64,000 bases of DNA. Origin: Opitutus terrae PB90-1 (GTDB lineage: Bacteria; Verrucomicrobiota; Verrucomicrobiia; Opitutales; Opitutaceae). Made by a program: the position numbers and the translations under genes. Under the pieces are notes generated by a model, which was not told where the DNA came from, ran no database searches, and was given only the letters and a program-made list of their open reading frames with translations. The first letter of the stretch is position 1, and each line of letters opens with the position of its first letter. Below, one piece after another: positions 1 to 64,000 of the stretch. The stretch lies in the NCBI RefSeq assembly GCF_000019965.1, contig NC_010571.1, positions 434,001 to 498,000 on the forward strand. Direction: 5' to 3'.

Positions 1-562
1 TCTCGGCCGGCCGATGCGCGGTCACTTCGCCAAACGTGTTCGTGGTCGACGCGTGAAACACCAGCAGGTCGCGGCCCGCGAGCGCCACGTCGGTGTTCTG
101 CTCGGCGGCCAGCGGTACGCTCGCATCGCTCGTGATCGACGTCTGGTCGCCGCCCGTCATGTCCACGACGAGCTGCTTCGGCCCGTCGAACCGCAGGTCG
201 CCATACACGACGATCACCTGGCCGGTGTCGGAGTTCGGCCCGTCGGCGAGCGAGTAGATCACGTCGTGCTCGTCATCGATCGCGATCCAGCCGTTGAACG
301 TCGCCTCCGATTTTTCCGTGACCACGCCGTCGGCCGGCAGCAGCGAAACCGTGAGCTGGTTGCGATCATTGAATCCGTAGTGCACGCGGATCACCTGCCG
401 CGCGCCGGCGTCGTCGAAGAACACGAGCGAGTTGTGTTCCGGCTCGTTGGAGGACTCGGCACTCCAGCGGCCGACGCTCTGGTTCGTGGCGGGGTCGAGC
501 ACGTCGCCGGTAGCGGTGAAATCGAGGCGACGGTTGGGCAGGAAGACGGGGAGCGCGATCAT
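1..562 (-). CDS. Hypothetical protein, 5'-part only (runs off the window)
   Basis: The frame is open from an ATG at 562 to the window edge, giving about the first 187 residues. An in-frame TAA, the stop of the upstream barrel gene, lies 24 bp before the ATG and fixes the start region. The visible part has no clear signal peptide or membrane segment. It is rich in Asp, Thr, Val and Asn with alternating hydrophobic residues, which suggests beta structure. I recognise no family. It follows the outer-membrane protein gene on the same strand with a 24-bp gap, so co-transcription is likely. A secreted or surface partner of that barrel is possible but is only a guess from position. Confidence 0.6.
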   Translation of the reverse strand, partial: MIALPVFLPNRRLDFTATGDVLDPATNQSVGRWSAESSNEPEHNSLVFFDDAGARQVIRVHYGFNDRNQLTVSLLPADGVVTEKSEATFNGWIAIDDEHDVIYSLADGPNSDTGQVIVVYGDLRFDGPKQLVVDMTGGDQTSITSDASVPLAAEQNTDVALAGRDLLVFHASTTNTFGEVTAHRPAE

Positions 563-586
563 GACAGCGATGGGTTGGGTGGTGGG

Positions 587-2701
587 TTACTGAACAAACG
601 GAAGCTCGAAGCGCACGAACACGGCGCCGTGCGGCTCTTGCGCGGAGTCGGGCGAATACGCGTAGCCGAGCGTGAGCGCGCCTTTCTGCGGGCCAAGCGG
701 CAGGTCGGCCAGATGCGCCGCCACGCCCATGCCTTGGGCCGAGCGCCAGCCGCGCGTCGCGTCCTCGACCTCGCCAACATCATAGAACGCCAGCAGAAAA
801 ATGGCTCGGCGATCACCCCCCGTATCCTCGTCGCGGCCGAGCAGCGCGGCGATGTCGGGTCCCGCCGCGAACGACTGCGCCCAGTAGCTGCGACCCGCCA
901 GTTCGCCCTCCTGCAGTCCGCGAATCCAGCCCTCGTCGCCGCCCGCGCGAAACAGCTGACCCAGCGGCGCGTCGCCGCGGAGCCGACCGACGCGCGTCGT
1001 GCTCATCAGCTTCCAGCGCGGGCCGGCAGCGCGCGCCGTCACCAGCGAGGCGTTCACGGCGACATCGCCCAACCCGTAATCGTAGTTTCCCGCCAAGGCT
1101 TCGCTCGCCTGCGCCAGCCGCAGCTGCGTGCTCATTTCCAGGCGATGCCCACTCGCGCGCAGCAACGTCGCGGCGCGCCACTCCGCTTTGAGCTCCACTC
1201 GCGAGTCCGGTTGCGCCACGCCGGCCGGAACCGCCGCCGCGACCGCGAACGCGTCATCGGCATGAACGAGGTGGATTCCCGCCGATGCCGCGCTCGTCCA
1301 GCGACCCGGCTCCGGCTCCGCCACGCGCTGCCGCGCCGTGAAGCCCACGTCTGCCACCCAGCGACGCCAGTCCACCGGCCGCGTCGTCGTCGCCGTGCCG
1401 AACAGTGCTGCGCGATCGCGGCGAGCCGACGCACTGCCCGCGACGTTGAGTTCCCAGTCACCGACAGGCTGGCGCGGCCGCCACGCGAAACGCGCGGCTT
1501 GTGCGTCCGCCTCGTCGCCGTAGCTCGCCTCCACGCCGGCTTCGAGGTGGGTGCGATGCTCGTGCACCACCTCGACTTGGCCGGTGCCTTGCAGTCCTTC
1601 CGTCGCGCCGTACGTCACGCCGATTTCCGCGATGATGCGCTGCGTTGAATAGGCATCGATCGCGCCGAGCACGAGTGTCTCGTCCTCATACCGGGTGGCA
1701 CTCACCTCAAACTCGCGGCCCACCGGCGTCGCGCGCCAGCTCTCGACCATCGCCGGCGTCACGAGCCCGTAGGCCGCGGGCAGGTGTGGCGCCAGACGCG
1801 TGCGGATGGCAGCCTCGCGCGCCGTGCGCTTGCGCGCGAGCTGCGCGGCGATCGCCGGCGGCTCGCCGGCCTCCAACGCGCGCCAGTGGGTAAGCTCGAC
1901 ACGGATTTCTCGCGGCACGAACACCGGTTGCACCCGCAGCCCCAGCGCGCGGCCGGATTTTTCCTGCGCGCTGTAAACTTCTTCGCCGGGGTTCGGCACG
2001 CCCAGGAGGAACGCGTCCTGCAGCTGCGCGCTGATCGCGACCTTGTCGCCAGGCGGGCCGTCGGGCAGGTATCCATTGGCGCGCGCGATCTGCCACGCCT
2101 GCGCCGCCGCCGTCAGCACGCCGGGCGCGAGCAGCGCCACCGGCGAATCCGGTGTGCCGCGATAGCTCACGAGCACACCCGGGTTGTCGGGCAGGGCGCG
2201 CGTGACTGGCGGCGCGTCCGGCTGCTCGCCGCGGACATGCAGCTCGATCGTGAACGGCTGCGCGCGGGCGCGGTAAAGCAGGCACACCCGGGGGAAGCGC
2301 GGACTTGGCCGCAGCATGAGCCAGCCCAGCCATTCGCGTGCGGAGTCCTGCTCCTGAATCACGTGCGCGAGACCGTCGAGCGACGTGCCCGGCGGCACCT
2401 GCACCCGCGTCAATGTTTCCTTCGCGGCCTTGAGCGCAGGCAGCGTTTCGAAACGGACGTCGTCCCGCGCGACGACGCTGGTCTGCGGATCAAGCCGCAG
2501 CACGCCCGCCGCGCCCGGCTCTCCGCCGGCGCCGGGGTCCAGCGTCACATCCACGATCACACCGAACGGTGTCTCCGCTGCCGTGCCCGTCGCGACCCAC
2601 GCCAGCAGGAGCGCCAGGGTCCACGCTTGCTGCCGGCGGCTGGCGCGCGCCGCGCCGCTCATGAACCTCTGCCGAAGCCAAGCGTGGAGCGACCTGCTCA
2701 T
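587..2701 (-). CDS. Probable outer-membrane beta-barrel protein, Omp85/TpsB-like C-terminal part
   Basis: 704 residues. A positively charged start followed by a hydrophobic stretch ending near TGTAAE looks like a signal peptide. A second ATG at 2662 would give a more normal one, so the start is uncertain. The C-terminal third alternates hydrophobic and polar residues like barrel strands. It contains a WIRGLQEGELAG segment that resembles the VRGY loop of Omp85/two-partner secretion transporters, then FYDVGEVED and a final strand FVRFELPFVQ. POTRA domains are not clear by eye, so the family call is moderate. Known relatives insert in the outer membrane and move polypeptides across it. The gene after it is the partial hypothetical at 562. 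Confidence 0.5.
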   Translation of the reverse strand: MSRSLHAWLRQRFMSGAARASRRQQAWTLALLLAWVATGTAAETPFGVIVDVTLDPGAGGEPGAAGVLRLDPQTSVVARDDVRFETLPALKAAKETLTRVQVPPGTSLDGLAHVIQEQDSAREWLGWLMLRPSPRFPRVCLLYRARAQPFTIELHVRGEQPDAPPVTRALPDNPGVLVSYRGTPDSPVALLAPGVLTAAAQAWQIARANGYLPDGPPGDKVAISAQLQDAFLLGVPNPGEEVYSAQEKSGRALGLRVQPVFVPREIRVELTHWRALEAGEPPAIAAQLARKRTAREAAIRTRLAPHLPAAYGLVTPAMVESWRATPVGREFEVSATRYEDETLVLGAIDAYSTQRIIAEIGVTYGATEGLQGTGQVEVVHEHRTHLEAGVEASYGDEADAQAARFAWRPRQPVGDWELNVAGSASARRDRAALFGTATTTRPVDWRRWVADVGFTARQRVAEPEPGRWTSAASAGIHLVHADDAFAVAAAVPAGVAQPDSRVELKAEWRAATLLRASGHRLEMSTQLRLAQASEALAGNYDYGLGDVAVNASLVTARAAGPRWKLMSTTRVGRLRGDAPLGQLFRAGGDEGWIRGLQEGELAGRSYWAQSFAAGPDIAALLGRDEDTGGDRRAIFLLAFYDVGEVEDATRGWRSAQGMGVAAHLADLPLGPQKGALTLGYAYSPDSAQEPHGAVFVRFELPFVQ

Positions 2702-2913
2702 CGCGAGTGCCGGTGATAGGCCGCCCGCTGGCGGCGCGCGAGGCGAGAATGCGCCCCGCGCGTCCGAGCTGTGTCATCCGCGCGCCGGGACGGTCACCCG
2801 CCCGCGGCGTCGGTCCGGCAACGCTTGAAACAACTGGCCGACATCGAGCACGGGCAGCGCCGTGCCGGACGATGGCCGCGTCCATGGAGGAAACGGCCCG
2901 CGGCGCGGAAAGT

Positions 2914-4599
2914 TCAGCGGGCGAGCCGCGCAGGATGATTCCCGTTGCCGTTCACGCCGGGCGTGATGTCGGCGAAGTGCAGGTCCAGACCCGATGTCTC
3001 GCGCTGGCCCAGATGCGGCCGGTGCAGCCGCGGAGCCGCGGCGGGCGAACCCGGTCGCAACGTCACTGGCTTTTCTGACGCGGCGGTGACAGGGGCCGGC
3101 ACCGGCGATTCGTCCGGAGCTGGCGCGGCGTGGACCGCGGCCCCGATAAGCTTGGCCTGATGCGACGCCACGCCGGCGCCGCCGACGAGCCGCCGCAGCT
3201 CGGCCACTGCCTGCTGCATCGACAGCGCCTGCGCGCTCAGCTCCTCGGCCGCCGCCGCGGTTTCCTCGGCGCTGCCGGCGTTGGCCTGGGTGACCTTGTC
3301 CATCTGCGCGACCGCAGAATTCACCTGGCCGATCCCCTGGCTCTGCTCCTGGGAAGCGGTGGCAATCTCCGCGACGATCCGGTCGACCTCCCGCGCGCGC
3401 TGCACGATTTCGCCGAGCGAATCGGCGACCTTCGCGCTGACGCGCACGCCGTGTTCGCTCTTGCGCGTGGAGTCCTCGATCTTCGCGGCGGTTTCGCGGG
3501 CCGACTGGGCGGCGCGCTGCGCGAGGTTGCGCACTTCGTCGGCGACGACCGCGAAGCCCATTCCGGCCTCGCCGGCACGCGCAGCCTCGACCGCCGCATT
3601 GAGCGCGAGGATGTTCGTCTGGAAGGCGATCTCGTCGATCGTCCGGATGATTTTCGAGATGTCGTCCGACGCCGCCTTGATCGCGCCCATCGCCGTCTTC
3701 AGTTCGGCGACGTCGCTGGCGCCGGTGTCGGCCGACGTGCGGGTCTGCCCCGCAATTTCCTTGGCCTGCCGCGCGCTGTCCGCGTTGCGACGGGTCATCG
3801 AAGCCATCTCTTCGAGCGACGAACTCGTCTCCTCGAGGCTCGCGGCCTGCTCGCTCGAACCGGCGGCCAACGACTGGCTCGCGGCCGACACCTGCCGCGC
3901 GGCGGCGGCGACCTGGCTGGCGCCCTCGTCGAGCGACAGCGCGAGGCTCCGCAGCACGCGCGACAGCGCCATGATCGTGGCCACGGCGAAACCGATGCCG
4001 ACCACGATGATCGCGCCCGCCGTCACCATGGCGGTGAAGCTTGAGCGGCTCGCGGTCTGACTCGCCGTCTTCATGGCCTGATTGGTATCCCTCACCACCA
4101 GGGCGAACACCGCGTCGGCCTGCGCCTGGTATTTTAGGTAAGCGGGTCGCAGCAGCCGGGCGTTGGCCTCCTCGATTTCGGATCGCCGGCCCGCATCGAC
4201 CAGCTTGAAGAGCTCGGCCCGCGCCGCCGCGTAGGCGTCGAGCAACTCGCGCAGGCTGACGAGCGCCGCGCGGTCGTCGGCGTCGGTGGTCAGCGCCTCG
4301 AGTTCCGCCAGTGCTTTCAGGCTCTCCTCCCGGCGCTGGGTGATCTCCTGCACGCAGCTGCGATACAACTCCGGCGACTCGGTGCCGATCGCGCGCAGGA
4401 CGAGCGTCTGGATCTCGCCGACGTTGGCCTTGTAGGCCGCAACGCGTTCCATCCGCGGCAAGGCGTCGGCGTGGACGTAGTTGATCTGGGTCGTCACCGA
4501 CCGCAGGGCGATGATCGACGACGCGGCTTGAAACGCGGCGAGCACGAGCAGCGCGGCGAAGGCGACGGAAATACGTTTTTTGATGGTCCAGGATTTCAT
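2914..4599 (-). CDS. Methyl-accepting chemotaxis protein with 4-helix-bundle sensor
   Basis: 561 residues. TM1 spans about residues 9-31 and TM2 about 188-213. Between them is a helical periplasmic region of roughly 150 residues, typical of the 4HB_MCP sensor type. The cytoplasmic part carries the highly conserved signalling hairpin, including [20 protein letters not shown] at about 323-342, which binds CheW and CheA in this family. The last hundred residues are an Ala/Pro-rich tail. The start ATG overlaps the cheW stop by 4 bp (ATGA), so the two are translationally coupled. The ligand cannot be told from sequence. It is the last gene of the sensory cluster. Confidence 0.93.
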
Positions 4600-5123
4600 G
4601 TCAAAGAGCGGGCAAGAGGGGTGACGGCGGCTGCGGCCGCGGGGAGGATCGTCTGCATCGCGTCGGGAGCGACCACGCGGTCGAGATCGAGGAGGATCTT
4701 CACGGCGCCCTTCACGCGCGCGAGCCCGAGCAGGTATTCGGTGGCGATCACGGCGCCAAACTCGGGCGTAGGCTCGATGTCGTCCGCCGCCAGATTGGTG
4801 ACCTCCTCGACGTTATCGACGACCAGTCCCAGCAGGACGTCGCGGCCGCCCGGCCGGACCTGCACGACGACGATGCATGTGCGATCGGCGAACACGGCCG
4901 GCAGGTTGAACTTCGTGCGCAGGTCGATGACCGGGATCACCCGGCCGCGCAGATTGATGACGCCGCGGACGTAGTCCGGCAGCTGCGGCACGGCGGTGAT
5001 TTTTTGCAGTCGGATGATCTCGCGCACGCGGCTGACGACGATGCCGTAGCTTTCGTCGGCGAGCGTAACCATGAGATACTTCGTCGTCGTGCCGACGGAG
5101 GGAGATGAAAGTGGAGGAGCCAT
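4596..5123 (-). CDS. cheW: Chemotaxis coupling protein CheW
   Basis: 175 residues from the ATG at 5123; a GTG at 5189 would add 22 residues with no family counterpart. A CheW SH3-like fold is evident: [14 protein letters not shown] near the N-terminus, then [16 protein letters not shown] and [11 protein letters not shown], all typical. CheW links receptors to the kinase CheA in the chemosensory array. The gene ends in a 4-bp overlap with the chemoreceptor gene, which suggests a dedicated pair. No cheA, cheY, cheB or cheR is visible in the window. An 8-bp inverted repeat sits just upstream of the ATG (5126-5160). Confidence 0.92.
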
Positions 5124-5125
5124 GG

Positions 5126-5160
5126 GGCGGTTTAGTCGGCCCAGTCTATCCGAAACCGCC
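5126..5160 (-). promoter_or_regulatory. Inverted repeat and possible -10 box before cheW
   Basis: GGCGGTTT at 5126-5133 and AAACCGCC at 5153-5160 are perfect 8-bp inverted arms around a 19-bp loop, ending 3 bp from the cheW ATG at 5123. The loop holds TAGACT on the minus strand (complement of 5143-5148), a fair -10 match with no convincing -35. It may be an operator over a promoter, or an mRNA hairpin next to the start codon. Function is inferred only from position and symmetry. Confidence 0.4.
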
Positions 5161-5280
5161 GTTTGGATCGCGGGAGCAGAACTACTCACCGGGGCGCAGG
5201 AGCTTCCTCAGTCCGCGATCGCTTCGCCTTACCTCTTCGAAAAACCGGGGGTTTGGACAGCCTCTACGCTGCCGCGCCGC

Positions 5281-8091
5281 TCACGCCGGCCGCGGTTGCC
5301 CCACGAGCTCGAGTTCGCGGAAAAGTGCGGCCCGCTCGATCGGTTTCTCCACAAAGGCGTCGAAGCCTGCGGCCGCGCATTCGGCCCAGCATTCCGACCG
5401 CCGGTGGGCGGACACGGCGAGCAGCCGGCACGGCGAACGCCCTGCGGCCGGATCCGCGCGCCATTGCCGCACCACCGCGAACCCGTCGAGGTCCGGCATG
5501 TCGAGGTCAATCAGGGCCGCGTCAAACTGCGCGCCGCGCAGCCGGTCGAGCGCGGCCGCGCCTGTATCCACCATTTCGAGCTGTGCACATCGCGTCTCCA
5601 GCATCAGCCGAAGCACCTCCTGGTTGGCGAAATTGTCATCGGCCACGAGCAGCCGCCAACCGCCGCGAGTGCCTGCAGCGAGCGCAGGTTTCGGCGGCGC
5701 CGGCCGGTCCGCCGGGCCAGGCGGGTTCAGCGGTTCGACGTCGAGTTCGAAGAAGAATTCCGCGCCGCGGCCCACCTCGCTGCGCACCTGCAATTCGCCG
5801 CCGAGCAGCTCCACCAGCTGGCGACTGATCATGAGACCGAGGCCCGAACCGGGCACGGGGCTGCTCGCCACGTCGGGCAACTGCGTGAACGGCTGAAACA
5901 GCCGCGCGCGGGCCTCCGGTGGAATGCCCGGCCCCGTGTCGCTTACGGCGAACCGCAGCCGGAGCCCGCGACTTCCGGCGCTGGTGCGATCGATCTTCAG
6001 CCGCACCCCACCCTCCCGCGTGAACTTCAGTGCGTTGCCGAGCAGGTTGACCAGCACCTGCGTGAGCTTGGCCGCGTCGGCCCGGATCCACGTCGGTACG
6101 CCCGGGCCAACTTCCCAGCCCAACGCCAAGCCCTGCCGTCGGGCGAGCACGGCCAGCAGCCCGACGGTTTCGCGACGCAACGCGGCGAGCGAGGTCGGAG
6201 CGAGCCGGAGCTCGAGCCGGCCCGCTTCCGCGCGCGAGAGATCGAGCAGGTCGTTGACGACGCCGAGCAGGCGTTCGCCGGCCCCGCGGATCAGCTCCAA
6301 CCGTTCGCGCGCCACCGCGGCATCGCTCGCCGGCGGCTCGGCGTCGGTGAGCCCGAGGATCGCGTTGAGCGGCGTGCGGATCTCGTGGCTCGCCATGGCG
6401 ATGAACTCGCTCTTGGCGCGGCTGGCGGCCTCGGCCTGCCGCCGGGCGGCCTCCGCCTCCGCCGTACGCTCCTCGACGCGGCGGTCGAGCTCGGCGTTGG
6501 CCTGCCGGAGTTCCGCGTGAGAGGCGCCGAGCCGTCGCGCCAGCCGATTGAAGGCGTCGAACACCAGCGCGATCTCGCGCGGCAGCGGGCCCGGGGGCCG
6601 GGCGATTTCGGCTGCATGGCCCTCGTGCGCCTGCGCCTCGGCTCCATGCGCGAACGCCTCGAGCGGTTCCGCGAGCCGCCGCCGCGCCGCCCGCGCCACC
6701 AGCAACGCCCCGCCGAGCACCCCCGCAAAAATCACCCCGATCAATGCATAGTTCTGCCGCAGCTGCGGCCAGGGCGCCAGCACCGGCCATTGCGCTATCA
6801 CGACCATGCCGAACGGCTCGCAACGCGCCGCATAGCTGTGCACCCGCCGCATCCGCCGTCCGGGGGCGGCGACGTCGTGGGCCAACGGTTCCGTTGTCGG
6901 ATGCGTCAGCAGCGCGTGCAGCGCCGTGCCGCGCAAATTCTCCATCGGCCGCAGTCCGGTCGCCGCGTCCGCGTAGATCACCCGCCCGGTTGCATCGGCC
7001 AGGATCATCTGCGCCTCCGGCTCGCGGGTCTCGAGCGCCATCCGGCCGAACCGCTCGATCTCGAGCGACCCCTGCACGATGCCCGCGAACCTGCCGTCGG
7101 CGTCGTGTAACGGCACGCTCAGCGCGACCAGCAGGTCGTGCCCGAACCCGCGCCCGCGAAACACGCCGGAGACGAACGGCCGGTCGTGCTCCCGCGCCAC
7201 ACGAAAGTAGTCGCGGTCCGCCACGCTGCTGCCGCGCAGCCGCGGAAGCGCGTCCGCGGGCGCCGTCCGCACGATCCGGCCTGCGGCGTCGGCGACGAGC
7301 AGCGTGATCAGCGCCGGATGCGCGCGCCGCAGCTCTTCCATCAACCGCGCGCCTTGCGCCGGGTCCTGTTCGATCACACGCGCGGCACTGATCAGCGCCG
7401 CTTGATGCAGCGTTAAAAACACCTCCACCTGACGACTCGCCGCCCGGGTCACGTGCAGCATCCGCGTCCGCTCCTCGGTGGTGGCGACCTGCTGCGCGAG
7501 CAGGGAGAAACCGAGTCCGACCAGCGCGAGCGGCACCGCGGTGAGCACCACGAGCGAGTTGAACACTCCCTCCCGCAGCCCCTGCGGTTTGTCCGCGGTC
7601 CCCCCGAAGGCGCGACGGAGCTGCACGATGAACCAGCCCGTGCCCGCCGCGGCCAGCTGCGTGACCGCCTGTTTGGCGACGACGGTCCACGCGAGTTCCG
7701 CGGGCAACCGCGCCACGTGGCAGAACATCACCCACGCCAGCGGCCAGCCGGCCAGGAGCCAAAAGGCCGCGTCCGCCAGCACGAGGTTCCGCCGCAGCCG
7801 GCCCACCGCCACTGTCAGCCACGCCGCCTCCGCGATGCCGAGCAGCAGCGCGAACGGATGGCCGAGCATCGGCACGGTGGGAGCGAACGCGAGTGCGGCC
7901 GCGAGTCCGCCCCATGGCGCGGGCAACACCAGCAGGCAGGGCATCGTCACAAACGCACCCAGGAACACGCGGGCGCCCGCGACCACCTCGAGTTTCAGCA
8001 GGTTCAGCCCGAGCGCGAGCAGCACCGCCGCCAGAACCCAGCCTGGACGCGGCAGCGACGGCAACGCTCGCCTGCACCAGCCGGCGTTCAT
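5281..8091 (-). CDS. Membrane hybrid histidine kinase with Cache-like sensor and receiver
   Basis: 936 residues. Several hydrophobic segments fill the first 210 residues. A Cache-like extracytoplasmic sensor follows (about 205-445; VADRDYFRVAREHDRPFVSG is typical of dCache domains), then a further TM near 450-472. A coiled coil leads to HisKA with SHEIRTPLN (His near 567). The ATPase domain (about 640-800) has DTGPGIP and GSGLGL boxes, and a C-terminal receiver (about 815-930) has the phospho-acceptor Asp in DLDMPDLDG. The start overlaps the preceding kinase stop by 4 bp. The HisKA family phosphorylates its own receiver and then usually passes phosphate through an Hpt protein, which is not seen here. 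Signal unknown. Confidence 0.9.
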   Translation of the reverse strand: MNAGWCRRALPSLPRPGWVLAAVLLALGLNLLKLEVVAGARVFLGAFVTMPCLLVLPAPWGGLAAALAFAPTVPMLGHPFALLLGIAEAAWLTVAVGRLRRNLVLADAAFWLLAGWPLAWVMFCHVARLPAELAWTVVAKQAVTQLAAAGTGWFIVQLRRAFGGTADKPQGLREGVFNSLVVLTAVPLALVGLGFSLLAQQVATTEERTRMLHVTRAASRQVEVFLTLHQAALISAARVIEQDPAQGARLMEELRRAHPALITLLVADAAGRIVRTAPADALPRLRGSSVADRDYFRVAREHDRPFVSGVFRGRGFGHDLLVALSVPLHDADGRFAGIVQGSLEIERFGRMALETREPEAQMILADATGRVIYADAATGLRPMENLRGTALHALLTHPTTEPLAHDVAAPGRRMRRVHSYAARCEPFGMVVIAQWPVLAPWPQLRQNYALIGVIFAGVLGGALLVARAARRRLAEPLEAFAHGAEAQAHEGHAAEIARPPGPLPREIALVFDAFNRLARRLGASHAELRQANAELDRRVEERTAEAEAARRQAEAASRAKSEFIAMASHEIRTPLNAILGLTDAEPPASDAAVARERLELIRGAGERLLGVVNDLLDLSRAEAGRLELRLAPTSLAALRRETVGLLAVLARRQGLALGWEVGPGVPTWIRADAAKLTQVLVNLLGNALKFTREGGVRLKIDRTSAGSRGLRLRFAVSDTGPGIPPEARARLFQPFTQLPDVASSPVPGSGLGLMISRQLVELLGGELQVRSEVGRGAEFFFELDVEPLNPPGPADRPAPPKPALAAGTRGGWRLLVADDNFANQEVLRLMLETRCAQLEMVDTGAAALDRLRGAQFDAALIDLDMPDLDGFAVVRQWRADPAAGRSPCRLLAVSAHRRSECWAECAAAGFDAFVEKPIERAALFRELELVGQPRPA

Positions 8092-9599
8092 GCTCTCGGG
8101 ACGGGCGGCGGCGGCAACTGGACGTAAAACGTCGCTCCGGCGCCCTTCTCCCCTTCCGCCCAGATCCGACCGCGGTGTGCGCGCAGCATCCGCGCCACGA
8201 GCGCCAACCCGAGGCCAAGCCCGTCGCTTTGCTCGGCGCCGGGCAGCCGGGAAAACTCCTGAAACAGTTTGTCCGCCTCGCGCGAGTCGAAGCCGACGCC
8301 GTTGTCCCGCACGAAGAGCACCGGCCCTTCGGGGGTGATTCGGCCGCCGATCTCGATCTTGGGCTGCGCCACGCTCGCCGAATACTTCATCGCATTCGTG
8401 AGCAGGTTGTAGAACACGCGCTCGATCAGGACGGCGCTGACCCCGACGGGCGGCAGCGGGCCGATGACAAACTCCGGCTCCGGCTGCGGGTGCAACCCGC
8501 GCAGGTGCCCGGTCAGCCGGACGATCACAGGTTGCGGGTCCACGGGACGGTCGGGTTCGGCGCCCTGGCCCTCGTGGGCGTCCTTCGCCAGCTGCAGGAT
8601 GTTCTGCACGAGATCCTGCATCACCAGCGTGGCGTTGTAGGCCGGCGTGACCAGCTGCGCCGCCTCCGGCGGGAGCGGCACCACGCCTTCGACCAGCATC
8701 GACAGATAGCCTTTCACGACTGTCAGCGGCGAGCGCAGGTCATGCGAAACGAAGCTGGCATAGGACATCAGCAGCTCGTTGGCCTCCTCGAGCTGACGCG
8801 TGCGCTCGCGCACCATCGTGTCGAGTTCCGCGTTCATCTGGCGCAGCGATTCGCGGGCGTTCACCTCGTTGGTCACGTCATCGAGCACGAGCATGACGCG
8901 CCGCGCGCCGTCCTCCGGCACCACGGCCACCCGCAGGGACATCACATACCCGCCCTCCGGCCCGCTCCGCCGCACTTCGGCCGGCGGAGGTGTTTCGCCG
9001 TGCAGCACGGCACGAATCGCGCTCCGCACCGCCTCGGCCGACGCCGGGTCAAACCGGCCGCAGATCGGGCAGCCGTCATTCTGCGCCCCGGCTTCCATGC
9101 CGAGCAAGCCGCGGGCGCCGGGATTGGCCGCGCACACCCGGCCCTGCTCGTCGACCACCACGATGGCCGCCGGCGCGAGTTCGAACAGCCGCTCAAATCG
9201 CGCGCTCTGCTCCGCGATCGTGCGGAACCGGTTCAGCGACGCCACCGTGCGCACCCGCGCCCGCAGCTCCTCACTGGGACACGGCTTGCTCAAAAAATCG
9301 TCCGCACCCGCGCGCAGGCCCTCGAGCCGCGACTTCTCGTCGAGCAACGCCGTGATCAGGATGATGGGCATCCGGCCGATCTCCGCATCGCGGCGCACGC
9401 GGCGGCACACCTCGAAGCCGTTCACCTCGGGCATCATCACGTCCAGCAGCATCAGATCCGGCCGCAAACGCCGCGCCTGCTCGCATGCCTCGAGTCCGTT
9501 GTGGGCGAAGTGGAGCTCATAGCCGTCCCGCTGGAGGATCGCTTCAAGCGTGATCTGGTTCAACGGATCGTCATCCGCGATCAGGATACGTGCGTTCAT
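8088..9599 (-). CDS. Receiver-PAS-histidine kinase
   Basis: 503 residues with the receiver at the N-terminus (1-120, Asp in LLDVMMPEVNGF, Lys in LSKPCP). A PAS domain follows (about 135-250), then HisKA with SHDLRSPLT (His near 288) and an ATPase domain with DNGVGFD and DGLGLGL. There is no membrane segment, so it is cytoplasmic. The order REC-PAS-HK suits an intermediate relay that takes phosphate from another kinase and then signals by itself. It overlaps both neighbours by 4 bp (ATGA), so stoichiometric co-production with them is likely. Confidence 0.9.
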   Translation of the reverse strand: MNARILIADDDPLNQITLEAILQRDGYELHFAHNGLEACEQARRLRPDLMLLDVMMPEVNGFEVCRRVRRDAEIGRMPIILITALLDEKSRLEGLRAGADDFLSKPCPSEELRARVRTVASLNRFRTIAEQSARFERLFELAPAAIVVVDEQGRVCAANPGARGLLGMEAGAQNDGCPICGRFDPASAEAVRSAIRAVLHGETPPPAEVRRSGPEGGYVMSLRVAVVPEDGARRVMLVLDDVTNEVNARESLRQMNAELDTMVRERTRQLEEANELLMSYASFVSHDLRSPLTVVKGYLSMLVEGVVPLPPEAAQLVTPAYNATLVMQDLVQNILQLAKDAHEGQGAEPDRPVDPQPVIVRLTGHLRGLHPQPEPEFVIGPLPPVGVSAVLIERVFYNLLTNAMKYSASVAQPKIEIGGRITPEGPVLFVRDNGVGFDSREADKLFQEFSRLPGAEQSDGLGLGLALVARMLRAHRGRIWAEGEKGAGATFYVQLPPPPVPRA

Positions 9600-11731
9600 G
9601 GCAGCAGGCCGGTGAGGGCGTGGATCTGCCGCGCGAGTTCGCGCAGCGAGATGGGTTTGGCGAGAAAAGCATCGGCGCCCACGGCGCGGCAGCGCTGCGC
9701 ATCTTCCGGCGCCGCGAAGGCGGTGACGGCGAGGATCGGCAGCGCGCGGGTCGCCGGCGCCGCGCGGAGCCGCGCGATCAGCTCGAGCCCGCTCATGCCC
9801 GGCAGTCCCATGTCCACCACCGCGAGCGCCAGCGGTCCGCTCGCGGCGAGCGGCAGCGCCGCTTCGGCGTGCTCGGCATGCAGAACCTCGACGTGATGCC
9901 GTTGCAGGTAGTCGCCGATCAGCGTGTGCTGGTGGGCGTCGTCATCGACCAGCAGCACGGCCCGCGGCCGGTCGGGGCCGGTCGGCGACCGCCGCAGCCC
10001 GTGCGCCCGCACCGCCGGCGGCAGATCGAGACTGAACGTGCTGCCCTGCCCCGGCGCACTGCTCACCGCCACGCGACCGCCATGCAGCCGCGCGATGCGC
10101 TCGACCAGCGCCAGGCCCACGCCCGTCCCCCCATGCGGCCGCGACAGCGATCCGTCGATTTGGGAGAACGGCCGGAAGAGCCGGGCGTGTTTTTCCGGCG
10201 CGATGCCGATCCCGGAATCGCGCACGGCCACGCGCACCCCGCCCGCCGGTGTCGGCTCGACCGTCAAATCGACGGCGCCCCCCGCGGGGGTGAACTTCAG
10301 CGCGTTGCTCAGCAGATTGGACAGCGCCTGGCGGATCAACCGCTCGTCGGCGTGGACGAGCAGCGGCGCGTCCGGCCGGTGCGTGGCCGTGGTGAGTCCC
10401 TTGCCCTGCGCCTCGTAGCGCAGCGACTCGAGGAGCTCGGCCGCGGCCGCGGCGAGATCGAACAACGCCGGCTCCGGCATCGTCCGGCCGGCTTCGATGC
10501 GCGCGAGGTCGAGGATGTCGTTGATCTGGGCGAGCAGCTGCCGGCCGCTGGTATGAATGATCTCGAGGTAGCGGCGCACCCGTGCGGCCTCCATCGCCTC
10601 GCCGGCCTCCAGCAACGACTCGGCCAGCCCGATCACCGCGTTGAGCGGCGTGCGCAGCTCATGGCTCATCGTGGAAAGGAACTCGCTCTTCGCCTTGCTC
10701 GCGGCTTCCGCCGCGGTGCGCGCGGCGATCAATTCCGCCTCGGCCCTCTTCGCCGCCGTGACGTCGGTCAGCGTGCCCGTGACGCCGGTCACCCGGCCGT
10801 CTTCGCCGCGCTGGGCGCGGGCGGAGACCAGCATCCAACGGCAGCCGCCGTCGCGCTGGTGAAAACGCACCTCGCCGCGAAACGACTGCTGCCGGCCGGT
10901 GACCACTTGTTTCCAACTGCGCAGCACCAGCCCGCGATCGGAGGGCTGCACGTAGCGCACCGCGGGCTGACCGAGGCATTCCCCCGCCGTCCACCCGAGC
11001 CGCTGCTGCCACGCCGGGCTCAAAAAGGTCCAGCAGCCGCGGTCGTCGAAGCGGAAAACGACGTCGTCGAGGCTGGCGATCAGCTGCTCATGGTCGGCCA
11101 GCACCTCGTCGCGCCGCCGGCGGTAGTTCATCCGGTCGATCGCGCCCGCCAGCACCCGCGCGGTGATGCGCAGGCATTCGATCGCGCCCCGCGTCCACTT
11201 GATCCGGCCACTGCAATCGTCGAAACCGATGAAGCCCCAGAGCGCGCGGTCGATCTGCACCGGCATCACGACGAGGGATACGATCGATTGGGCCTCGAGA
11301 AACTGCCGTTCCGCCGCGGGAAACCCGCTCACTTCGCCGAACACCGGCTGGTCGGCCGTGAACCGCTGCAGCCACCGGCCATAGCCGGCCTCGGCCAGCG
11401 GCAGATCCTGCAGGTCGGGGTTGTTGATCTGCGGCGTCACGCCCGGTGCACACCATTCATGCCGCTGCGAGCACAGCGCGCGCCCATCGGCTTCGCGCCG
11501 TATCTCGAAAACGTAAACGCGATCCACTTCGGCCGCCTCGCCCAGCACGCGCAGCGCCGCGCGAAACGACGCGGCGTCCGTCCCCCCCACGAGCGTCGCC
11601 GCGGCGAGGCTGGTCGCCGTCAGCAAGCGATCGCGGAGTTGCGCGCCCTCCGCCACTGGCAACGACTCAAGCGACGACGGCACAGCGGGCCGCCTCCGAC
11701 ACGGCGGTAAACGACCACGGCGGGCGGACAC
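9596..11731 (-). CDS. Cytoplasmic GAF-PAS hybrid histidine kinase
   Basis: 711 residues from a GTG at 11731; the true start is uncertain because the first 25 residues are Arg/Pro-rich and later GTG codons are available. A GAF domain (about 40-190) and a PAS domain (about 200-315, ending in the usual DVTAAKRAE linker) precede HisKA with SHELRTPLNAVIG (His near 357). The ATPase domain has DSGIGIAP and GTGVGLAL, and a C-terminal receiver (585-705) has its Asp in VVDMGLPGMSG. The upstream coupled ATG at 11828 opens a different frame (see the receiver fragment), so how this gene is initiated is unclear. Signal unknown. Confidence 0.88.
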   Translation of the reverse strand: MSARRGRLPPCRRRPAVPSSLESLPVAEGAQLRDRLLTATSLAAATLVGGTDAASFRAALRVLGEAAEVDRVYVFEIRREADGRALCSQRHEWCAPGVTPQINNPDLQDLPLAEAGYGRWLQRFTADQPVFGEVSGFPAAERQFLEAQSIVSLVVMPVQIDRALWGFIGFDDCSGRIKWTRGAIECLRITARVLAGAIDRMNYRRRRDEVLADHEQLIASLDDVVFRFDDRGCWTFLSPAWQQRLGWTAGECLGQPAVRYVQPSDRGLVLRSWKQVVTGRQQSFRGEVRFHQRDGGCRWMLVSARAQRGEDGRVTGVTGTLTDVTAAKRAEAELIAARTAAEAASKAKSEFLSTMSHELRTPLNAVIGLAESLLEAGEAMEAARVRRYLEIIHTSGRQLLAQINDILDLARIEAGRTMPEPALFDLAAAAAELLESLRYEAQGKGLTTATHRPDAPLLVHADERLIRQALSNLLSNALKFTPAGGAVDLTVEPTPAGGVRVAVRDSGIGIAPEKHARLFRPFSQIDGSLSRPHGGTGVGLALVERIARLHGGRVAVSSAPGQGSTFSLDLPPAVRAHGLRRSPTGPDRPRAVLLVDDDAHQHTLIGDYLQRHHVEVLHAEHAEAALPLAASGPLALAVVDMGLPGMSGLELIARLRAAPATRALPILAVTAFAAPEDAQRCRAVGADAFLAKPISLRELARQIHALTGLLP

Positions 11732-11828
11732 GGGGGAACGGACCCGAGCGCGCGACGATTTTCCCCAGCGTGATCCGGCTGGGTTCGTCGTCGGCGATGA
11801 TCAGGAGTTTCGCGGGAGCGGCCGTCAT
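11667..11828 (-). pseudogene. Truncated receiver-domain ORF (53 codons) overlapping the kinase start
   Basis: An ATG at 11828 overlaps the stop of the upstream LuxR-type regulator gene (ATGA) and opens a 53-codon frame that ends at 11667, inside the next kinase gene. Its first 28 residues, around KLLIIADDEPSRITLGKIV, match the first strand, acidic DDE cluster and first helix of a response-regulator receiver. The rest does not, and there is no phospho-acceptor Asp region. It is most likely the stub of a receiver domain that once preceded the kinase and lost about 90 residues and its frame. A translated leader peptide that couples the two genes is the other option. Confidence 0.5.
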
Positions 11829-12511
11829 GCGCCCGGCTCCTTGCCGCCTGGCACTTCCACCAGCCCGAGTCGGGCCGCATGCAGCGTCAGCTGCGCCACG
11901 GAGCGCAGGCCCGTCCGGCGCGTGATGCTCGCGCGATGGTTCTCGACCGTGCGCACGCTCAGGCCGAGCCGCTGCGCGATCTCCTTGGACGAAAGCCCCT
12001 CCGCGACGAAGCGCAGCACGTCGCGTTCACGGGTGGAGATATCCAGTTTGGAATCGATCCGCTCTGGATGGCCAGCCATCCGCCGCACAGCGCGCGCGAC
12101 GGCGGGGCCGATGTAGGTCTGGCCCTCGGCGACGGCATTCAATGCGGCGGTGAATTCGGAAAAACTCGCCGTCTTCTCGACGTAGCCGCGCGCGCCGGCG
12201 GAAAGCGCCTCGCGCACCGCCAGTTCGGTGGTGTTGGCCGAAAAGACGAGCACTTGCGGCGGCGGATCGCTGCGCACCTGCCGGAGAAACTCGAGCCCGA
12301 GTCCCTCGAGCAACATCCAGTCGAGTACCACCACCTGGGGGCGGGTGGCATCGGCGACCCGCAACGCCTCCTCGACGCTCCCGGCCTCACCGACGACGGT
12401 AAACCGCGGCATCGCGGCCACAAACGTCACCAGCATCTGACGAATCGCCGTCTGGTCTTCGACGACCATGACGCCGATCTTCGCGCCAGGAGCAGAGTGA
12501 GGAGAGGACAT
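11825..12511 (-). CDS. NarL/FixJ-type response regulator
   Basis: 228 residues. The receiver domain (about 10-130) has the acidic pair in VVEDQ and the acceptor Asp in VVVLDWMLLEG (near 60). A LuxR-type helix-turn-helix follows (about 155-215; STRERDVLRFVAEGLSSKEI, then RTVENHRA). It is a DNA-binding transcription regulator expected to be driven by the three kinases encoded downstream on the same strand. It is the first gene of the cluster and has a good promoter whose predicted transcript starts at the ATG itself. Confidence 0.93.
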   Translation of the reverse strand: MSSPHSAPGAKIGVMVVEDQTAIRQMLVTFVAAMPRFTVVGEAGSVEEALRVADATRPQVVVLDWMLLEGLGLEFLRQVRSDPPPQVLVFSANTTELAVREALSAGARGYVEKTASFSEFTAALNAVAEGQTYIGPAVARAVRRMAGHPERIDSKLDISTRERDVLRFVAEGLSSKEIAQRLGLSVRTVENHRASITRRTGLRSVAQLTLHAARLGLVEVPGGKEPGA

Positions 12512-12517
12512 GCCACC

Positions 12518-12546
12518 AGTATACGGTTCGCCCCTGCCCGAGTTAA
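12518..12546 (-). promoter_or_regulatory. Sigma-70 type promoter of the sensory operon, predicted leaderless
   Basis: On the minus strand TTAACT (complement of 12541-12546) and TATACT (complement of 12518-12523) are separated by exactly 17 bp, matching the -35/-10 consensus at 4/6 and 5/6. Only 6 nt separate the -10 from the ATG at 12511, so the normal +1 would be the A of the start codon. No Shine-Dalgarno site is present. Confidence 0.6.
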
Positions 12547-12644
12547 TGAGTAGTTCTCGTCAATCGCGGCGCTCCCTCCTCCCCCCGACGGCCGACGCGG
12601 CCCAAGCCGTTGACTTGCCGCATCCGGCGGCCAACAAGCACCCC

Positions 12645-13325
12645 ATGCAACAGCACCTGGTGGTTCTCAGCGGCGCGGGCATGAGCGCCGAGAGCGGGAT
12701 CCCGACCTTCCGCGGCGCCAACGGGCTCTGGGAAAACCATCGGATCGAGGACGTTGCCAGCCCCGCAGGCTGGGCGCGCGATCGCGCCACGGTGCTGCGA
12801 TTCTACAACGAACGTCGCAAGAAGATGTGGGCGTGCGAGCCGAACGCCGGCCACCGCGGGCTCGCGGCCCTCGAGCAGGATTTTCGGGTTTCGATTGTCA
12901 CTCAGAACATTGACAACCTGCACGAGCGCGCCGGCAGCACCCGCGTACTGCACCTGCACGGGGAGCTCACGAAGTCCCGCAGCACGGTTGACCCGTCGCT
13001 CGTCTACGACATCGAGGGCTGGGAACTGAAACTCGGCGACCGCTGTGCGAAAGGCTCGCAACTGCGACCGCACATCGTGTGGTTCGGGGAGGACGTGCCG
13101 TTACTCGGCGCCGCGGCGGAGATCGTGAGCTCCGCGGATATTCTCGTGGTGATCGGCACGTCGCTGCAGGTCTATCCGGCGGCATCGCTGATCGATTACG
13201 CGCCGGATCACGCGCGCGTGTTCCTGATCGATCCGCATCCGGCGCCGGTCGCGCCGCGCGTGGTCGTCATTCCGGCGGGCGCAAGCGAAGGCGTGACGCG
13301 GCTGCGGCAGGAATTGCTGCCGTAG
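12645..13325 (+). CDS. cobB: Sir2-family NAD-dependent protein deacylase
   Basis: 226 residues from the ATG at 12645; the open frame runs further upstream but that part has no Sir2 homology. NAD-binding motifs GAGMSAESG (about 8-16) and TQNIDNLHERAG (near 86), the catalytic His in HLHGEL (near 104), and GTSLQVYPA (near 171) are all present. The four Cys of the usual sirtuin zinc ribbon are not: the region between HLHGEL and HIVWFGE holds only one Cys. Sirtuins remove acyl groups from lysines using NAD. The gene is divergent from the sensory operon and convergent with rlmN. Confidence 0.9.
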   Translation: MQQHLVVLSGAGMSAESGIPTFRGANGLWENHRIEDVASPAGWARDRATVLRFYNERRKKMWACEPNAGHRGLAALEQDFRVSIVTQNIDNLHERAGSTRVLHLHGELTKSRSTVDPSLVYDIEGWELKLGDRCAKGSQLRPHIVWFGEDVPLLGAAAEIVSSADILVVIGTSLQVYPAASLIDYAPDHARVFLIDPHPAPVAPRVVVIPAGASEGVTRLRQELLP

Positions 13326-13360
13326 GCTCGTGGCACGGGCGAGACGCCCGCGCTCCTACG
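13321..13360. terminator. GC-rich hairpin between sir2 and rlmN
   Basis: An inner stem CGGGCG-AGA-CGCCCG (13336-13350) is nested in an outer stem CGTAGG/CCTACG (13321-13326 and 13355-13360), and the outer left arm includes the sir2 stop codon. It lies between convergent genes, so it may end transcription from both sides, although there is no T-tract. Similar GC hairpins occur after other stop codons in the window (16953, 35011). Confidence 0.45.
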
Positions 13361-13380
13361 CAAGCGTCGTTCGTTTCTGT

Positions 13381-13450
13381 CTCTCAACTCTCAGCTCTCA
13401 ACCCTCAACTCCCTACCCTCAACTCTCAACTCTGGACGCTCAGCTCTCCG
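13381..13450. repeat. Ten tandem degenerate heptamers overlapping the rlmN 3' end
   Basis: Seventy bases divide into ten 7-bp units without a gap. The commonest unit is CTCTCAA, with variants such as CTCTCAG, CCCTCAA and CTCTGGA. The rlmN stop codon (13426-13428) and its last eight codons lie inside the array. Only one arm is present here, unlike the two-armed copies in the flagellar cluster (45744, 53737, 57080) that use the same unit. Confidence 0.85.
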
Positions 13451-14493
13451 CGCTTGGCCCGGAGCTGTCCGCAGGCGGCGTCGATGTCAGGGCCGCGCGA
13501 GCGGCGCAGGTGCGTGACCACGCCGCGCGCACGCAGCTCGGCCAAAAACTGCGCCGCCGCCTCGTCGCCACTCGGCTCGTAGCGCACGCCGCGCAGGCTC
13601 AATCCGGTCGGATTGTAGTGCAGCAGGTTCACGTGCATCCGCCGCGATCCGATCACCGCGGCCAGCATGCGCGCATGCGCCGCGGAATCGTTCACGCCCT
13701 TGAGCAAACAATATTGGATGATCACGGGCCGGCCGCGACTCGCTTGGAACCGGTCAACCGCTGCAAGGATGTCGGCGATGGCGAACCGCCGGCCGGCGGG
13801 CAGCAGCGCGGCGCGCGTGGCATCGTCCGGCGCGTGCAGCGACACCGCGAGATTGATCCCCAGATCGGCCGCGGTCAGCGCGTCGATGCCTGGCACGAGC
13901 CCGACGGTGGAGACGGTGACCTGCCGCCAGCCGAGCCCACCATAGGTGTTGTCGGCGATTCGCCGCACCGCCGTGAGCACGGCGTCGAGATTCAGCAGCG
14001 GCTCGCCCATGCCCATGAACACGACGGTTTGCAGCTTCCGCCCGGCGCTGGCCGCCTCGCGTCGCAGCGCGAGAAACTGCTCGACCATTTCGCCCGCGGT
14101 GAGGTTGCGCTCGAAACCCGATTGCGCGGTCGCGCAGAAATCGCAGCCCATGGCGCATCCGACCTGCGAAGACAGGCAACCGGCCGCCCGATCGGCGCGG
14201 TAGTCCGGCATCAACACCGCTTCCACCGTGCGCCCGTCGGCGAGCCGTAGCAGCAGCTTCGTCGTGCCGTCGGCCGCCACCTGCCGCGCGGCCAGCGCGG
14301 TGCCGCCCGGTGCAAACTCGATCCGCAGCCGCTCGAGCAAGCCCGCCGGCCAGGGCCGGCCGGCCTCCGTCAGCTCACCGCACCGCGCATAGTACTCCCG
14401 CAGCACCCGCCCGGCGTGGCTTCGCTTGTAGCCCCACTGCGCCAGCACCGACGCCAGATCGTCGACGGACAGCTCGGCAAGGGAGGGACGCAT
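13426..14493 (-). CDS. rlmN: Dual-specificity RNA methyltransferase RlmN (radical SAM)
   Basis: 355 residues, the normal length. The radical-SAM cluster motif is CAMGCDFC (about 115-122). GEPLLN (SAM contact) and a late Cys in DAACGQL, which matches the methyl-carrying Cys of RlmN, are also present. RlmN methylates C2 of A2503 in 23S rRNA and of A37 in some tRNAs. The start ATG at 14493 has no Shine-Dalgarno site. The last residues (GELSVQS) and the stop are encoded by the heptamer array at 13381-13450, so the C-terminus has probably been reshaped by repeat insertion. Convergent with sir2. Confidence 0.95.
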   Translation of the reverse strand: MRPSLAELSVDDLASVLAQWGYKRSHAGRVLREYYARCGELTEAGRPWPAGLLERLRIEFAPGGTALAARQVAADGTTKLLLRLADGRTVEAVLMPDYRADRAAGCLSSQVGCAMGCDFCATAQSGFERNLTAGEMVEQFLALRREAASAGRKLQTVVFMGMGEPLLNLDAVLTAVRRIADNTYGGLGWRQVTVSTVGLVPGIDALTAADLGINLAVSLHAPDDATRAALLPAGRRFAIADILAAVDRFQASRGRPVIIQYCLLKGVNDSAAHARMLAAVIGSRRMHVNLLHYNPTGLSLRGVRYEPSGDEAAAQFLAELRARGVVTHLRRSRGPDIDAACGQLRAKRGELSVQS

Positions 14494-14791
14494 CCGATGA
14501 CTTGACCGCGGCCCGCGGGCATTGGCAACTCGCGAGCGAGGAGCGGCGCGTTAAGCGCGATGGCCACCGCGGCACGCTCGCGCCGGTGATTGTCACTTTC
14601 CCGAGAAATTTTCCGAGCATCGGGCCATCGGCCTTGCGCCGGAGAATTTCTTAATCTCCCATGAGGTATCCAGCCACTCCGTTCGAGCCTCCGCGATGCC
14701 GGCGATTTCGCCCGCTGCGGACCGGCGTGGTCCCATCTGCCGCGCGCGTGGTGCGCGGCGCCTAACGCAATCGATCAAACCCTGGAGAACC

Positions 14792-16198
14792 ATGCTTGCC
14801 ACCGCCCGCATCAAAGCCCGTCCGTTCCGTGTCTATCAGCGCGCCGATCTGCCGCGCATCCCGCAGTTGCAGCGCCTGCCGGCGGACACGTTGCTGGCGA
14901 TGCGAGCCGTGGCCGCCGTGCTGCCGTTTCGCGTCAACCAGTACGTCGTGGAGGAGCTGATCGACTGGAACAACCTCCCGGCCGATCCGATGTTTCAGCT
15001 CACGTTTCCCCAGCCCGGCATGCTGGCGGAAGCGGATCTGGCGAAGATGATGCGGCTGCTGGCGGACGGGGCCGACCAGCCGACGATCGAGCGCGCCGCG
15101 CGGCAGATCCAGCGCCGGCTCAACCCGCATCCCGCGGGCCAGATGGAGCTCAACGTGCCGTACTTCGACGGGCAACCGCTGTCCGGGATGCAGCACAAAT
15201 ACCGCGATACGGTGCTGTTTTTCCCGAGCCCCGGTCAGACCTGCCACACCTACTGCACCTACTGTTTTCGCTGGCCGCAGTTCGTCGGGCTCGACGAGTT
15301 GAAGTTTGCGAGCCGGCAGGCCGAGTCACTCGTGGCGTACCTGAAGGAGCATCCGGAAGTGAGCAATGTTCTCTTCACCGGCGGCGATCCGCTCGTGATG
15401 CGCACGGCGGTGCTGCGGCGCTACATCGAGCCGCTGCTCAGCCCGGAGCTGGAGCACATTTCCGCGATCCGGATCGGCACCAAGTCGCCGGCCTGGTGGC
15501 CGTATCGCTTCGTCAACGAGCCGGATTCCGATGATCTGCTGCGGCTGTTCGACCAAGTGCGTGCCGCCGGCCGGCACATGGCAATCATGGCGCACTACAG
15601 CCGGCCGCGGGAGTTGCAGACGCCCGTCGCGCAGGCGGCGTTGCGGCGGATCAAGAGCACGGGCGCCATCGTACGCTGCCAGGCCCCGCTCATCCGCCAC
15701 GTGAACGACGATGCCGACACCTGGGCGGATCTGTGGCGGCTGCAAGTCCGGCTGGGTGCCGTGCCCTACTACATGTTCGTCGAGCGTGATACCGGACCCA
15801 AGGGCTACTTCGAGGTCCCGCTGGCGCGGTGCTATGAGATTTTCCAGAAGGCCTACCGCCGCGTGTCGGGGCTTGAGCGTACCGTGCGGGGTCCGTCCAT
15901 GTCGGCCACGCCGGGCAAGGTGATCATCGACGGCGTGACGGAGCTCCAGGGTGAAAAGGTGTTTTCGCTGCGGTTCGTGCAGGCGCGCGAACCGGACTGG
16001 GTGCGCCGGCCATTCTTCGCGAAATTCGATCCGGAAGCCACCTGGCTCGATCAGCTGCGGCCCGCCTTTGGCGAACGCGAGTTCTTCTTCCAGCGCGCGC
16101 TGCGCGAGGTGAAGCACTCGCATCAGCAACCGGCGTTCGGACATCGGATCGCGCCGCGACGCAAGCTCGCGGTCTTCGGTCATGTCGAGTGGGAATAG
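14792..16198 (+). CDS. KamA-family radical SAM aminomutase-like protein
   Basis: 468 residues from the ATG at 14792, which has a GGAG site 7 nt upstream, one of few in the window. The radical-SAM motif CHTYCTYC is at about 150-157. LFTGGDPLVM and a lysine in TPGKVIIDG (near 376), which fits the PLP lysine of lysine 2,3-aminomutases, follow. The family moves an amino group between carbons; members include KamA and EpmB, which acts on lysine for EF-P modification. At 468 residues it is longer than EpmB and somewhat longer than KamA, so it may be a distinct subfamily. Substrate is unknown. No EF-P or lysine fermentation genes are adjacent. Confidence 0.8.
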   Translation: MLATARIKARPFRVYQRADLPRIPQLQRLPADTLLAMRAVAAVLPFRVNQYVVEELIDWNNLPADPMFQLTFPQPGMLAEADLAKMMRLLADGADQPTIERAARQIQRRLNPHPAGQMELNVPYFDGQPLSGMQHKYRDTVLFFPSPGQTCHTYCTYCFRWPQFVGLDELKFASRQAESLVAYLKEHPEVSNVLFTGGDPLVMRTAVLRRYIEPLLSPELEHISAIRIGTKSPAWWPYRFVNEPDSDDLLRLFDQVRAAGRHMAIMAHYSRPRELQTPVAQAALRRIKSTGAIVRCQAPLIRHVNDDADTWADLWRLQVRLGAVPYYMFVERDTGPKGYFEVPLARCYEIFQKAYRRVSGLERTVRGPSMSATPGKVIIDGVTELQGEKVFSLRFVQAREPDWVRRPFFAKFDPEATWLDQLRPAFGEREFFFQRALREVKHSHQQPAFGHRIAPRRKLAVFGHVEWE

Positions 16199-16317
16199 GC
16201 TCGCGCGGTGAGCGGACGCCCCGCCCTGGGCGAGGCCGATAGCGGCTACGTCATTGTCTCGAACGCCCTAACCTGGAAATTTCCCGCGCTCGTGACCGCC
16301 ATCGTGGATCCCACCGT

Positions 16318-16746
16318 CTAGGCGCGGCGCGACGCCAGCGCCGCGGGAATCCCCGGACGCTGGCCGGTGCCGGACCAGACCAGCGCGCTCCACAGCCCGT
16401 GTGTGCTGGTCGGATACTCCAGCAGCGCCTGCCGGCCCCAGCGGTCGCGCCACGCACAGAGCGCGGCTAACTGCACCACAAAGCCGACGCCCGTGCCCGC
16501 GAGCGCCGTATACGTGTCCGATTGGGCCACCGCCGCGGGCGGTGCGACACTGACCAGCGCGCGATGCACGCCGACGCGGTGAAGCAGCGCGTGCACTCGC
16601 TCGTCGAGCTGCCAGAGACGCAACAGCGAGCGCATGGGACGGGCTTCGTTGAAGCGGGTCGCGAGCGTGACTTCGGCCAGGGCTTCGTCGGCGGCGGTGG
16701 CCTGCAAGATGCGGTGAGTCGGGGACGAGGACGCGGCGGGTAACAT
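16318..16746 (-). CDS. Hypothetical protein
   Basis: 142 residues from an ATG at 16746. The composition (Leu, Ala, Arg, with several Trp) is protein-like, and the C-terminal half has a weakly hydrophobic stretch around GVGFVVQLAALCAW. No family is recognised and no motif is clear. It stands alone, convergent with the radical SAM gene and downstream of the GH43 gene on the same strand after 252 bp. A chance frame in GC-rich DNA cannot be excluded, although no other frame in this stretch looks better. Confidence 0.4.
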   Translation of the reverse strand: MLPAASSSPTHRILQATAADEALAEVTLATRFNEARPMRSLLRLWQLDERVHALLHRVGVHRALVSVAPPAAVAQSDTYTALAGTGVGFVVQLAALCAWRDRWGRQALLEYPTSTHGLWSALVWSGTGQRPGIPAALASRRA

Positions 16747-16751
16747 GGGGC

Positions 16752-16769
16752 GGCGGGATTCACCCCGCC
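16752..16769. repeat. Short GC hairpin
   Basis: GGCGGG and CCCGCC flank a 6-nt loop, just upstream of the 142-residue ORF. It resembles the other small GC-rich palindromes in this window. The rest of 16770-16950 shows no gene or clear signal. Confidence 0.4.
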
Positions 16770-16952
16770 CGCCAAAGTCGGCGGACGGTCGCCCCTGGAC
16801 CGACCCCAGACACGCCGGTTCGGGCGCGCCGCCCCCTTAGTAGGCGCACGAAACCGCGGCAGAAGTACGGCTGCACGCGGGCCACACGGTCACGGACGCC
16901 GCACGCAACCGCCCTACGCAGATCGCGCAGACCAACGGGCCGAGAAGGGGGA

Positions 16953-16970
16953 CGCGAGGCTCGCCTCGCG
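16953..16970. terminator. GC hairpin downstream of the GH43 gene
   Basis: CGCGAGGC and GCCTCGCG form a perfect 8-bp stem with a 2-nt centre, 28 bp past the GH43 stop at 16999. There is no strong T-tract, only a C/T-rich run after it on the minus strand. It could end GH43 transcription or be a copy of a dispersed palindrome. Confidence 0.45.
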
Positions 16971-16998
16971 CCCTGGCGTGCACCGGTCCGCAGCCTGC

Positions 16999-17961
16999 TC
17001 AGGGCTCCATCGGCCGGATCGAGCCGTCGGCCTCGTAGAACAGTTCCTGCACCTTGACGGAGCGCTTGTAGGAAATGCCTCCGGAGAGCGACGCATCGTG
17101 GTAGTAAAGCCACCAGCGGCCCTGGTGCTCGACGATCGAGTGATGCGTCGTCCAACCCAGCACCGGCGGCAGGAACCGGCCGCGGAACGTGAACGGTCCC
17201 AGCGGGCTCTTGCTCGTCGCGTAAACCAGGTTGTGGGTGTCACCGGTCGAATAGGAAAGATAGTAGGTGCCCTGGTAGAGGTGCATCCACGGTCCCTCGA
17301 AATAGCGGCGGGCTGTGTTCGAACCTTTCAGCGGCTGACCGCTGGCGTCGGTGATGACCAAATCCTGCGGTGGCGTGGCGAACTGCAGCATGTCGGGCGT
17401 GAGCTTCGCGATCTTCGGGCAGAGCGCGGGCCGGCTGTCGACCGGTTCCTTGGCGTCCTTGACGAACTTGCCCGTGGTCCAGCACTGCAGTTGTCCGCCC
17501 CAGAGGCCGCCGAATGCCAGGTAGAACTCGCCATCGGCCGCCTGGAACACGCAGGGATCGATGCTGAAGCTGCCCTTGATCGGCTGCGGCTCAGGCTTGA
17601 ACGGCCCCTGCGGCTTCGTGGACGTGGCCACGCCGATCCGGAAGATGCCGTCCTTGTCGCGCGCCGGGAAATAGAGGTAGTACCGGCCGTTCCGAAAGGC
17701 GGCATCGGGTGCCCACATTTGCCGCGACGCCCAGGGCACATCCTTCACGTGCAGCACCTCGCCGTGATCCGTCACCGGTCCCTCCGGATGCTCCTGCGAG
17801 AACACGTGGTAGTCGGTCATGCCATACTGGTCACCCAAGTCATTCTCCGCCATGTCCTGCGGCAGGTCATGCGACGGGTAGATAAAAACCTTGCCGTCAA
17901 ACACGTGGGCGGACGGATCGGCAGTGAAAAGGTGGCTGATCAACGGTTTCTTCGTGCTCAT
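16999..17961 (-). CDS. Glycoside hydrolase family 43 protein
   Basis: 320 residues from the ATG at 17961; longer frames upstream lack homology. The five-bladed propeller family signature is clear: the general-base Asp in TADPSAHVFDG (near 15), the pKa-modulating Asp in SIDPCVF (near 135) and the general-acid Glu in YFEGPWMH (near 221). MWAPDA also fits. Known members are beta-xylosidases and arabinofuranosidases acting on xylan or arabinan. No signal peptide is visible, so it likely works in the cytoplasm on imported oligosaccharides. Together with the PL10 lyase at 23516 it points to plant polysaccharide use. Confidence 0.9.
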   Translation of the reverse strand: MSTKKPLISHLFTADPSAHVFDGKVFIYPSHDLPQDMAENDLGDQYGMTDYHVFSQEHPEGPVTDHGEVLHVKDVPWASRQMWAPDAAFRNGRYYLYFPARDKDGIFRIGVATSTKPQGPFKPEPQPIKGSFSIDPCVFQAADGEFYLAFGGLWGGQLQCWTTGKFVKDAKEPVDSRPALCPKIAKLTPDMLQFATPPQDLVITDASGQPLKGSNTARRYFEGPWMHLYQGTYYLSYSTGDTHNLVYATSKSPLGPFTFRGRFLPPVLGWTTHHSIVEHQGRWWLYYHDASLSGGISYKRSVKVQELFYEADGSIRPMEP

Positions 17962-18290
17962 GAAAACTCTCAAAGGTTGAGACCAGAGGCCGATCGGCTC
18001 GGCGCAACCTGGAATGGGACACACTGCGGAAAGCACATCATGGGGTCCATGCGCAGGGCAGTCGAATCTTAGACTGACGGCGGCGCCCGGCGGAGCCGAG
18101 GCGCGACGCGACGGACCGTCCGACCGCCGGGGAGCGACCGCGGCGAGCGCGGAGCTGCCATTAGCGCACCGCCCGGCTGGATGCGGCTTCGCTAATCTCC
18201 ACCGTGGCCCCAGGAAAATCCATTGTCCCGCGGCGGCGGCTGCGGCATTCGGATGCCTCCGCGTGCCCGCTGGCCGCGAGTTACCTCCCC
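17962..18290. other. Intergenic region between GH43 and the tryptophanase homologue
   Basis: 329 bp between divergent genes. It must hold both promoters, but I see no convincing -35/-10 pair. A single CTCTCAA next to GGTTGAG (about 17967-17981) resembles a minimal copy of the heptamer repeats. No ORF is supported. Confidence 0.5.
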
Positions 18291-19760
18291 ATGAACGACG
18301 ACTCCGCTTTTCCGACCGAGGTCAAATTTTTCAGCGGCGAAGAGATCCCGCTGGAGCTGCACAAGGTCCGCGTGGTGCAAAAGCTCCATCTGCGGCCGGT
18401 GGAGGAACGGCATCGGGCGATGGAGGCCGCCGGCTACAACACCTTCCTGCTGCACACCCGCGACCTGTTCCTCGACATGCTCACGGACAGCGGCACGAAC
18501 GCGATGAGCGACCAGCAGATCGGCGCGATGATGGTCGCCGACGATGCCTATGCCGGCTCCGCGAGCTTCGCGCGGATGCAGGACGCGATCCGCGACGTGC
18601 TCGGGATGAAGTATGTGCTCCCGGTCCACCAAGGCCGCGCGGCCGAGAACGTGATCTCAAAAACGTTCATCAAGGCCGGCGACGTCGTCCCGATGAACTA
18701 TCACTTCACGACGACCAAGGCGCACATCGACATCAACGGCGGGAAGGTTTTGGAGATCTACACCGACGAGGCGCTGAAGATCAAAAGCGCGCACCCGTTC
18801 AAGGGGAACCTCGATCTCAAGAAGCTCGAAGCCGTCATCGCGGAATACGGACCGGCGCGCATCCCCTACGTGCGCATGGAGGCGTCGACCAATCTCATCG
18901 GCGGCCAGCCGTTCTCGATGCAAAACCTGCGCGATGTCCGCGCCATGACGCGCCAGCACGGAATCATGCTCGTGCTCGACGTCTCGCTCGTCGGTGAAAA
19001 CATCTGGTTCATCAAGCAGCGCGAGCCGGAGTTCAAGAACGCGAGCATCCGCGACATCCTGCTGGAGTTCTGCAGCCTCTCGGACCTGATCTATTTCTCC
19101 AGCCGCAAGGTCAGCTCGACCCGCGGCGGCGCGATCGCGACGAACCGGCAGGATTTGTTCAACCGGATGAAGGACCTCGTGCCGCTCTACGAAGGCTTCC
19201 TCACCTACGGCGGCATGTCGGTGCGCGAGATCGAAGCGATGGCCGTGGGCCTGCGCGAGACGATCGACGACACGATCATCAGCCAGTCGCCGAGCTTCAT
19301 TAAATATCTGATCAACGATCTCGACAGCTCCGGGCTGCCGGTGGTCACGCCGGCAGGCGGGCTCGGCGCGCACATCGATGCGCGCGGATTCCTGCCGCAC
19401 GTGCCGCAGACGGAGTATCCCGCCGGCGCGCTCGCCGCCGCGTTCTACATCGCCTCGGGCGTGCGCGGCATGGAGCGCGGCACGATCTCCAGCGTGCGCG
19501 ACGAGAACGGCAACGACATCCTCGCCGACGTGGAGCTGCTCCGGCTCGCGATGCCGCGGCGCGTGTTCACGCTCTCGCAGGTCAAGTACGTGGCCGACCG
19601 GCTGAAATGGCTCTACGCCAACCGCGAGTTGATCGGCGGGCTGAAGTTCGTCGACGAGCCGAAGGTGCTGCGCTTCTTCCTCGGCCGGCTCACGGCCACC
19701 AGCGACTGGCCCGCGAAGCTCGTCGCCAAGTTCCGCCGCGATTTCGGCGAAAGCCTGTAG
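18291..19760 (+). CDS. Tryptophanase/tyrosine phenol-lyase family PLP enzyme
   Basis: 489 residues from the ATG at 18291. Similarity to TnaA and Tpl runs end to end, for example HQGRAAENVISK, ENIWFIKQREPEF and GGLGAHIDA. The Schiff-base Lys is probably the K in SSRKVSS (near 272). In classical members the aspartate that pairs with the PLP nitrogen is followed three residues later by an Arg; here the segment reads LDVSLVGEN, with Leu at that place. The residue after the PLP Lys is Val rather than Asp. So substrate or reaction may differ from cleavage of tryptophan or tyrosine. No tnaB-type permease or leader peptide is adjacent. Confidence 0.8.
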   Translation: MNDDSAFPTEVKFFSGEEIPLELHKVRVVQKLHLRPVEERHRAMEAAGYNTFLLHTRDLFLDMLTDSGTNAMSDQQIGAMMVADDAYAGSASFARMQDAIRDVLGMKYVLPVHQGRAAENVISKTFIKAGDVVPMNYHFTTTKAHIDINGGKVLEIYTDEALKIKSAHPFKGNLDLKKLEAVIAEYGPARIPYVRMEASTNLIGGQPFSMQNLRDVRAMTRQHGIMLVLDVSLVGENIWFIKQREPEFKNASIRDILLEFCSLSDLIYFSSRKVSSTRGGAIATNRQDLFNRMKDLVPLYEGFLTYGGMSVREIEAMAVGLRETIDDTIISQSPSFIKYLINDLDSSGLPVVTPAGGLGAHIDARGFLPHVPQTEYPAGALAAAFYIASGVRGMERGTISSVRDENGNDILADVELLRLAMPRRVFTLSQVKYVADRLKWLYANRELIGGLKFVDEPKVLRFFLGRLTATSDWPAKLVAKFRRDFGESL

Positions 19761-20111
19761 CCGCGACGCGTGCTTGCTGCGCCCTCGGCGTACCGGCGGC
19801 CTCCGGGGCTGCCGATGGAGCGCGCGCGACCCGGCAGGCAGCGACGCTGCCGCTAGCCGGGGCGCGGCTCTCTGCGCGCTCACCTGAGCGCGCCTTAGGA
19901 GAATTCTCCCACGGGAGGAGACCAGAAGCGCCCCGCTTCTTTGTCCGGCGGTCGCTGTCGCATTGACTCGCGACCGCGCGCGGGGCGTTCTGCCGCCGCG
20001 CTCGGATGATCCCCACCCTCACACCACACACCGCCGAGCGAGATCCCACCTGCTGAGCATCCGCCACGTCGCGTTCTGCTCGCAGAGAGGCGAACCGCCG
20101 CGGCCCACATC
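19761..20111. other. Intergenic region with small palindromes
   Basis: 351 bp between two plus-strand genes. It contains GC-rich inverted segments near 19830-19860 and a perfect 12-bp palindrome GGAGAATTCTCC at 19898-19909, which could be an operator. No supported ORF and no clear promoter. Confidence 0.45.
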
Positions 20112-21326
20112 ATGAGCTCCCTCGCCTGCCGGCCGCTGCGTGCGGCCCTTCTGTTCGCGGTCGCTGCGACCGCCGTCTCGGCCCAATCGTGGTCGACTCC
20201 GGCCCGGATCACCGCCGCCGGGCTGCCTGCCGGCTCGCGCTTTGGCGCGGCCGTCTCGCTCAGCGGCCACACACTCGTGCTCGGCGCGCCCGATGACTCG
20301 ACGTCCACGCCGTATGCAGGTTCTGCTTACGTGTTTCTCCGCCAGGACGGCGTCTGGCGCCAGCAAGCGCGGCTGACCGGGCCGGCGACGGAAGGCTATC
20401 GTTCGTTCGGTGAAACCGTGGCCGTCGACGGCGACACGCTGGTGGTGGGCGCGCCCTTCGACGATCCTGACGGTTATGCTTCGGGGGCCGCTTACGTCTA
20501 CGGCCGCTCCGGGACAAGCTGGCAGCTGCGCGCCGTGCTGCGCCCGGCGGATCCGGCGGAAGACAAGCAGTTCGGGCATGCCGTGGCGATCGACAACGAC
20601 GTGATCGTCGTCGGCGCGTTTCTCGATAGCGACTACGCGCTCTACTCCGGCGCGGCGTACGTTTTCACTTCGGCCACGGGTCCGTGGACCCAGGTCGCCA
20701 AGCTCACCGCCAGCGATCCAAGCGAGGTCGCGTTCTTCGGTTCCGCCGTGGCGATTCAGGATCACACGATCGTGGTCGGCGCGCCCGTCGCGGAATCGGC
20801 TTACGTTTTCGGCCGGCGCTCGGGACGCTATGTGCAAGTGGCGCGACTGCGCTCGAACGACTATGATCCGGACGACACTTATGTCGCCTTCGGCGCCGCG
20901 GTATCGGTCGATGCGGGACGGATCGCCGTGGGTGCGCCGCTCGCGGCGTTCAACGGCGTGCAGTCTGGCGCCGCTTATGTGTTCGGCAAGAGCGGCAGCA
21001 ACTGGGTGCAGCAGGCCCGGGTCCTCGCGCAAGGCGGGCAGCCCGAAACGGAGTTCGGCACCGCCGTCGCGCTGCGCCAAAACACGCTCGTCGTCGGCGC
21101 GCCTTACGAAGGCGATCAAAACCAGGGCGCGGTTTTCGTTTATCAACTCGTGAACGCGGAGTGGACGCAAAATGCGCGGTTGACCGCGCCGGCCAAGCCC
21201 GCCGTCGCGTTTCTCGGCATCAGCGTGGCCGCCGGTACGGACGGCGTCGTCGGTGGCGCGCCTGGGTATTCCTACGAAGGCGCGACGAGCGTGGTGGGCG
21301 CCGCGGAAGTTTTCGCTCCGCGCTGA
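20112..21326 (+). CDS. Secreted FG-GAP repeat (beta-propeller) protein
   Basis: 404 residues with a signal peptide (about 1-24, ending VSAQ). The rest is seven or so repeats of about 50-55 residues, each with FG.AV.., a LVVGAP-type strand and a GAAYVF strand, the integrin alpha-like FG-GAP pattern. Such repeats fold into a propeller and are common in large surface proteins of this phylum. There is no C-terminal anchor, so it is probably periplasmic or released. Partner and function are unknown. It stands alone. Confidence 0.85.
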   Translation: MSSLACRPLRAALLFAVAATAVSAQSWSTPARITAAGLPAGSRFGAAVSLSGHTLVLGAPDDSTSTPYAGSAYVFLRQDGVWRQQARLTGPATEGYRSFGETVAVDGDTLVVGAPFDDPDGYASGAAYVYGRSGTSWQLRAVLRPADPAEDKQFGHAVAIDNDVIVVGAFLDSDYALYSGAAYVFTSATGPWTQVAKLTASDPSEVAFFGSAVAIQDHTIVVGAPVAESAYVFGRRSGRYVQVARLRSNDYDPDDTYVAFGAAVSVDAGRIAVGAPLAAFNGVQSGAAYVFGKSGSNWVQQARVLAQGGQPETEFGTAVALRQNTLVVGAPYEGDQNQGAVFVYQLVNAEWTQNARLTAPAKPAVAFLGISVAAGTDGVVGGAPGYSYEGATSVVGAAEVFAPR

Positions 21327-21418
21327 TCGCCGCCGCCGCAGGCGAGGCGGCCGCATTCCGGCTTTTCCCCCATTTCGCGGCGGCGCGCGCCGGGCGATAG
21401 TGCGCGTCCTTTCCGATC

Positions 21419-21952
21419 ATGAATGCACATACCCTTTCCCGCAGCCTGGGTTTTTTCAGCCTCGGGCTCGGACTCGCCGAACTGCTCGCGCCCCGCAAAG
21501 TCGCCGCCGTCGCAGGCATCAACGATGACCACGACACGCTCATCCGCAGCCTGGGCGCCCGCGAGATCGCCAGCGGGCTCGCCATTCTCAGTGGCACGCG
21601 CACCAAGGAAGCCGTTTGGTCGCGCGTGCTCGGCGATGCCATCGATCTCGGCCTGCTGGCCGCGGCGCTGAACTCGCCGCGCACCGATCGCCGCCGGCTC
21701 ACCGGCGCGCTGGGGCTGGTCGGTGCGGTCACCGCGCTGGACGTCTTCACGAGCGTGCGGCTCCAGCGCGGGCCGCAGATCGATCCCTCGTGGCGCTATA
21801 CGCCGGCGCGCGGTCGCGCGGGAATCGATCTCGCTGCGCGCGGCAAACGCGGTTCGGCAATGCTCCAGGCCGCCAGCCCGGCTGCGACCGACACCCCGAC
21901 CGGAAAACCGCTCGAGCTCGCGACCGAGCCGCAACAGGCCGAGTCCGCCTGA
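21419..21952 (+). CDS. Small membrane protein, GLAELLAPR-type
   Basis: 177 residues. The N-terminal half has three or four hydrophobic segments with the pattern RSLGFFSLGLGLAELLAPR, then RSLGAREIASGLAILSG and VLGDAIDLGLLAAAL. The same pattern occurs in small integral membrane proteins and in the N-terminal part of some cyclase/dehydrase-like proteins. The last 60 residues are polar and probably cytoplasmic. No enzyme motif is seen. The start has no Shine-Dalgarno site. Role unknown. Confidence 0.7.
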   Translation: MNAHTLSRSLGFFSLGLGLAELLAPRKVAAVAGINDDHDTLIRSLGAREIASGLAILSGTRTKEAVWSRVLGDAIDLGLLAAALNSPRTDRRRLTGALGLVGAVTALDVFTSVRLQRGPQIDPSWRYTPARGRAGIDLAARGKRGSAMLQAASPAATDTPTGKPLELATEPQQAESA

Positions 21953-22174
21953 CCGGCGGTTCGGCGTGCTTTCGCCCCTCTCCGGCTCCGGCCTGACCCA
22001 TTTCGTCGCAGGCCGCGATCGCGTCGCCACGCGTTTACGGTTGCGCCGTGCGAACGGTCGCGCGCGCCGCGACTCCGTCAAACGGATCAACGGCGTGAGT
22101 CGGCACCGCGGCACAATCGATCCGGGCAAATTGTCTGTGGCGCTCCGCCCGGGGTCGCGCCACACTCCTGGCGA

Positions 22175-23335
22175 ATGAGTCGAGAACTCCCCCGACCGGC
22201 CGGCGTGGCTGGCGTCACGCCCAACGATTCCCCGCGCGCCACCTCGACGCCGGCCTTCTTTCGCCACGCGTTTGACGCGGCTGGCGACGCGTTGCTGGTG
22301 GTGGACGCGGCTTCCGCCACCGTGGTCGCCGCGAATCGCGCCTGCACCGCCTTGCTGGGCACCGTGGAAACCGCGCTAGTGGGGCAGCCGCTCGTCGAAC
22401 TCGCGCCATTTCGCGGCCAGACGGAATGGTGTGCCGGACTGCTCGGCCTGCCCGACGGCGGAGCGCTCGCCGATCGCATCGTGCACGTCGCGGATCCCGG
22501 CGGGCAGCAACGCACGCTGGAATTGGCCGGCCGCGGCTTCGCGCAGGGCGCGCGCGTCTTCGTGCAGGTGACCCTGCACGACGTCACCGCCGCGCGGATG
22601 CGCGAGCACCGGGCCGCGCAGGCCCGGAAGATGGAAGCGGTGCGACAGCTGGCGAGCGCCACCGCGCATGATTTCAACAACGTGCTCTCGTGCATCCGCG
22701 GCTACGTCTCGATCGCCCTCGAGACGGCGGGCGTCACGGGCGACATGCAGGAAATTTTGACGCGGGTGAAAGACGTGAGCCTGCGCGCGGGTGAGCTGTC
22801 GCAGCGGCTGCTCGATTTCAGTCGCCAGCGGAAGCTCACGCTGCAGTCGGTCGAGCTCGGCCGGTTCGTCGAGCACGTGGGCGAGGAAGTGCGAGCGACG
22901 CTGCCGCCGAGCGTCGCCCTGCAGCTGCATGCCGAGCGACCGATCGCCGTGCACGCGGATGAAACGACGCTGCGACTCGCCCTCACGCTGCTGCTGCGTA
23001 ATGCCCGCGAAGCGCTGGACGATCATGGCGAAATCGCGTTGAGCGCCACGCGCTGGAGCCTGCCGCCGCCACTGGGCCAACCGCACCGCCCATCCGAAAC
23101 GTACGCGCGGCTTAGCGTGCGGGACTCGGGTCGCGGCATGACGCCCGAAACGCAGGAGCGGCTGTTCGAGCCCGGGTTCACCACCAAAAAGTCGGGACGC
23201 AACACCGGCATGAGCCTGTCCACCGTCTATCGCATCGCCGTGCAACACGGCGGCTGGATGGAGGTGACCAGTGCACCCGGGCGCGGCTCGACGTTTTCCC
23301 TCATCCTGCCGCTGGCGACGCCGCCCGCGGTGTAG
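22175..23335 (+). CDS. PAS-domain histidine kinase (NtrB-like)
   Basis: 386 residues. A PAS domain covers about 27-145. The phospho-acceptor region ATAHDFNNVLSCIRGY (His near 164) belongs to the HDFNN type found in NtrB-like and many hybrid kinases. The ATPase domain (about 245-380) has DSGRGM and GSTFSLILP, but the G2 box reads NTGMSLSTVYR with Ser where most have Gly-Leu. There is no membrane segment and no receiver, so it must phosphorylate a separate regulator, and none is adjacent. Signal unknown. Confidence 0.88.
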   Translation: MSRELPRPAGVAGVTPNDSPRATSTPAFFRHAFDAAGDALLVVDAASATVVAANRACTALLGTVETALVGQPLVELAPFRGQTEWCAGLLGLPDGGALADRIVHVADPGGQQRTLELAGRGFAQGARVFVQVTLHDVTAARMREHRAAQARKMEAVRQLASATAHDFNNVLSCIRGYVSIALETAGVTGDMQEILTRVKDVSLRAGELSQRLLDFSRQRKLTLQSVELGRFVEHVGEEVRATLPPSVALQLHAERPIAVHADETTLRLALTLLLRNAREALDDHGEIALSATRWSLPPPLGQPHRPSETYARLSVRDSGRGMTPETQERLFEPGFTTKKSGRNTGMSLSTVYRIAVQHGGWMEVTSAPGRGSTFSLILPLATPPAV

Positions 23336-23515
23336 GAGGATGAAAGGTGAAGCCCACCGCGCCCCTCACGCGCCGGGATGGAGGGTTCCACCTGGGCGGT
23401 GACGCGGTTGGGCTCATGACGGATCCGGCGCCGCGTATCGCCGATCTTCGTCTCATCGTCGACCACCGGCAACCCCGGCCTTGCGCAATCGTCTAGCCGT
23501 GCAATCGCTCTCCCC

Positions 23516-24766
23516 ATGTCACCCCGCTGGCTATCCTGCCTGATTCTCACCAGTGTCGTCACCTCAGGGTTGGTGCAGGCTGCACCGCCGCCGCGTGGCT
23601 GGCCCGCCGAGCCCTTTGCTCCGCTTACGCCGGAGCGGATTGCGGCCCTGCCGGCGGCCGAGCGCGCCGCGTGGGAAACGTATTGGCAGCAGTCGGAGCG
23701 GCTCGCGAGCGAGCTGCCCGCGCGGGCCCACGCCGACGCCTCGCCGCTGCAGCCAATGTCCGGTCCGCCGAAGGGCGGCATTCACAGCAAGGGCCTCCGG
23801 CTCGAAGCGCCAACAGCGTGGTATGCGACCGAAGAGGCGCGCGCGGTCGCCAACCGTGTGGTCGCCGGTCAGCTCGAGATCGGCGGCTGGCCGAAGGGCC
23901 GGGATTATTCCCGCGACCTCGATCCAGACCGGGCGCGTCCCGCCGGCTCGGACGGCGCCACGTTCGACAACAACGCGACGATTTCGGAGCTGCACTATCT
24001 CGCGGAGGCGATCACCGCGGCGCCCGGCGACCCACGCGCCACGAAGTGGAGCGCCGGGTTCGAGCGCGGCCTGCGCTACCTCTTCGCAGCGCAATATCCA
24101 CATGGCGGATTCCCGCAGTATTATCCGTTAATCGGTGGTTATCACGACGGCGTGACGTTCAACGACGACGCGATGACCAACGTGCTCGAGCTGCTGCGCG
24201 ATGTCGGCGCCGGTGCAGCGCCCTTTGCGTTCGTGCCGCCGGAACTGCGCCAGGCAAGCGCGGCGCGGTTCCAGCGCGGCGTCGCGTGCACGCTGGCCAC
24301 GCAGCTGCGCGACGCGAACGGCCGCCGGACCGTCTGGTGCCAGCAGTATGATCCGCTCACCTTGCGGGCGGCCGCGGCGCGGAACTTCGAGCCGATCGCC
24401 GATGCATCGCGGGAGAGCGCGCGAGTCGTGCTCATGCTCATGCGCCTGCCCGATCCTTCGCCGGAGGTGCGGGAGGCGGTCGAGGGCGCGGTCGCCTGGT
24501 TCCGGCGGACCGCATTGCACGATTTGAAAGTCCGGCGCGCGCCGGGCGACACGCGCGGCGAGGCGATACCGGCGCCCGGTGCGCCGCCCCTCTGGGCGCG
24601 TTTCTACGAACCGGGCACCACGACCCCGATCTTTGGCGACCGCGATCGCACGATCCATTACGATCTCGCGGAAGTTTCGGCGGAGCGGATCGCCGGGTAT
24701 ACGTGGTATACGGACGCGCCCGCGAGCGTGTTGCGCCGTTATGAAAAGTGGCAGGCGCGACGCTGA
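23516..24766 (+). CDS. Pectate lyase, polysaccharide lyase family 10
   Basis: 416 residues with a signal peptide (about 1-22). PL10 features are present in order: GGWPKGRDYS, TFDNNATISELHYLA, QYPHGGFPQYYP, VTFNDDAM, WCQQYDPLT, and near the end ARFYEPGTTTPIFGDRD. In this family the conserved Asp residues bind calcium and an Arg acts as base in breaking polygalacturonate by beta-elimination. The product is expected in the periplasm or outside the cell. It is not part of an obvious polysaccharide locus; the GH43 gene is 5.5 kb away. Confidence 0.9.
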   Translation: MSPRWLSCLILTSVVTSGLVQAAPPPRGWPAEPFAPLTPERIAALPAAERAAWETYWQQSERLASELPARAHADASPLQPMSGPPKGGIHSKGLRLEAPTAWYATEEARAVANRVVAGQLEIGGWPKGRDYSRDLDPDRARPAGSDGATFDNNATISELHYLAEAITAAPGDPRATKWSAGFERGLRYLFAAQYPHGGFPQYYPLIGGYHDGVTFNDDAMTNVLELLRDVGAGAAPFAFVPPELRQASAARFQRGVACTLATQLRDANGRRTVWCQQYDPLTLRAAAARNFEPIADASRESARVVLMLMRLPDPSPEVREAVEGAVAWFRRTALHDLKVRRAPGDTRGEAIPAPGAPPLWARFYEPGTTTPIFGDRDRTIHYDLAEVSAERIAGYTWYTDAPASVLRRYEKWQARR

Positions 24767-24948
24767 ACGACGTGCAGGCTGCAGGACCGACGCCGGCCTG
24801 CTCGTGCAGAATGCGGGAGTACGTCCGCGCGGCTGACCATCCCCGGCTGCGCTAGTCGCTGTACGCCCGCCGTTTTCGACGAGCCATGCGGTTCGGCATG
24901 ACCGATGCGAGCGACAGGATACGCCTCGTGAATCCATCGGGCGCAATC

Positions 24949-24954
24949 TAGAAT
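24949..24954 (+). promoter_or_regulatory. -10 box of a predicted leaderless transcript
   Basis: TAGAAT (5/6 to consensus) ends 6 nt before the ATG at 24961, the same spacing as the promoter at 12518. The -35 region is weak. It implies that transcription starts at or next to the start codon. Confidence 0.4.
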
Positions 24955-24960
24955 CGAGCC

Positions 24961-25746
24961 ATGAAGATCCTCACCGCATTGCCGTTTTCCGCGCTCGCGC
25001 TCGTCGCTTTGGCGCTGCCTACCTCCGCTCAGATGACCGTTCCGTTAACCGCGGCGGAGCCGGCCACCCCCGCCAGCGAATTGGCCCGATCCCGTCCCGA
25101 TCCCGCGGCCAACGCCTCGGCTGCGCTGAACAACGGCGGCAATCCCGCCGCGGCCATCGGCGCCGCGCACGCGGCCTCCCGCGCCACGATCAATCAAGCG
25201 CCGGTGATCACCGGTCGCGCCGGGACGATCGGCGCCAACGGCGAGTTGGGCAACGCCATCGCGGCGAGTTCCGTCAACGGAGTGGACACGGTTGGCACGC
25301 CGAATTCCGAATCGATCGGCATGCGCCGCGCGCGGTTCCGCGCCGCGAGTGCGGCGGGTTCACCCACGGCGTCCTCCGCGGGGACCGCCGGGACCGGGAG
25401 GACGGTGGCGCCCCTGACGCTGAGCGCGAGCAGCATTCGCACTTCGACCGTGGCGGAACGCGGCGCGCTGGTGATGCTGATCGAACAGCAGGTGCAGCTG
25501 AACACCCAGCTGCTCGCGACCGCCCATGCGCGGGTCGGCCACTCCGGTGTTTCCGCCGCGGGCGCCCTCGAGCAAGCACTCGAGTCGGCCCGCACGACCG
25601 AAAGCCAGCTCCACGAACGCCTGCAAGCGGCGCGCCGGGCGAGCGCGCTGGAGTGGAACGATGTGCGTACGGTGCTCGCCGCAGACTACGAAGCCTACGA
25701 GCGGGCCGTCGTCACCGTGCAGCGTCTCACTGGCGGCGCGCAGTGA
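24961..25746 (+). CDS. Secreted protein of unknown function
   Basis: 261 residues. The signal peptide covers about 1-23 (LALPTSAQ). A low-complexity Ala/Asn/Gly/Thr-rich half follows (about 30-145), then a helical C-terminal third around EQQVQLNTQLLATAHAR that may form a coiled coil. No known domain is recognised. Codon use is like its neighbours. It could be a periplasmic or surface protein with a disordered spacer. Confidence 0.65.
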   Translation: MKILTALPFSALALVALALPTSAQMTVPLTAAEPATPASELARSRPDPAANASAALNNGGNPAAAIGAAHAASRATINQAPVITGRAGTIGANGELGNAIAASSVNGVDTVGTPNSESIGMRRARFRAASAAGSPTASSAGTAGTGRTVAPLTLSASSIRTSTVAERGALVMLIEQQVQLNTQLLATAHARVGHSGVSAAGALEQALESARTTESQLHERLQAARRASALEWNDVRTVLAADYEAYERAVVTVQRLTGGAQ

Positions 25747-25926
25747 CGCGCGCGTTTTTCCGCGGCGCGCGGCGAGCAAAGGGGCTGCCGGTAGTTGGAT
25801 TTAGGAGGGCTCGTTGAACCCGGCCCGGAGTCGTCGACCCCGGCTACACGCCGGAAGCCGCCCCCCCCGCTGCGCCGAACGGAGCGGCGACTTGCGCCGC
25901 TCTTCCCTGCCGCTCACGTTCCTGGC

Positions 25927-26613
25927 ATGTCGCAGGCGCGCTACATCGAAGCGAAACAGAAGTGGGCGGAGAAACAGCAAGCACGAGGTTTCCGGCCGCG
26001 GGCCGTCGCCTCGTCCGACCGGTTGCCCCCCGGCCAGAAGCTGACCACGAGCTTCCCGGTTCTCGATCTCGGCGTGCAACCGGAAATCCCGCTTGCTGAA
26101 TGGCGCCTCTCAGTGGGCGGACTCGTGGAGCGACCGACGACGCTCACTTGGGACGAGTTCAATGCGCTCCCGCAGGTGGAGGATACGAGCGATTTTCACT
26201 GTGTGACCACGTGGAGCCGCTACGACTGCCGGTGGAGCGGCGTCGCTTTCACCAAGCTCTACGAGTTGGCCCAGCCCAAACCGGAGGCGCGGTTCGTCTA
26301 CTTCACCAGCTTCGACGGCTACTCGACGAACGTGCCCCTGGCCGCGTGCCTCGACGATGACGTGCTGGTCGCCACACGGTTTGACGGCGCGCCGCTGACG
26401 CGCGAGCACGGCGGACCGGCCCGCGTGATTATTCCAAAGCTCTACGCCTGGAAGGGCGCGAAGTTCGTCAGCAGCATCGCGTTCCTCGCCGACGACAAGC
26501 CGGGCTTCTGGGAGTTGCGCGGCTACTCCGACACCGCCGATCCGTGGAAAGAGGAACGCTATCAGGATCCGTCGAGTCCGCCCGTGCCGCTGTTTCCGAA
26601 TCCGGAGGTCTAG
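25927..26613 (+). CDS. Molybdopterin-dependent oxidoreductase, sulfite oxidase fold
   Basis: 228 residues from the ATG at 25927. The core has the sulfite-oxidase/MsrP pattern: LSVGGLVERPTTLTWDEF, then the molybdenum-ligand Cys in FHCVTTWS (near 92), GVAFTKL, and RVIIPKLYAWKGAKFV near the end. There is no Tat signal, so unlike MsrP it is probably cytoplasmic. Family members transfer oxygen atoms, for example to reduce oxidised methionine or to oxidise sulfite. No heme or membrane partner gene is adjacent and the substrate is unknown. Confidence 0.85.
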   Translation: MSQARYIEAKQKWAEKQQARGFRPRAVASSDRLPPGQKLTTSFPVLDLGVQPEIPLAEWRLSVGGLVERPTTLTWDEFNALPQVEDTSDFHCVTTWSRYDCRWSGVAFTKLYELAQPKPEARFVYFTSFDGYSTNVPLAACLDDDVLVATRFDGAPLTREHGGPARVIIPKLYAWKGAKFVSSIAFLADDKPGFWELRGYSDTADPWKEERYQDPSSPPVPLFPNPEV

Positions 26614-26701
26614 GCCACGGGCGGACTCGCGAATCCGGCTGAACCGTTACGACTAACCGTTGGACAAACGCGCCGGCGCGCGGCAGCTTGCCGGGCCACG
26701 T

Positions 26702-28030
26702 ATGGCTGACGAGAACAGGCGGCTCGCGAACCGGATCCTAATCGGACTTGGAATTGGCGCCGCCGCCGGCGCCGCGACGCTCGCGATCGGTGCGGCCTTT
26801 CCGCCTGTGCTGGCCGGAGCCCAGCAGATCGCGACCCACCTGCTCGATCCGTTGGGTCAGGTGTTTTTGCGGATGCTGTTCTTCGTGGTGATACCGCTGG
26901 TGTTTTCGTCGCTGGCGAACGGCGTGCTGCAGCTTGGCCGGCTCGACCGGCTGGGACCGCTGGCCGGCCGCACCTTCGCGCTCTTTTTCCTCAACATGTT
27001 CATCGGTGTCGGGCTCGGCTTGCTGATGATGAACGTGCTCCAGCCGGGCGATCATCTCGCCGCCGCCGCGAAGACCAAGCTGCTGGCGGAGTTCGGTGGC
27101 GTGGTGCAAGCAGCAGTGAGCACGCAAGCGCAGCAGCCCGCGTTCAGCTTGAGCACGCTTGTCGAGATGTTCATGCCGAAAAATCTTTTCGGCGCCTTCG
27201 TCGGCAGCAGCCGCGGCACCCTGGGCGACGTGCTGCCGCTCATCCTCTTCGCGATCCTGGTCGGCGCCGTGGGGACGCAGCTTGGCGCGGAAAAGCAGCA
27301 ACGCCTCGGCCGCGGCCTCGAGTTGATCAGCGAACTCATGACGGGCATCGTCTACTTCGCGCTGCGCCTCGCGCCCTACGCCGTACCCGCGATGATCTAC
27401 AGCGTGATCGTGAAGGTCGGCGTCGACATCCTGGTCGCGCTCGGCGTCTTCGTGCTCGGCTGCGGCGGCGTGATGGTGCTGCACCTGTTCGGGACCATGT
27501 CGGTGTTCCTGAAATTATGGAGCCAGCGCTCGCCGCTGAAGTTCTTCAAGGACATCGAAACCGTGCTGGTCACGGCGTTTTCCACCAGTTCGAGCAATGC
27601 CACGTTGCCGGCGTCGCTGCACAACGCGAAGACGACGCTCGGCGTCACGCCCTCCACCGCCGGGTTCGTGCTCCCGCTGGGCGCCACAATGAACATGAGC
27701 GGCACCGCGCTCTACGAAGGTTGCGTGGTGCTGTTCGTCGCGCAGGTTTTCGGCGTGCCGCTCGGCCTCGGCGCGCAGCTCACGCTGCTGGTCCTGAGCG
27801 TGTTCAGCGCCGTCGCGGTCGCCGGGATTCCCGGCGGCTCGCTGCCGCTGATCGCGGGGCTGCTGATTTCATTCGGCGTGCCGGCCGAGGGGATTGGCAT
27901 TGTGATCGGCGTCGACCGGGTGTTGGACATGACCCGCACGATGACCAACGTCGGCTGCGATTTGGTGACGGCCGTGATCGTCGACGAAAGCGTGCGCCGA
28001 TCCGAGCCGGTGGCGAGCCACGCCCAATAG
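26702..28030 (+). CDS. Dicarboxylate/amino acid:cation symporter (DAACS family)
   Basis: 442 residues from the ATG at 26702. Eight hydrophobic segments and the two re-entrant hairpins of the GltP/DctA family are visible: FSTSSSNATLP (near 296), MNMSGTALYEG in TM7 (near 330), AGIPGGSLP, and DRVLDMTRTMTNVGCD in TM8 (near 404). In most members the TM7 motif is NMDGTAL; here Asp is Ser, which may affect cation or substrate coupling. It imports C4-dicarboxylates or acidic amino acids with sodium or protons. A single gene with a hairpin after the stop. Confidence 0.92.
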   Translation: MADENRRLANRILIGLGIGAAAGAATLAIGAAFPPVLAGAQQIATHLLDPLGQVFLRMLFFVVIPLVFSSLANGVLQLGRLDRLGPLAGRTFALFFLNMFIGVGLGLLMMNVLQPGDHLAAAAKTKLLAEFGGVVQAAVSTQAQQPAFSLSTLVEMFMPKNLFGAFVGSSRGTLGDVLPLILFAILVGAVGTQLGAEKQQRLGRGLELISELMTGIVYFALRLAPYAVPAMIYSVIVKVGVDILVALGVFVLGCGGVMVLHLFGTMSVFLKLWSQRSPLKFFKDIETVLVTAFSTSSSNATLPASLHNAKTTLGVTPSTAGFVLPLGATMNMSGTALYEGCVVLFVAQVFGVPLGLGAQLTLLVLSVFSAVAVAGIPGGSLPLIAGLLISFGVPAEGIGIVIGVDRVLDMTRTMTNVGCDLVTAVIVDESVRRSEPVASHAQ

Positions 28031-28033
28031 AAA

Positions 28034-28057
28034 AGCGCCGGCTTGATGGCCGGCGCT
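28034..28057. terminator. Bidirectional terminator between convergent genes
   Basis: AGCGCCGGC and GCCGGCGCT form a perfect 9-bp stem around a 6-nt loop. The run of A at 28031-28034 gives a T-tract on the minus strand, so it mainly serves the chemoreceptor gene at 28087. Confidence 0.75.
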
Positions 28058-28086
28058 GGGAGAAAATCGCAGGTTCGTCCGCGCGG

Positions 28087-30102
28087 CTACGCGAAGAACT
28101 TGTCGGGGTCCTCCTGACCGTTGCCGCCCTTCGCTCCGGCGTGACCGTTGGAGGATGAAGTTCCCGCCGGATGCAGGACCGGGGCGGTCAAACGGCCGCC
28201 GGCTGCGGTCCCGCGCGCCGACCGCGCCTGCGCCGCCGTCCGGCGCGTCGGGCCGGCATGCGCCCCACGGTTGGCGGAGCCTGCCCCGGCCGCCTGGCCG
28301 GAGTGCTCGGGTTCGGACGAGCCCCGCGCCATCCGCAGCAACTCGCCCACGGCGAGGCGGACCTGTTCAGCCTGCGACTTGAGTTCCTCAGCGGACGCGG
28401 AGGACTCTTCGGCCAGGGCCGCGTTGTCCTGGGTGATCTTGTCCATGCTCGCGACGGCCGTATTCAGCTGGCCGATGCCCTCGCTTTGTTCGTGGGACGA
28501 TTGGGCAATCTCGGCGATGCGTTCGTCGAGCTGCCGGGTCTTCTCCACGATGGCGGAGAGATTGGTGGCCATCTTGTCGCTGATGCGCGCGCCCTGCTCG
28601 CTCTTCTCGGTCGAGGCGGAAATCTTGTCGGCGGTTTCCTTGGCGGCGGCGGCGCTGCGTTGCGCCAGCGAGCGCACCTCCTCGGCGACGACGGCGAAAC
28701 CCATCCCGGCCTCGCCGGCGCGCGCCGCTTCGACGGCCGCGTTCAGCGCGAGGATGTTAGTCTGGAAGGCGATCTCATCGATCGTCTTGATGATCTTCGA
28801 AATTTCGGTGCTGGAGTCCTTGATCGCGGCCATCGCCGTCTTCATCTGCTCCATTTCCACGGCGCCGGCGTCGGCGGTCTGGCGGGCCTGGTTGGCGAGC
28901 GCCTTCGCGTTCTGAGCGTTCTCGGAATTCCGGCCGGTCATGCTGGCCATCTCATGCAACGACGAGCTGGTCTCCTCGAGGGAGGCGGCCTGCTGCGACG
29001 CTCCGCTGGCCATCGATTGGCTCGCCTGCGCCACCTGCAGCGCCGCGGCCGCGGTCTTGTCGGACTCGGTCGCCAGACGGCCGGCCACCTGCGTGATCCG
29101 GCGGGTGACGCCGCGCGTGATGAGCCACGCCAGCAGCACGCCGATGCCGATGCCGATGCCGGTGATCGTGAGCATGATCATCTCGTTGCGGTGCTGTTCG
29201 GCGCGCGTGCGCTGCTCCAGTTCGCTCTGAAAATCGTGCACGGCGGTCTTCACGCGACCGACGGTCGCGGTGAACTCCGGGGCGAGCCGGTTGACGCGCT
29301 CGCCGAGGATCTTGGCGCGGGCCTCCTGGCCGGCCACCACCTGATCGAGGCCGTTCTTATACGTGGTCGTGGTCTGCAGCAGCTTGCCGAGCAGCTCGGT
29401 CTTGGCGGCGTCCTTCAAGGTCTCGTCCAGCTGCTCCATCTCCTGCTGGTCCTTCTGCATCTTCTGAATCTGCGCGCTGGTGATTTCGAGCGCGGCGTGC
29501 GCGGCGGTCGCTTTGGTGCCGTCGGAGGTGAGCAGGAAACCGTTCACGAGGCTGGTGCACTCGAAGAACGCCTTGAGCCCGTTCGAAATCTGGAAGGCGG
29601 CGTTCATGTCGCCCTGGGTCTTGGCTTGGGCCAGCATCTGCTGGAGCCCATCGGCGAGCACCTGCGCCTGCGGGGTCAGCACGTCGTTTTCGACGGCCAC
29701 CCGGGCCTTGTGATTGGCGACGACATCGGTGAACGCCGTGTTGTAGGCGGCCAGCAACTCGCGGGCTTTTGCGATCTCGGTCGCGCGGGCGGGATCGACG
29801 ATGAGCTGGGCAGCCTGGCCGAGGTCGGCGTCGAGCGTACGTTTGGCGGTGTTGTAGGCCGTGATGCTCTCGGTGGAGCCCGTCGCGAGGAAGTTGTTCA
29901 CCTCGAGTTTGAGTGCCTGCATCGAGGACTCGAGCGAGGCGGCGGCGTAGGTTTCCTGGGCGCTGCCGGCATACGCCGTCAGTCGCTGGCCCGCGCCACC
30001 GAGGGCAAAGTAGCCGACCGCGGCCACCAGCATGAGCAGCAGAAACAGCAGGCTGAAGCCGGAGGCGATCTTTTTGCCGATGGTGAGATTCTGGAATGAC
30101 AT
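28087..30102 (-). CDS. Methyl-accepting chemotaxis protein with long helical sensor
   Basis: 671 residues. TM1 covers about 12-33 and TM2 about 300-325. The 265-residue helical periplasmic part is long for a 4HB sensor and fits the helical bimodular (HBM) size class, known to bind organic acids. A HAMP-like segment leads to the signalling domain with [20 protein letters not shown]. The Ala/Gly/Pro-rich tail ends in DPDKFFA. It is a separate unit from the cheW-linked receptor. It ends at a good terminator and lies downstream of the TonB-C gene on the same strand with a 35-bp gap. Confidence 0.92.
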
Positions 30103-30137
30103 AACAGGGGAAACAGAACCCGAGTCCCGTGGATGAC

Positions 30138-30476
30138 TCAGGATTCGTTAACGGTGAACTTGATGGGGATGGTGACGTGAATGGCGACCGGCTTGCCGTC
30201 CTGACGGGCGGGTTTGAATTTCCATTTCTTTAACGCCTCGACGGCCGGCGGATCGAATTTCTCGTTGCTGGACTTGAGCACGGTAGTTTCGGCAACGTTA
30301 CCCTGCTCGTCGATCATGCATTTGACCATGACGACGCCGGAGACGCCAGCCTCGCGCAGTTCGCGCGGATAATTTGGCTTCACCGTTCGTACCGGCACGG
30401 GGTTTTCCTGCACAGCCGCAAGCACGACTGGCGACAACAGACAGGCGGCAAGGCAAGCGGCAAAAAATCGCTTCAT
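30138..30476 (-). CDS. TonB C-terminal domain protein with signal peptide
   Basis: 112 residues from the ATG at 30476. A signal peptide (about 1-20) is followed directly by one TonB C-terminal domain (about 30-110), seen in [20 protein letters not shown] and [19 protein letters not shown]. It lacks the membrane anchor and Pro-rich spacer of true TonB, so it is a free periplasmic TonB-C module of the kind common in this phylum. It may bind an outer-membrane receptor or peptidoglycan. No TonB-dependent receptor gene is near. Confidence 0.8.
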
Positions 30477-30679
30477 GAGCAACAGAACATCTGGGTTGGG
30501 AAGGTGTAGGGACGGCAAACCGCCAGCCGGCTGGTGGCAGCTCGACCATCCCCGCCAATCGACACTTTCGGGCAGAACTAAAACCAAGGCGTCCCGGTTT
30601 TTTTGCGGTGCACCCCGGCAAGCGCACGTGCGGGGTAGTGGCGATGGTGCTGCCAAAGAATTGTAGATCCATGCAACCA

Positions 30680-30698
30680 CCGCCATTGCAATTGGCGG
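30680..30698. promoter_or_regulatory. 19-bp near-perfect palindrome, possible operator
   Basis: CCGCCA and TGGCGG flank a self-complementary centre in the 258 bp between the divergent TonB-C and multi-PAS kinase genes. It is 36 bp from the kinase ATG at 30735, a usual place for an operator. No binding protein can be named. Confidence 0.4.
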
Positions 30699-30734
30699 CA
30701 CAATTTGCACGCTGGGCCCGCCCCTCTGACTGGA

Positions 30735-33700
30735 ATGCTGCCCGAAGAAAAACTGCGTCGCACCCCTGCCCTTGTCGGCGCGCTGGTGGTGGTCGCGGCA
30801 CTAAGCCGGTTAATCGCCGCGCTGGTGCTGCCCGGGACGCCCGTGGCGGTCTCCTACGCCAGCGGCGTGCTGGTACTGCTGGGCTTGGCGCTCTGGCTGC
30901 ACGGTCGGGGCCAGTGGGCCCGGACAGGGGTGGCGGCCGCCGGGCTGGCCTTCATCGCCGTGTTGGCAGTGATCGCGTTGGATATTCGTGACGGCAACCT
31001 GAGTCTGGGGGGCTGGCTGCCTCCGACGTCGCTGGCGACGCCGGCACCGACCGGGCTGCGGCTGCCGATCGAGACCGCCCTCCTGCTCGGCGCGGCGGCG
31101 GTGGCCCAGGCGCTCGTGTCGCTGGGAGGCCGGCGACGTCCTTACGGGCTCTGGTTCGCCGTCGTCGTCGTCGCGGTCGCTGGCGCCACGCTGGCGATGC
31201 ATGGGATGGCCTTGGTGACGAAGTATGCGCGGCCCTTGGACATTGGGGCCTTCGATGCCGCCCTGCTCCTGGTGGTTTCGCTGGCCTGCGTTCTCTCCTG
31301 GCCCGAAGGACGGTTCGTCCGGATGCTGCTGGCGACATCGGCGGTGGGCACGCTGACGCGGCGGATGTTTTATGGCATGACGCTGCTGCCGGCCGGCTTG
31401 ATCGGGCTGACGCTGCTGCTGATCACGCTGCGCTGGATCGAGCCGATTTCGGCTCCGATCTTCCTGCTTTCCGGGCTGATCATCGCCGGGCTGATCCACG
31501 CGATGGCCTCGGCGGGAGCCGCCAGCACACTCGACGAACGTCGCAAGGCCGCCGAGAGCGAGCACGCGCGGCTCAATGCCGTGCTGGAACAGCAGGCCGC
31601 CCGGCTCCAGGAACTCGTGGCCCGGCGCACGAGCGAGCTCCGCACGCTGAGCGTGAATCTCCGCACCACCACGCGCGAGAACGCCCAGCTCGGGCTGGTG
31701 GCGCGCAACACCACCAACGGCGTGGTGATCACCGACGGCGAGGGCAATCTCGAGTGGGCCAACACCGCCTTCGAGCGGATGACCGGCTACACCCTGGCCG
31801 AGGTGAAGGGCCGCAAACCGGGTCAGTTCCTGCAGGGTCCGGATACCGATCCCGCAGTCGTCGCGCAGATCCGCCGCGCCCTCGAGACCGGTGAGCGCTG
31901 CTACGCCGAGGTGCTCAACTACACGAAGAGCCGGCATCCCTACTGGCAGATCGTGGACATGGAGCCGGTGCGCGACGCGAGCGGCAAATTGATCAACTGG
32001 ATCGCGATCCAGACCGACGTCACCGCTCATCGTCTGGCCGAGCAGCACCTGCGCACGCTCAACGAGCGGCTGCAGCTCGCCACGCAATCCGCGGCGCTGG
32101 GCGTGTGGGAATGGGATGCCAACACGCAGAAGCACACCTGGGACGACCGCACCCATACCATCCACGGGCTGAAGCCCGGCGAGTTCGACGGCAGCTTCGA
32201 AGGTTGGATGAAATGCCTGCATCCGGACGACCGGCGGCTCGCCGAGGCGCGCTTCCAGCTCGTACTCGCCGGGGGCAATTTCTACGACCAGGAATTTCGG
32301 TTGGTGCCGTCGAGCGACGGCGTCATCCGGCACGTGGAATCCCGGGCGGTGGTACAGCGCGATGCGCAGGGGCGACTGCTGCGGATCACCGGGACGAGTC
32401 GCGACATCACGGTCGAGCGGGAGAACGAGGAGCGGCTGCGGGCGCTGAACGACCGATTGCAGCTCGCGTTGCGCGCCTCGCGCTATGGCGTGTGGGATCT
32501 CAACCCAGCGACGGGCCGGTTCATCTGGGACGACCGCCTTTTCCAGATCTACGGCGTCACGCGCGAGACGTTCCCGTGCACGTCCGAAGCGTGGCTCAAC
32601 CTGCTGCATCCGGATGACCGCAGCCGAATGGAGCACACGATCCACGCCCCGCGACCAGGGCACGACGAGATCGACAACGAATTCCGCATCATCGTGCAGG
32701 GCGGTTTTCTCCGGCACATCGAAACGCATGGCTACGTGCGGCGCGACGAACACGGCCGGCCGGTGCGGATCGTGGGCATGGATCGCGACATCACGGCCGA
32801 GAAGCAGACGCTCGAAGCGCTGCGGATGGCCGAGGAGCGCTGGCAACTCGCGGTGGAAGGCACGAACGACGGCGTGTGGGATTGGAACGTCGCCACGGGC
32901 GTCACCTACCACGACCAGCGCTGGTTCCAGATGCTCGGCTACGAGCCGGGAGAAGTGGCCGACACGATCGAGGCCTGGAACAGCCTCGTGCATCCCGACG
33001 ATCTGCCGGCCAACCTGTCCGCCACCGAGGATCATTTCGCGCGGCGCTCACCGCTTTACCACCACGAATACCGGATCCGGACGAAATCCGGCGAATGGAA
33101 GTGGATCATGGATCGCGGCAAGGTGGTTTCGCGCGATGGCCACGGCCAGCCGCTGCGCATGGTCGGCATGCACACCGACGTGACCGCGCGGAAGAGTCTC
33201 GAGCAGCGGCTGCACCAGTTCGAGCAGCTGGCGACGCAGGTCAGCGAGCTCACGCAAATCGGCGGCTGGGAGCTCGACCTCGACACGATGCAGCTGACCT
33301 GGTCGGAACAGGTCCGGCGATTGCACGAGGTGGACGAGGATTACCGGCCGACGGTGCACACCTCGATCGAGTTCTATGCGCCGGAGGTCCGCGACACGCT
33401 TTCGTCCGCGTTGAAGGCGGCGATGACGCAGGGCCGCTCCTACGATTTGGAACTGCCGTTGGTGACCGCGAAAGGCCGTCGCATCTGGGTACGGGCGCTA
33501 ACCCGCGCCGAGTTCCGCGACAACAAACCGGTCCGGCTGATCGGCGCGCTGCAGGATATCAGCAGCCGGCGCGACAGCGAGGAGGCGCGCCGCAAGCTGG
33601 AGTTCCAGCTGTTCCAGGCGCAGAAGATGGAAACGCTCGGTACGCTGGCCGGCGGCATCGCGCACGATTTCAACAATCTCCTTACCGGCATCATGGGTTA

Positions 33701-34763
33701 CCAGGAGCTGGTGTCCGATGTGCTGGGGGAAAATTCGGAAGCCCGCGACTATCTCGCGCAGGCGCGCGGCGCCAGCGTGCGGGCCCGGGAGCTGGTGGAG
33801 CAGATCCTGACGTTCGGCCGGCAGTCGTCCGACGACCAGCACACGCCGCTCGACCTGGCGCTGGTCGTGGAGGAAGCGCGCCGACTCTTGCGCGCGACGA
33901 TTCCGGCGACGATTGCGATCGAAACGCACATCGAGCCGGAGTGCGGTTTCGTGCAGGGCGACGCGACGCAGCTGCACCAGGTGCTGCTCAATCTCGGGTC
34001 GAATGCGGCGCACGCCATGCAGCTCAAAGGCGGCGTGCTGGCGATCGGGCTGCGCCGGGCGGACCGCACCACCTCGCGGAGCGCGACGCTCGCGACGCTG
34101 CCGCCGGGCGAGTACGTCGAGCTCAGCGTCACCGACAACGGCCACGGGATGGACGAGGGGACGCTGCAGCGGATCTTCGACCCGTTCTTCACCACCAAGG
34201 AAGTGCGGGAAGGCACGGGTTTGGGTCTGGCCGTGGTGCACGGGATCGTGCGGGCCCATCGCGGGGCCATCGATGTCGAGAGCCGGACCGGGATCGGATC
34301 GACGTTCCACATTTACCTGCCGGTTGCCGCCACGGAGGCGGAGAACGGCAGCGAACAAGCCGCGCAGGCGCCGCGGGGCGCGGGCGAGGTGATCTACATC
34401 GTCGATGACGAGGACACCGTCGCGAGCTTCACCAAGTTTGCGCTGGAGAACAAAGGCTATCGCGCCTCGACCGTTGACACCGCGGTGCAGTGTCTCGAGA
34501 TGCTGCGGGCCAACCCGGGGGCGTGCTCCGTGCTCGTGACCGACCAGACGATGCCCGGCATGACCGGCACGGAACTCGCGATGAAGGTGCGCGAATTCGC
34601 TCCGGAGCTCCCGATCATCGTCATGTCGGGCTATTTTCTCAAAATCACGCCGCAAGAACTGGCGGAGATCGGCAAAGTGGAGCTACTCGGCAAGCCGTTC
34701 ACGACAGACGAGCTCGCGTGGACGGTGCATCGCGCGCTGCATCCCGAGCCGGCGGTCGTGTAG
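30735..34763 (+). CDS. Membrane hybrid histidine kinase with five PAS domains
   Basis: 1342 residues from the ATG at 30735 (an upstream start would add 10). About seven hydrophobic segments fill residues 10-255, then a coiled coil. Five PAS/PAC units follow at about 320-428, 445-558, 574-688, 698-818 and 828-942; the middle ones carry WEWDANT, VWDLNPATG or HPDD motifs of the PAS_3 type. The HisKA His lies in GGIAHDFNNLLTGI (near 975), the ATPase domain at 1070-1195, and the receiver at 1218-1337 with its Asp in VTDQTMPGMTG. PAS1 resembles a LOV domain (FLQGPDTDP) but lacks the photoactive Cys, reading GRKPGQ. Signal unknown. Confidence 0.92.
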   Translation: MLPEEKLRRTPALVGALVVVAALSRLIAALVLPGTPVAVSYASGVLVLLGLALWLHGRGQWARTGVAAAGLAFIAVLAVIALDIRDGNLSLGGWLPPTSLATPAPTGLRLPIETALLLGAAAVAQALVSLGGRRRPYGLWFAVVVVAVAGATLAMHGMALVTKYARPLDIGAFDAALLLVVSLACVLSWPEGRFVRMLLATSAVGTLTRRMFYGMTLLPAGLIGLTLLLITLRWIEPISAPIFLLSGLIIAGLIHAMASAGAASTLDERRKAAESEHARLNAVLEQQAARLQELVARRTSELRTLSVNLRTTTRENAQLGLVARNTTNGVVITDGEGNLEWANTAFERMTGYTLAEVKGRKPGQFLQGPDTDPAVVAQIRRALETGERCYAEVLNYTKSRHPYWQIVDMEPVRDASGKLINWIAIQTDVTAHRLAEQHLRTLNERLQLATQSAALGVWEWDANTQKHTWDDRTHTIHGLKPGEFDGSFEGWMKCLHPDDRRLAEARFQLVLAGGNFYDQEFRLVPSSDGVIRHVESRAVVQRDAQGRLLRITGTSRDITVERENEERLRALNDRLQLALRASRYGVWDLNPATGRFIWDDRLFQIYGVTRETFPCTSEAWLNLLHPDDRSRMEHTIHAPRPGHDEIDNEFRIIVQGGFLRHIETHGYVRRDEHGRPVRIVGMDRDITAEKQTLEALRMAEERWQLAVEGTNDGVWDWNVATGVTYHDQRWFQMLGYEPGEVADTIEAWNSLVHPDDLPANLSATEDHFARRSPLYHHEYRIRTKSGEWKWIMDRGKVVSRDGHGQPLRMVGMHTDVTARKSLEQRLHQFEQLATQVSELTQIGGWELDLDTMQLTWSEQVRRLHEVDEDYRPTVHTSIEFYAPEVRDTLSSALKAAMTQGRSYDLELPLVTAKGRRIWVRALTRAEFRDNKPVRLIGALQDISSRRDSEEARRKLEFQLFQAQKMETLGTLAGGIAHDFNNLLTGIMGYQELVSDVLGENSEARDYLAQARGASVRARELVEQILTFGRQSSDDQHTPLDLALVVEEARRLLRATIPATIAIETHIEPECGFVQGDATQLHQVLLNLGSNAAHAMQLKGGVLAIGLRRADRTTSRSATLATLPPGEYVELSVTDNGHGMDEGTLQRIFDPFFTTKEVREGTGLGLAVVHGIVRAHRGAIDVESRTGIGSTFHIYLPVAATEAENGSEQAAQAPRGAGEVIYIVDDEDTVASFTKFALENKGYRASTVDTAVQCLEMLRANPGACSVLVTDQTMPGMTGTELAMKVREFAPELPIIVMSGYFLKITPQELAEIGKVELLGKPFTTDELAWTVHRALHPEPAVV

Positions 34764-34806
34764 CACGGCGAGCGAGCCTCACCGGCCAAGCCTGTTTCGG
34801 CGCAGC

Positions 34807-34955
34807 CCCTTCCTCCGCCTCGTTCTCTTTCCCTTTCTCGTTCTCTCTCTTCGCATCCCTCCTATCGGGCATTCCCTTGCGGCGAGATATAGAAGAAGAG
34901 AACAGGAACGAGAAAGAGAACGATTCTGAGGAGAACGAATGAGAGAATGAGAAAG
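34807..34955. repeat. Two-armed degenerate hexamer repeat element
   Basis: The left arm (about 34807-34866) is a run of 6-bp units such as CTCGTT, CTCTTT and CTCTCT. The right arm (about 34892-34955) has units such as GAGAAC and GAGAAA that are largely the reverse complement. A 25-bp unique spacer separates them. It lies in the 293-bp gap between the converging multi-PAS kinase and flagellin genes. The plan matches the heptamer elements elsewhere but the unit is 6 bp. Confidence 0.7.
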
Positions 34956-35004
34956 ACCCGGACGCGGTGGTGCGCGGTGGCGTACCTGCGCCGGGCCCAG
35001 AAAG

Positions 35005-35031
35005 CAAAAAGGGCCGGTCGGAGACCGGCCC
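35005..35031 (-). terminator. Rho-independent terminator of flagellin
   Basis: GGGCCGGTC (35011-35019) and GACCGGCCC (35023-35031) form a perfect 9-bp stem with a 3-nt loop. Five A at 35006-35010 give the T-tract on the minus strand, 26 bp past the flagellin stop. It is the strongest terminator in the window and closes the whole flagellar cluster. Confidence 0.88.
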
Positions 35032-35056
35032 TACTCTGGCTGGGGGAAACGGGCGA

Positions 35057-35947
35057 TCAGCTCTGCAGGAGCTTCAGCACGCTCATCGGGGTCTGATTCG
35101 CTTGCGCCAACATCGCGGTGCCGGACTGCACGAGGATGTTGTATTTCGAATACTCCGTCGACTCCTGCGCCACGTCGACGTCGCGAATGCGCGAGATCGC
35201 GGACGAGAGGTTTTCGTACTCGACCGACAGCGTGGTCGACGCGAGCTCGAGCCGCGATTGCGATGCACCGAGCGAGGCTCGCTCGGTGGCGACGTCCTGA
35301 ATCGCCGAGGTGATCTTCGCGATGGCGTCGCTGTCGGTGAGCGCGATCTCGTCGTAGTCGCCGGCGGCGTCCTGATGGATGATCGACCACATCGCGCCGG
35401 TGGAATCGCGGAAGTTGGAATTCGGGATGGTCATCTCCTGGCCCACGGCCTGGCCGATCGTGACGGTCAGCCCGCCGGTGGCGCTGGAGCCGAAGAGCGT
35501 GATGCCGTTGAAGGCGCCGAGCGGTGCGCTGACGTCGGCGGTCCCGCCGATATCCGCGGTGGTGCCTCCGATTGTGGCGCGGAGCTGAGCCTGCAGCGCG
35601 ACGAACTCCTGGCTATACAGGGCGATGTCGCCGCTGCTCTTGGTCACGTCCTTGGCGAGAATGGCGAGCTCGCTCATGCGCGAGAGCACCTTCGTCATTC
35701 CGCTCATGAAGCCATCGGCGGTCTGGATGTACGAGATGGCGTTCTGGACGTTGGTCGTGGCAGCGCGGACGCGGCGGTTCTGGGCGTCGAGTTTTTCCGA
35801 CACGGCGAGGCCAGCGGCATCGTCGGACGGGTTGACAATCTTCGAACCCGACGAGAGCCGGGTGAGGGAGCGGCCGAGGGCTTCCTGGCTCGCGCTGAGC
35901 GAGCGGGCGGCGGCCATCGCCTGGATGTTGGTATTGATGACGCTCAT
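35057..35947 (-). CDS. fliC: Flagellin
   Basis: 296 residues. The conserved D0/D1 ends are clear: SVINTNIQAMAAARSLSASQ, then LTRLSSGSKIVNPSDDAAGL at the N-terminus and SAISRIRDVDVAQESTEYSK with LAQANQTPMSVLKLLQS at the C-terminus. The middle variable part is only about 100 residues, so the filament has a small outer domain. It is the last gene of the cluster, 63 bp after csrA. The mRNA leader has no Shine-Dalgarno site but a run of CAA triplets about 30 nt before the ATG. FliW and CsrA, encoded just upstream, are the expected translational controllers. fliD and fliS are not adjacent. Confidence 0.95.
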   Translation of the reverse strand: MSVINTNIQAMAAARSLSASQEALGRSLTRLSSGSKIVNPSDDAAGLAVSEKLDAQNRRVRAATTNVQNAISYIQTADGFMSGMTKVLSRMSELAILAKDVTKSSGDIALYSQEFVALQAQLRATIGGTTADIGGTADVSAPLGAFNGITLFGSSATGGLTVTIGQAVGQEMTIPNSNFRDSTGAMWSIIHQDAAGDYDEIALTDSDAIAKITSAIQDVATERASLGASQSRLELASTTLSVEYENLSSAISRIRDVDVAQESTEYSKYNILVQSGTAMLAQANQTPMSVLKLLQS

Positions 35948-36010
35948 GGTCTGGTCGGGTTGGAGCTGGTTGTTGTTGTTGGATGAAGGTCGAGCAGCGG
36001 ACGGGCCGGC

Positions 36011-36280
36011 TCAGGTTTGCGAGCCCGACGGCGAGCCGGCGGGGGCGGGTTTGGCCGGCGCCTTGGCGGCGACGGGGAGTTTGGGCAGGGCATCCGCACG
36101 GACGGCGGCGGCCTGGTTGCTGGCGGCGATCGCGGCGAGAACTTCCTTGCGAAAGATGGGAACGTCGCGCGGGGCGGAGATCCCAATCTTCACAAAGTCG
36201 CCCTCGATCCGGGTGATCTTGATCTCAATCGAGTCACCAATGACGATCGCTTCGTTGACTTTGCGCGAAAGGACGAGCAT
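36011..36280 (-). CDS. csrA: Carbon storage/translational regulator CsrA with C-terminal extension
   Basis: 89 residues from the ATG at 36280, where [16 protein letters not shown] is the canonical start. The five-strand core (about 1-50) includes [20 protein letters not shown] and the RNA-contact Arg in FRKEV. A tail of about 30 residues, rich in Ala and Pro, extends past the usual end near residue 61. CsrA binds GGA sites in leaders; in species with FliW it represses flagellin and is held by FliW through its C-terminal part. The gene starts 11 bp after fliW stops. Confidence 0.95.
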
Positions 36281-36291
36281 GGCGGGGTTTC

Positions 36292-36756
36292 TCAGGCACT
36301 GCGTTCGCACGTGCGGGCCGGCGAACGGTCGATGAGCAGGTGGTGGGCGCTGTAGCGGGAATAGTTGGAGATGACCAGCTGCCGGCCAACGCGCGTCCGG
36401 CGGTTGACGATCAGCGGGCCGACGAGGTTGACCGAGGCATCGATCGGCTGCTGCTGGCGCAGCGTGACAATGTTGAGGACCATCGCCTGCGAGGGATCCT
36501 CGATGCCCAGCTGGAGCGCATCCTCGTCGAAAATTTCGGGCTCGTAATCCGGCACGATCCCGCCCGGTTCCATGACGATGAAGTGAATGGTGTCCGGTCC
36601 GTGGAGGCGCATCCAGAGGAACGGAAGATGGTCCGGCATGTAGAGCAACTCGGCCCGGGTGTATTGGGAGAAGCCGATGATGCCGTTCGGCAGGGTGATT
36701 TCGTTCGCGGTGGGCTGCTCGAAATCGATCGGGGTGAGATCAAAGATGACTTTCAT
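36292..36756 (-). CDS. fliW: Flagellar assembly factor FliW
   Basis: 154 residues with family features: an early [20 protein letters not shown], then [35 protein letters not shown] and SRYSAHHLL. FliW binds flagellin and CsrA in turn, so free flagellin releases FliW, CsrA is then free to act, and flagellin translation is balanced with export. The order flgL-fliW-csrA-fliC seen here is the well-known linkage for this switch. Confidence 0.95.
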
Positions 36757-36779
36757 GACGAGAGAAAGGGCGGCTGGAG

Positions 36780-37664
36780 TTAACGGATGTAGTCGAGGAG
36801 CGAGAGGTTCATCACCTTGGTCGTGGAGGCCAACGCGGCTTCGTAAGCGGTCTGGAGCTGGGTCAACTTCACGATGGCAGTGGGGAGATCGAGGGAGGAT
36901 TCGTCGGAAACGCGGGATTCGAGGTTCGTCGCGCCGTCGGCCTGCTGCGACTTGGCGGCTTCGATGCGCGTCTGGATGCCGCCCACGTCAGCCATCGCGC
37001 CGATGACGGTGTTTTCACCGACCTGCAGCGCCGGCTGCGTGGCCCGCACCTGGTCGGGATCCCCGCTGGCCAGCGCATCGCGGAGCGAGATCAGCGCGTT
37101 GAGCATGTCGGCGATGTCTTCGTTCGTGGAGCCGCTGGTCGTGGCGACGACGGTGGTGGCTTCCGAAAGCTGAATGGGCGCGCCGTCGCTGTTGCCGCCG
37201 TATTCGACGAGCCCCGTGGTCGTGTTGATTTCGAACGGCTTGTTCGAGACGTCGGTGCCGGCGAAAACGTAGTCGTTCCCCGACTGGCTATTCGCATGCT
37301 GCAGCGCCTGCTCGACCATTTGGGAGACCTCGATGGCGTAAGCGTTCATCTGGTCGCTGCTCATCGCGCCGGTGCCCAGCGTCGCCAGCTCGTTGGCGCG
37401 GTCGGAGATCTGCTTGAGCCCCTTCAGCCCGGAGTACGCGGTTTGGGACAGCGTGAGCGCGCGGTTGGCGTTTGCCTCATACTGGGCGAGTCGCCGTTGC
37501 TCGCTCTGCAGCGTGAGCACGCGGCCGACGGCGGCGGGGTCGTCTTCCGGATTGGTGATCCGACGACCGCTCCCGACCTGCTGCTGGAGTTTGGATTGGT
37601 TGGCCGAAAGCTGCTGGATCTGGCGCAGCATGACCTCCGAGGCGGTGTTACTCGCGATTCTCAT
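36780..37664 (-). CDS. flgL: Flagellar hook-filament junction protein FlgL
   Basis: 294 residues. The flagellin-like N-terminus (MRIASNTASEVMLRQIQQLS, with GRRITNPEDDPAAVGRVL) and the C-terminal helix ending MNLSLLDYIR are typical of FlgL. It forms the second junction layer between hook and filament. It starts 11 bp after the flgK stop, with no Shine-Dalgarno site, so it probably depends on coupling or leader-independent initiation. Confidence 0.93.
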   Translation of the reverse strand: MRIASNTASEVMLRQIQQLSANQSKLQQQVGSGRRITNPEDDPAAVGRVLTLQSEQRRLAQYEANANRALTLSQTAYSGLKGLKQISDRANELATLGTGAMSSDQMNAYAIEVSQMVEQALQHANSQSGNDYVFAGTDVSNKPFEINTTTGLVEYGGNSDGAPIQLSEATTVVATTSGSTNEDIADMLNALISLRDALASGDPDQVRATQPALQVGENTVIGAMADVGGIQTRIEAAKSQQADGATNLESRVSDESSLDLPTAIVKLTQLQTAYEAALASTTKVMNLSLLDYIR

Positions 37665-37675
37665 GACGAAAGGGC

Positions 37676-39130
37676 TCAGACACCGAGTTGTTCGACGACG
37701 ACCCCGAGCAGTTTATCGATCGTCTGGAAGACGCGCGAGGACGCTTGGAACGCGCGCTGGTATTTCAGGAGGTCGGAAAGCTCCTCATCGAGCGACACGC
37801 CGCTGACGGCGTCGCGTTGCGAGCGCACGAGCTGCTCGATCGATTCCTGGCTGTTGAGCCGGGTCGTGGCGCCGGCCGTGGCCTGGCCGAGTCCGCTGAC
37901 GGCGCTGCTATAGAAGCTGCTGAGGGTGCCGTCGATCAGGTCCGGCGGGGCGCCGGTGGTCGAGAAACGGCGCGTGGCGAGCTGCGCGATCGCGAGCGCA
38001 ACGGAATTGTCCCCGGCGGGCGCACCCGCGGTGCCATCGTTCGCATGGAGCGAGAACGCGGTCAGCCCACTCGCGAGCTGGAACGTGCCGGCGGTGATCG
38101 GATCGCCGTTGCCGTCGAGCGTGGCGAAGAAGTCGTCGGCGGCGACGCCGCCGGGATTGTAGATTTCGTTGACCGATGCGGTCAGCTGCTGCGCGATCAG
38201 CGTCAGTTGATCACGGAGCGGCTGGACGCCCTCGTTGTGCGCGCTGAGCGAGCCCTGGATCGCGCCCGAGGTAAGGCCGAGCACCGTGGTCGGGGTCCCG
38301 GCGCTGATCGTGTCGGTCGCCGGATCAAAGGAAACAGGGCCGGTGATCGAGTCGGAATCGACCAGAACCACGGGGGCGCCGTTGGCGTCCGGTGACGAAA
38401 CGATCACCTGACCGGTGGAGATTTCCTGAACGTCGATCGTCAGTTTGGTCGCGAGCTTTTCCAAGGCCGCCTGCCGCTGGTCGCGCAGATCGACGGCGGA
38501 GCCGGGACGTTCCACTTCGAAGCGGGCGATCTGGTTGTTCAGATCGGAGATCGTGGCGAGCAGCTTATTCGCTTCGCCCACGTCGGTCTGGATCTGCGAA
38601 TGCAGGTCGGCCTGCACCTGGGCCAGCCGCTTGTCGGCGAGCTGCACGCGGTCGGTGAGAATGCTCGCGGTCTGGAGAAGACTCTGGCGGATCCCGGTGT
38701 CAGTCGGGTTGCTCGCGAAACCCTGGAACGCGTTGAACAGGTCGTCGAGGCCGGCGCCGATACCCGCATCGCTGGTGCTGGCGCTCGCGCTCACCGAGGA
38801 GCCCACGCTCGAGATGTCCTGGCCGAGCGCCGCCTGCGCGCGCTGATAGGCTTTTTGCTGCGCGGCGAAGTAGGACGTGAGCGACGTCTCCCGCGTCACC
38901 TGGTTGTCGATCAGCATGTCCCGCAGCTGCTGCACGCCGAGCGCCTCGAGCCCGAGGCTGTAGGCGCCGTCGGGCGTGACGATCGTGCCGCGATCGCCGT
39001 ACACCACGCGTTGCCGCGCGTAGGAGGCGTTGTTGACGTTGGCGAGGTTCTTGCCGGCGGTCTCAATCGAGCGGCTGTGCGCGCTGAGGGCGCCGACGGT
39101 GCTGTTGAGACTGGCGAAGAGACCGGACAT
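37676..39130 (-). CDS. flgK: Flagellar hook-associated protein FlgK
   Basis: 484 residues. The N-terminus MSGLFASLNSTVGALSAHSR with NLANVNNASYARQRV is the FlgK rod/hook motif, and the C-terminus has VSLDEELSDLLKYQRAFQAS and a final LLGVVVEQLGV. It joins the hook to the FlgL layer. A two-armed heptamer repeat fills the 96 bp between it and flgN. Confidence 0.94.
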   Translation of the reverse strand: MSGLFASLNSTVGALSAHSRSIETAGKNLANVNNASYARQRVVYGDRGTIVTPDGAYSLGLEALGVQQLRDMLIDNQVTRETSLTSYFAAQQKAYQRAQAALGQDISSVGSSVSASASTSDAGIGAGLDDLFNAFQGFASNPTDTGIRQSLLQTASILTDRVQLADKRLAQVQADLHSQIQTDVGEANKLLATISDLNNQIARFEVERPGSAVDLRDQRQAALEKLATKLTIDVQEISTGQVIVSSPDANGAPVVLVDSDSITGPVSFDPATDTISAGTPTTVLGLTSGAIQGSLSAHNEGVQPLRDQLTLIAQQLTASVNEIYNPGGVAADDFFATLDGNGDPITAGTFQLASGLTAFSLHANDGTAGAPAGDNSVALAIAQLATRRFSTTGAPPDLIDGTLSSFYSSAVSGLGQATAGATTRLNSQESIEQLVRSQRDAVSGVSLDEELSDLLKYQRAFQASSRVFQTIDKLLGVVVEQLGV

Positions 39131-39137
39131 GGGGATG

Positions 39138-39223
39138 TTGGATTTTCGATTTTGGATTTTCGATTGGCGGATTCCGGCGGGCGTTCAGCCGAGCTCGAAA
39201 TCTCCCATCGAAGATCGAAAGGG
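39138..39223. repeat. Two-armed heptamer element, TTGGATT/TTCGATT type, before flgK
   Basis: Four exact 7-bp units alternate TTGGATT and TTCGATT at 39138-39165. A complementary right arm near 39195-39223 has TCGAAGA and TCGAAAG. It occupies nearly all of the flgN-flgK gap. The unit sequence differs from the CTCTCAA loci but the layout is the same. Confidence 0.75.
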
Positions 39224-39226
39224 GGA

Positions 39227-39718
39227 TCAGCCGGCGACGCGCAGCGACGGAGCGCCGACCGCGCCGGCGAGCGAGACGCGACCGGTCGGTGAATAGGTTT
39301 TGGTGAACGCGTCCGGCCGGAGCTGACGCAGCGTCTCCTGGTGGAGCTCGAGCGTGCGGGCGAGGAGCGTCTGGGTCTGACGACTGGCGCGGCGGACGCG
39401 ATGGAGGAGTACGTTGACTTCGTTGATCAAGGCTTCGAGGAGCGGACGCGCGTCGGCCTCGATGTGCGGCAGCAGGGCGCGGATCGTGGCATTCGCCGGC
39501 TGCCGAACGGAGTCGGCCAGGGCCGCAACGGTCTGCTCGCGCCGGCGGCGGCAGTCCTGCAGGACATGGGCCTGGTCTTCGATCTCGCCACCGAGCCGGA
39601 GCACGGTGTCGGGATCACGATGGAAAAGGCTTTCCTGCTGTTGCTCGAAGAGACGCAGGAGCGTGCCGTATTCGAGGAGTTCCTGCCGCAGACATTCGGC
39701 GACGAGTTGCCAGTGCAT
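39227..39718 (-). CDS. flgN: Flagellar chaperone FlgN-like protein
   Basis: 163 residues from the ATG at 39718; a TTG at 39724 overlapping the flgJ stop is an alternative. The protein is almost entirely helical, with MHWQLVAECLRQELLEYGTL and heptad patterns to about residue 130, then a short tail. FlgN is the export chaperone of FlgK and FlgL, and its place right before those two genes supports the call. Family sequence identity is always low, so position carries much of the weight. Confidence 0.8.
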   Translation of the reverse strand: MHWQLVAECLRQELLEYGTLLRLFEQQQESLFHRDPDTVLRLGGEIEDQAHVLQDCRRRREQTVAALADSVRQPANATIRALLPHIEADARPLLEALINEVNVLLHRVRRASRQTQTLLARTLELHQETLRQLRPDAFTKTYSPTGRVSLAGAVGAPSLRVAG

Positions 39719-39720
39719 GT

Positions 39721-40062
39721 TCAAAGGGTGGTTGAGGACTTTGGAGTGCGCGGAGCCAATTGCTGTTCGAGCAGCCGACCGAGGCCGAGCCCGGTGCCGC
39801 GCGTGAGTTGCTGGGCGAGCGTATCGGTGAGCATGTCGCCATACACCGAGCTGGCCGCGCCGCCCTCTTTGCCGAGCATCGAGGTCATGGTGGGAGCCAG
39901 GAGCTGGCGGACGAGAATCGCTTCGAACTGCGCGGCCACTTCGGCGCGCTGGACTTCGGGCGCGGCCTTGCGCAACACGGCGGGCGTGAGCGGCTGCTTC
40001 GCGCGGGCAACGTGCTCGGCGGCGGAGGTGGCGGAGACCGAATTGAGCGCGGGAATGTTCAT
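39721..40062 (-). CDS. flgJ: Rod-binding protein FlgJ (N-terminal domain only)
   Basis: 113 residues with the rod-binding motif AAQFEAILVRQLLAPTMTSM and GGAASSVYGDMLTDTLAQQL. The muramidase half of enteric FlgJ is missing, as in many phyla, so another enzyme must open the peptidoglycan. The gene starts 3 bp after the flgI stop and touches flgN. Confidence 0.92.
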   Translation of the reverse strand: MNIPALNSVSATSAAEHVARAKQPLTPAVLRKAAPEVQRAEVAAQFEAILVRQLLAPTMTSMLGKEGGAASSVYGDMLTDTLAQQLTRGTGLGLGRLLEQQLAPRTPKSSTTL

Positions 40063-40065
40063 GGC

Positions 40066-41202
40066 TCAGTTGATCACCAGCTCGGCTTGGAGCGCGCCCG
40101 AGCGTTTCAGGCTTTGGAAAATCGCCATCATCTCGCGAGTCGAGACGCCGAGCGCGTTCAGCGCGGCGGCCAGGCGTTCGATCGTCGGCGGCTCATTCAA
40201 CACCGTGAAGCCGCCTTTGACCTCGTTGACGTTCGTCTGCGTGCTCTGCAGCGGCACCGTCTGGCCCGCGCCGAACGCGTTGGGCTGGCTCGCGCCCATG
40301 TTGGAGCTCACGGTGATCGTCAGCGAGCCGAGCGCGATCGCGACCTGCGAGAGTCGGACCGTGGACGTGGCGACAATCGTGCCGGTGCGCTCGTTGATCA
40401 CGACGCGGGCCAGCGTATCGGGCACGACTTCGATCATGCCGAGGTCAGCGATGAAGGCGACGTCCTGCCCCGCATAGTTGGCCGGCAGGCTGACCGCGAT
40501 CGTCGCCGCATCGACGGCCGAGGCCATGGCCGGCCACTTGCCGTTGATCGCGTCCGCCATCCGCGCCGCGGAGGTGAAATCCGGATTGTGCAGCAACAGC
40601 CGCAGCTGGTTGTCGCGGACGAAGGTCGCCGCGATCTCGCGCTCAACGATGCCGCCGTTGCTGATCACGCCCACCGTCGGGTGATTCTTCTGGACGGTTG
40701 CGCCGCCGGCGCCGCCCGCGCCGCCGAGAAATCCGCCGACCGCCACCGCGCCCTGCGCGACCGCGTAGACCTTGCCATCGCCGCCGATGAGCGGCGTCTG
40801 GAGCAGCACCCCACCCTGCAGCGATTTCGCATCGCCGAGCGAAGCCACGTTGACGTCGATTCGCGAGCCGGGTTTCAGGAAGGGGCCGATGTCGGCGGTG
40901 ACCATCACGGCCGCGGCGTTCTTCGCCTTGATATCCGTCGGGCTCACCACAACGCCGTAACGCTGGAGAATATTCGCGACGCTGCGCAGCGTCGCCTGCG
41001 CGTTGCTGTCGCCGTCACCCGCCAGTCCGGCCACGATGCCGTAGCCGACGATCTGGTTGTCGCGACCGCCCTCGACGAGGGTGAGGTCCTTGACGCGGGA
41101 CGCGTGCCCCGACGCCGAGCACAACAGGCCCAGTATCGCGGTGAGAATCCACCGCTCGCTGCTGCGGGCCATCTTCGTGAAAGTGCGTCGTGCTGGGTTC
41201 AT
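40066..41202 (-). CDS. flgI: Flagellar P-ring protein FlgI
   Basis: 378 residues with a signal peptide (about 1-34). The mature start SRVKDLTLVEGGRDNQIVGY and the end LNALGVSTREMMAIFQSLKR are standard for FlgI. It forms the periplasmic bushing around the rod. A GGAG site lies 7 nt before the ATG, one of the few in this cluster. A Gly/Ala-rich loop around residues 155-168 is slightly unusual. Confidence 0.96.
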   Translation of the reverse strand: MNPARRTFTKMARSSERWILTAILGLLCSASGHASRVKDLTLVEGGRDNQIVGYGIVAGLAGDGDSNAQATLRSVANILQRYGVVVSPTDIKAKNAAAVMVTADIGPFLKPGSRIDVNVASLGDAKSLQGGVLLQTPLIGGDGKVYAVAQGAVAVGGFLGGAGGAGGATVQKNHPTVGVISNGGIVEREIAATFVRDNQLRLLLHNPDFTSAARMADAINGKWPAMASAVDAATIAVSLPANYAGQDVAFIADLGMIEVVPDTLARVVINERTGTIVATSTVRLSQVAIALGSLTITVSSNMGASQPNAFGAGQTVPLQSTQTNVNEVKGGFTVLNEPPTIERLAAALNALGVSTREMMAIFQSLKRSGALQAELVIN

Positions 41203-41247
41203 CCGTGCTCCTGTTTCCAGTGGGGCTAGTTCGTCAGGCGTGGGCGC

Positions 41248-41892
41248 TCAGAACGGCCGGAGCTTTTCGTAGAGCTTGGCAAACCAGCCGCGCTTCTGCG
41301 CGTCGGTGAGCTGGCCTTCGCTGTAAAACTCGACGCGGGCATCCGCGATGTTCGAGGACGCCACCGTGTTATCGCGGCCGACGTCGTCGGCGCGAACCAG
41401 CCCGTGCAGGACGACGTACTGCGTCTCGCCGGAGAACGTGACGATGCGCGTGCCTTCAATGACGAAGTTGCCATTGGGCAGCACGTCGGTGACGAGCACC
41501 GCCGCGCGGGCCGAGAGGCTCTGCGTATTGCTGATGTCACCACCGCCGGAATAGGACGCGGAGCCGCCCAGCTTCAGGCCGGGGAGTCCGCCGCGGTGCG
41601 TGAGCGCACGGCTGTTGGCGTAAAGGAACTGCTGGACCGCGTCCTCGATGCTCGAATCGCGCGACGACTTCTTGCTCTGCGAGCTCTGCGCGATCGCGGT
41701 TTCGCTGACGACGATCGTGAGGATGTCGCCGATGCCGGAGGCCTTCTTGTCGGCAATCATCGAACGCTCCCGCGCCTGATCGGTGGGCCAGATCGAACCG
41801 GCGAACGCCGGCGCGCCGCAGCCCAGCGCCAGCGCCGCGAGCAGCAGACTGCCGCGCAGGTGACCGAGGGAAAGCTGGGAGATCGGCGTCAT
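41248..41892 (-). CDS. flgH: Flagellar L-ring protein FlgH
   Basis: 214 residues from the ATG at 41892. A signal sequence ends near LALGCGAPAFAGSIW. The Cys may be the lipid-modified residue, but the lipobox is imperfect. The conserved segments ASGIGDILTIVVSETAIAQS and GNFVIEGTRIVTFSGETQYV are typical. It forms the outer-membrane ring. It starts 1 bp after the flgA stop. FlgH and FlgI together show a Gram-negative type envelope. Confidence 0.93.
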   Translation of the reverse strand: MTPISQLSLGHLRGSLLLAALALGCGAPAFAGSIWPTDQARERSMIADKKASGIGDILTIVVSETAIAQSSQSKKSSRDSSIEDAVQQFLYANSRALTHRGGLPGLKLGGSASYSGGGDISNTQSLSARAAVLVTDVLPNGNFVIEGTRIVTFSGETQYVVLHGLVRADDVGRDNTVASSNIADARVEFYSEGQLTDAQKRGWFAKLYEKLRPF

Positions 41893-41893
41893 G

Positions 41894-42595
41894 TCAGAAG
41901 CGGACCTGCACGCGGTTTTCGTCGACCACCGTCGCGGCAAAGTCGCGGCGGGAAACGGGATTGCGGACCGTGACGGTCTCGCCCTGCGAGCCGTTCTCCA
42001 TCGCCATGGCCTGCATGGTGATCAGGAGCTGGCCCTCGACGGCGGAAACCTCCACGAGATCGCCCTTGCGCACGAGCGGACGGCGCGCGATGTCGTGCCA
42101 GGTCAGCAGCCGGCCGGAGCCGATGGTGCGCGCGAAGGAGTAGCTGCGATCCCCCACATTGACCGGGAGCGCCTCGCGCTCGCGCAGCAGATCAACCCGG
42201 CGCGTGTCCAGCACAGCGGGATCGAAGGTCGAATCCTTGGCGAGAGGCTGGCGGGCCGCCCAGACGTCGCGCCACAAGGCGGCGCGGAGCACGAGCGTCG
42301 CGTCCGCGACGGCGATGCTATCGGCCAGCACGCGACAACGCACGAGCATCGAGGCAGACGGCACCGTCGGATATTCGGTGATCTCGATTGTCCAGATTTC
42401 GGCGAGCCGGGCCGGCGGTGACCAGGGGCGGATGAAGTCGAGTTGGAGATCGCCCTCGAGATTGAAGTGGCTGGAGAGATCGCTCGCTAGCGAGGCGACG
42501 AACCGCTCGCGCGTGAGCGGCGCGGGCTCGGCGACGGCGCGGGCGGCGAGGCTCGAGAGCGTGGCGACCAGCAGGAGGTAACGAAGAGCGCGCAT
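41894..42595 (-). CDS. flgA: P-ring assembly chaperone FlgA
   Basis: 233 residues with a signal peptide (about 1-22). The C-terminal SAF-like part carries LLTWHDIARRPLVRKGDLVEV and the final NPVSRRDFAATVVDENRVQV, the most conserved FlgA region. FlgA helps FlgI assemble in the periplasm. It lies 2 bp after flgG and just before flgH. Confidence 0.9.
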   Translation of the reverse strand: MRALRYLLLVATLSSLAARAVAEPAPLTRERFVASLASDLSSHFNLEGDLQLDFIRPWSPPARLAEIWTIEITEYPTVPSASMLVRCRVLADSIAVADATLVLRAALWRDVWAARQPLAKDSTFDPAVLDTRRVDLLREREALPVNVGDRSYSFARTIGSGRLLTWHDIARRPLVRKGDLVEVSAVEGQLLITMQAMAMENGSQGETVTVRNPVSRRDFAATVVDENRVQVRF

Positions 42596-42597
42596 GG

Positions 42598-43383
42598 TCA
42601 GCGTTTCATCTGCGCGACGTTCTGGAGCATCTCGTCCGAAGTCTGGATCGACTTGGAGTTAATCTCGTAGGCGCGCTGCGCGACGATGAGGTTCACCATT
42701 TCCTCGACGATGTTGACGTTCGAGGACTCGATATAGCCCTGCATGATCTGGCCGTAGCCCTGTTCGCCCGGCTGGCCGATCTCCGGCGTGCCGCTGGCCG
42801 CGGTTTCCTCGTAAAGATTGCCGCCGACGCTGCGCAGACCGGACGGGTTAGCGAAGCGCGTGACCGAGAGCCGGAAAGTGGTCGTGCCGTTCGCGCCGGT
42901 GAGCGTGACCTGACCGTTGTCGGAAATCGCCACGCCTTCCGTGCCCGCCGGGATCGCCTGGAAACCGCTGAGCACCGGGAGGCCGTCGATGGTGACCACC
43001 TGACCCTGGGCATTGAGCTTGAACGAGCCGTCGCGCGTGTAGGCAAACGTGCCGTCCGGCCGCTGGATTTCGAAGAACCCATCGCCCTGGATCGCGAGAT
43101 CGAGCTTTTCGCCGGTGCTCGTGAGCTGCCCCTGCGTGAAAACCTTCGACGTGGCCGCGACGCGCGAGCCGTTGCCGACCTCCAAGCCAGTCGGGACAAT
43201 GTTGCCGCCGCCCGAGTCGGTACCCGAAGCGCGAGTCGGCTTCTGATAAAGGAGGTCCTGGAACTCGATTTTGCTGCGCTTAAAGCCCGGCGTATTCACG
43301 TTCGCGAGATTGTTCGCGATCGTGTTGAGGTTGAGCTGCTGCGCCTCCATGCCGGTGGCGGCCGAGTAGAGCGAGAGGTTCAT
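42598..43383 (-). CDS. flgG: Flagellar distal rod protein FlgG
   Basis: 261 residues, the usual size. It begins MNLSLYSAATGMEAQQLNLN with NLANVNTPGFKRSKIEFQDL. The middle has AIQGDGFFEIQRPDGTFAYT, and the C-terminus has YIESSNVNIVEEMVNLIVAQ and ALINSKS-like rod helices. It forms the distal rod. The 198-bp gap from flgF holds a two-armed heptamer element and a GC hairpin. Confidence 0.96.
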   Translation of the reverse strand: MNLSLYSAATGMEAQQLNLNTIANNLANVNTPGFKRSKIEFQDLLYQKPTRASGTDSGGGNIVPTGLEVGNGSRVAATSKVFTQGQLTSTGEKLDLAIQGDGFFEIQRPDGTFAYTRDGSFKLNAQGQVVTIDGLPVLSGFQAIPAGTEGVAISDNGQVTLTGANGTTTFRLSVTRFANPSGLRSVGGNLYEETAASGTPEIGQPGEQGYGQIMQGYIESSNVNIVEEMVNLIVAQRAYEINSKSIQTSDEMLQNVAQMKR

Positions 43384-43400
43384 AGGAGGCTGGAGTTGAA

Positions 43401-43478
43401 AGCCAGAAATCCAGAGCCGAGAGCCAGACGCCCGGCGACACGGCCGGACTCTGGGCTGATGCCCCTCGGCTCTGGATT
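43401..43478. repeat. Two-armed heptamer element, AGCCGAG/AATCCAG type
   Basis: Left units AGCCAGA, AATCCAG and AGCCGAG tile 43401-43428 in steps of 7. The right arm 43450-43478 has CCTCGGC and TCTGGAT units. AATCCAGAGCCGAG (43408-43421) and CTCGGCTCTGGATT (43465-43478) are perfect 14-bp reverse complements. It sits between flgF and flgG. A second hairpin, GGCCGGCCCGC with a near-complement, follows at about 43487-43517. Confidence 0.8.
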
Positions 43479-43581
43479 AAGAAATGGGGCCGGCCCGCCC
43501 CCATAGCGGGCTCGGCCATGTAGTCGTGATTGCGGTTGTCTGTCTGGGGAAGTCATGGGCGACGTTGGGGCGAGCGGTAGG

Positions 43582-44331
43582 TCAGCCGAGCATGTCGAGC
43601 GCTTTCTGCATCTGCTGATCCAGCGTGGTGATCATCCGCTGGTTCGCCTCGTAGGCGCGGGAAATGATGACGAGATCGACCATCTCGCGCAGCGGAGTGA
43701 CGTTGCTGTTTTCGAGATAGCCCTGCAGCAGTTCGGGCTGGGTCACGGCTTCGGGCGCCATTCCGGCGGCCGGAACGAAGTAGCCGTTCGGCATCGGGAT
43801 CAGCTGCGCGTTGTCGGCAAAACGCTGCACCGACATGTTGGCGACCGGAGTCTCCCCTTGGAAAATGCTGCCGTCGGTATTGATCGCCACCTGGTCGCCG
43901 TTCGGCAGGAACGTGATCGGACCGCCGCCGGCATTAAGAACCTCATCGCCGGTCCCCGTGACGAGCGTGCGGTCGGCCCGAACATGGAACTCGCCATTGC
44001 GCGTGTAGGCGAACGAGCCGTCCGGGCGGCGGACTTGGAAGAAACCATCGCCCTGAATCGCCACGTCGAAATCGCGCCGCGTCGGCTGGGTCTCACCGCT
44101 GACGAAGTTGATGCCGGAATTGACCTTCGGGAAAAGCGTGGGCACGCCCGCCTCGCTGCCGACCGGCCGCCGCGGATCGGACTGCAATTCGCCGGCCGGC
44201 TGCGTGGAGAAATTGATTGTCCGCTTGCGATAACCCGTGACCTGGCTCGAGGTGATGTTTTGCGCCACGGTCTCCTGCCAACGCTCAAGCGCGGACAGCG
44301 AGGATGCACTCTGGTAGAGACCGATGTTCAT
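43582..44331 (-). CDS. flgF: Flagellar proximal rod protein FlgF
   Basis: 249 residues from the ATG at 44331, where MNIGLYQSASSLSALERWQE is the normal rod-protein start. AIQGDGFFQVRRPDGSFAYT and the C-terminal GYLENSNVTPLREMVDLVII with ISRAYEANQRM identify the FlgF/FlgG family; order before flgG gives FlgF. A sigma-54 type promoter lies directly upstream, with its predicted start only about 4 nt before the ATG. This gene heads the unit flgF-flgG-flgA-flgH-flgI-flgJ-flgN-flgK-flgL-fliW-csrA-fliC. Confidence 0.93.
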   Translation of the reverse strand: MNIGLYQSASSLSALERWQETVAQNITSSQVTGYRKRTINFSTQPAGELQSDPRRPVGSEAGVPTLFPKVNSGINFVSGETQPTRRDFDVAIQGDGFFQVRRPDGSFAYTRNGEFHVRADRTLVTGTGDEVLNAGGGPITFLPNGDQVAINTDGSIFQGETPVANMSVQRFADNAQLIPMPNGYFVPAAGMAPEAVTQPELLQGYLENSNVTPLREMVDLVIISRAYEANQRMITTLDQQMQKALDMLG

Positions 44332-44695
44332 GGGCGAGCGCAGGAAGCAAAGCCGATGCCAACCACGCAAGTAGTTGATAATCAGAGAATCTAGCGCTCG
44401 CCGATGGGCGGTGGCAAATCTTGCCGGCCGGCCGGACGGCAGGAATTGCCCGCACGTACCCATCTGCACCAGGGCTCACCCGGCCGGCGTCACCGTCCCC
44501 GGGCGCTCCCGCAAGGACGGCTCGCGAAACACGAGAGCAAGTCGCGCCACCCTTCCGTTGCATGCCGCCTCCTGCAGCGATCCTGCAGCTTCCGCTTAAA
44601 ACGCCGACGGAAAGCACTCGTGCGAGCTGTCAGCGGATCAGCGCTCGGCGGCGAAACCGCGCCTGGCCGACGAAGGGCGACCTAGCCGCCGCGGC
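44332..44695. other. 364-bp flgF upstream region
   Basis: Apart from the sigma-54 type promoter at 44345-44362, this stretch has no supported gene. It lies between the small gene ending at 44696 and flgF. Activator (FleQ/NtrC-type) sites would be expected in the 100-150 bp above the promoter, but I recognise no clear palindrome. Confidence 0.5.
44345..44362 (-). promoter_or_regulatory. Sigma-54 (RpoN) type promoter before flgF
   Basis: The minus strand reads TTGGCATCGGCTTTGCTT. The -24 GG (complement of 44359-44360) and -12 GC (complement of 44347-44348) are exactly 10 nt apart, and TGGCA and TTGC match the consensus. The expected transcript start is near 44335, about 4 nt from the ATG. A near-identical arrangement precedes flhB. 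Confidence 0.65.
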
Positions 44696-44941
44696 TCATC
44701 CGCCCGCGGGGTACAAGCACTCTATCTCGATGCGCTCGCCGCAGCCGCACACGACGATGAGACGGACGACCTTGTCGCCTTCCTTGACCACCTCGACCGT
44801 TGGCTGCCCGTGATTCGCATGGGCCGCGGAGGTCGGTCGCGCCACGGGGGTCGGCGACGATGAGGCCGGCTGCACGCCAGCCACGATGGGCCGGAGCGAA
44901 GCGATGGAGAGGGTCTTCTTGCCTTGGAGAAAAGATTTCAC
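44696..44941 (-). CDS. Small conserved-looking Cys-containing protein after motB (GTG start)
   Basis: 81 residues from a GTG at 44941 that overlaps the motB stop by 4 bp (GTGA), so translation is likely coupled. The N-terminal half is Ser/Pro/Ala-rich (VKSFLQGKKTLSIASL at the start). The C-terminal half, GQPTVEVVKEGDKVVRLIVV then CGCGERIEIECL, looks like two beta strands with a CxC and a third Cys, a possible small metal site. No family is recognised. Its position between stator and rod genes suggests a flagellar accessory, but no role is assigned. Confidence 0.65.
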   Translation of the reverse strand: MKSFLQGKKTLSIASLRPIVAGVQPASSSPTPVARPTSAAHANHGQPTVEVVKEGDKVVRLIVVCGCGERIEIECLYPAGG

Positions 44942-45738
44942 GGGGCGGACGCGGGCGGGGCTGACGAGGTCGACGGGCTTTGCGTTGGGGCGGGTTCGCT
45001 CGGCCGTTTGCCAAGGGAAAGACTCAGCGTGATCCGCTGATTCGATTCGGCCTCCGGGCTCTCGCCTTCGACGGGCCGCGTATCTGCATAACCGGTTACG
45101 CGATCGATGAGCGCCGGATCCACGGCGTAGTGCACCAAGGCCCGACGGGCGGCATTCGCGCGGTCCGCGGAGAGCTCCCACGGGGTGTATTCGCCGGGGC
45201 CCAGGTCGAGCTGCGCTTTGGTGTGACCGTCGATGGTGACGCGAAATTTGTGCCGATCGACCGTCCACGACAGATTCTGCATGACGAAACGCCCCCATTC
45301 CGTGAATTCCGCGGTGTTGCCGACGAACACCGGTTTCCGGGCGCGATCGAACACCGTCAGCCGCAGCCCGTCCGCGGTCACCTGAATCTCGATCGGCTTG
45401 TCAGTGATGTCCTGGTCGAGCCGCAGCGTCTTGTAGAAGTCCGACGCGACGCTGTTCAGGAACGCCATCTCCATCTGGTTGTGTTTGGCTCGTTGCCGCT
45501 CGCCCTTGTCGGGCCCCTGCGAGCGCGACGATTGACTGTTGCTCGGCAATACGCCCGACGCGGCCAGCATCGGCGCCTGAAACGGGTTCTGAAAATACTG
45601 GGACGTGGCGATCAGGATTTTCTGATCCTGCGCCGAAATCCACAGCACCATGAAAAGGGCCATCATCGCGGTGACGAAGTCCGCGTAAGCCACCTTCCAG
45701 GCGCCACCGTGGCCGGCTGCTGCTTTTTTGCGGGCCAT
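44938..45738 (-). CDS. motB: Flagellar motor stator protein MotB
   Basis: 266 residues from the ATG at 45738 (MARKKAAAGHGGAWKVAYAD). The single TM around YADFVTAMMALFMVLWISAQ holds the proton-carrying Asp. The plug region and the OmpA-like peptidoglycan-binding domain (about 125-245; VTIDGHTKAQ, LSADRANAARRAL) follow. A Ser/Pro/Ala tail ends the protein. The frame continues upstream into the heptamer repeat, but that part is not expected to be translated. It forms the stator with MotA. Confidence 0.94.
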   Translation of the reverse strand: MARKKAAAGHGGAWKVAYADFVTAMMALFMVLWISAQDQKILIATSQYFQNPFQAPMLAASGVLPSNSQSSRSQGPDKGERQRAKHNQMEMAFLNSVASDFYKTLRLDQDITDKPIEIQVTADGLRLTVFDRARKPVFVGNTAEFTEWGRFVMQNLSWTVDRHKFRVTIDGHTKAQLDLGPGEYTPWELSADRANAARRALVHYAVDPALIDRVTGYADTRPVEGESPEAESNQRITLSLSLGKRPSEPAPTQSPSTSSAPPASAP

Positions 45739-45743
45739 GGGTG

Positions 45744-45842
45744 TTAGTTGAGAGTTGAGGGTTGAGCGTTGAGAGCAAAAGCCGGCGCGCACCGAGGTAC
45801 CGTCCGGTCTCCCAACTCTGAACTCTCAGCGTTCAACCTCAT
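45744..45842. repeat. Two-armed heptamer element between motA and motB
   Basis: The left arm at 45744-45778 tiles as AGAGTTG, AGGGTTG, AGCGTTG and similar 7-bp units. The right arm at 45811-45838 tiles as CCCAACT, CTGAACT, CTCAGCG and TTCAACC, mostly the reverse complement. The spacer is about 32 bp. In motA-motB mRNA it would fold into a long imperfect stem just before motB. Confidence 0.85.
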
Positions 45843-45847
45843 CGGCT

Positions 45848-46711
45848 TCATTTGACCGGCGGCAGCGCCTTCAGCGCCACCTCGAGTTCGTTCGCTCCCG
45901 GCTGCACGGAGCTGTCGAGCGAACGACGGGCGATTTCCACCGCAGTGAGCGGCGCCAGGCCTTTCGCGAAACCGGCGACCGCCTGCATGATGCAGCGCAG
46001 ACACAGCAGGTCCGCGGCATTGTTGAATTTGATTCGGTTGGCGAGAGGGTTGACGAAACCGTAGGCGAAGAAGATGCCCAGCAGCGTGCCGGTCAGCGCG
46101 GCGGCCACCTTCTTGCCGACCATCTCAGGACCATCGGCAATGGCCGCCATGGTATTGATGATACCCAGCACCGCCGCGACGATGCCGATGCCGGGGAGCG
46201 AGTCGCCGACAAGCTGGAGCACGTGCACGGGATGATCCCACTCCTCGGACTTGGCGTCGATCTCGGCCTCCATGAGCTCCTCGAGCTGGTCGGGCTTGAT
46301 CTTGCCGTCGATCACCGGCTTCAGCCCGTTGACGAGGAACTCCAGCCGGTCCGCATGATTCAGGACAGAGGGGTAGCGTTTGAAGATCACACTCTTTTCC
46401 GGTTCCATCACGTGTTCTTCGAGCGCGATCAGGCCGTTGCGGCGGCCGACCATGAAGATCTCGTAGAGCAGCTTGAGCAGGTCGAAGAATTCCTGACGTC
46501 CGGCATTCTGGCTGACGATGCAGCCTTTGACCTTGTGGACGATGTGCTTGAGCACGTGCCCCGGGCTGGCGATGACCAGCACGCCGGCCGCGATGCCGAG
46601 GATGACCACGAACTCGGAGGCGTGCAGCAACAGCACGGGGGAGCCACCGGCCAGCATGAAGCCGCCAATGGCCGAAGCGAAGACGATCAAACCTCCGATC
46701 AGGATGAGCAT
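45848..46711 (-). CDS. motA: Flagellar motor stator protein MotA
   Basis: 287 residues with four TM segments. GGFMLAGGSPVLLLHASEFV lies near the start, GDSLPGIGIVAAVLGIINTM in TM3 and GTLLGIFFAYGFVNPLANRI in TM4. The cytoplasmic loop has the charged RYPSVLNHADRLEFLVNGLK region that contacts FliG. It is the proton-type MotA of about 285 residues. It begins 93 bp after fliA, with no promoter that I can point to. Confidence 0.95.
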   Translation of the reverse strand: MLILIGGLIVFASAIGGFMLAGGSPVLLLHASEFVVILGIAAGVLVIASPGHVLKHIVHKVKGCIVSQNAGRQEFFDLLKLLYEIFMVGRRNGLIALEEHVMEPEKSVIFKRYPSVLNHADRLEFLVNGLKPVIDGKIKPDQLEELMEAEIDAKSEEWDHPVHVLQLVGDSLPGIGIVAAVLGIINTMAAIADGPEMVGKKVAAALTGTLLGIFFAYGFVNPLANRIKFNNAADLLCLRCIMQAVAGFAKGLAPLTAVEIARRSLDSSVQPGANELEVALKALPPVK

Positions 46712-46804
46712 GCGAGGAAAGGCCGACGCCTAGCAGGTGGCGTTCACGCGCAGCGTCGTGACCGGCCGGAGGGAGCAAGCAGCCATGTTCTGCACGGAGC
46801 CGGG

Positions 46805-47593
46805 TTAGCGATTGCGCGCGCGGCCGAGGTAGCCGCGCAGACCGAGGATGGTCTGAGCGTGAATCTGGCAGATGCGCGACTCCGTGAGGTTGAAAACGGC
46901 CGCGATTTCCGCCAGGCGCATGTTCTCGAAGTAATACATGGCGAGGATCTTCTTCGGTATATCGGGCAATTCGGAGATTCGTTGAGTCAGAAGCTCCAGC
47001 AGCTCGCGCTTCTCGAGGTTTTCGCGACCGGTGACGTCGGTCTCGTCCTTGAGCAACTCGTGCAGGGAAGCGCCTTCGCCATCCTCGTTCTCGTTGCGGT
47101 GATCGATCGCGAGGAAGGTCACCGGCCGGGCATCCTCGACCCACTTCGCATAATCCTTCTGCGTCAGCCCGAGGGCGGAACAGATTTCCTCGTCGCTCGC
47201 CGCGCGACCGAGCTTCTGCTCCACCTCAATGATGGTCTCCTTGAGCTTGCGCGAGCGGGCGCGGGCGCGGCGCGGACACCAGTCCATCCGCCGCAGCTCG
47301 TCCAACACGGCGCCGCGGATACGCATGGCGGCGTAGCTGGCGAAGGTGCACCCCTGCTCCGGGTCGAACTTGCGGACCGCCGCGATCAGGCCGGTGACGC
47401 CCACGCTGTAGAGGTCGTCAGCATCGATATGCGTCGGCAGATTCAGTTTGATCCGGTCGACTACGTTGCGGACGAGGTAGAGGTGGCGCTCGATCAGATC
47501 CTTCTCATCGACGTTGCTGGGCGAAACGCCTTGATAGGCGCGCCAGACTGTCTTGGGAGCGGCATCCTTGCCTGAAGCGACGGTCGAATTCAT
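46805..47593 (-). CDS. fliA: Flagellar sigma factor FliA (sigma-28)
   Basis: 262 residues from the ATG at 47593. Region 2 has NLPTHIDADDLYSVGVTGLI and FASYAAMRIRGAVLDELRRM. Region 3 has GRAASDEEICSALGLTQKDY, and region 4 has MRLAEIAAVFNLTESRICQI. FliA directs late genes such as flagellin. The anti-sigma FlgM was not found nearby. No good sigma-28 promoter could be seen before fliC, so its targets may be elsewhere or diverged. Confidence 0.95.
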   Translation of the reverse strand: MNSTVASGKDAAPKTVWRAYQGVSPSNVDEKDLIERHLYLVRNVVDRIKLNLPTHIDADDLYSVGVTGLIAAVRKFDPEQGCTFASYAAMRIRGAVLDELRRMDWCPRRARARSRKLKETIIEVEQKLGRAASDEEICSALGLTQKDYAKWVEDARPVTFLAIDHRNENEDGEGASLHELLKDETDVTGRENLEKRELLELLTQRISELPDIPKKILAMYYFENMRLAEIAAVFNLTESRICQIHAQTILGLRGYLGRARNR

Positions 47594-47613
47594 GGGAGGG
47601 GGTAGCAAACAGG

Positions 47614-47871
47614 TTACCTAGTCTTGGGAGTCGAAGGAGTCGGGGCCGGTGCGGCGGCGGCCGCCGCGGTGTTCGCCGCGTGGCGGGCGAGAATGGTTTC
47701 GCGAATGCCGCGGACGAGCACGGTCCAGAACCAGCGGAAAAGCAGCGCCCCCGCCAGACAGCCCACCGCCGCATCGAGCAGGATGCGGTCGGCCGCGCGA
47801 CCGGCCCAAAAGCCAGCGGCGGTGGCGAGGAGAAACCCGGCGACTCCGCCGGCGAGGAAGACGAATTTCAT
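47614..47871 (-). CDS. Small membrane protein before fliA
   Basis: 85 residues. Two hydrophobic segments cover about 3-22 (FVFLAGGVAGFLLATAAGFW) and 32-53, then an Ala/Pro tail. An RxxADR link lies between the segments. No family is recognised. The ATG overlaps the stop of the preceding 51-codon ORF by 4 bp and the gene ends 20 bp before fliA, so it is in the operon. It occupies the place where flhG/fleN is usual in many bacteria. Confidence 0.7.
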   Translation of the reverse strand: MKFVFLAGGVAGFLLATAAGFWAGRAADRILLDAAVGCLAGALLFRWFWTVLVRGIRETILARHAANTAAAAAAPAPTPSTPKTR

Positions 47872-48023
47872 GACGCTGAAGAGGAGAAAGGAGCATCGAG
47901 CCGCCCACGGCGGTCGCCATGACGGCTAGACGCGGAACCATGAGCTTGGAGGCATTCGCCGCAGAAGAAACGCGCGGAGCGCGCGTCGGCGGCCGAATCA
48001 CAAAGTTTTGAAATGGTCGTCAT
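47868..48023 (-). CDS. Putative 51-residue CxxC small protein
   Basis: An ATG at 48023, 8 bp past the flhF-like stop, opens 51 codons whose stop overlaps the next ATG (ATGA). The peptide starts MTTISKLCDSAADARSARFF and holds a CGEC pair after an earlier Cys, so a small metal-binding or redox site is possible. The rest is Arg/Ser-rich. The coupling on the downstream side and the filling of an otherwise empty 160-bp gap favour a real gene. The composition is not strong evidence. Confidence 0.4.
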   Translation of the reverse strand: MTTISKLCDSAADARSARFFCGECLQAHGSASSRHGDRRGRLDAPFSSSAS

Positions 48024-48031
48024 GGATGCGA

Positions 48032-49150
48032 TCAATTTTCCGGAAGTGTGCGCCGCGCGATGGCGCCGGAAACATCCTCTTCGCAGTCGCCCGTGAGAGA
48101 CGGGCCCGTGGCGAGAAACAGCGGCTCGAGCTCGGCGTCGAAGAGATAGTCCCAGAGTTTGCCCCACTGCGGCACCTCGTCGAGGTGCGTGAAAACCAGA
48201 TGCGTTGCGCCGAGGTCGCGCCCGGCGGCGTAGGCCGCGCGGATCGCGGCGCGATCGTAGGCGGCGTTCAGCACGAGCACGCGCTCCTCGATCGCCTCGC
48301 GGTCCAGCCATTCGGCGAGCGCCTTGTTGTCCGAAGCGCGGCGCGGCGAGATGCTCGGCAGATCGAAATACACGAAACCTCCGGGCACCGCCGGTTGCGT
48401 TTCGCAGGGGAAATGCGCCAGCGGCACGCCCAACGCCTCGGCGAACACCGGCAGCGGCCCGAGCGGATTCGGACGGTCGAACTCGATCGTGACCACGTGA
48501 CCGATGCGCGCGCGGCGGAAGACTTCCGTCGAAAGCCATTTGCACAGTGCGGTGGTGCGCCCGACGCCCGCCGTGCCGAGGAACGCCGCGCGGGAAAGTG
48601 GCGCGCGTCCCGGACGCGCTTCCGCGCGCTCGCGCAGCAAGCGGGAGGTCTCCGCCAGCGCGCGATGCAACGGCAGCCGCGCGATCTCGGGCCAGTGAGC
48701 GCCCGACTGCAGCCGCGTGAGCGCCGTTTCCGTGAGACCGGAGCGACGCAGCAGGTCGGCGATGCCGACCGGCGTGTGCCGGATGTCGGGTCGTGAGAGC
48801 GGCGTGCGGCTCGGTTCGGCTGCGGGCGCGGACGTTGCCGGCTCCGCCGGCTCGGAGGAGACGGCGGTAAACGATTCATCGAGGTCCTGGTCGACCGGCT
48901 CGTCGACCCCCTGATTCAGGCGCGGCGCGGCGGCTTCGGCGGCGGGGGCGTCGATCTGCGCAATCACCTCGAGCTGCGGCGAGCTGAAGAGCTTGCGCAA
49001 GCCCTTCGGTTCGACCGAGCGGACGGAGAGCACGCGCGCCTCGGGCCCGAGCTTTTCGCGGATCAACGCCACCGCTTCCTCGGCGGAGCGGACCGTGAAT
49101 TTGTAGGCACCTGGAGCGAGAGGGGGCATCGTGGTCGACATGGGGATCAC
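48032..49150 (-). CDS. flhF: FlhF-like SRP-GTPase family protein with altered P-loop
   Basis: 372 residues from a GTG at 49150 that overlaps the flhA stop (GTGA); an ATG at 49141 is also possible. The N-terminus YKFTVRSAEEAVALIREKLG and LFSSPQLEVIAQ fit FlhF. The GTPase domain (about 190-370) has the P-loop GTAGVGRTTALCKWLS, where Arg replaces the invariant Lys. The usual DTAG and TKxD motifs are not clear; THLDEVPQWG is the nearest to G4. FlhF normally places polar flagella with FlhG. No flhG follows, so it may have lost normal GTP turnover. Confidence 0.8.
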   Translation of the reverse strand: MIPMSTTMPPLAPGAYKFTVRSAEEAVALIREKLGPEARVLSVRSVEPKGLRKLFSSPQLEVIAQIDAPAAEAAAPRLNQGVDEPVDQDLDESFTAVSSEPAEPATSAPAAEPSRTPLSRPDIRHTPVGIADLLRRSGLTETALTRLQSGAHWPEIARLPLHRALAETSRLLRERAEARPGRAPLSRAAFLGTAGVGRTTALCKWLSTEVFRRARIGHVVTIEFDRPNPLGPLPVFAEALGVPLAHFPCETQPAVPGGFVYFDLPSISPRRASDNKALAEWLDREAIEERVLVLNAAYDRAAIRAAYAAGRDLGATHLVFTHLDEVPQWGKLWDYLFDAELEPLFLATGPSLTGDCEEDVSGAIARRTLPEN

Positions 49151-51327
49151 GCGGCGGCTTTAAGTGGCGTCTCCGTGCGCGCGAGGTGCGCCGGCACGGG
49201 CACGATCCCGGCGTTTTCGATTTCGGTGGCGGCCGGCAGCTCCTGGAACGCCAGCACCGTGAGCCGCGGGAAGGAGGACTCGAAGAAACGCTTGAGCGGC
49301 AGCCGCACTTCGCTCGACACCACGAGGACCGTGGGATGGCCCTGCGCGGTGAGCTCGGCGATGCGGCGGTTGAGCTCGTCCAGCACGTGCCGGGTGGTCG
49401 CGGGATCCAGCGCCAGGCCCACTTCGGTCGGTGAGCGCTGCACCTTCGTGCCGAGCCACTGTTCGAACCGCGGATCGACCGTGACGGCACGCACCACGCC
49501 GGGCCGCACTTCGAATTCGGGAACAAAATACAGCCCGAGCCGCCGGCGAATGAGTTCGCTGAGGTCGTCCGGGTTCTTGGAGAGCGAAGCAAAATCGCCA
49601 ATGCCCTCGAGGATGAGCGGCAGGTTGACGATGGAAATGTTTTCGCGGAGGAGGTTCTGCAGGACGCGCTGGATAATGCCGAGCGTGACGAGATCAGGCA
49701 AGAGCTCAGCGACGAGGGCCGGCTGCGTCTGCTTGAGGAAGTCGACGAGCGACTGCACCTCCTGCCGGCCGAGCAGGTGATGGGCGTTGGCTTTCAGCGT
49801 CTCGGAGAGGTGGGTGATGAGCACGGATGCGGGATCGACCACGGTGTAGCCGTTGATCTCAGCCGTCTTTTTCTCGGGCTCGTCGATCCAGGTCGCCTCC
49901 AGGTTGAAAACGGGTTCGTGCGTGGGCACGCCGCGCAACCGGACCTTGCTGGCGGCGACGTTCATCGCGAGCCAGCGGTTCGGATGCAGCTGACCGCGCG
50001 CGAGCGCCTTGCCGCGGAGCAGGAAACGATAGTCGTTGGGCTCGAGCTCGAGATTGTCGCGGACCGCCACTGGCGGCACCACGATGCCCTTTTCGCGGGC
50101 GAGCGTCTTCCGCACGCCCGTGACGCGAGCGAGCAGATCGCCGCCGGCCTTGGCGTTGGCGAGATTCAGCAGTCCATAGCCCAGCTCGATCGCGAAGACA
50201 TCCACTTCGATGAGCTTGCGCACATCCTCGGTGGGACCGCTGGCGGGCGCGGCGGCGCCGGCGGCGCCGCCCGCCGCACCTTTGCCCGCGCTCTTGCCGG
50301 CAGCGGCCTTCTCAGCCGCGGCGGCCTCGGCGCCGAGCGCGTGCCCGGTCTTGTCTTCCTGATCCTTCAGCATCTTGCCGAGGAACCACGAGAAAGCCGC
50401 GAGCCCGGCGAACGGCAGCAGCGGCATGCCCGGCATGATGCCGAAGCACATCAGCATGCCGGCGGCGATTTTCATCGCGCGCGGATACCGGAACATCTGG
50501 CCGGCGAGTTGGTGACCGAGGTTGTTGTTCTCCGAGGCGCGAGTAACGAGGACACCCGCCGCGACCGACAGCACGAGCGAGGGAATCTGGGACACCAGGC
50601 CGTCACCGATGGACAGCAGCGTGAATTTCTGCAGCGATTCGCCAAGGGAAAGACCCATCTGCAGCACGCCAATGGCGAAACCGCCGATGACGTTGACCAG
50701 CGTGATGATGATGCCGGCAATCGCATCGCCGCGTACGAACTTCGAGGCGCCGTCCATCGCGCCGTAGAAGTCGGCTTCTTTCTGCACCTTGACACGGCGC
50801 GCGGTGGCCTGGACTTCGTCGATGATGCCGGCGTTGAGCTCGGCATCGATCGCCATCTGCTTGCCGGGCAGCGCATCGAGCGTGAACCGCGCGCTGACCT
50901 CGGCGATACGACCCGCGCCCTTGGTGATGACCACGAAATTGATCACCACGAGAATGAGGAATACGACCGCACCGACGATGTAATTGCCCTGAATGACGAA
51001 GTGGCCAAACGCGTCGATGACCTGGCCGGCGTAGCCTTTGACGAGCACGAGCCGGGTCGAGCTGATGTTGAGCGCAAGCCGGAAGAGCGTCAGCGCCAGC
51101 AGCAAGGTCGGAAAGCTCGAGAACTCGGGCGGGTCCTTGATGTAGATGATCGCCAGCAGCACCAGCATCGAGAGCCCGATGTTCAGCGCGAAAAAGAAAT
51201 CCAGCAGCACCGTCGGGATCGGCAGGATCAGCAGCAGGACGGTGATGAACAGACCGGCCGTCAAAACCAGATCGGCGCGCTTCATGAGCGCGTTGAACGG
51301 GGTCGAAGCTGGAGCGGGGGTGGGCAC
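49147..51327 (-). CDS. flhA: Flagellar export gate protein FlhA
   Basis: 726 residues. It starts at a GTG (51327) 2 bp after flhB; an ATG at 51285 (MKRADLVLTAGLF) is the alternative. Eight TM segments fill the first 330 residues, including the FHIPEP region seen here as DPPEFSSFPTLLLALTLFRL and GDAIAGIIITLVNVIGG. The soluble C-terminal domain (from about 375) binds export chaperones. An Ala/Gly-rich linker lies around 340-370. It forms the nonameric export channel. Confidence 0.96.
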   Translation of the reverse strand: MPTPAPASTPFNALMKRADLVLTAGLFITVLLLILPIPTVLLDFFFALNIGLSMLVLLAIIYIKDPPEFSSFPTLLLALTLFRLALNISSTRLVLVKGYAGQVIDAFGHFVIQGNYIVGAVVFLILVVINFVVITKGAGRIAEVSARFTLDALPGKQMAIDAELNAGIIDEVQATARRVKVQKEADFYGAMDGASKFVRGDAIAGIIITLVNVIGGFAIGVLQMGLSLGESLQKFTLLSIGDGLVSQIPSLVLSVAAGVLVTRASENNNLGHQLAGQMFRYPRAMKIAAGMLMCFGIMPGMPLLPFAGLAAFSWFLGKMLKDQEDKTGHALGAEAAAAEKAAAGKSAGKGAAGGAAGAAAPASGPTEDVRKLIEVDVFAIELGYGLLNLANAKAGGDLLARVTGVRKTLAREKGIVVPPVAVRDNLELEPNDYRFLLRGKALARGQLHPNRWLAMNVAASKVRLRGVPTHEPVFNLEATWIDEPEKKTAEINGYTVVDPASVLITHLSETLKANAHHLLGRQEVQSLVDFLKQTQPALVAELLPDLVTLGIIQRVLQNLLRENISIVNLPLILEGIGDFASLSKNPDDLSELIRRRLGLYFVPEFEVRPGVVRAVTVDPRFEQWLGTKVQRSPTEVGLALDPATTRHVLDELNRRIAELTAQGHPTVLVVSSEVRLPLKRFFESSFPRLTVLAFQELPAATEIENAGIVPVPAHLARTETPLKAAA

Positions 51328-51329
51328 GT

Positions 51330-52433
51330 TCAGAGGGCGGCCTCAAGCCGGCGGGCCTTGAGCCGGTGGAAATAGTAACGATGCGTGCGATACACGACGG
51401 CGAGGATGCTCGCCACCGCCTGGTAGAGCTCGGGCGGGATCGCCTCGCCGACCTTGCCCATCGAGAAAAGCAGGCGCGCGACCGGCTTGTTCTCGACCAT
51501 GGGCACGCCGTGTTCGGCGGCGATGGCCTTGATGCGCTGGGCAAAACGGTTCTCGCCCTTGGCGAGCACGACCGGCGCCGCGTCCTTGCCGCGCTCGTAC
51601 TTCAGCGCCACGGCGAAGTGCGTCGGGTTGGTCACGACCACGTCCGCCGTCGGGACCGCGGACATCATCTGCCGCTGCGTGAGCCGGCGGGCCATGCGGC
51701 GCATCGCCATCTTCGCCTGCGAACTGCCCTCCTGGTTCTTGTGCTCATCCTTCAGCTCCTGCCGGGTCATCATCAGATCGCGGTGCGTCTTGAACTTTTC
51801 GTAGGAGTAGCTGATGGCCGTGATGACTCCGAGGGCGAGGATCAGCCGGGAGAGAAACACATAGGTGGCGTCGGTGAGAAACTGCCCCAGGTAGGCCGCT
51901 TCGACGGGCGCGCTGAAGAGCGGGTCCATCATCAAGCCCCGCGCGCCGAGGTAGAGCGCGGCGCCCAGGGCCACCAGCTTGAGGAGATCGACGCCGGCGC
52001 GCACGAGTGCGGATTTGTTGAAGACCCGCTTGAACCCCTCGACCGGGTTGAGCCGCTCGGGCTTGAAGCCGAACGCTTCAGGCGTGAGCCGGAAACCGCT
52101 CTGCACCCCGCCCGCCAGCAACGCGGCGACGACGCAGGCGAGCAGCAGTGGCGCAAGCGCGGTGCCGCTGGTGAGCATCGCCTCGCCAAAATAGGCGCGG
52201 ATGGTGTCGTGCTCGACCTTCATCGAGCCGAACCGTGAAAACAATGAAGCCGCATAGGTGGCGACCTCGCGCGAGGCCTCGCGTACGCTGAAGCTCAGCG
52301 CCGCCAACACCGCGACCAGCAGAAAGAGCACCGCGAGCTCCGGCGAGCGCGCAAACTGGCCGCGATCCATCGCCTCGGAGAGCTTCTTTTCGGACGGCTG
52401 CTCGGTTTTTTGGTCTTGGTCGTGCTCGGCCAT
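51330..52433 (-). CDS. flhB: Flagellar export switch protein FlhB
   Basis: 367 residues. It starts MAEHDQDQKTEQPSEKKLSE, followed by four TM segments and the autocleavage motif NPTH in VVVTNPTHFAVALKYERG. FlhB changes export from rod/hook to filament proteins with help from FliK. A sigma-54 type promoter lies right upstream, so flhB heads a second unit (flhB to the small gene after motB). Confidence 0.96.
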   Translation of the reverse strand: MAEHDQDQKTEQPSEKKLSEAMDRGQFARSPELAVLFLLVAVLAALSFSVREASREVATYAASLFSRFGSMKVEHDTIRAYFGEAMLTSGTALAPLLLACVVAALLAGGVQSGFRLTPEAFGFKPERLNPVEGFKRVFNKSALVRAGVDLLKLVALGAALYLGARGLMMDPLFSAPVEAAYLGQFLTDATYVFLSRLILALGVITAISYSYEKFKTHRDLMMTRQELKDEHKNQEGSSQAKMAMRRMARRLTQRQMMSAVPTADVVVTNPTHFAVALKYERGKDAAPVVLAKGENRFAQRIKAIAAEHGVPMVENKPVARLLFSMGKVGEAIPPELYQAVASILAVVYRTHRYYFHRLKARRLEAAL

Positions 52434-52447
52434 GCGCGACGGGCCTT

Positions 52448-52465
52448 GAGCAGCGGTAATGCCAA
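52448..52465 (-). promoter_or_regulatory. Sigma-54 (RpoN) type promoter before flhB
   Basis: The minus strand reads TTGGCATTACCGCTGCTC. GG (complement of 52462-52463) and GC (complement of 52450-52451) are 10 nt apart, and TTGGCAT and TGCT match the flgF promoter exactly. The predicted start is near 52438, about 5 nt before the ATG at 52433. It lies in the 204-bp gap after fliR. Confidence 0.6.
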
Positions 52466-52637
52466 GGGGTTATTTTCGGATTTTAGCCACTCACCACCAA
52501 CAAATTAAACTTAAAACTCCATCGAGGCCGGACGCTCCGTCGCGGCCGCGCCGCAAAACGAAATCCGGCAGGCAATTTTTGCCGGCATCCTGCCTCCGCT
52601 GCCGCGCGACTGCATTCGCGCCAGGGACGGAGCCGAC

Positions 52638-53387
52638 TCAGCGAGCGAACAACTGCAGCATGCGCACCGGGGTGTCGTCGAATTCCAAGTAAAGGTAGCG
52701 CGCGATCAGCGTGCCGCCCGAGGCGAGCAGCGTGAAGCCGGCGATCAGCCGCATCGAGAAGCTGACAATGAAAACATTCATTTTCGGCAGCACGCGCCCG
52801 AGCACGGAAAACGTCAGCAGTACGAGAAAGTTCATCGCGATGAACGGCGCGGCGATTCGCACCCCGACTTCGATGAGATGCGAGGTGGCGTTGATGAGGA
52901 GATCGCTGGCGGACGGCGCGAGCATCGGCTGGCCGGCGGGCGCCAGCACGAAGCTGCGGGCCAGGCCCGAGAGCATCATGAGATGGCCGCCGAACGCGAA
53001 AAAGAGCACGACCGCGAAGGTGCTGATGAGCGCGGTCATCGGTTCCGTGGCCGGCTCCGGCACGCCCATACCCCCGCCCATCGTGATGCCAATCTCCGAC
53101 GAAAGGATGCGCCCCGCCATTTCCACCGCGGCGAACGCCAGGCGCACCATGAAACCGAGCGCGAGGCCCACCAGAATTTCCCCGGCCGTCGCAGCGAGCA
53201 GCCCCCAAAGGGTCGCCGGCACGCTGGATTCGGGCACGACGCCCGCGAGCAGCGACGCGATGCACACGCAGATGCCCAACCGCGCCATCACCGGAATCGG
53301 CCGTCCCGCCACCAACGGCAGCTGGAGGATCACACCCAGCGTCCGCAGGAACACCATCATCCAGGTGACGAGAAATCCGAGAGTCAT
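52638..53387 (-). CDS. fliR: Flagellar export gate protein FliR
   Basis: 249 residues from the ATG at 53387 (MTLGFLVTWMMVFLRTLGVI); a further ATG at 53417 adds 10. Six hydrophobic segments, GEILVGLALGFMVRLAFAAV and the late YLYLEFDDTPVRML end are FliR-like. It builds the export gate with FliP and FliQ. It follows fliQ by 73 bp. A 204-bp gap to flhB marks the end of the upstream unit. Confidence 0.93.
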   Translation of the reverse strand: MTLGFLVTWMMVFLRTLGVILQLPLVAGRPIPVMARLGICVCIASLLAGVVPESSVPATLWGLLAATAGEILVGLALGFMVRLAFAAVEMAGRILSSEIGITMGGGMGVPEPATEPMTALISTFAVVLFFAFGGHLMMLSGLARSFVLAPAGQPMLAPSASDLLINATSHLIEVGVRIAAPFIAMNFLVLLTFSVLGRVLPKMNVFIVSFSMRLIAGFTLLASGGTLIARYLYLEFDDTPVRMLQLFAR

Positions 53388-53460
53388 CGTGTGAAGTGAG
53401 CGCGGACAACGGGCCATGCGAGGGCAGCAGCAGCCGGCGAGCCCGCTGCCAGCCGCCCGC

Positions 53461-53730
53461 TCAATGCCCGAGCGTGCCCATCCGGCTGATCATCGTGATC
53501 GCGAATTCGGAGAGCGATCGCAGCAGCCACGGCGTAAGGATCAGCAGCAATCCTCCGATGCCGATCAGCTTCGGGATAAACGTCAGCGTCTGCTCCTGCA
53601 GACTGGTGATGGATTGCAGCAAGCTCGTCACCAAGCCAATCACCAGCGTCAGCAGCAGGAAAGGCGCGGCGATGTAGAGCGCGAAGACGACCGTGGTCTT
53701 GAAAAAATCGATCGCGAGTTCGGGATTCAT
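53461..53730 (-). CDS. fliQ: Flagellar export gate protein FliQ
   Basis: 89 residues with two TM helices. MNPELAIDFFKTTVVFALYI and SLQEQTLTFIPKLIGIGGLL are the conserved family parts. It is separated from fliP by a two-armed heptamer element rather than by the usual short gap. Confidence 0.95.
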   Translation of the reverse strand: MNPELAIDFFKTTVVFALYIAAPFLLLTLVIGLVTSLLQSITSLQEQTLTFIPKLIGIGGLLLILTPWLLRSLSEFAITMISRMGTLGH

Positions 53731-53736
53731 ACGCCG

Positions 53737-53832
53737 AGGGTTGAGAGTTGGGTGTTGAGAGTTGAGCGGTGAAAGCAGCGTGAGTGGGACGGAATCGTGT
53801 CGGGTGATCGGTCTCCCACCACAGCTCTCAAC
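53737..53832. repeat. Two-armed heptamer element between fliP and fliQ
   Basis: The left arm 53737-53771 tiles as AGGGTTG, AGAGTTG, GGTGTTG, AGAGTTG and AGCGGTG. The right arm 53812-53832 has TCTCCCA and TCTCAAC units. The spacer is about 40 bp and unique. It has the same unit family as the copies at 45744 and 57080. Confidence 0.85.
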
Positions 53833-53836
53833 CTGT

Positions 53837-54745
53837 TCAGGTAACGAAGCTCTGGACGAGCGAACGGACGACGAGATGCCAGCCGTCGACGAGCACGAAC
53901 AGCAGCAGTTTCAGCGGCAGCGCGACGGTGACGGGCGGCATCATCATCATGCCCATCGCCATCAGCACCGACGCCACGAGGAAGTCGATCACGAGGAACG
54001 GCAGGAAAAGCAGGAAGCCCATCTGAAACGCTGTCTGGAGTTCGCTGATCACAAACGCCGGGATGACGACGCGAATCGGGAGATCTTTCACCGCCGTCGG
54101 GCCGAACCCGCCGAGCTGGAGGAAATACTCGATGTCCCGGGTGCGGGTCTGTTTCAGCATGAACTCCTTCAACGGCACTGTCGCATGATCGAGCGCCTGC
54201 GTCGCAGTGATCTGTCCGTCCAGGTACGGTCGCAACGCCTCTTGGTTCACGCGATCGAACACCGGGCCCATGAGGAAGAACGTGAGGAAGAGCGCGAGGC
54301 CGATGACGATTTGGTTCGATGGCGCGCTCGGCGTGCCGAGCGCGGTACGCACGAACCCGAGTACGATCACGAGCCGGGTGAACGTCGTCATCAGCAGTAC
54401 GATCGACGGCGCCACGGAAAGCAGCGTCATCACGAGGACGATCTGCACCGCCACGCTCACCTGCCCCTGCTGGTTGGTGCCCTCGAGGCCGATGGAGAGC
54501 CGCAGCGGATCCTTGTTGGTCGTGCTGGTCGCCCCCGGCGTGGTCGCGGGACTGGCCGCGGGGTTGGCGGGTGCCGCCGCGGGGGTGGTCGGGAAAACCA
54601 CGGCTGGCGGCGTCTGCGCGGCCACGGTCGGCCCGAGCACGAAGCCCATGAGCACGAACGCGAGCGCGAAAATGGCCCGCAACCCCGATGCGTTGCAGCG
54701 AGAGCGGGACGCCTGCTCTCCCCGGCTCGAGTTCAGCGCGTTCAT
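53837..54745 (-). CDS. fliP: Flagellar export gate protein FliP
   Basis: 302 residues from the ATG at 54745, which overlaps the fliO stop (ATGA). A signal peptide and a Pro/Ala/Thr-rich segment precede the core. The core has VQIVLVMTLLSVAPSIVLLM and TTFTRLVIVLGFVRTALGTP, then VIPAFVISELQTAFQMGFLL and MGMMMMPPVTVALPLKLLLF, all canonical. FliP forms the pentameric base of the gate with FliQ and FliR. Confidence 0.96.
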   Translation of the reverse strand: MNALNSSRGEQASRSRCNASGLRAIFALAFVLMGFVLGPTVAAQTPPAVVFPTTPAAAPANPAASPATTPGATSTTNKDPLRLSIGLEGTNQQGQVSVAVQIVLVMTLLSVAPSIVLLMTTFTRLVIVLGFVRTALGTPSAPSNQIVIGLALFLTFFLMGPVFDRVNQEALRPYLDGQITATQALDHATVPLKEFMLKQTRTRDIEYFLQLGGFGPTAVKDLPIRVVIPAFVISELQTAFQMGFLLFLPFLVIDFLVASVLMAMGMMMMPPVTVALPLKLLLFVLVDGWHLVVRSLVQSFVT

Positions 54746-55185
54746 GAGCGCGGCCGGTCGACCGGTGGAGTGGAATCGTTGAGCGGCGCGAGCAGATCGA
54801 TCCGGCCCGGGCAGACGCCGAGCAGATATTTGCGATCCTGATAAGTCGCGACCACGAGGTATTGGCGGGCACCGAGCGAACGCGTCTCCTCGATGGCGAG
54901 CTGCCGGGGCGCCGTGCGCAGCCCGGTGAACGGAGTGCCCTTGCCGCGCCACAGCATCCAGCCGCCTGTCGCCGCCAGGGCGACCGCCGCGAAGGCGGTG
55001 AGCGCGCCCATGCCGCTGCCGCGCGCCGGTGAGGCCGCCTGCTGGGCCGAGCTTTTGGGCGTGATGATCTCGTCCTGATTCGCGGGCGCGGCCAACGCCC
55101 CTGACGCGCCGAAGGCAAGAGCCAGCGCGCATGCGGCGAAGCCCGACCGCCAGCAGGAGCGCGATCGCTGCGGGAGAAGCCTCAC
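54742..55185 (-). CDS. fliO: Flagellar biosynthesis protein FliO
   Basis: 147 residues with a signal-like N-terminus, one TM (about 60-78) and a short cytoplasmic part with LAIEETRSLGARQYLVVATY, the typical FliO strand pattern. FliO is a scaffold for FliP assembly. Sequence conservation in the family is low; the place between fliN and fliP settles it. It overlaps both neighbours by 4 bp. Confidence 0.85.
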   Translation of the reverse strand: MRLLPQRSRSCWRSGFAACALALAFGASGALAAPANQDEIITPKSSAQQAASPARGSGMGALTAFAAVALAATGGWMLWRGKGTPFTGLRTAPRQLAIEETRSLGARQYLVVATYQDRKYLLGVCPGRIDLLAPLNDSTPPVDRPRS

Positions 55186-55436
55186 GGCGCCTTCTCGCTC
55201 CCGACGAGCTCCGTGATCTTGATGCCGAAGTTGTCTTCGACGACCACCACCTCGCCGTAGGCCACGAGCTGGTCGTTCACGAACAAGCCGACCGGATCGC
55301 TCGCGTGCTGCGTGAGCTGCACGACCGAGCCGGGTGAGAGTTCGAGCACCTCCCGCATCGGCAACTGGACGGAACCGAGCTGGACGGTGACCTTCACCTT
55401 CACGTCGAGCACGATATCAAGGGCTTTTTCTTCCAT
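55182..55436 (-). CDS. fliN: Flagellar switch protein FliN
   Basis: 84 residues from the ATG at 55436, a minimal FliN made of one SpoA domain: VKVTVQLGSVQLPMREVLEL, then VGLFVNDQLVAYGEVVVVED and NFGIKITELV. It builds the lower C-ring with FliM. The start lies 20 bp inside the end of fliM, so translation is coupled. Confidence 0.94.
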   Translation of the reverse strand: MEEKALDIVLDVKVKVTVQLGSVQLPMREVLELSPGSVVQLTQHASDPVGLFVNDQLVAYGEVVVVEDNFGIKITELVGSEKAP

Positions 55437-56472
55437 CGGATTTGAGCGGGTTCGCAGGACCCGGGACGGTTTTGCGCGTGAGCTGCACGGCCACGCGATC
55501 GCTGTCGAGGCCGACCGTGCCAACAAACTTGGGCACGTTGTTCAGCAGCACGCGGGTTTCGTGAAAAATGGAAGCGGGCAGTTCGAACACGTCCCCGACG
55601 CGGAGACTGACCACCTCGCGCAGGCTGATGTCCATCGCCGACCACTCGGCCCGCACCGGCACCTTGATGTGCTCGTAGGCGGCCTGCCACTCCGCCTTCT
55701 TGGCGGTGGTGGAGACGGCGGTGTCCTTCTGCCGGCGCGCCTGCATTTTTTTCACCACCGGCTCGATGGTGTAATACGGCACGCCGATCTGGATCTGCTC
55801 GGAGCAATCGCCGAAGTTGGCCTCGAGCGTGAGGATCAGGACGATCGCGTCCTTGGGCGAAGTCTGCAGGAACCGGCCGTTGTTTTCATGGCCGATGATC
55901 TGCGGCCGCAGCTCCTGCTCGGTTTTCCACTGCGTACACCATTCTTCGAGGACGATGTTCACCACGTCCTCCAGCAGCGCGATTTCGATTTCGGTGAGAT
56001 AGCGCTCGGCTTTGACGGAATGGCCACGGCCGCCGAGCAGCCGGTCGGCGATGGTGAGCGCGAGACGCGGATTGATGTCGAGAATCCCGACGCCGATGAG
56101 CGGCTCGACCTTGAAGAGGCACAGGTGCGTCGGACTCGGCAACGAGTCCGTGAACTTGGCGTAGGTGGCGGTGGTCAGCTTCGCCATCTTCAGCCCCAGC
56201 TCCATCCGCAGATAGAGCGAGAGTCGCGCGGCGAGATAGCGGATGAAATCTTCGTGCAGCAGCCGCAGCCGGCGCAGCTCCACCTCGGACAGGAAAACCG
56301 GATTGCGGAAATCGTAAGGCTCAACCTTCAGGACCGGCGTGGGCCCGCGCGCGCCCTCGGGGCGGAGCAGGAACTGCTTCGGCGGGGCAACCGCCATTTC
56401 CTGCGCGAGCAGCTTATCGATCTCGGATTGATCGAGAATGCTGCCGGTGGAGTTGGAGGGATCGTCGGCCAT
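55417..56472 (-). CDS. fliM: Flagellar switch protein FliM
   Basis: 351 residues. The N-terminal CheY-P binding peptide is present as ILDQSEIDKLLAQEM. The middle domain (about 50-235) and a C-terminal SpoA domain (VKVPVRAEWSAMDISLREVV, VQLTRK) follow. It links the switch to chemotaxis. The ATG shares one base with the fliL stop (TAATG). Confidence 0.95.
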   Translation of the reverse strand: MADDPSNSTGSILDQSEIDKLLAQEMAVAPPKQFLLRPEGARGPTPVLKVEPYDFRNPVFLSEVELRRLRLLHEDFIRYLAARLSLYLRMELGLKMAKLTTATYAKFTDSLPSPTHLCLFKVEPLIGVGILDINPRLALTIADRLLGGRGHSVKAERYLTEIEIALLEDVVNIVLEEWCTQWKTEQELRPQIIGHENNGRFLQTSPKDAIVLILTLEANFGDCSEQIQIGVPYYTIEPVVKKMQARRQKDTAVSTTAKKAEWQAAYEHIKVPVRAEWSAMDISLREVVSLRVGDVFELPASIFHETRVLLNNVPKFVGTVGLDSDRVAVQLTRKTVPGPANPLKSDGRKSP

Positions 56473-57074
56473 TACTGCACCACGAAGTCCGAAAAATACA
56501 CCTGCTCGGCGACCTTGCGGCCGAGCGCCTGGTTGTAAGCGGAAACCAGCTTCTCGCGCAGCACGTTCTTGGCGCCCGGCTCTTCGAGATCGGCGAGCGA
56601 GAGCGACGACAGCACGTTGAGCGTCACGTCAGTCAGCCGCGCCTTGTTCGTCTCGAAGACCGACTTGATCTCCGGATCGCTGCCGGTGACGAGGAAGCTC
56701 GTCTTGAGATAGCGCGTGCCCATGGTGCCCGAGAGGTTGACCACCATGTTTTGGAACTCGTAATTCGGCGCCGAGTCCTTGCCGTTTTTGCCGTGCGCGC
56801 CCCCCTCGCCGTGGCCTTCCTCCGTCGCCACCTGTTCGGCCACCGGCGCGGCGCCGAGTTTCTTCTCGAGCTGGGGAATCAGCACGAACTGACAGACCGC
56901 CCAGGTACACACCGGCGCAAGCACGACCGTCGCAATCGCCGGCAGCCAGGCTTTGAGTCCGCCGGCCGCGGACGGCGCGGCGGCGGAGAGCGCGGGTGCG
57001 GCTGGCGCCGACGCCGCGGGCGCGGGTGCCCCGCCAGGCGCGGCAGCGGCAGGAGTGGGAGCGGCTTTGGCCAT
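56472..57074 (-). CDS. fliL: Flagellar basal body-associated protein FliL
   Basis: 200 residues. A 35-residue Ala/Pro-rich start precedes one TM (about 42-65, LPAIATVVLAPVCTWAVCQF). The stomatin-like periplasmic domain has VVNLSGTMGTRYLKTSFLVT and ends KVAEQVYFSDFVVQ. FliL sits around the stator and raises motor output. Between it and flgE is another heptamer element. Confidence 0.9.
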   Translation of the reverse strand: MAKAAPTPAAAAPGGAPAPAASAPAAPALSAAAPSAAGGLKAWLPAIATVVLAPVCTWAVCQFVLIPQLEKKLGAAPVAEQVATEEGHGEGGAHGKNGKDSAPNYEFQNMVVNLSGTMGTRYLKTSFLVTGSDPEIKSVFETNKARLTDVTLNVLSSLSLADLEEPGAKNVLREKLVSAYNQALGRKVAEQVYFSDFVVQ

Positions 57075-57079
57075 CAGAT

Positions 57080-57174
57080 AAGTTGAGGGTTGAGAGCTGA
57101 GGGTTGAGAGTCCGGAGGTCGGGAGTTGATCGCCGCCGAACGCGCGCTCTCAACTCTCCCCTCTCAACTCTCAA
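57080..57174. repeat. Two-armed heptamer element between flgE and fliL
   Basis: The left arm 57080-57121 tiles as AAGTTGA, GGGTTGA, GAGCTGA, GGGTTGA and so on. The right arm 57147-57174 is CTCTCAA, CTCTCCC, CTCTCAA, CTCTCAA. The spacer is about 25 bp. It nearly fills the 105-bp gap. Confidence 0.88.
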
Positions 57175-57179
57175 CCAGC

Positions 57180-58118
57180 TTAGCTGCGCTTCAGGTTGAC
57201 GATGTCTTCCAGCACCGAGTCGGACACGGTGATCAGCCGGGAGCCGGCCTGGAAGCTGCGTTGCGTCGTGATGAGGTTCGAAAACTGGTCGGTCAGGTCG
57301 ACGTTCGACTGCTCGAGGACGCCGGTCTGAATCTTGCCGGTGCCGTTGACCCCCGGGACCTCCATGTTGTCCGCCACCGTGGAACCGGTCGCCGAGAAGT
57401 TATAGAGGTTGTTCGCCTGGCGCATCAGCCGCGACTCGTCCGAAACCGACATCACTCCGATCGAGCGCGTCGGGTTCACCGCCGGATTGGCGGGATCCAA
57501 TACCGGATCGGGAGCAGGCGGCACGGAGGTGTCGGCGAGGTCGTACGTACGTCCATAGAGCACGGACGTGCCGTCCGTCGCGTACGCGGTGATCGTGCCA
57601 TCGCTGCCGATGCTCACGGAAGCGAGCTCGGAATACGGAGCGGGCTCGTAACCATCGTGAACACCGGTGGCATCGTAGGTCTTCTTCAGTCCGCTCACCT
57701 GGACGGGCTGTCCCATGTCGTTGAGCACGTTGTAGCCCTGCACATTTTTCAGATAGCCACCGGTATCGAAATGGAACGAGCCGTCGCGCGTGGCAAACTG
57801 GTTGCCGGTCGCGTCCTGCACGACGAAATAACCGCGGCCGGAGATGCCGAGATCGTTGTTGTTGCCGGTGGCGACCAGGGGGCCCTGCGTGAAGTTCGTA
57901 CTGATCCCGGCCACCTGCACGCCCGTGCCGATCTGAACGGCCGAATCCGTGGCGGTCGCCGCGCGCAGCGTGTTGCTGAAGGTGTCGCCGTAGGTCGCCG
58001 ACGAGCTCTTGTAGGCCGTCGTATTGACGTTCGCGATATTGGAGCCGATCACTTCCAAGCCCTTGCTGAAAGTACGGACGGCGCTGACGCCTGAGGTAAG
58101 AGTGCCGATGAGAGGCAT
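57180..58118 (-). CDS. flgE: Flagellar hook protein FlgE
   Basis: 312 residues, short for a hook protein. It starts MPLIGTLTSGVSAVRTFSKG with IGSNIANVNTTAYKSSSATY, has GNNNDLGISGRGYFVVQDAT, and ends with LEQSNVDLTDQFSNLITTQR. The position after flgD supports FlgE rather than a rod protein. The exposed D2 region is small, so the hook surface should be thin. Confidence 0.93.
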   Translation of the reverse strand: MPLIGTLTSGVSAVRTFSKGLEVIGSNIANVNTTAYKSSSATYGDTFSNTLRAATATDSAVQIGTGVQVAGISTNFTQGPLVATGNNNDLGISGRGYFVVQDATGNQFATRDGSFHFDTGGYLKNVQGYNVLNDMGQPVQVSGLKKTYDATGVHDGYEPAPYSELASVSIGSDGTITAYATDGTSVLYGRTYDLADTSVPPAPDPVLDPANPAVNPTRSIGVMSVSDESRLMRQANNLYNFSATGSTVADNMEVPGVNGTGKIQTGVLEQSNVDLTDQFSNLITTQRSFQAGSRLITVSDSVLEDIVNLKRS

Positions 58119-58136
58119 AGTCGGTTGAGTTGAAGG

Positions 58137-58604
58137 TTACGGATTCGTGGTCGTGCTATCGGAAGGGGTGGGCGCCGGCTCGACGAGCCGCACCGCAGAA
58201 AGCGCATAGGTCAGATCGCCGACCACCAGCCGCGGGGCGCCATCGGTGATCTCGACGCCGGAAACGACGCCGGTGGCCGTCGCGCCATTCTCGTCGGCAA
58301 ACGTCACCTGGCGGCCGATGTAGCTGTTGGCCGTGGCGGCGTCCTGCATCGTGCTGAATTGCTTCATCTGCGTGAGCAACGCTTTGGATTGATCCAGCGC
58401 GGTAAACTGGGCCATTTGCGCGATGAACTCCGTGTCTTCCATCGGGCTCATCGGGTCCTGCTGCTGGAACTGCACGGTCAGCAGCTTCAGAAAATCGTTT
58501 TGATCCAGCGTCGTCTTTTTGGGCGCCGGCGTGTTGGTGCCGCTGTTACCCTCCGTGGCGGCAGCATACGTTCGTTCAGTGGATGTGGCGGAGGTGACTT
58601 GCAT
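58137..58604 (-). CDS. flgD: Hook cap/scaffold protein FlgD
   Basis: 155 residues. KTTLDQNDFLKLLTVQFQQQ, then DPMSPMEDTEFIAQMAQFTA, is the invariant FlgD N-terminal motif. The C-terminal part is reduced to one small beta domain (GRQVTFADENGATATGVVSG). FlgD caps the growing hook. Lies 6 bp after fliK. Confidence 0.94.
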   Translation of the reverse strand: MQVTSATSTERTYAAATEGNSGTNTPAPKKTTLDQNDFLKLLTVQFQQQDPMSPMEDTEFIAQMAQFTALDQSKALLTQMKQFSTMQDAATANSYIGRQVTFADENGATATGVVSGVEITDGAPRLVVGDLTYALSAVRLVEPAPTPSDSTTTNP

Positions 58605-58610
58605 AGGAGT

Positions 58611-60719
58611 TCAGGCGAGAACGGAGAGGTGCCGCGCGGTGCCGTGCGGCGCGTGCCGCGGTCCAGCCGCAGCAGCGGTGAGCGGCGCGTCGGTCCGGGC
58701 GCGAGCGACGGCCGGCGGGGCGAATGCGGTCGCCTTTTCCCACTGGCTCTGGGGCGTTCCTGATTCGCGCTGTTGGGACGCACCATGCTCTCCAGACGCG
58801 GGACCGCCGGCCGAAGTTGAAGTGAAGACCGGGTCCGCCAGTCGCTGTGACCGATCGGTGGGCTGCGTGTTGACGACGCTCTGCCATTCCTGCGCGAGCG
58901 CGTTGCACAGCTCCGGAGAATCAGTGCGAAAAGTTGTGTGCACGCCGTCAGGGCGCATCTCGACCCGCACGGCGACGTCGACACCCGAAATGGAGAACTG
59001 CAGGTTCACCCCGCGCTGCGTGCCGTGGGCAAAATGATCCACGACCGCCATTGCCGAGTCCACCGCCCGGCGCGCCGAGCTCGTGAGGGAGTGAGCTGTC
59101 GTTTCCGCCGCGTCCTGCACCAGGCTATCGAACGTCAGCGGCGCCGCCGCGAACGACATCGAGTCGTTCTCGGCGAAGACTGACGGGGTGGGATGCGCGA
59201 GCGCGGGCATGCGAGCCTGGGGTTTAGCAGCGTTGATGCCAAAGGCTGCAGAACGATTGGTAAGTGACTCGACCGAAGCAGCTAGGACGTTTTTTTGTTT
59301 CCCGCTTGAAACTGAGAGCGATCCACTCGCGTCGCGATCGGGCGTACCGGCAATTTTTTCCGCGCCGCGATAGGGCTGCGGAAGAGAGGACGTCAGGCCC
59401 CCTGCCGTGGGCTGCGAAACGGTCCCGTCGAGGCCCATCGGAGCTCGACCGCTCGCGGTCAGCGTCGCGCGGTCGCTGGAGGATGCAGCATCCAGCACGG
59501 TGGCAGCGGTGGGCACCCCATCCCGCGCACGTTCGGGATTCGGCAGCGACGCGTAGTCGGGGGTTGGATTCGTTGCTGTCCCCCTCAAGCTCACCCCGGG
59601 CGCATCAAACGCCGCCGCGTTGGCAGTCGAAGACACCATCGCTGCCGGCGTCCCCTGCGAGGCGATAGCGGGCGACGACACATCGGCGCTCGGCGCAGGG
59701 CTCGGCCCATGGTTGGGCAAGCGGTCGTTCGGCACCGTCGATTCGCGGCCCGACGCCCTGCTCACTGGCGACTGTGCGAGGTCGTTCGAAACGGCCGTCG
59801 TGCTGCCCGGCGCAGGTGGCATGGAACTCGAAACATCGGCTAGGTCGGATTTCGGCGCCTGCCGAGACAGCGTCGGAACGTTGCCCGCAAGTAGAGACAC
59901 GCTCGCCGCCATCGTTTGCGAAGCGGCGGTCGCGTCGACCTCGCCCGACATGGAGCTCCCCTCACCCTCCCCGGCGCTGAGCGAGACATCCACCATGATC
60001 AACTCACCCGCAGGACTGGCGACCACCACGCTTGGGCCGTTCGCCGCAAGCCACGCGGCGGTAATCTCGGCGGCAACTTGAGGGCTGACCTCCGCAGGCG
60101 TGGCGGAAGCAGAGGGTGTTTCGGTTGGAGCCGCCGCGCCACGGGTACTTGTCAAAGCACCCACGGTCGTCGACGCGGTAGCGCTTCTTTGTGGACGGGC
60201 CGGTTGTGCGGCCACCCCAGGCGCGGGCGAGCGGTGCGCGGGCAATGGCGTCGTCGCGTCTGCGGCGACCGCTGCGACCTCCTTCGCCGCCCGTACTGAC
60301 GCAGCCGCGGCGGCCGAGGTCGCCGAGCTGGGACCGTTGTCCGTATTCGCCGAGGCCGACGGCCCGGTCTGCGCTGCAGAATCGGAGGCGGAAAGCGGTA
60401 CGCTCTGGTCGGGCGGCATCGGAGCCGAACTCGGCGTCACGAGTGCGTCGAGCGGAGGCGGCATGACTTCGCCCGACGCCGGCGCTGGAACGTTGTTCGC
60501 GTTCGCGCCAACCGTCGCCGGCGTGCCGCGCGGGTTCTCCGTCGTCGCGGCCGCTGACGCGGCTGACTTCGTTTGCGCCGACAACACCGCGCTAAAATTT
60601 CCTGCAGCCGCGTTAGCGTCGGCAGGAAGGCCGGCAGGCGGAAGCGCTGGCTGCCCGCCTGGAGCGGCGGGCGGAGCGGCGAGAAGATCGAGGAGAGTGG
60701 AGGAGGCGGAGAGTTGCAT
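58611..60719 (-). CDS. fliK: Flagellar hook-length control protein FliK
   Basis: 702 residues. The first 540 or so are Ala/Ser/Thr/Pro-rich and low in complexity, as expected for the ruler part of FliK. The conserved C-terminal domain (about 560-640) has GVNLQFSISGVDVAVRVEMR then RTDSPELCNALAQEW. It measures the hook and triggers FlhB switching. A GGAGG lies 13 nt before the ATG. Long for the family; it is paired with a short hook protein. Confidence 0.85.
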   Translation of the reverse strand: MQLSASSTLLDLLAAPPAAPGGQPALPPAGLPADANAAAGNFSAVLSAQTKSAASAAATTENPRGTPATVGANANNVPAPASGEVMPPPLDALVTPSSAPMPPDQSVPLSASDSAAQTGPSASANTDNGPSSATSAAAAASVRAAKEVAAVAADATTPLPAHRSPAPGVAAQPARPQRSATASTTVGALTSTRGAAAPTETPSASATPAEVSPQVAAEITAAWLAANGPSVVVASPAGELIMVDVSLSAGEGEGSSMSGEVDATAASQTMAASVSLLAGNVPTLSRQAPKSDLADVSSSMPPAPGSTTAVSNDLAQSPVSRASGRESTVPNDRLPNHGPSPAPSADVSSPAIASQGTPAAMVSSTANAAAFDAPGVSLRGTATNPTPDYASLPNPERARDGVPTAATVLDAASSSDRATLTASGRAPMGLDGTVSQPTAGGLTSSLPQPYRGAEKIAGTPDRDASGSLSVSSGKQKNVLAASVESLTNRSAAFGINAAKPQARMPALAHPTPSVFAENDSMSFAAAPLTFDSLVQDAAETTAHSLTSSARRAVDSAMAVVDHFAHGTQRGVNLQFSISGVDVAVRVEMRPDGVHTTFRTDSPELCNALAQEWQSVVNTQPTDRSQRLADPVFTSTSAGGPASGEHGASQQRESGTPQSQWEKATAFAPPAVARARTDAPLTAAAAGPRHAPHGTARHLSVLA

Positions 60720-60779
60720 GCATGGGAAGACCCTCCGTGGATGCGAAACCGCGCCGGTCCGTGGCGCGGCGAAGAGGTT

Positions 60780-61397
60780 TTAGGTGCTGCCGGCTTTCTT
60801 GGCTTTCATCAGCCGGAGTTTCTCGGAAAGGATCGCGGCCCGACGGGACAATGGAGTGCCGTCGGTGCCCGTCGTCTTGCTCATCTCTTCAAAGATGGGG
60901 CCGACGACGTCGGGCTTCATGAGGAACAGAATTTTGGTGGCCGTGACGTCATCGAGTTCGCGGATGATGGCGACCGCGGCGCGCGGCGTGAGGTTACCGT
61001 AGGTTTGGGCAAGGCCGCGGAGGTTCTTTGCCTCATCGTCGCGGATCTGAATCACCTTGTCGGCGATCTCCTTGCGCAGGCCCTCAATCTCGGCGCGGAT
61101 GGTGGCGAGCTCGCGCTCCTCGGCCGCGAGTCGCGCGGCGCGCTGGTCGAGCAGTTCCCCTTCCTTGCGGAGGCGTGCGCGCTCCTCCTTGAGTTCGTTG
61201 GAAAGATTCTCGATTTCGATCGTCCAGAAATCCCAGCCTTTTTCCTTCTTCGGTGCGGTGCTGGCGGCCTTCTCGCGCAGCTCCGCCACGCGCGCGAGCA
61301 CGACGGCGCCCGCGCGCCAGAACGTGGCCACGCCGATCCCGACGGCGAGCAGCAGGCCCACCGCGGCGGTGAGGAAGGGATTTCGCAGGACCTTCAT
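60780..61397 (-). CDS. MotE-like (MgtE N-terminal fold) flagellar protein
   Basis: 205 residues. One TM (about 8-30) is followed by a long coiled coil (about 55-130) and a compact helical end with LTPRAAVAIIRELDDVTATK and ILFLMKPDVVGPIFEEMS, the MgtE-N type fold found in MotE. MotE chaperones MotC in Rhizobium; in other phyla the homologue sits beside fliJ with an unproven role. It overlaps fliJ by 4 bp. Confidence 0.82.
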   Translation of the reverse strand: MKVLRNPFLTAAVGLLLAVGIGVATFWRAGAVVLARVAELREKAASTAPKKEKGWDFWTIEIENLSNELKEERARLRKEGELLDQRAARLAAEERELATIRAEIEGLRKEIADKVIQIRDDEAKNLRGLAQTYGNLTPRAAVAIIRELDDVTATKILFLMKPDVVGPIFEEMSKTTGTDGTPLSRRAAILSEKLRLMKAKKAGST

Positions 61398-61849
61398 ACC
61401 GGTATACTCATCGGCCGGATCCGGCGGTGACTGGCGAAATCATCCGCCTCGGCCTGCTCTTCCTTGTCGGCCTCGTGCCGGTGCTTGGCCCGGGCCTTTT
61501 CCTCGAGACGCTGGACCACCTCCAGTTGACGGTGGGCCTCGAGATATTCGTCGCGTCGGCGATGCATTTCCTCGCGCGCGGCATTCACCCGGCGTTCGGC
61601 CTCGACCTCGGCCTCGCACTCGCGTTGATAATCGGCGAGCAGCAGGGCCGCTTCAGCGGCGCGGAACGTCTGCTGGCGCCCGGCGAAGAGGGCACCTTCC
61701 AGCGCGCGCATCCGGACGCGCGTGCGGTTGAGCTCCTCTTCCGCCTGAACGTAAAGGTGCACGGCGGAGGCGAAGGCTTCCCGGGCCCGGCTGTCGCGGT
61801 GGGCCCGCAGGACGGCGACTGGACGAAGGGCGAAACGGAATCGTTTCAT
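61394..61849 (-). CDS. fliJ: Flagellar export protein FliJ
   Basis: 151 residues from the ATG at 61849, overlapping the fliI stop (ATGA). It begins MKRFRFALRPVAVLRAHRDS and is an almost unbroken Arg/Glu/Ala coiled coil, the normal FliJ form. It acts as the stalk of the FliI ATPase and brings chaperones to FlhA. Low family identity is offset by the start motif and position. Confidence 0.88.
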   Translation of the reverse strand: MKRFRFALRPVAVLRAHRDSRAREAFASAVHLYVQAEEELNRTRVRMRALEGALFAGRQQTFRAAEAALLLADYQRECEAEVEAERRVNAAREEMHRRRDEYLEAHRQLEVVQRLEEKARAKHRHEADKEEQAEADDFASHRRIRPMSIPV

Positions 61850-63171
61850 GTGAGAATTTTCTTCAGGAGTTGAAAGCTCTGCTCCCGCGGCGTGTGCTCC
61901 TCGATCGGCTGGCGCAGAAACCCGCGCAGCGGTTCGTGGAGGGCGATGGCGCGGTCGAGCGCGGCGTTGGCGCCCTTTTGATAGGCACCGATGGAAATGA
62001 GATCCTCGTTCTTGCGATACAGCGCGAGATGCTCCCGCGCTTTCGCGGCCAGTGCCACCTCGTCCGGCGTGCACACGTCGCGGATCAACCGGCTAACGCT
62101 TTCGAGCACGTCGATGGCGGGATAGTGGTTGAAATGCGCCAGCGCGCGGGACAGCACCACGTGGCCGTCGAGAATACCGCGCACGGCGTCGGCCACCGGC
62201 TCGTTCATGTCGTCGCCTTCGACGAGCACGGTGTAGAGCGCGGTGATCGCGCCCAATTCGCCCGCACCCGTTCGCTCCAGCAGCCGCGGCAACAACGCAA
62301 ACACCGAGGGCGTGTAGCCCCGCGTCGCGGCGGGTTCGCCCACGGCCAGGCCGATCTCGCGTTGCGCCATCGCAAACCGCGTGACCGAGTCCATCATGAA
62401 CAGGACGTTCTTGCCCTCGGCGCGCCAGGCTTCGGCGATGGCCGTGGCCGTGAAGGCCGCGCGCAACCGCAGCGGCGCCGGCGTATCGGACGTCGCCACG
62501 ACGACGATGGCCCGCTTCAAGCCTTCGGGCCCGAGATCTTTTTCGATGAACTCGCGCACCTCGCGACCACGTTCGCCCACCAGCGCCACCACCACCACGT
62601 CGGCTTCCGAGCCGCGGGCGATCATGCCCATGAGCGTGGATTTGCCGACGCCGGAGCCGGCGAAAAGGCCGAGGCGCTGGCCGCGGCCGAAGGGCGTGAA
62701 CGCGTCGAGCGCGCGGACGCCGGTCTGAAACGAATGATGAATCCGCTGGCGTCGCAGCGGGTGCGGCGGCGTGGCATCGCGACCCACGGAGCGATCGACC
62801 GGGAGCATGCCCAAGCCGTCGTACGGACGACCCAGCGCATCGAGCACGCGGCCGAGCATCTCCGGGCCCGGCTTCGGCAGCGGCGGGCGATCACAGGCCG
62901 CCACCTCGCAGCCGACGTGCAGGCCCGTCGCATCGCCAAGCGGCATGAGCAGCACGCGGTGTTCACGGAAGCCGACGACTTCCGCGCGCACCGTGAACTC
63001 CGAACGCGGTGAGCGCACGAGGCAGAGCTCGCCAAGCCCGACATTGGGGCCATCCGATTCGATGATCAGCCCCGCCACGCCGGTAACCGCCCCCAGTCGT
63101 TGCACGGGCGGGAGATGCCGCACTTGCGTGCGGAGCGTCTCGACCAGCGGGGCAATCGACAGGGTGGACAT
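61846..63171 (-). CDS. fliI: Flagellar export ATPase FliI
   Basis: 441 residues from the ATG at 63171. The Walker A motif is FAGSGVGKSTLMGMIARG, Walker B is VLFMMDSVTRFAMAQREIGL, and GEPAATRGYTPSVFALLPRL is the catalytic region shared with F1 beta subunits. It powers or primes substrate unloading at the export gate. The frame upstream of the ATG is not FliI-like. Confidence 0.96.
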   Translation of the reverse strand: MSTLSIAPLVETLRTQVRHLPPVQRLGAVTGVAGLIIESDGPNVGLGELCLVRSPRSEFTVRAEVVGFREHRVLLMPLGDATGLHVGCEVAACDRPPLPKPGPEMLGRVLDALGRPYDGLGMLPVDRSVGRDATPPHPLRRQRIHHSFQTGVRALDAFTPFGRGQRLGLFAGSGVGKSTLMGMIARGSEADVVVVALVGERGREVREFIEKDLGPEGLKRAIVVVATSDTPAPLRLRAAFTATAIAEAWRAEGKNVLFMMDSVTRFAMAQREIGLAVGEPAATRGYTPSVFALLPRLLERTGAGELGAITALYTVLVEGDDMNEPVADAVRGILDGHVVLSRALAHFNHYPAIDVLESVSRLIRDVCTPDEVALAAKAREHLALYRKNEDLISIGAYQKGANAALDRAIALHEPLRGFLRQPIEEHTPREQSFQLLKKILT

Positions 63172-63176
63172 GGCGG

Positions 63177-63422
63177 TTACGCGGCGGGCGCGGGCGACGA
63201 ATCGTCGTCGTGGGCCGCCGGACTCGGGGAAATTGCGGACTGCTCCGACGGAGTGGAAAGAGCGATCACGGCCGCGGTGTCTTTCTCCGCGGCGCGACCC
63301 GTGACGCTCCGGGTGCCGACGGCTCCAAGGCTGGCGAACCACTGGCGCAGCGCCGAGTGCTCCAGCGCGGAGACCGGACCGGCCACGGCGCAATTCAGCG
63401 GAGTTGGCGTGAATGCGCTCAT
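63177..63422 (-). CDS. Small protein of unknown function between fliH and fliI
   Basis: 81 residues from the ATG at 63422, overlapping the fliH stop by 4 bp, and ending 5 bp before the fliI ATG. The N-terminal part PLNCAVAGPVSALEHSALRQ WFASLG could be one helix; the rest is Ser/Ala/Asp-rich and probably disordered. No known flagellar protein normally sits here. Tight coupling on both sides favours a real gene. Confidence 0.6.
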   Translation of the reverse strand: MSAFTPTPLNCAVAGPVSALEHSALRQWFASLGAVGTRSVTGRAAEKDTAAVIALSTPSEQSAISPSPAAHDDDSSPAPAA

Positions 63423-64000
63423 GCGGCGGACAAGCTGTTGGCCAGCGCGTCGATTTTCACCTGCTGCCGGGCGTCGGTAATTCCGAAACGGCTGCGCACC
63501 TGGCAATCGCCCGGCAGGAACGACGGCTCGACGCTCACGCGCAAGCCCGGATAGCGCTCCATCCAATTCGGCGTGAGTTTCGCAAGCACCTCCGCATCGT
63601 GCGCGCTCACCACCAGCTCGAGATTGTCGCGTTCCGGGAACAGCGCCGTGACGGCTTCTTCGCACAACCGCGAGATCACCTCGGGTGGCGGTTCGTAGCC
63701 GGCGAGCAGCCGCCGCGCGATTTCGATCGCGAGTCCCGGCAGCGCGTCACGAATCTGACCGAGGAAGAGTGGCTCGAGACTGGGCAACCGCTTCAGCAGG
63801 TTGTCATGGAGTTGCCCAACGTCCGCCCGGAACTCGACGATCTGCTGATCTGCGAGCCGGCGCGCGTCGTCGATTCCGCGCCGGTAAGCGGTCTCGGTCG
63901 CGGCCGCGAGTTCCGCCTCGGTGAAGGTGCGTCCGGTTAGGCCCGGCGCGGATACGGCGGTCATCGGACGATCGAAAGCGATGAGCTTGGTGAAGGCCAT
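63419..64000 (-). CDS. fliH: Flagellar assembly protein FliH
   Basis: 193 residues; an ATG lies exactly at the window edge, so a longer form cannot be excluded. An N-terminal FxxAxxAAATETAYRRG-like helix with spaced small residues precedes the C-terminal domain: LPGLAIEIARRLLAGYEPPP, and SVEPSFLPGDCQVRSRFGIT near the end. FliH is the stator of FliI and tethers it to FliN. fliG and the fliF side of the operon are expected beyond 64000. Confidence 0.9.
   Translation of the reverse strand: MAFTKLIAFDRPMTAVSAPGLTGRTFTEAELAAATETAYRRGIDDARRLADQQIVEFRADVGQLHDNLLKRLPSLEPLFLGQIRDALPGLAIEIARRLLAGYEPPPEVISRLCEEAVTALFPERDNLELVVSAHDAEVLAKLTPNWMERYPGLRVSVEPSFLPGDCQVRSRFGITDARQQVKIDALANSLSAA

Follow-up and report, generated by a model that had tools for sequence, protein, structure and literature searches.

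Introduction

Heptanucleotide tandem repeats are known from cyanobacteria as STRR, and eukaryotic foldback (FB) transposons end in short tandem repeats set in inverted orientation. The elements described here share 7-bp tandem units with STRR but have two arms and a length peak at four units, a comparison of anatomy and not of sequence; they are far shorter than FB transposons, and no transposase is linked to them. Earlier accounts of bacterial heptamer repeats invoke polymerase slippage or a link to quadruplexes, slippage being the explanation cited in PMC4692102 and PMC4679880. In Xanthomonas and Nostoc, heptamer repeats of the GGGAATC / GGGGA(C/T)T type (Rehm et al. 2015, PMC4692102) include 70 and 75 convergent pairs in two xanthomonads and few pairs in Nostoc, with 83% of the repeats common to two Xanthomonas species. 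MacGregor (2015, PMC4679880) describes TAACTGA heptamer repeats from cyanobacteria, Bacteroidetes and marine Beggiatoaceae, with S1, cold-shock or Csr-type proteins as their proposed binding partners. GTAG-tagged REP dimers, or REPINs, form inverted doublets with often variable spacers, and a high enrichment of GTAG repeats has been reported for O. terrae (PMC3733652, PMC3116915). In the open-licence literature, the tandem CTCTCAA heptamer appears in two plant papers only, and heptanucleotide repeats in Verrucomicrobia do not appear.

Results

Four loci in a 64,000-nt stretch of the Opitutus terrae PB90-1 genome (the window) had been described as tilings of CTCTCAA/TTGAGAG units, and TRF called period-7 arrays at all four (Table 1). 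The pattern CTCTCAACTCTCAA, with up to three mismatches, matched 27 times in the window against 2.6 expected, a count that none of 100 shuffles reached. The locus at 13381 is one-armed and lies between convergent genes according to gene calls and Pfam, and its RNA fold was no better than those of shuffles. The remaining three are flanked by same-strand flagellar genes in the Pfam annotation (motA/motB, fliP/fliQ and FlgE/F/G-family/fliL), as the preliminary description had placed them, with arms of 3.9-4.4 heptamer copies, about four rather than the five to six units counted there; motB starts 7 nt downstream of the left arm of the motA/motB element. Complementary arms, claimed for all three, were evident at flgE/fliL, a strong inverted pair (RNA fold z -4.2) and the only one of the three above threshold in an ungapped inverted-repeat scan of the window gaps, and to a moderate degree at motA/motB (z -3.1), but the claim was poorly borne out at fliP/fliQ, a weak pair (z -1.0) that 30 of 200 shuffles matched in folding and whose right arm gave no array call in the opposite-arm pair scan. 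Right arms are weak in two of the three paired loci.

Table 1. Repeat features of the window and the genes around the single-arm array.
Feature	Position	Strand	Basis and remarks
Single-arm CTCTCAA array, 9.7 copies	13381..13448	+	TRF
sir2 (Sir2)	12510-13325	+	Pfam; convergent with the radical-SAM gene across the 13381 array
Radical-SAM gene	13426-14493	-	Pfam; 3' end overlapped by the 13381..13448 array
Sister family, two-armed, 6-bp units (TCTCGT type ... ACGAGA type)	34811..34932	none	Inverted-repeat score 18.5
motA/motB element, left arm, TTGAGAG type	45746..45775	+	TRF and pair scan
motA/motB element, spacer	45776..45808	none	Similarity search
motA/motB element, right arm, CTCTCAA type, degenerate	45809..45836	+	Motif matches and pair scan
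fliP/fliQ element, left arm	53736..53772	+	TRF (53736-53766) and motif matches
fliP/fliQ element, very short right arm	53820..53832	+	Sequence; 9 bases paired in RNA fold
flgE/fliL element, left arm	57082..57110	+	TRF and inverted-repeat scan
flgE/fliL element, spacer	57111..57146	none	Similarity search
flgE/fliL element, right arm	57147..57175	+	TRF and inverted-repeat scan

A 1.6-Mb systematic sample of the genome contained 43 CTCTCAA/TTGAGAG arrays, where 12 permuted heptamers gave 0-2 apiece and one Markov shuffle gave none, which together with the window matches establishes the period-7 family beyond chance; permuted heptamers served as the control, the reversed pattern being useless because CTCTCAA read backwards is its own rotation. 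With 32 arrays intergenic and 11 inside called genes, the 7-bp units are mainly intergenic. The arms sit at gene junctions, either alone or as inverted pairs with a median spacer of 33 nt, and the proposal of a two-armed repeat family in intergenic gaps was right. Most arms are single; of the 43 sample arrays, 4 have an opposite arm no more than 200 bp away on their inner side and 1 has one on its outer side.

Most commonly, the arm is about 30 nt long and consists of AG followed by four TTGAGAG-type heptads, with preferred ends: 35 of 69 arms of this genome end exactly in ...TTGAGAG, and 56 of 69 start within three adjacent bases. Half of the 46 arms measured in the sample span 27-33 nt (23 arms), the others 17-26 nt (9), 13-16 nt (11) or more (3), and in the family genome G387 (n=31) 19 arms span 27-32 nt, 2 span 21-22 nt and 9 span 13-15 nt. 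Lengths therefore cluster around four units, three-unit arms being less frequent, and for this heptamer the earlier idea of an expanding repeat fits poorly. The arms are tandems of heptads, with no imperfect palindrome within each arm, and their consensus carries neither a GTAG or CGTC tag nor four G-tracts for a quadruplex, GGG arising solely through a TTGAGGG variant, chiefly in units 2 and 3.

One alternative is that slippage grew simple sequence repeats at tolerated sites and that an inverted pair is two independent arrays. Period 7 is indeed the commonest strong short period in intergenic DNA of the genome (19 runs, against 10 for period 6), the arm lengths inside one pair are uncorrelated (rho 0.04), paired arms in the genome's own family are also independent in sequence, and the heptad differs between species at one site. 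Moreover, GATTTTC, GGACGGT and hexamer arms showed no four-unit peak in the same measurement, and long arms exist both here (for example L181 9961-10129) and across phyla (51 of 194 arms of at least 35 nt). However, slippage would give a falling copy-number distribution, which the CTCTCAA arms do not show, having a peak and preferred ends instead, and it predicts neither the arm order and outward orientation described below nor the use of one heptamer across many groups, so that we regard it as unlikely.

Opposite arms within 200 bp of each other were arranged TTGAGAG...CTCTCAA in 57 of 59 pairs, the ratio of this order to its reverse being 11:0 in O. terrae, 7:1 in G387, 2:0 in other family members and 37:1 at cross-phylum loci (37 of 38 pairs beyond the family sample); a looser match in the 1.6-Mb sample gave three pairs in this order and one in the other. 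Of 29 intergenic arrays, 27 had their TTGAGAG strand running outward from the closest gene, at starts as well as at stops, in a count that excludes 11 genic arrays of the 43 and 3 without a neighbour on one side. The same outward rule held in 36 of 42 arrays with the looser match and, with a crude ORF caller, in 69 of 84 cross-phylum arrays and 16 of 19 in G387. Unpaired arms followed the same orientation rule as paired ones, and 26 neighbouring arrays shared one orientation. In convergent gaps of all groups the rule held in 33 of 35 cases, where translation or operon polarity would be unable to select likewise. Stop codons, Shine-Dalgarno mimicry and Rho were considered as sources of selection and set aside on the basis of these convergent gaps (33:2) and of the opposite chemistry of the sister families. 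Genic arrays did not enter the outward rule; inside genes called by the crude ORF caller, arrays read CTCTCAA rather than TTGAGAG in the sense strand (83 vs 7 across phyla, 16 vs 0 in the own sample), a skew explained by the stop codons that TTGAGAG carries.

By analogy with TAACTGA, the heptads might bind a protein or the ribosome upstream of start codons, and 15 of the 29 intergenic arrays are indeed nearest a start, with CTCTCAA in sense. The other 14 are nearest a stop, however, 12 of them with TTGAGAG in sense, so that the single-sense, start-upstream placement of TAACTGA-type leader repeats was not found; convergent gaps follow the outward rule too, and a different heptamer can occupy the same site, making leader binding sites a very improbable reading. 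Another candidate explanation is that 3' ends at breaks within short gaps between genes grow TTGAGAG units outward and rejoin with filler, leaving a telomere-like scar. Such end extension would predict how the arms are ordered, their outward orientation at either end of a gene, the independent lengths of the two arms, the existence of single arms and the differences between spacers, but it does not explain the halt at four units. The O. terrae genome, 100% complete in one contig, contains no match to the reverse-transcriptase family RVT_1, so that the obvious templating enzyme is missing. A telomerase-like origin through RVT_1 was rejected on that ground, and we consider end extension improbable overall.

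The preliminary description also saw in the arms an mRNA stem, and a related possibility is that paired arms fold in the transcript and there terminate transcription in both directions, provide a processing site or stabilise the mRNA. Single elements do fold, two of the three in the window better than shuffles, and intergenic inverted repeats of all families are scarcer between divergent genes (8 in 35.6 kb) than between convergent ones (20 in 19.3 kb). Arm complementarity in 37 cross-phylum pairs also exceeded that of shuffled pairs, a comparison in which the differing unit variants of these genomes act as a confounder. By contrast, complementarity within own pairs was slightly below that of shuffled pairs in O. 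terrae (11 pairs) and the family genomes (9 pairs), so that a conserved mRNA stem is unsupported and selection on such a stem was rejected. Given in addition that unpaired arms share the polarity, that sister families have the opposite chemical sense, that the fliP/fliQ fold is at shuffle level and that the element is missing from most resolved relatives, an RNA hairpin is a poor prospect as the general explanation.

Unlike the arms, the spacers do not recur. A genome-wide search with the motA/motB element returned at least 51 other matches, 44 with E <0.002; 40 were confined to the left arm, 8 entered the spacer by at most 15 bases and 2 spanned the element end to end at 72-74%, all among the 40 of 143 candidates that were scored. 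Within 30% of the genome, the motA/motB spacer had no second match and the flgE/fliL spacer a single 17-base match. Among 11 spacers of this genome, 7 had no other match, 3 had a match of 16-17 bases alone and 1 contained another repeat family. The same search showed that the MITE-like CTAGCCCGG family does share its core of about 100 bp, whereas no core common to copies was found for the CTCTCAA elements. Transposition of whole elements including the core was rejected on account of these unshared spacers.

Discussion

From the length peak and preferred ends, the polarity, the spacers that differ between copies, the variable presence of elements among species and the recurrence of the heptamer in distant groups, we tentatively favour the reading that the arms may be the ends of a non-autonomous, fold-back, insertion-like element, the mobile palindromic element being the best fit among the options first put forward. 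The conserved object would be the arm of AG plus four heptads, and the inverted ends would serve as the recognition target of a putative enzyme, in the fashion of a REP doublet or a MITE, with the core not copied together with the ends. Elements would build up where inserts are tolerated, chiefly in short intergenic gaps, and a gene-specific function would be unnecessary. Copying of ends without a core is unusual for transposition, and the unpaired state of most arms, the like orientation of 26 neighbouring arrays, the weaker order and outward rule under the looser match, the missing length peak in sister families, the lack of a linked transposase, the negative search for a target-site duplication or a filled and empty pair, the two probable losses in genome G166 and the possible rewriting of arrays in place also count against an insertion.

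Sister families likewise show one order in opposite-arm pairs (hexamer 11/11, GATTTTC 6/6, decamer 7/7, with the left-arm label assigned after the pairs were inspected). In some families the left arm is rich in purines, in others it is rich in pyrimidines, a switch that favours sequence-defined ends over chemistry. A Y1 or RAYT protein found no support as the maker, no tracking of the arrays by Y1_Tnp being seen: the profile was found in 14 of 14 array-bearing and 16 of 18 array-free family genomes and, among other groups, in 11 of 16 genomes with arrays, counting presence alone with RAYTs unseparated and many assemblies incomplete, and this comparison yielded no link of a transposase to the arrays.

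At the sequence level, the TTGAGAG elements share the anatomy reported for the Xanthomonas GGGAATC repeats and differ in their G-tract-free consensus. Both comprise heptad arrays with a four-unit preference and convergent pairs (PMC4692102), in both the G-rich strand runs outward from the closest ORF, whether at its start or its stop, and the GGGAATC type has few repeats between divergent genes, which we count as a likeness; by contrast, the TTGAGAG heptamer is spread over many groups and accompanied by sister families with units of 6, 7 and 10 bp. Because the TTGAGAG consensus lacks G-tracts, quadruplexes cannot be the general cause. TAACTGA repeats (PMC4679880) are likewise intergenic direct heptad repeats found in distant lineages and oriented with respect to the start codon, but they lie mostly upstream of starts; the main genome has one inverted repeat in 170 sets and copy numbers of two to six, against a maximum of 43 elsewhere. 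The TTGAGAG elements resemble REP dimers and REPINs, as described in PMC3733652 and PMC3116915, in being inverted doublets with variable spacers, and differ in their non-palindromic, untagged arms of tandem heptads.

Of 24 genomes selected from other groups, 22 gave at least 23 matches each to the same heptamer; Pinibacter and Chamaesiphon include array-rich isolates. That a non-quadruplex heptamer prefers four units, forms convergent pairs and points outward as the earlier-described heptamer repeats do, and recurs in many groups, suggests one shared generating process, and gene-specific regulatory readings of heptamer repeats need a control for the placement rule. It is possible, though doubtful, that the Xanthomonas, Nostoc and TTGAGAG repeats are members of a cross-phylum, insertion-like class with tandem-unit ends of about 30 nt (four heptads, perhaps three decads), one polarity, no conserved core and a maker that is neither a Y1 transposase nor RVT_1, in which quadruplexes would be incidental.

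Tuning of the flagellar genes, an early suggestion, is doubtful, given that the motA/motB gap is 3-35 bp in 17 of 22 resolved relatives and that no CTCTCAA pair follows fliP at the 18 resolved loci of 30 read by eye. Most resolved relatives have short gaps at motA/motB and fliP/fliQ, and the comparison of orthologous gaps proposed at the outset found the element missing from most of them at both junctions. The CTCTCAA family yielded no target-site duplication and no filled and empty pair with an outgroup, and none of the 15 short indels listed between genomes G178 and G166 came from it. Where a third species is readable, two array absences in G166 are probably losses, and one REP difference is probably a loss in G178. 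A single coding site holds CTCTCAR x4 in G178 and G428 but ACYCGCT x4 in G166, and arrays may thus be rewritten in place.

Paired heptad arrays between flagellar genes

The window lies within the single contig (5,957,605 bases) of the Opitutus terrae genome, and the period-7 arrays that a preliminary description had proposed at four loci are present (27 matches in the window vs 2.6 expected). The commonest array, or arm, comprises ~30 nt of heptads, and in the two-armed form a TTGAGAG-type left arm faces a CTCTCAA-type right arm. Three paired loci separate consecutive flagellar genes, as had been described, and the fourth, a single arm, is flanked by a Sir2 gene and a radical-SAM gene in convergent orientation. 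The elements had also been read as mRNA stems, which held for flgE|fliL (z −4.2) and motA|motB (z −3.1), whose folds beat shuffles, but not clearly for fliP|fliQ (z −1.0); the single-arm RNA folded no better than shuffles (z +1.4).

Features in the window and in other DNA stretches (L handles)
Feature	Location	Context
motA|motB paired locus		109-bp gap; both genes minus strand
fliP|fliQ paired locus		106-bp gap; both genes minus strand
FlgE/F/G-family gene|fliL paired locus		105-bp gap; both genes minus strand
REP-like GTGGCACGGGCGAGACGCCCGCGC... copy	window 13328-13365	adjoins single-arm array; family has inverted pairs in genome sample
Two-armed element, 6-bp units (TCTCGT type ... ACGAGA type)	window 34811-34932	convergent gap
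GATTTTC heptad array, degenerate GAAAATC-type run ~30 bp further	window 39134-39220	sister two-armed family; below inverted-repeat threshold of window scan
ATGAGAG array, ~24 units	L181 9961-10129	unusually long, near-perfect; gap between same-strand genes
GAAATCC element, related to sister families	L154 14362	opposite arm order
MITE-like element, ~145-160 bp, ends CTAGCCCGGAAATTTCATGAA + conserved core	L154 11441-11601, L159 8315-8459, L228 882-1025, others
Palindrome TTTCACGTAATACGTGAAA, paired 70-115 bp apart	L154 2344-2485, L184 4108-4246, L150 19266-19409, L223 4555-4663	intergenic gaps
Four CTCTCAR units (genomes G178, G428) vs four ACYCGCT (G166)	L312 5885-5918 + orthologues	coding; all units changed together

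Abundance within the genome and across phyla

A sample of 80 evenly spaced 20-kb stretches (1.6 Mb, one overlapping the window) contained 43 arrays, vs 0-2 for each of 12 permuted heptamers and 0 in one Markov shuffle, far above what chance gives. With genes called by a coding-score script, period 7 was the commonest short period among strong intergenic runs (19; period 6 second, 10), and called genes held 14 period-7 runs over ~6-fold as much DNA. Other repeat units, the sister families, were also present: heptamers of the GATTTTC, GGACGGT, CAGAGTC and GGCGATT types, a hexamer (TCTCGT) and a decamer (CACAGATGAA). Across 739 gaps of 40-600 bp we counted 99 inverted repeats scoring ≥14, irrespective of family, vs 2 in one resampling, and many open with tags resembling GTAG or GTGG; GTAG REPs are described as abundant in O. 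terrae in the account of PMC3733652.

Exact 21-mer matches occurred in at least 119 stretches over many bacterial groups. Most were metagenome bins, with Akkermansia muciniphila, Chamaesiphon polymorphus and Pinibacter aurantiacus as strains, and we take the phyla of the 80 listed to include Bacteroidota, Fibrobacterota, Chloroflexota, Cyanobacteriota, Planctomycetota, Acidobacteriota, Gemmatimonadota, Bacillota and Verrucomicrobiota. In 24 genomes chosen from those with exact matches, we counted 4 to 1493 matches (≤3 mismatches; ≥23 in 22/24), overlapping registers of one array being counted repeatedly. Within Verrucomicrobiota, 52/387 genomes had a match, as did 14/36 in the family of O. terrae.

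Polarity of the arms

Opposite arms ≤200 bp apart were ordered TTGAGAG...CTCTCAA in 57 cases and reversed in two: 11:0 in O. terrae (a set including the window and stretches picked for arrays), 7:1 in the congeneric genome G387 (two of the seven being copies with a common spacer), 2:0 in other family genomes and 37:1 across phyla. Another 26 neighbouring arms were in the same orientation. The unbiased sample with a looser match gave 3:1. The TTGAGAG strand pointed away from the nearest gene in 27/29 usable intergenic arrays of the sample (15 at starts, 12 at stops), 36/42 with a looser match, 47/54 of all O. terrae loci, 96/117 other loci and 33/35 convergent gaps. An RNA hairpin function, which the two folding loci might invite, gives no account of the polarity of single arms, and we consider it improbable.

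Among sister families, whose left arm was named after inspection of the pairs, none was reversed (hexamer 11, decamer 7, GATTTTC 6, ATTGGCG 3). The outward rule was mixed there: GGACGGT 12/13, CAGAGTC 15/17, ATTGGCG 10/12, GATTTTC 15/20, hexamer 20/27, decamer 16/23, TAAGGCT 2/5 and GTTCGGA 2/9.

Arm length and comparison with known repeats

Measured as the matched run, arms in the sample (n=46) were 27-33 nt in 23 cases, 17-26 nt in 9, 13-16 nt in 11 and longer in 3; G387 had 27-32 nt in 19/31, and cross-phylum loci, selected for a perfect 21-mer, 27-34 nt in 96/194 and longer in 51/194. Among O. terrae arms matching a 21-mer, 35/69 terminated at ...TTGAGAG and 56/69 started within three adjacent bases; a further terminal TT was commoner in cross-phylum arms (69/189). 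Variation in O. terrae arms was highest at positions in units 2 and 3. Decamer arms were 27-28 nt in 9/16, but a peak of this kind was not seen in GATTTTC, GGACGGT or hexamer arms measured likewise. Polymerase slippage as the source of the arrays predicts neither the length peak nor the polarity, and we regard it as rather unlikely.

The GGGAATC repeats of Xanthomonas have the same anatomy in the account of Rehm et al. (PMC4692102), which reports convergent pairs, a four-unit preference, the G-strand away from the ORF and few divergent-gap cases, and which links four units to quadruplexes and leaves function open. TAACTGA repeats are reported in distant lineages by MacGregor (PMC4679880). The TTGAGAG form did not turn up in the open-licence literature searched. 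Since the arm consensus lacks four G-tracts, quadruplexes are ruled out as a general cause; the value of the TTGAGAG form is that they no longer serve as the general explanation, and it suggests that the two-armed heptad layout is general.

Spacers, arm pairing and possible origin

Spacers had a median of 33 nt (quartiles 24 and 64; 57 pairs). Searched against 30% of the genome, 7 of the 11 O. terrae spacers were unmatched elsewhere, 3 had a 16-17-base match and 1 contained a different repeat family; the same search gave the MITE-like CTAGCCCGG family a common core of ~100 bp. The TTTCACGTAATACGTGAAA pairs may serve as sites for a regulator or mark the ends of an element. The motA|motB element had at least 51 other matches genome-wide (44 with E <0.002; 40/143 candidates scored), of which 40 lay within the left arm, 8 extended ≤15 bases into the spacer, 1 lay over the right arm and 2 ran end to end at 72-74%. 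Arm lengths within a pair were uncorrelated (rho 0.04). Complementarity within elements showed no excess over permuted arms in O. terrae (18.0 vs 19.4, 11 pairs) or family genomes (16.6 vs 17.9, 9 pairs), and exceeded it across phyla (21.4 vs 19.7, 37 pairs), a comparison confounded by units that vary from one genome to another.

Because slippage leaves the length peak and polarity unexplained, hairpin selection leaves single-arm polarity unexplained and four G-tracts are lacking, we tentatively favour the arms as ends of an insertion-like element, a reading we hold at somewhat less than even confidence. End extension seems as improbable as a hairpin function, and leader binding sites appear very improbable. 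Neither enzyme tested in 48 genomes tracked the arrays: Y1_Tnp occurred in 41, both array-bearing and array-free, while 5 genomes with arrays gave no match to it, and RVT_1 occurred in 18 and was absent from O. terrae.

The same gaps and arrays in relatives

Read by eye, none of the 18 fliP|fliQ loci resolved out of 30 had a CTCTCAA pair, and 17 had gaps of 0 to ~65 bp. In G140 some other heptamer forms a run there, and G420 has an inverted repeat of another kind. At motA|motB, 22/24 relatives were resolved, 17 with gaps of 3-35 bp; the gap contains one degenerate arm in G387, an array of TTCAACC type in G402 and inverted repeats of other kinds in G389 and G420, and in G400 it is unclassified. 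The MotA end in G389 and G400 is possibly misplaced.

Over 160 kb with matching pieces 85-94% identical, G178 and G166 had 5 vs 1 arrays (18-base criterion). One of the five lies in coding sequence common to both; where the remaining four stand, G166 had, by eye, heptads of another sequence or repeats of another kind. An inverted repeat scoring ≥10 was present in the longer allele of 11 of 15 short indels, and one scoring ≥13.5 in 8, counts taken without a shuffle control. Where a third species could be compared, G166 seems to have lost the sequence at two of the differences, and G178 at one REP difference.
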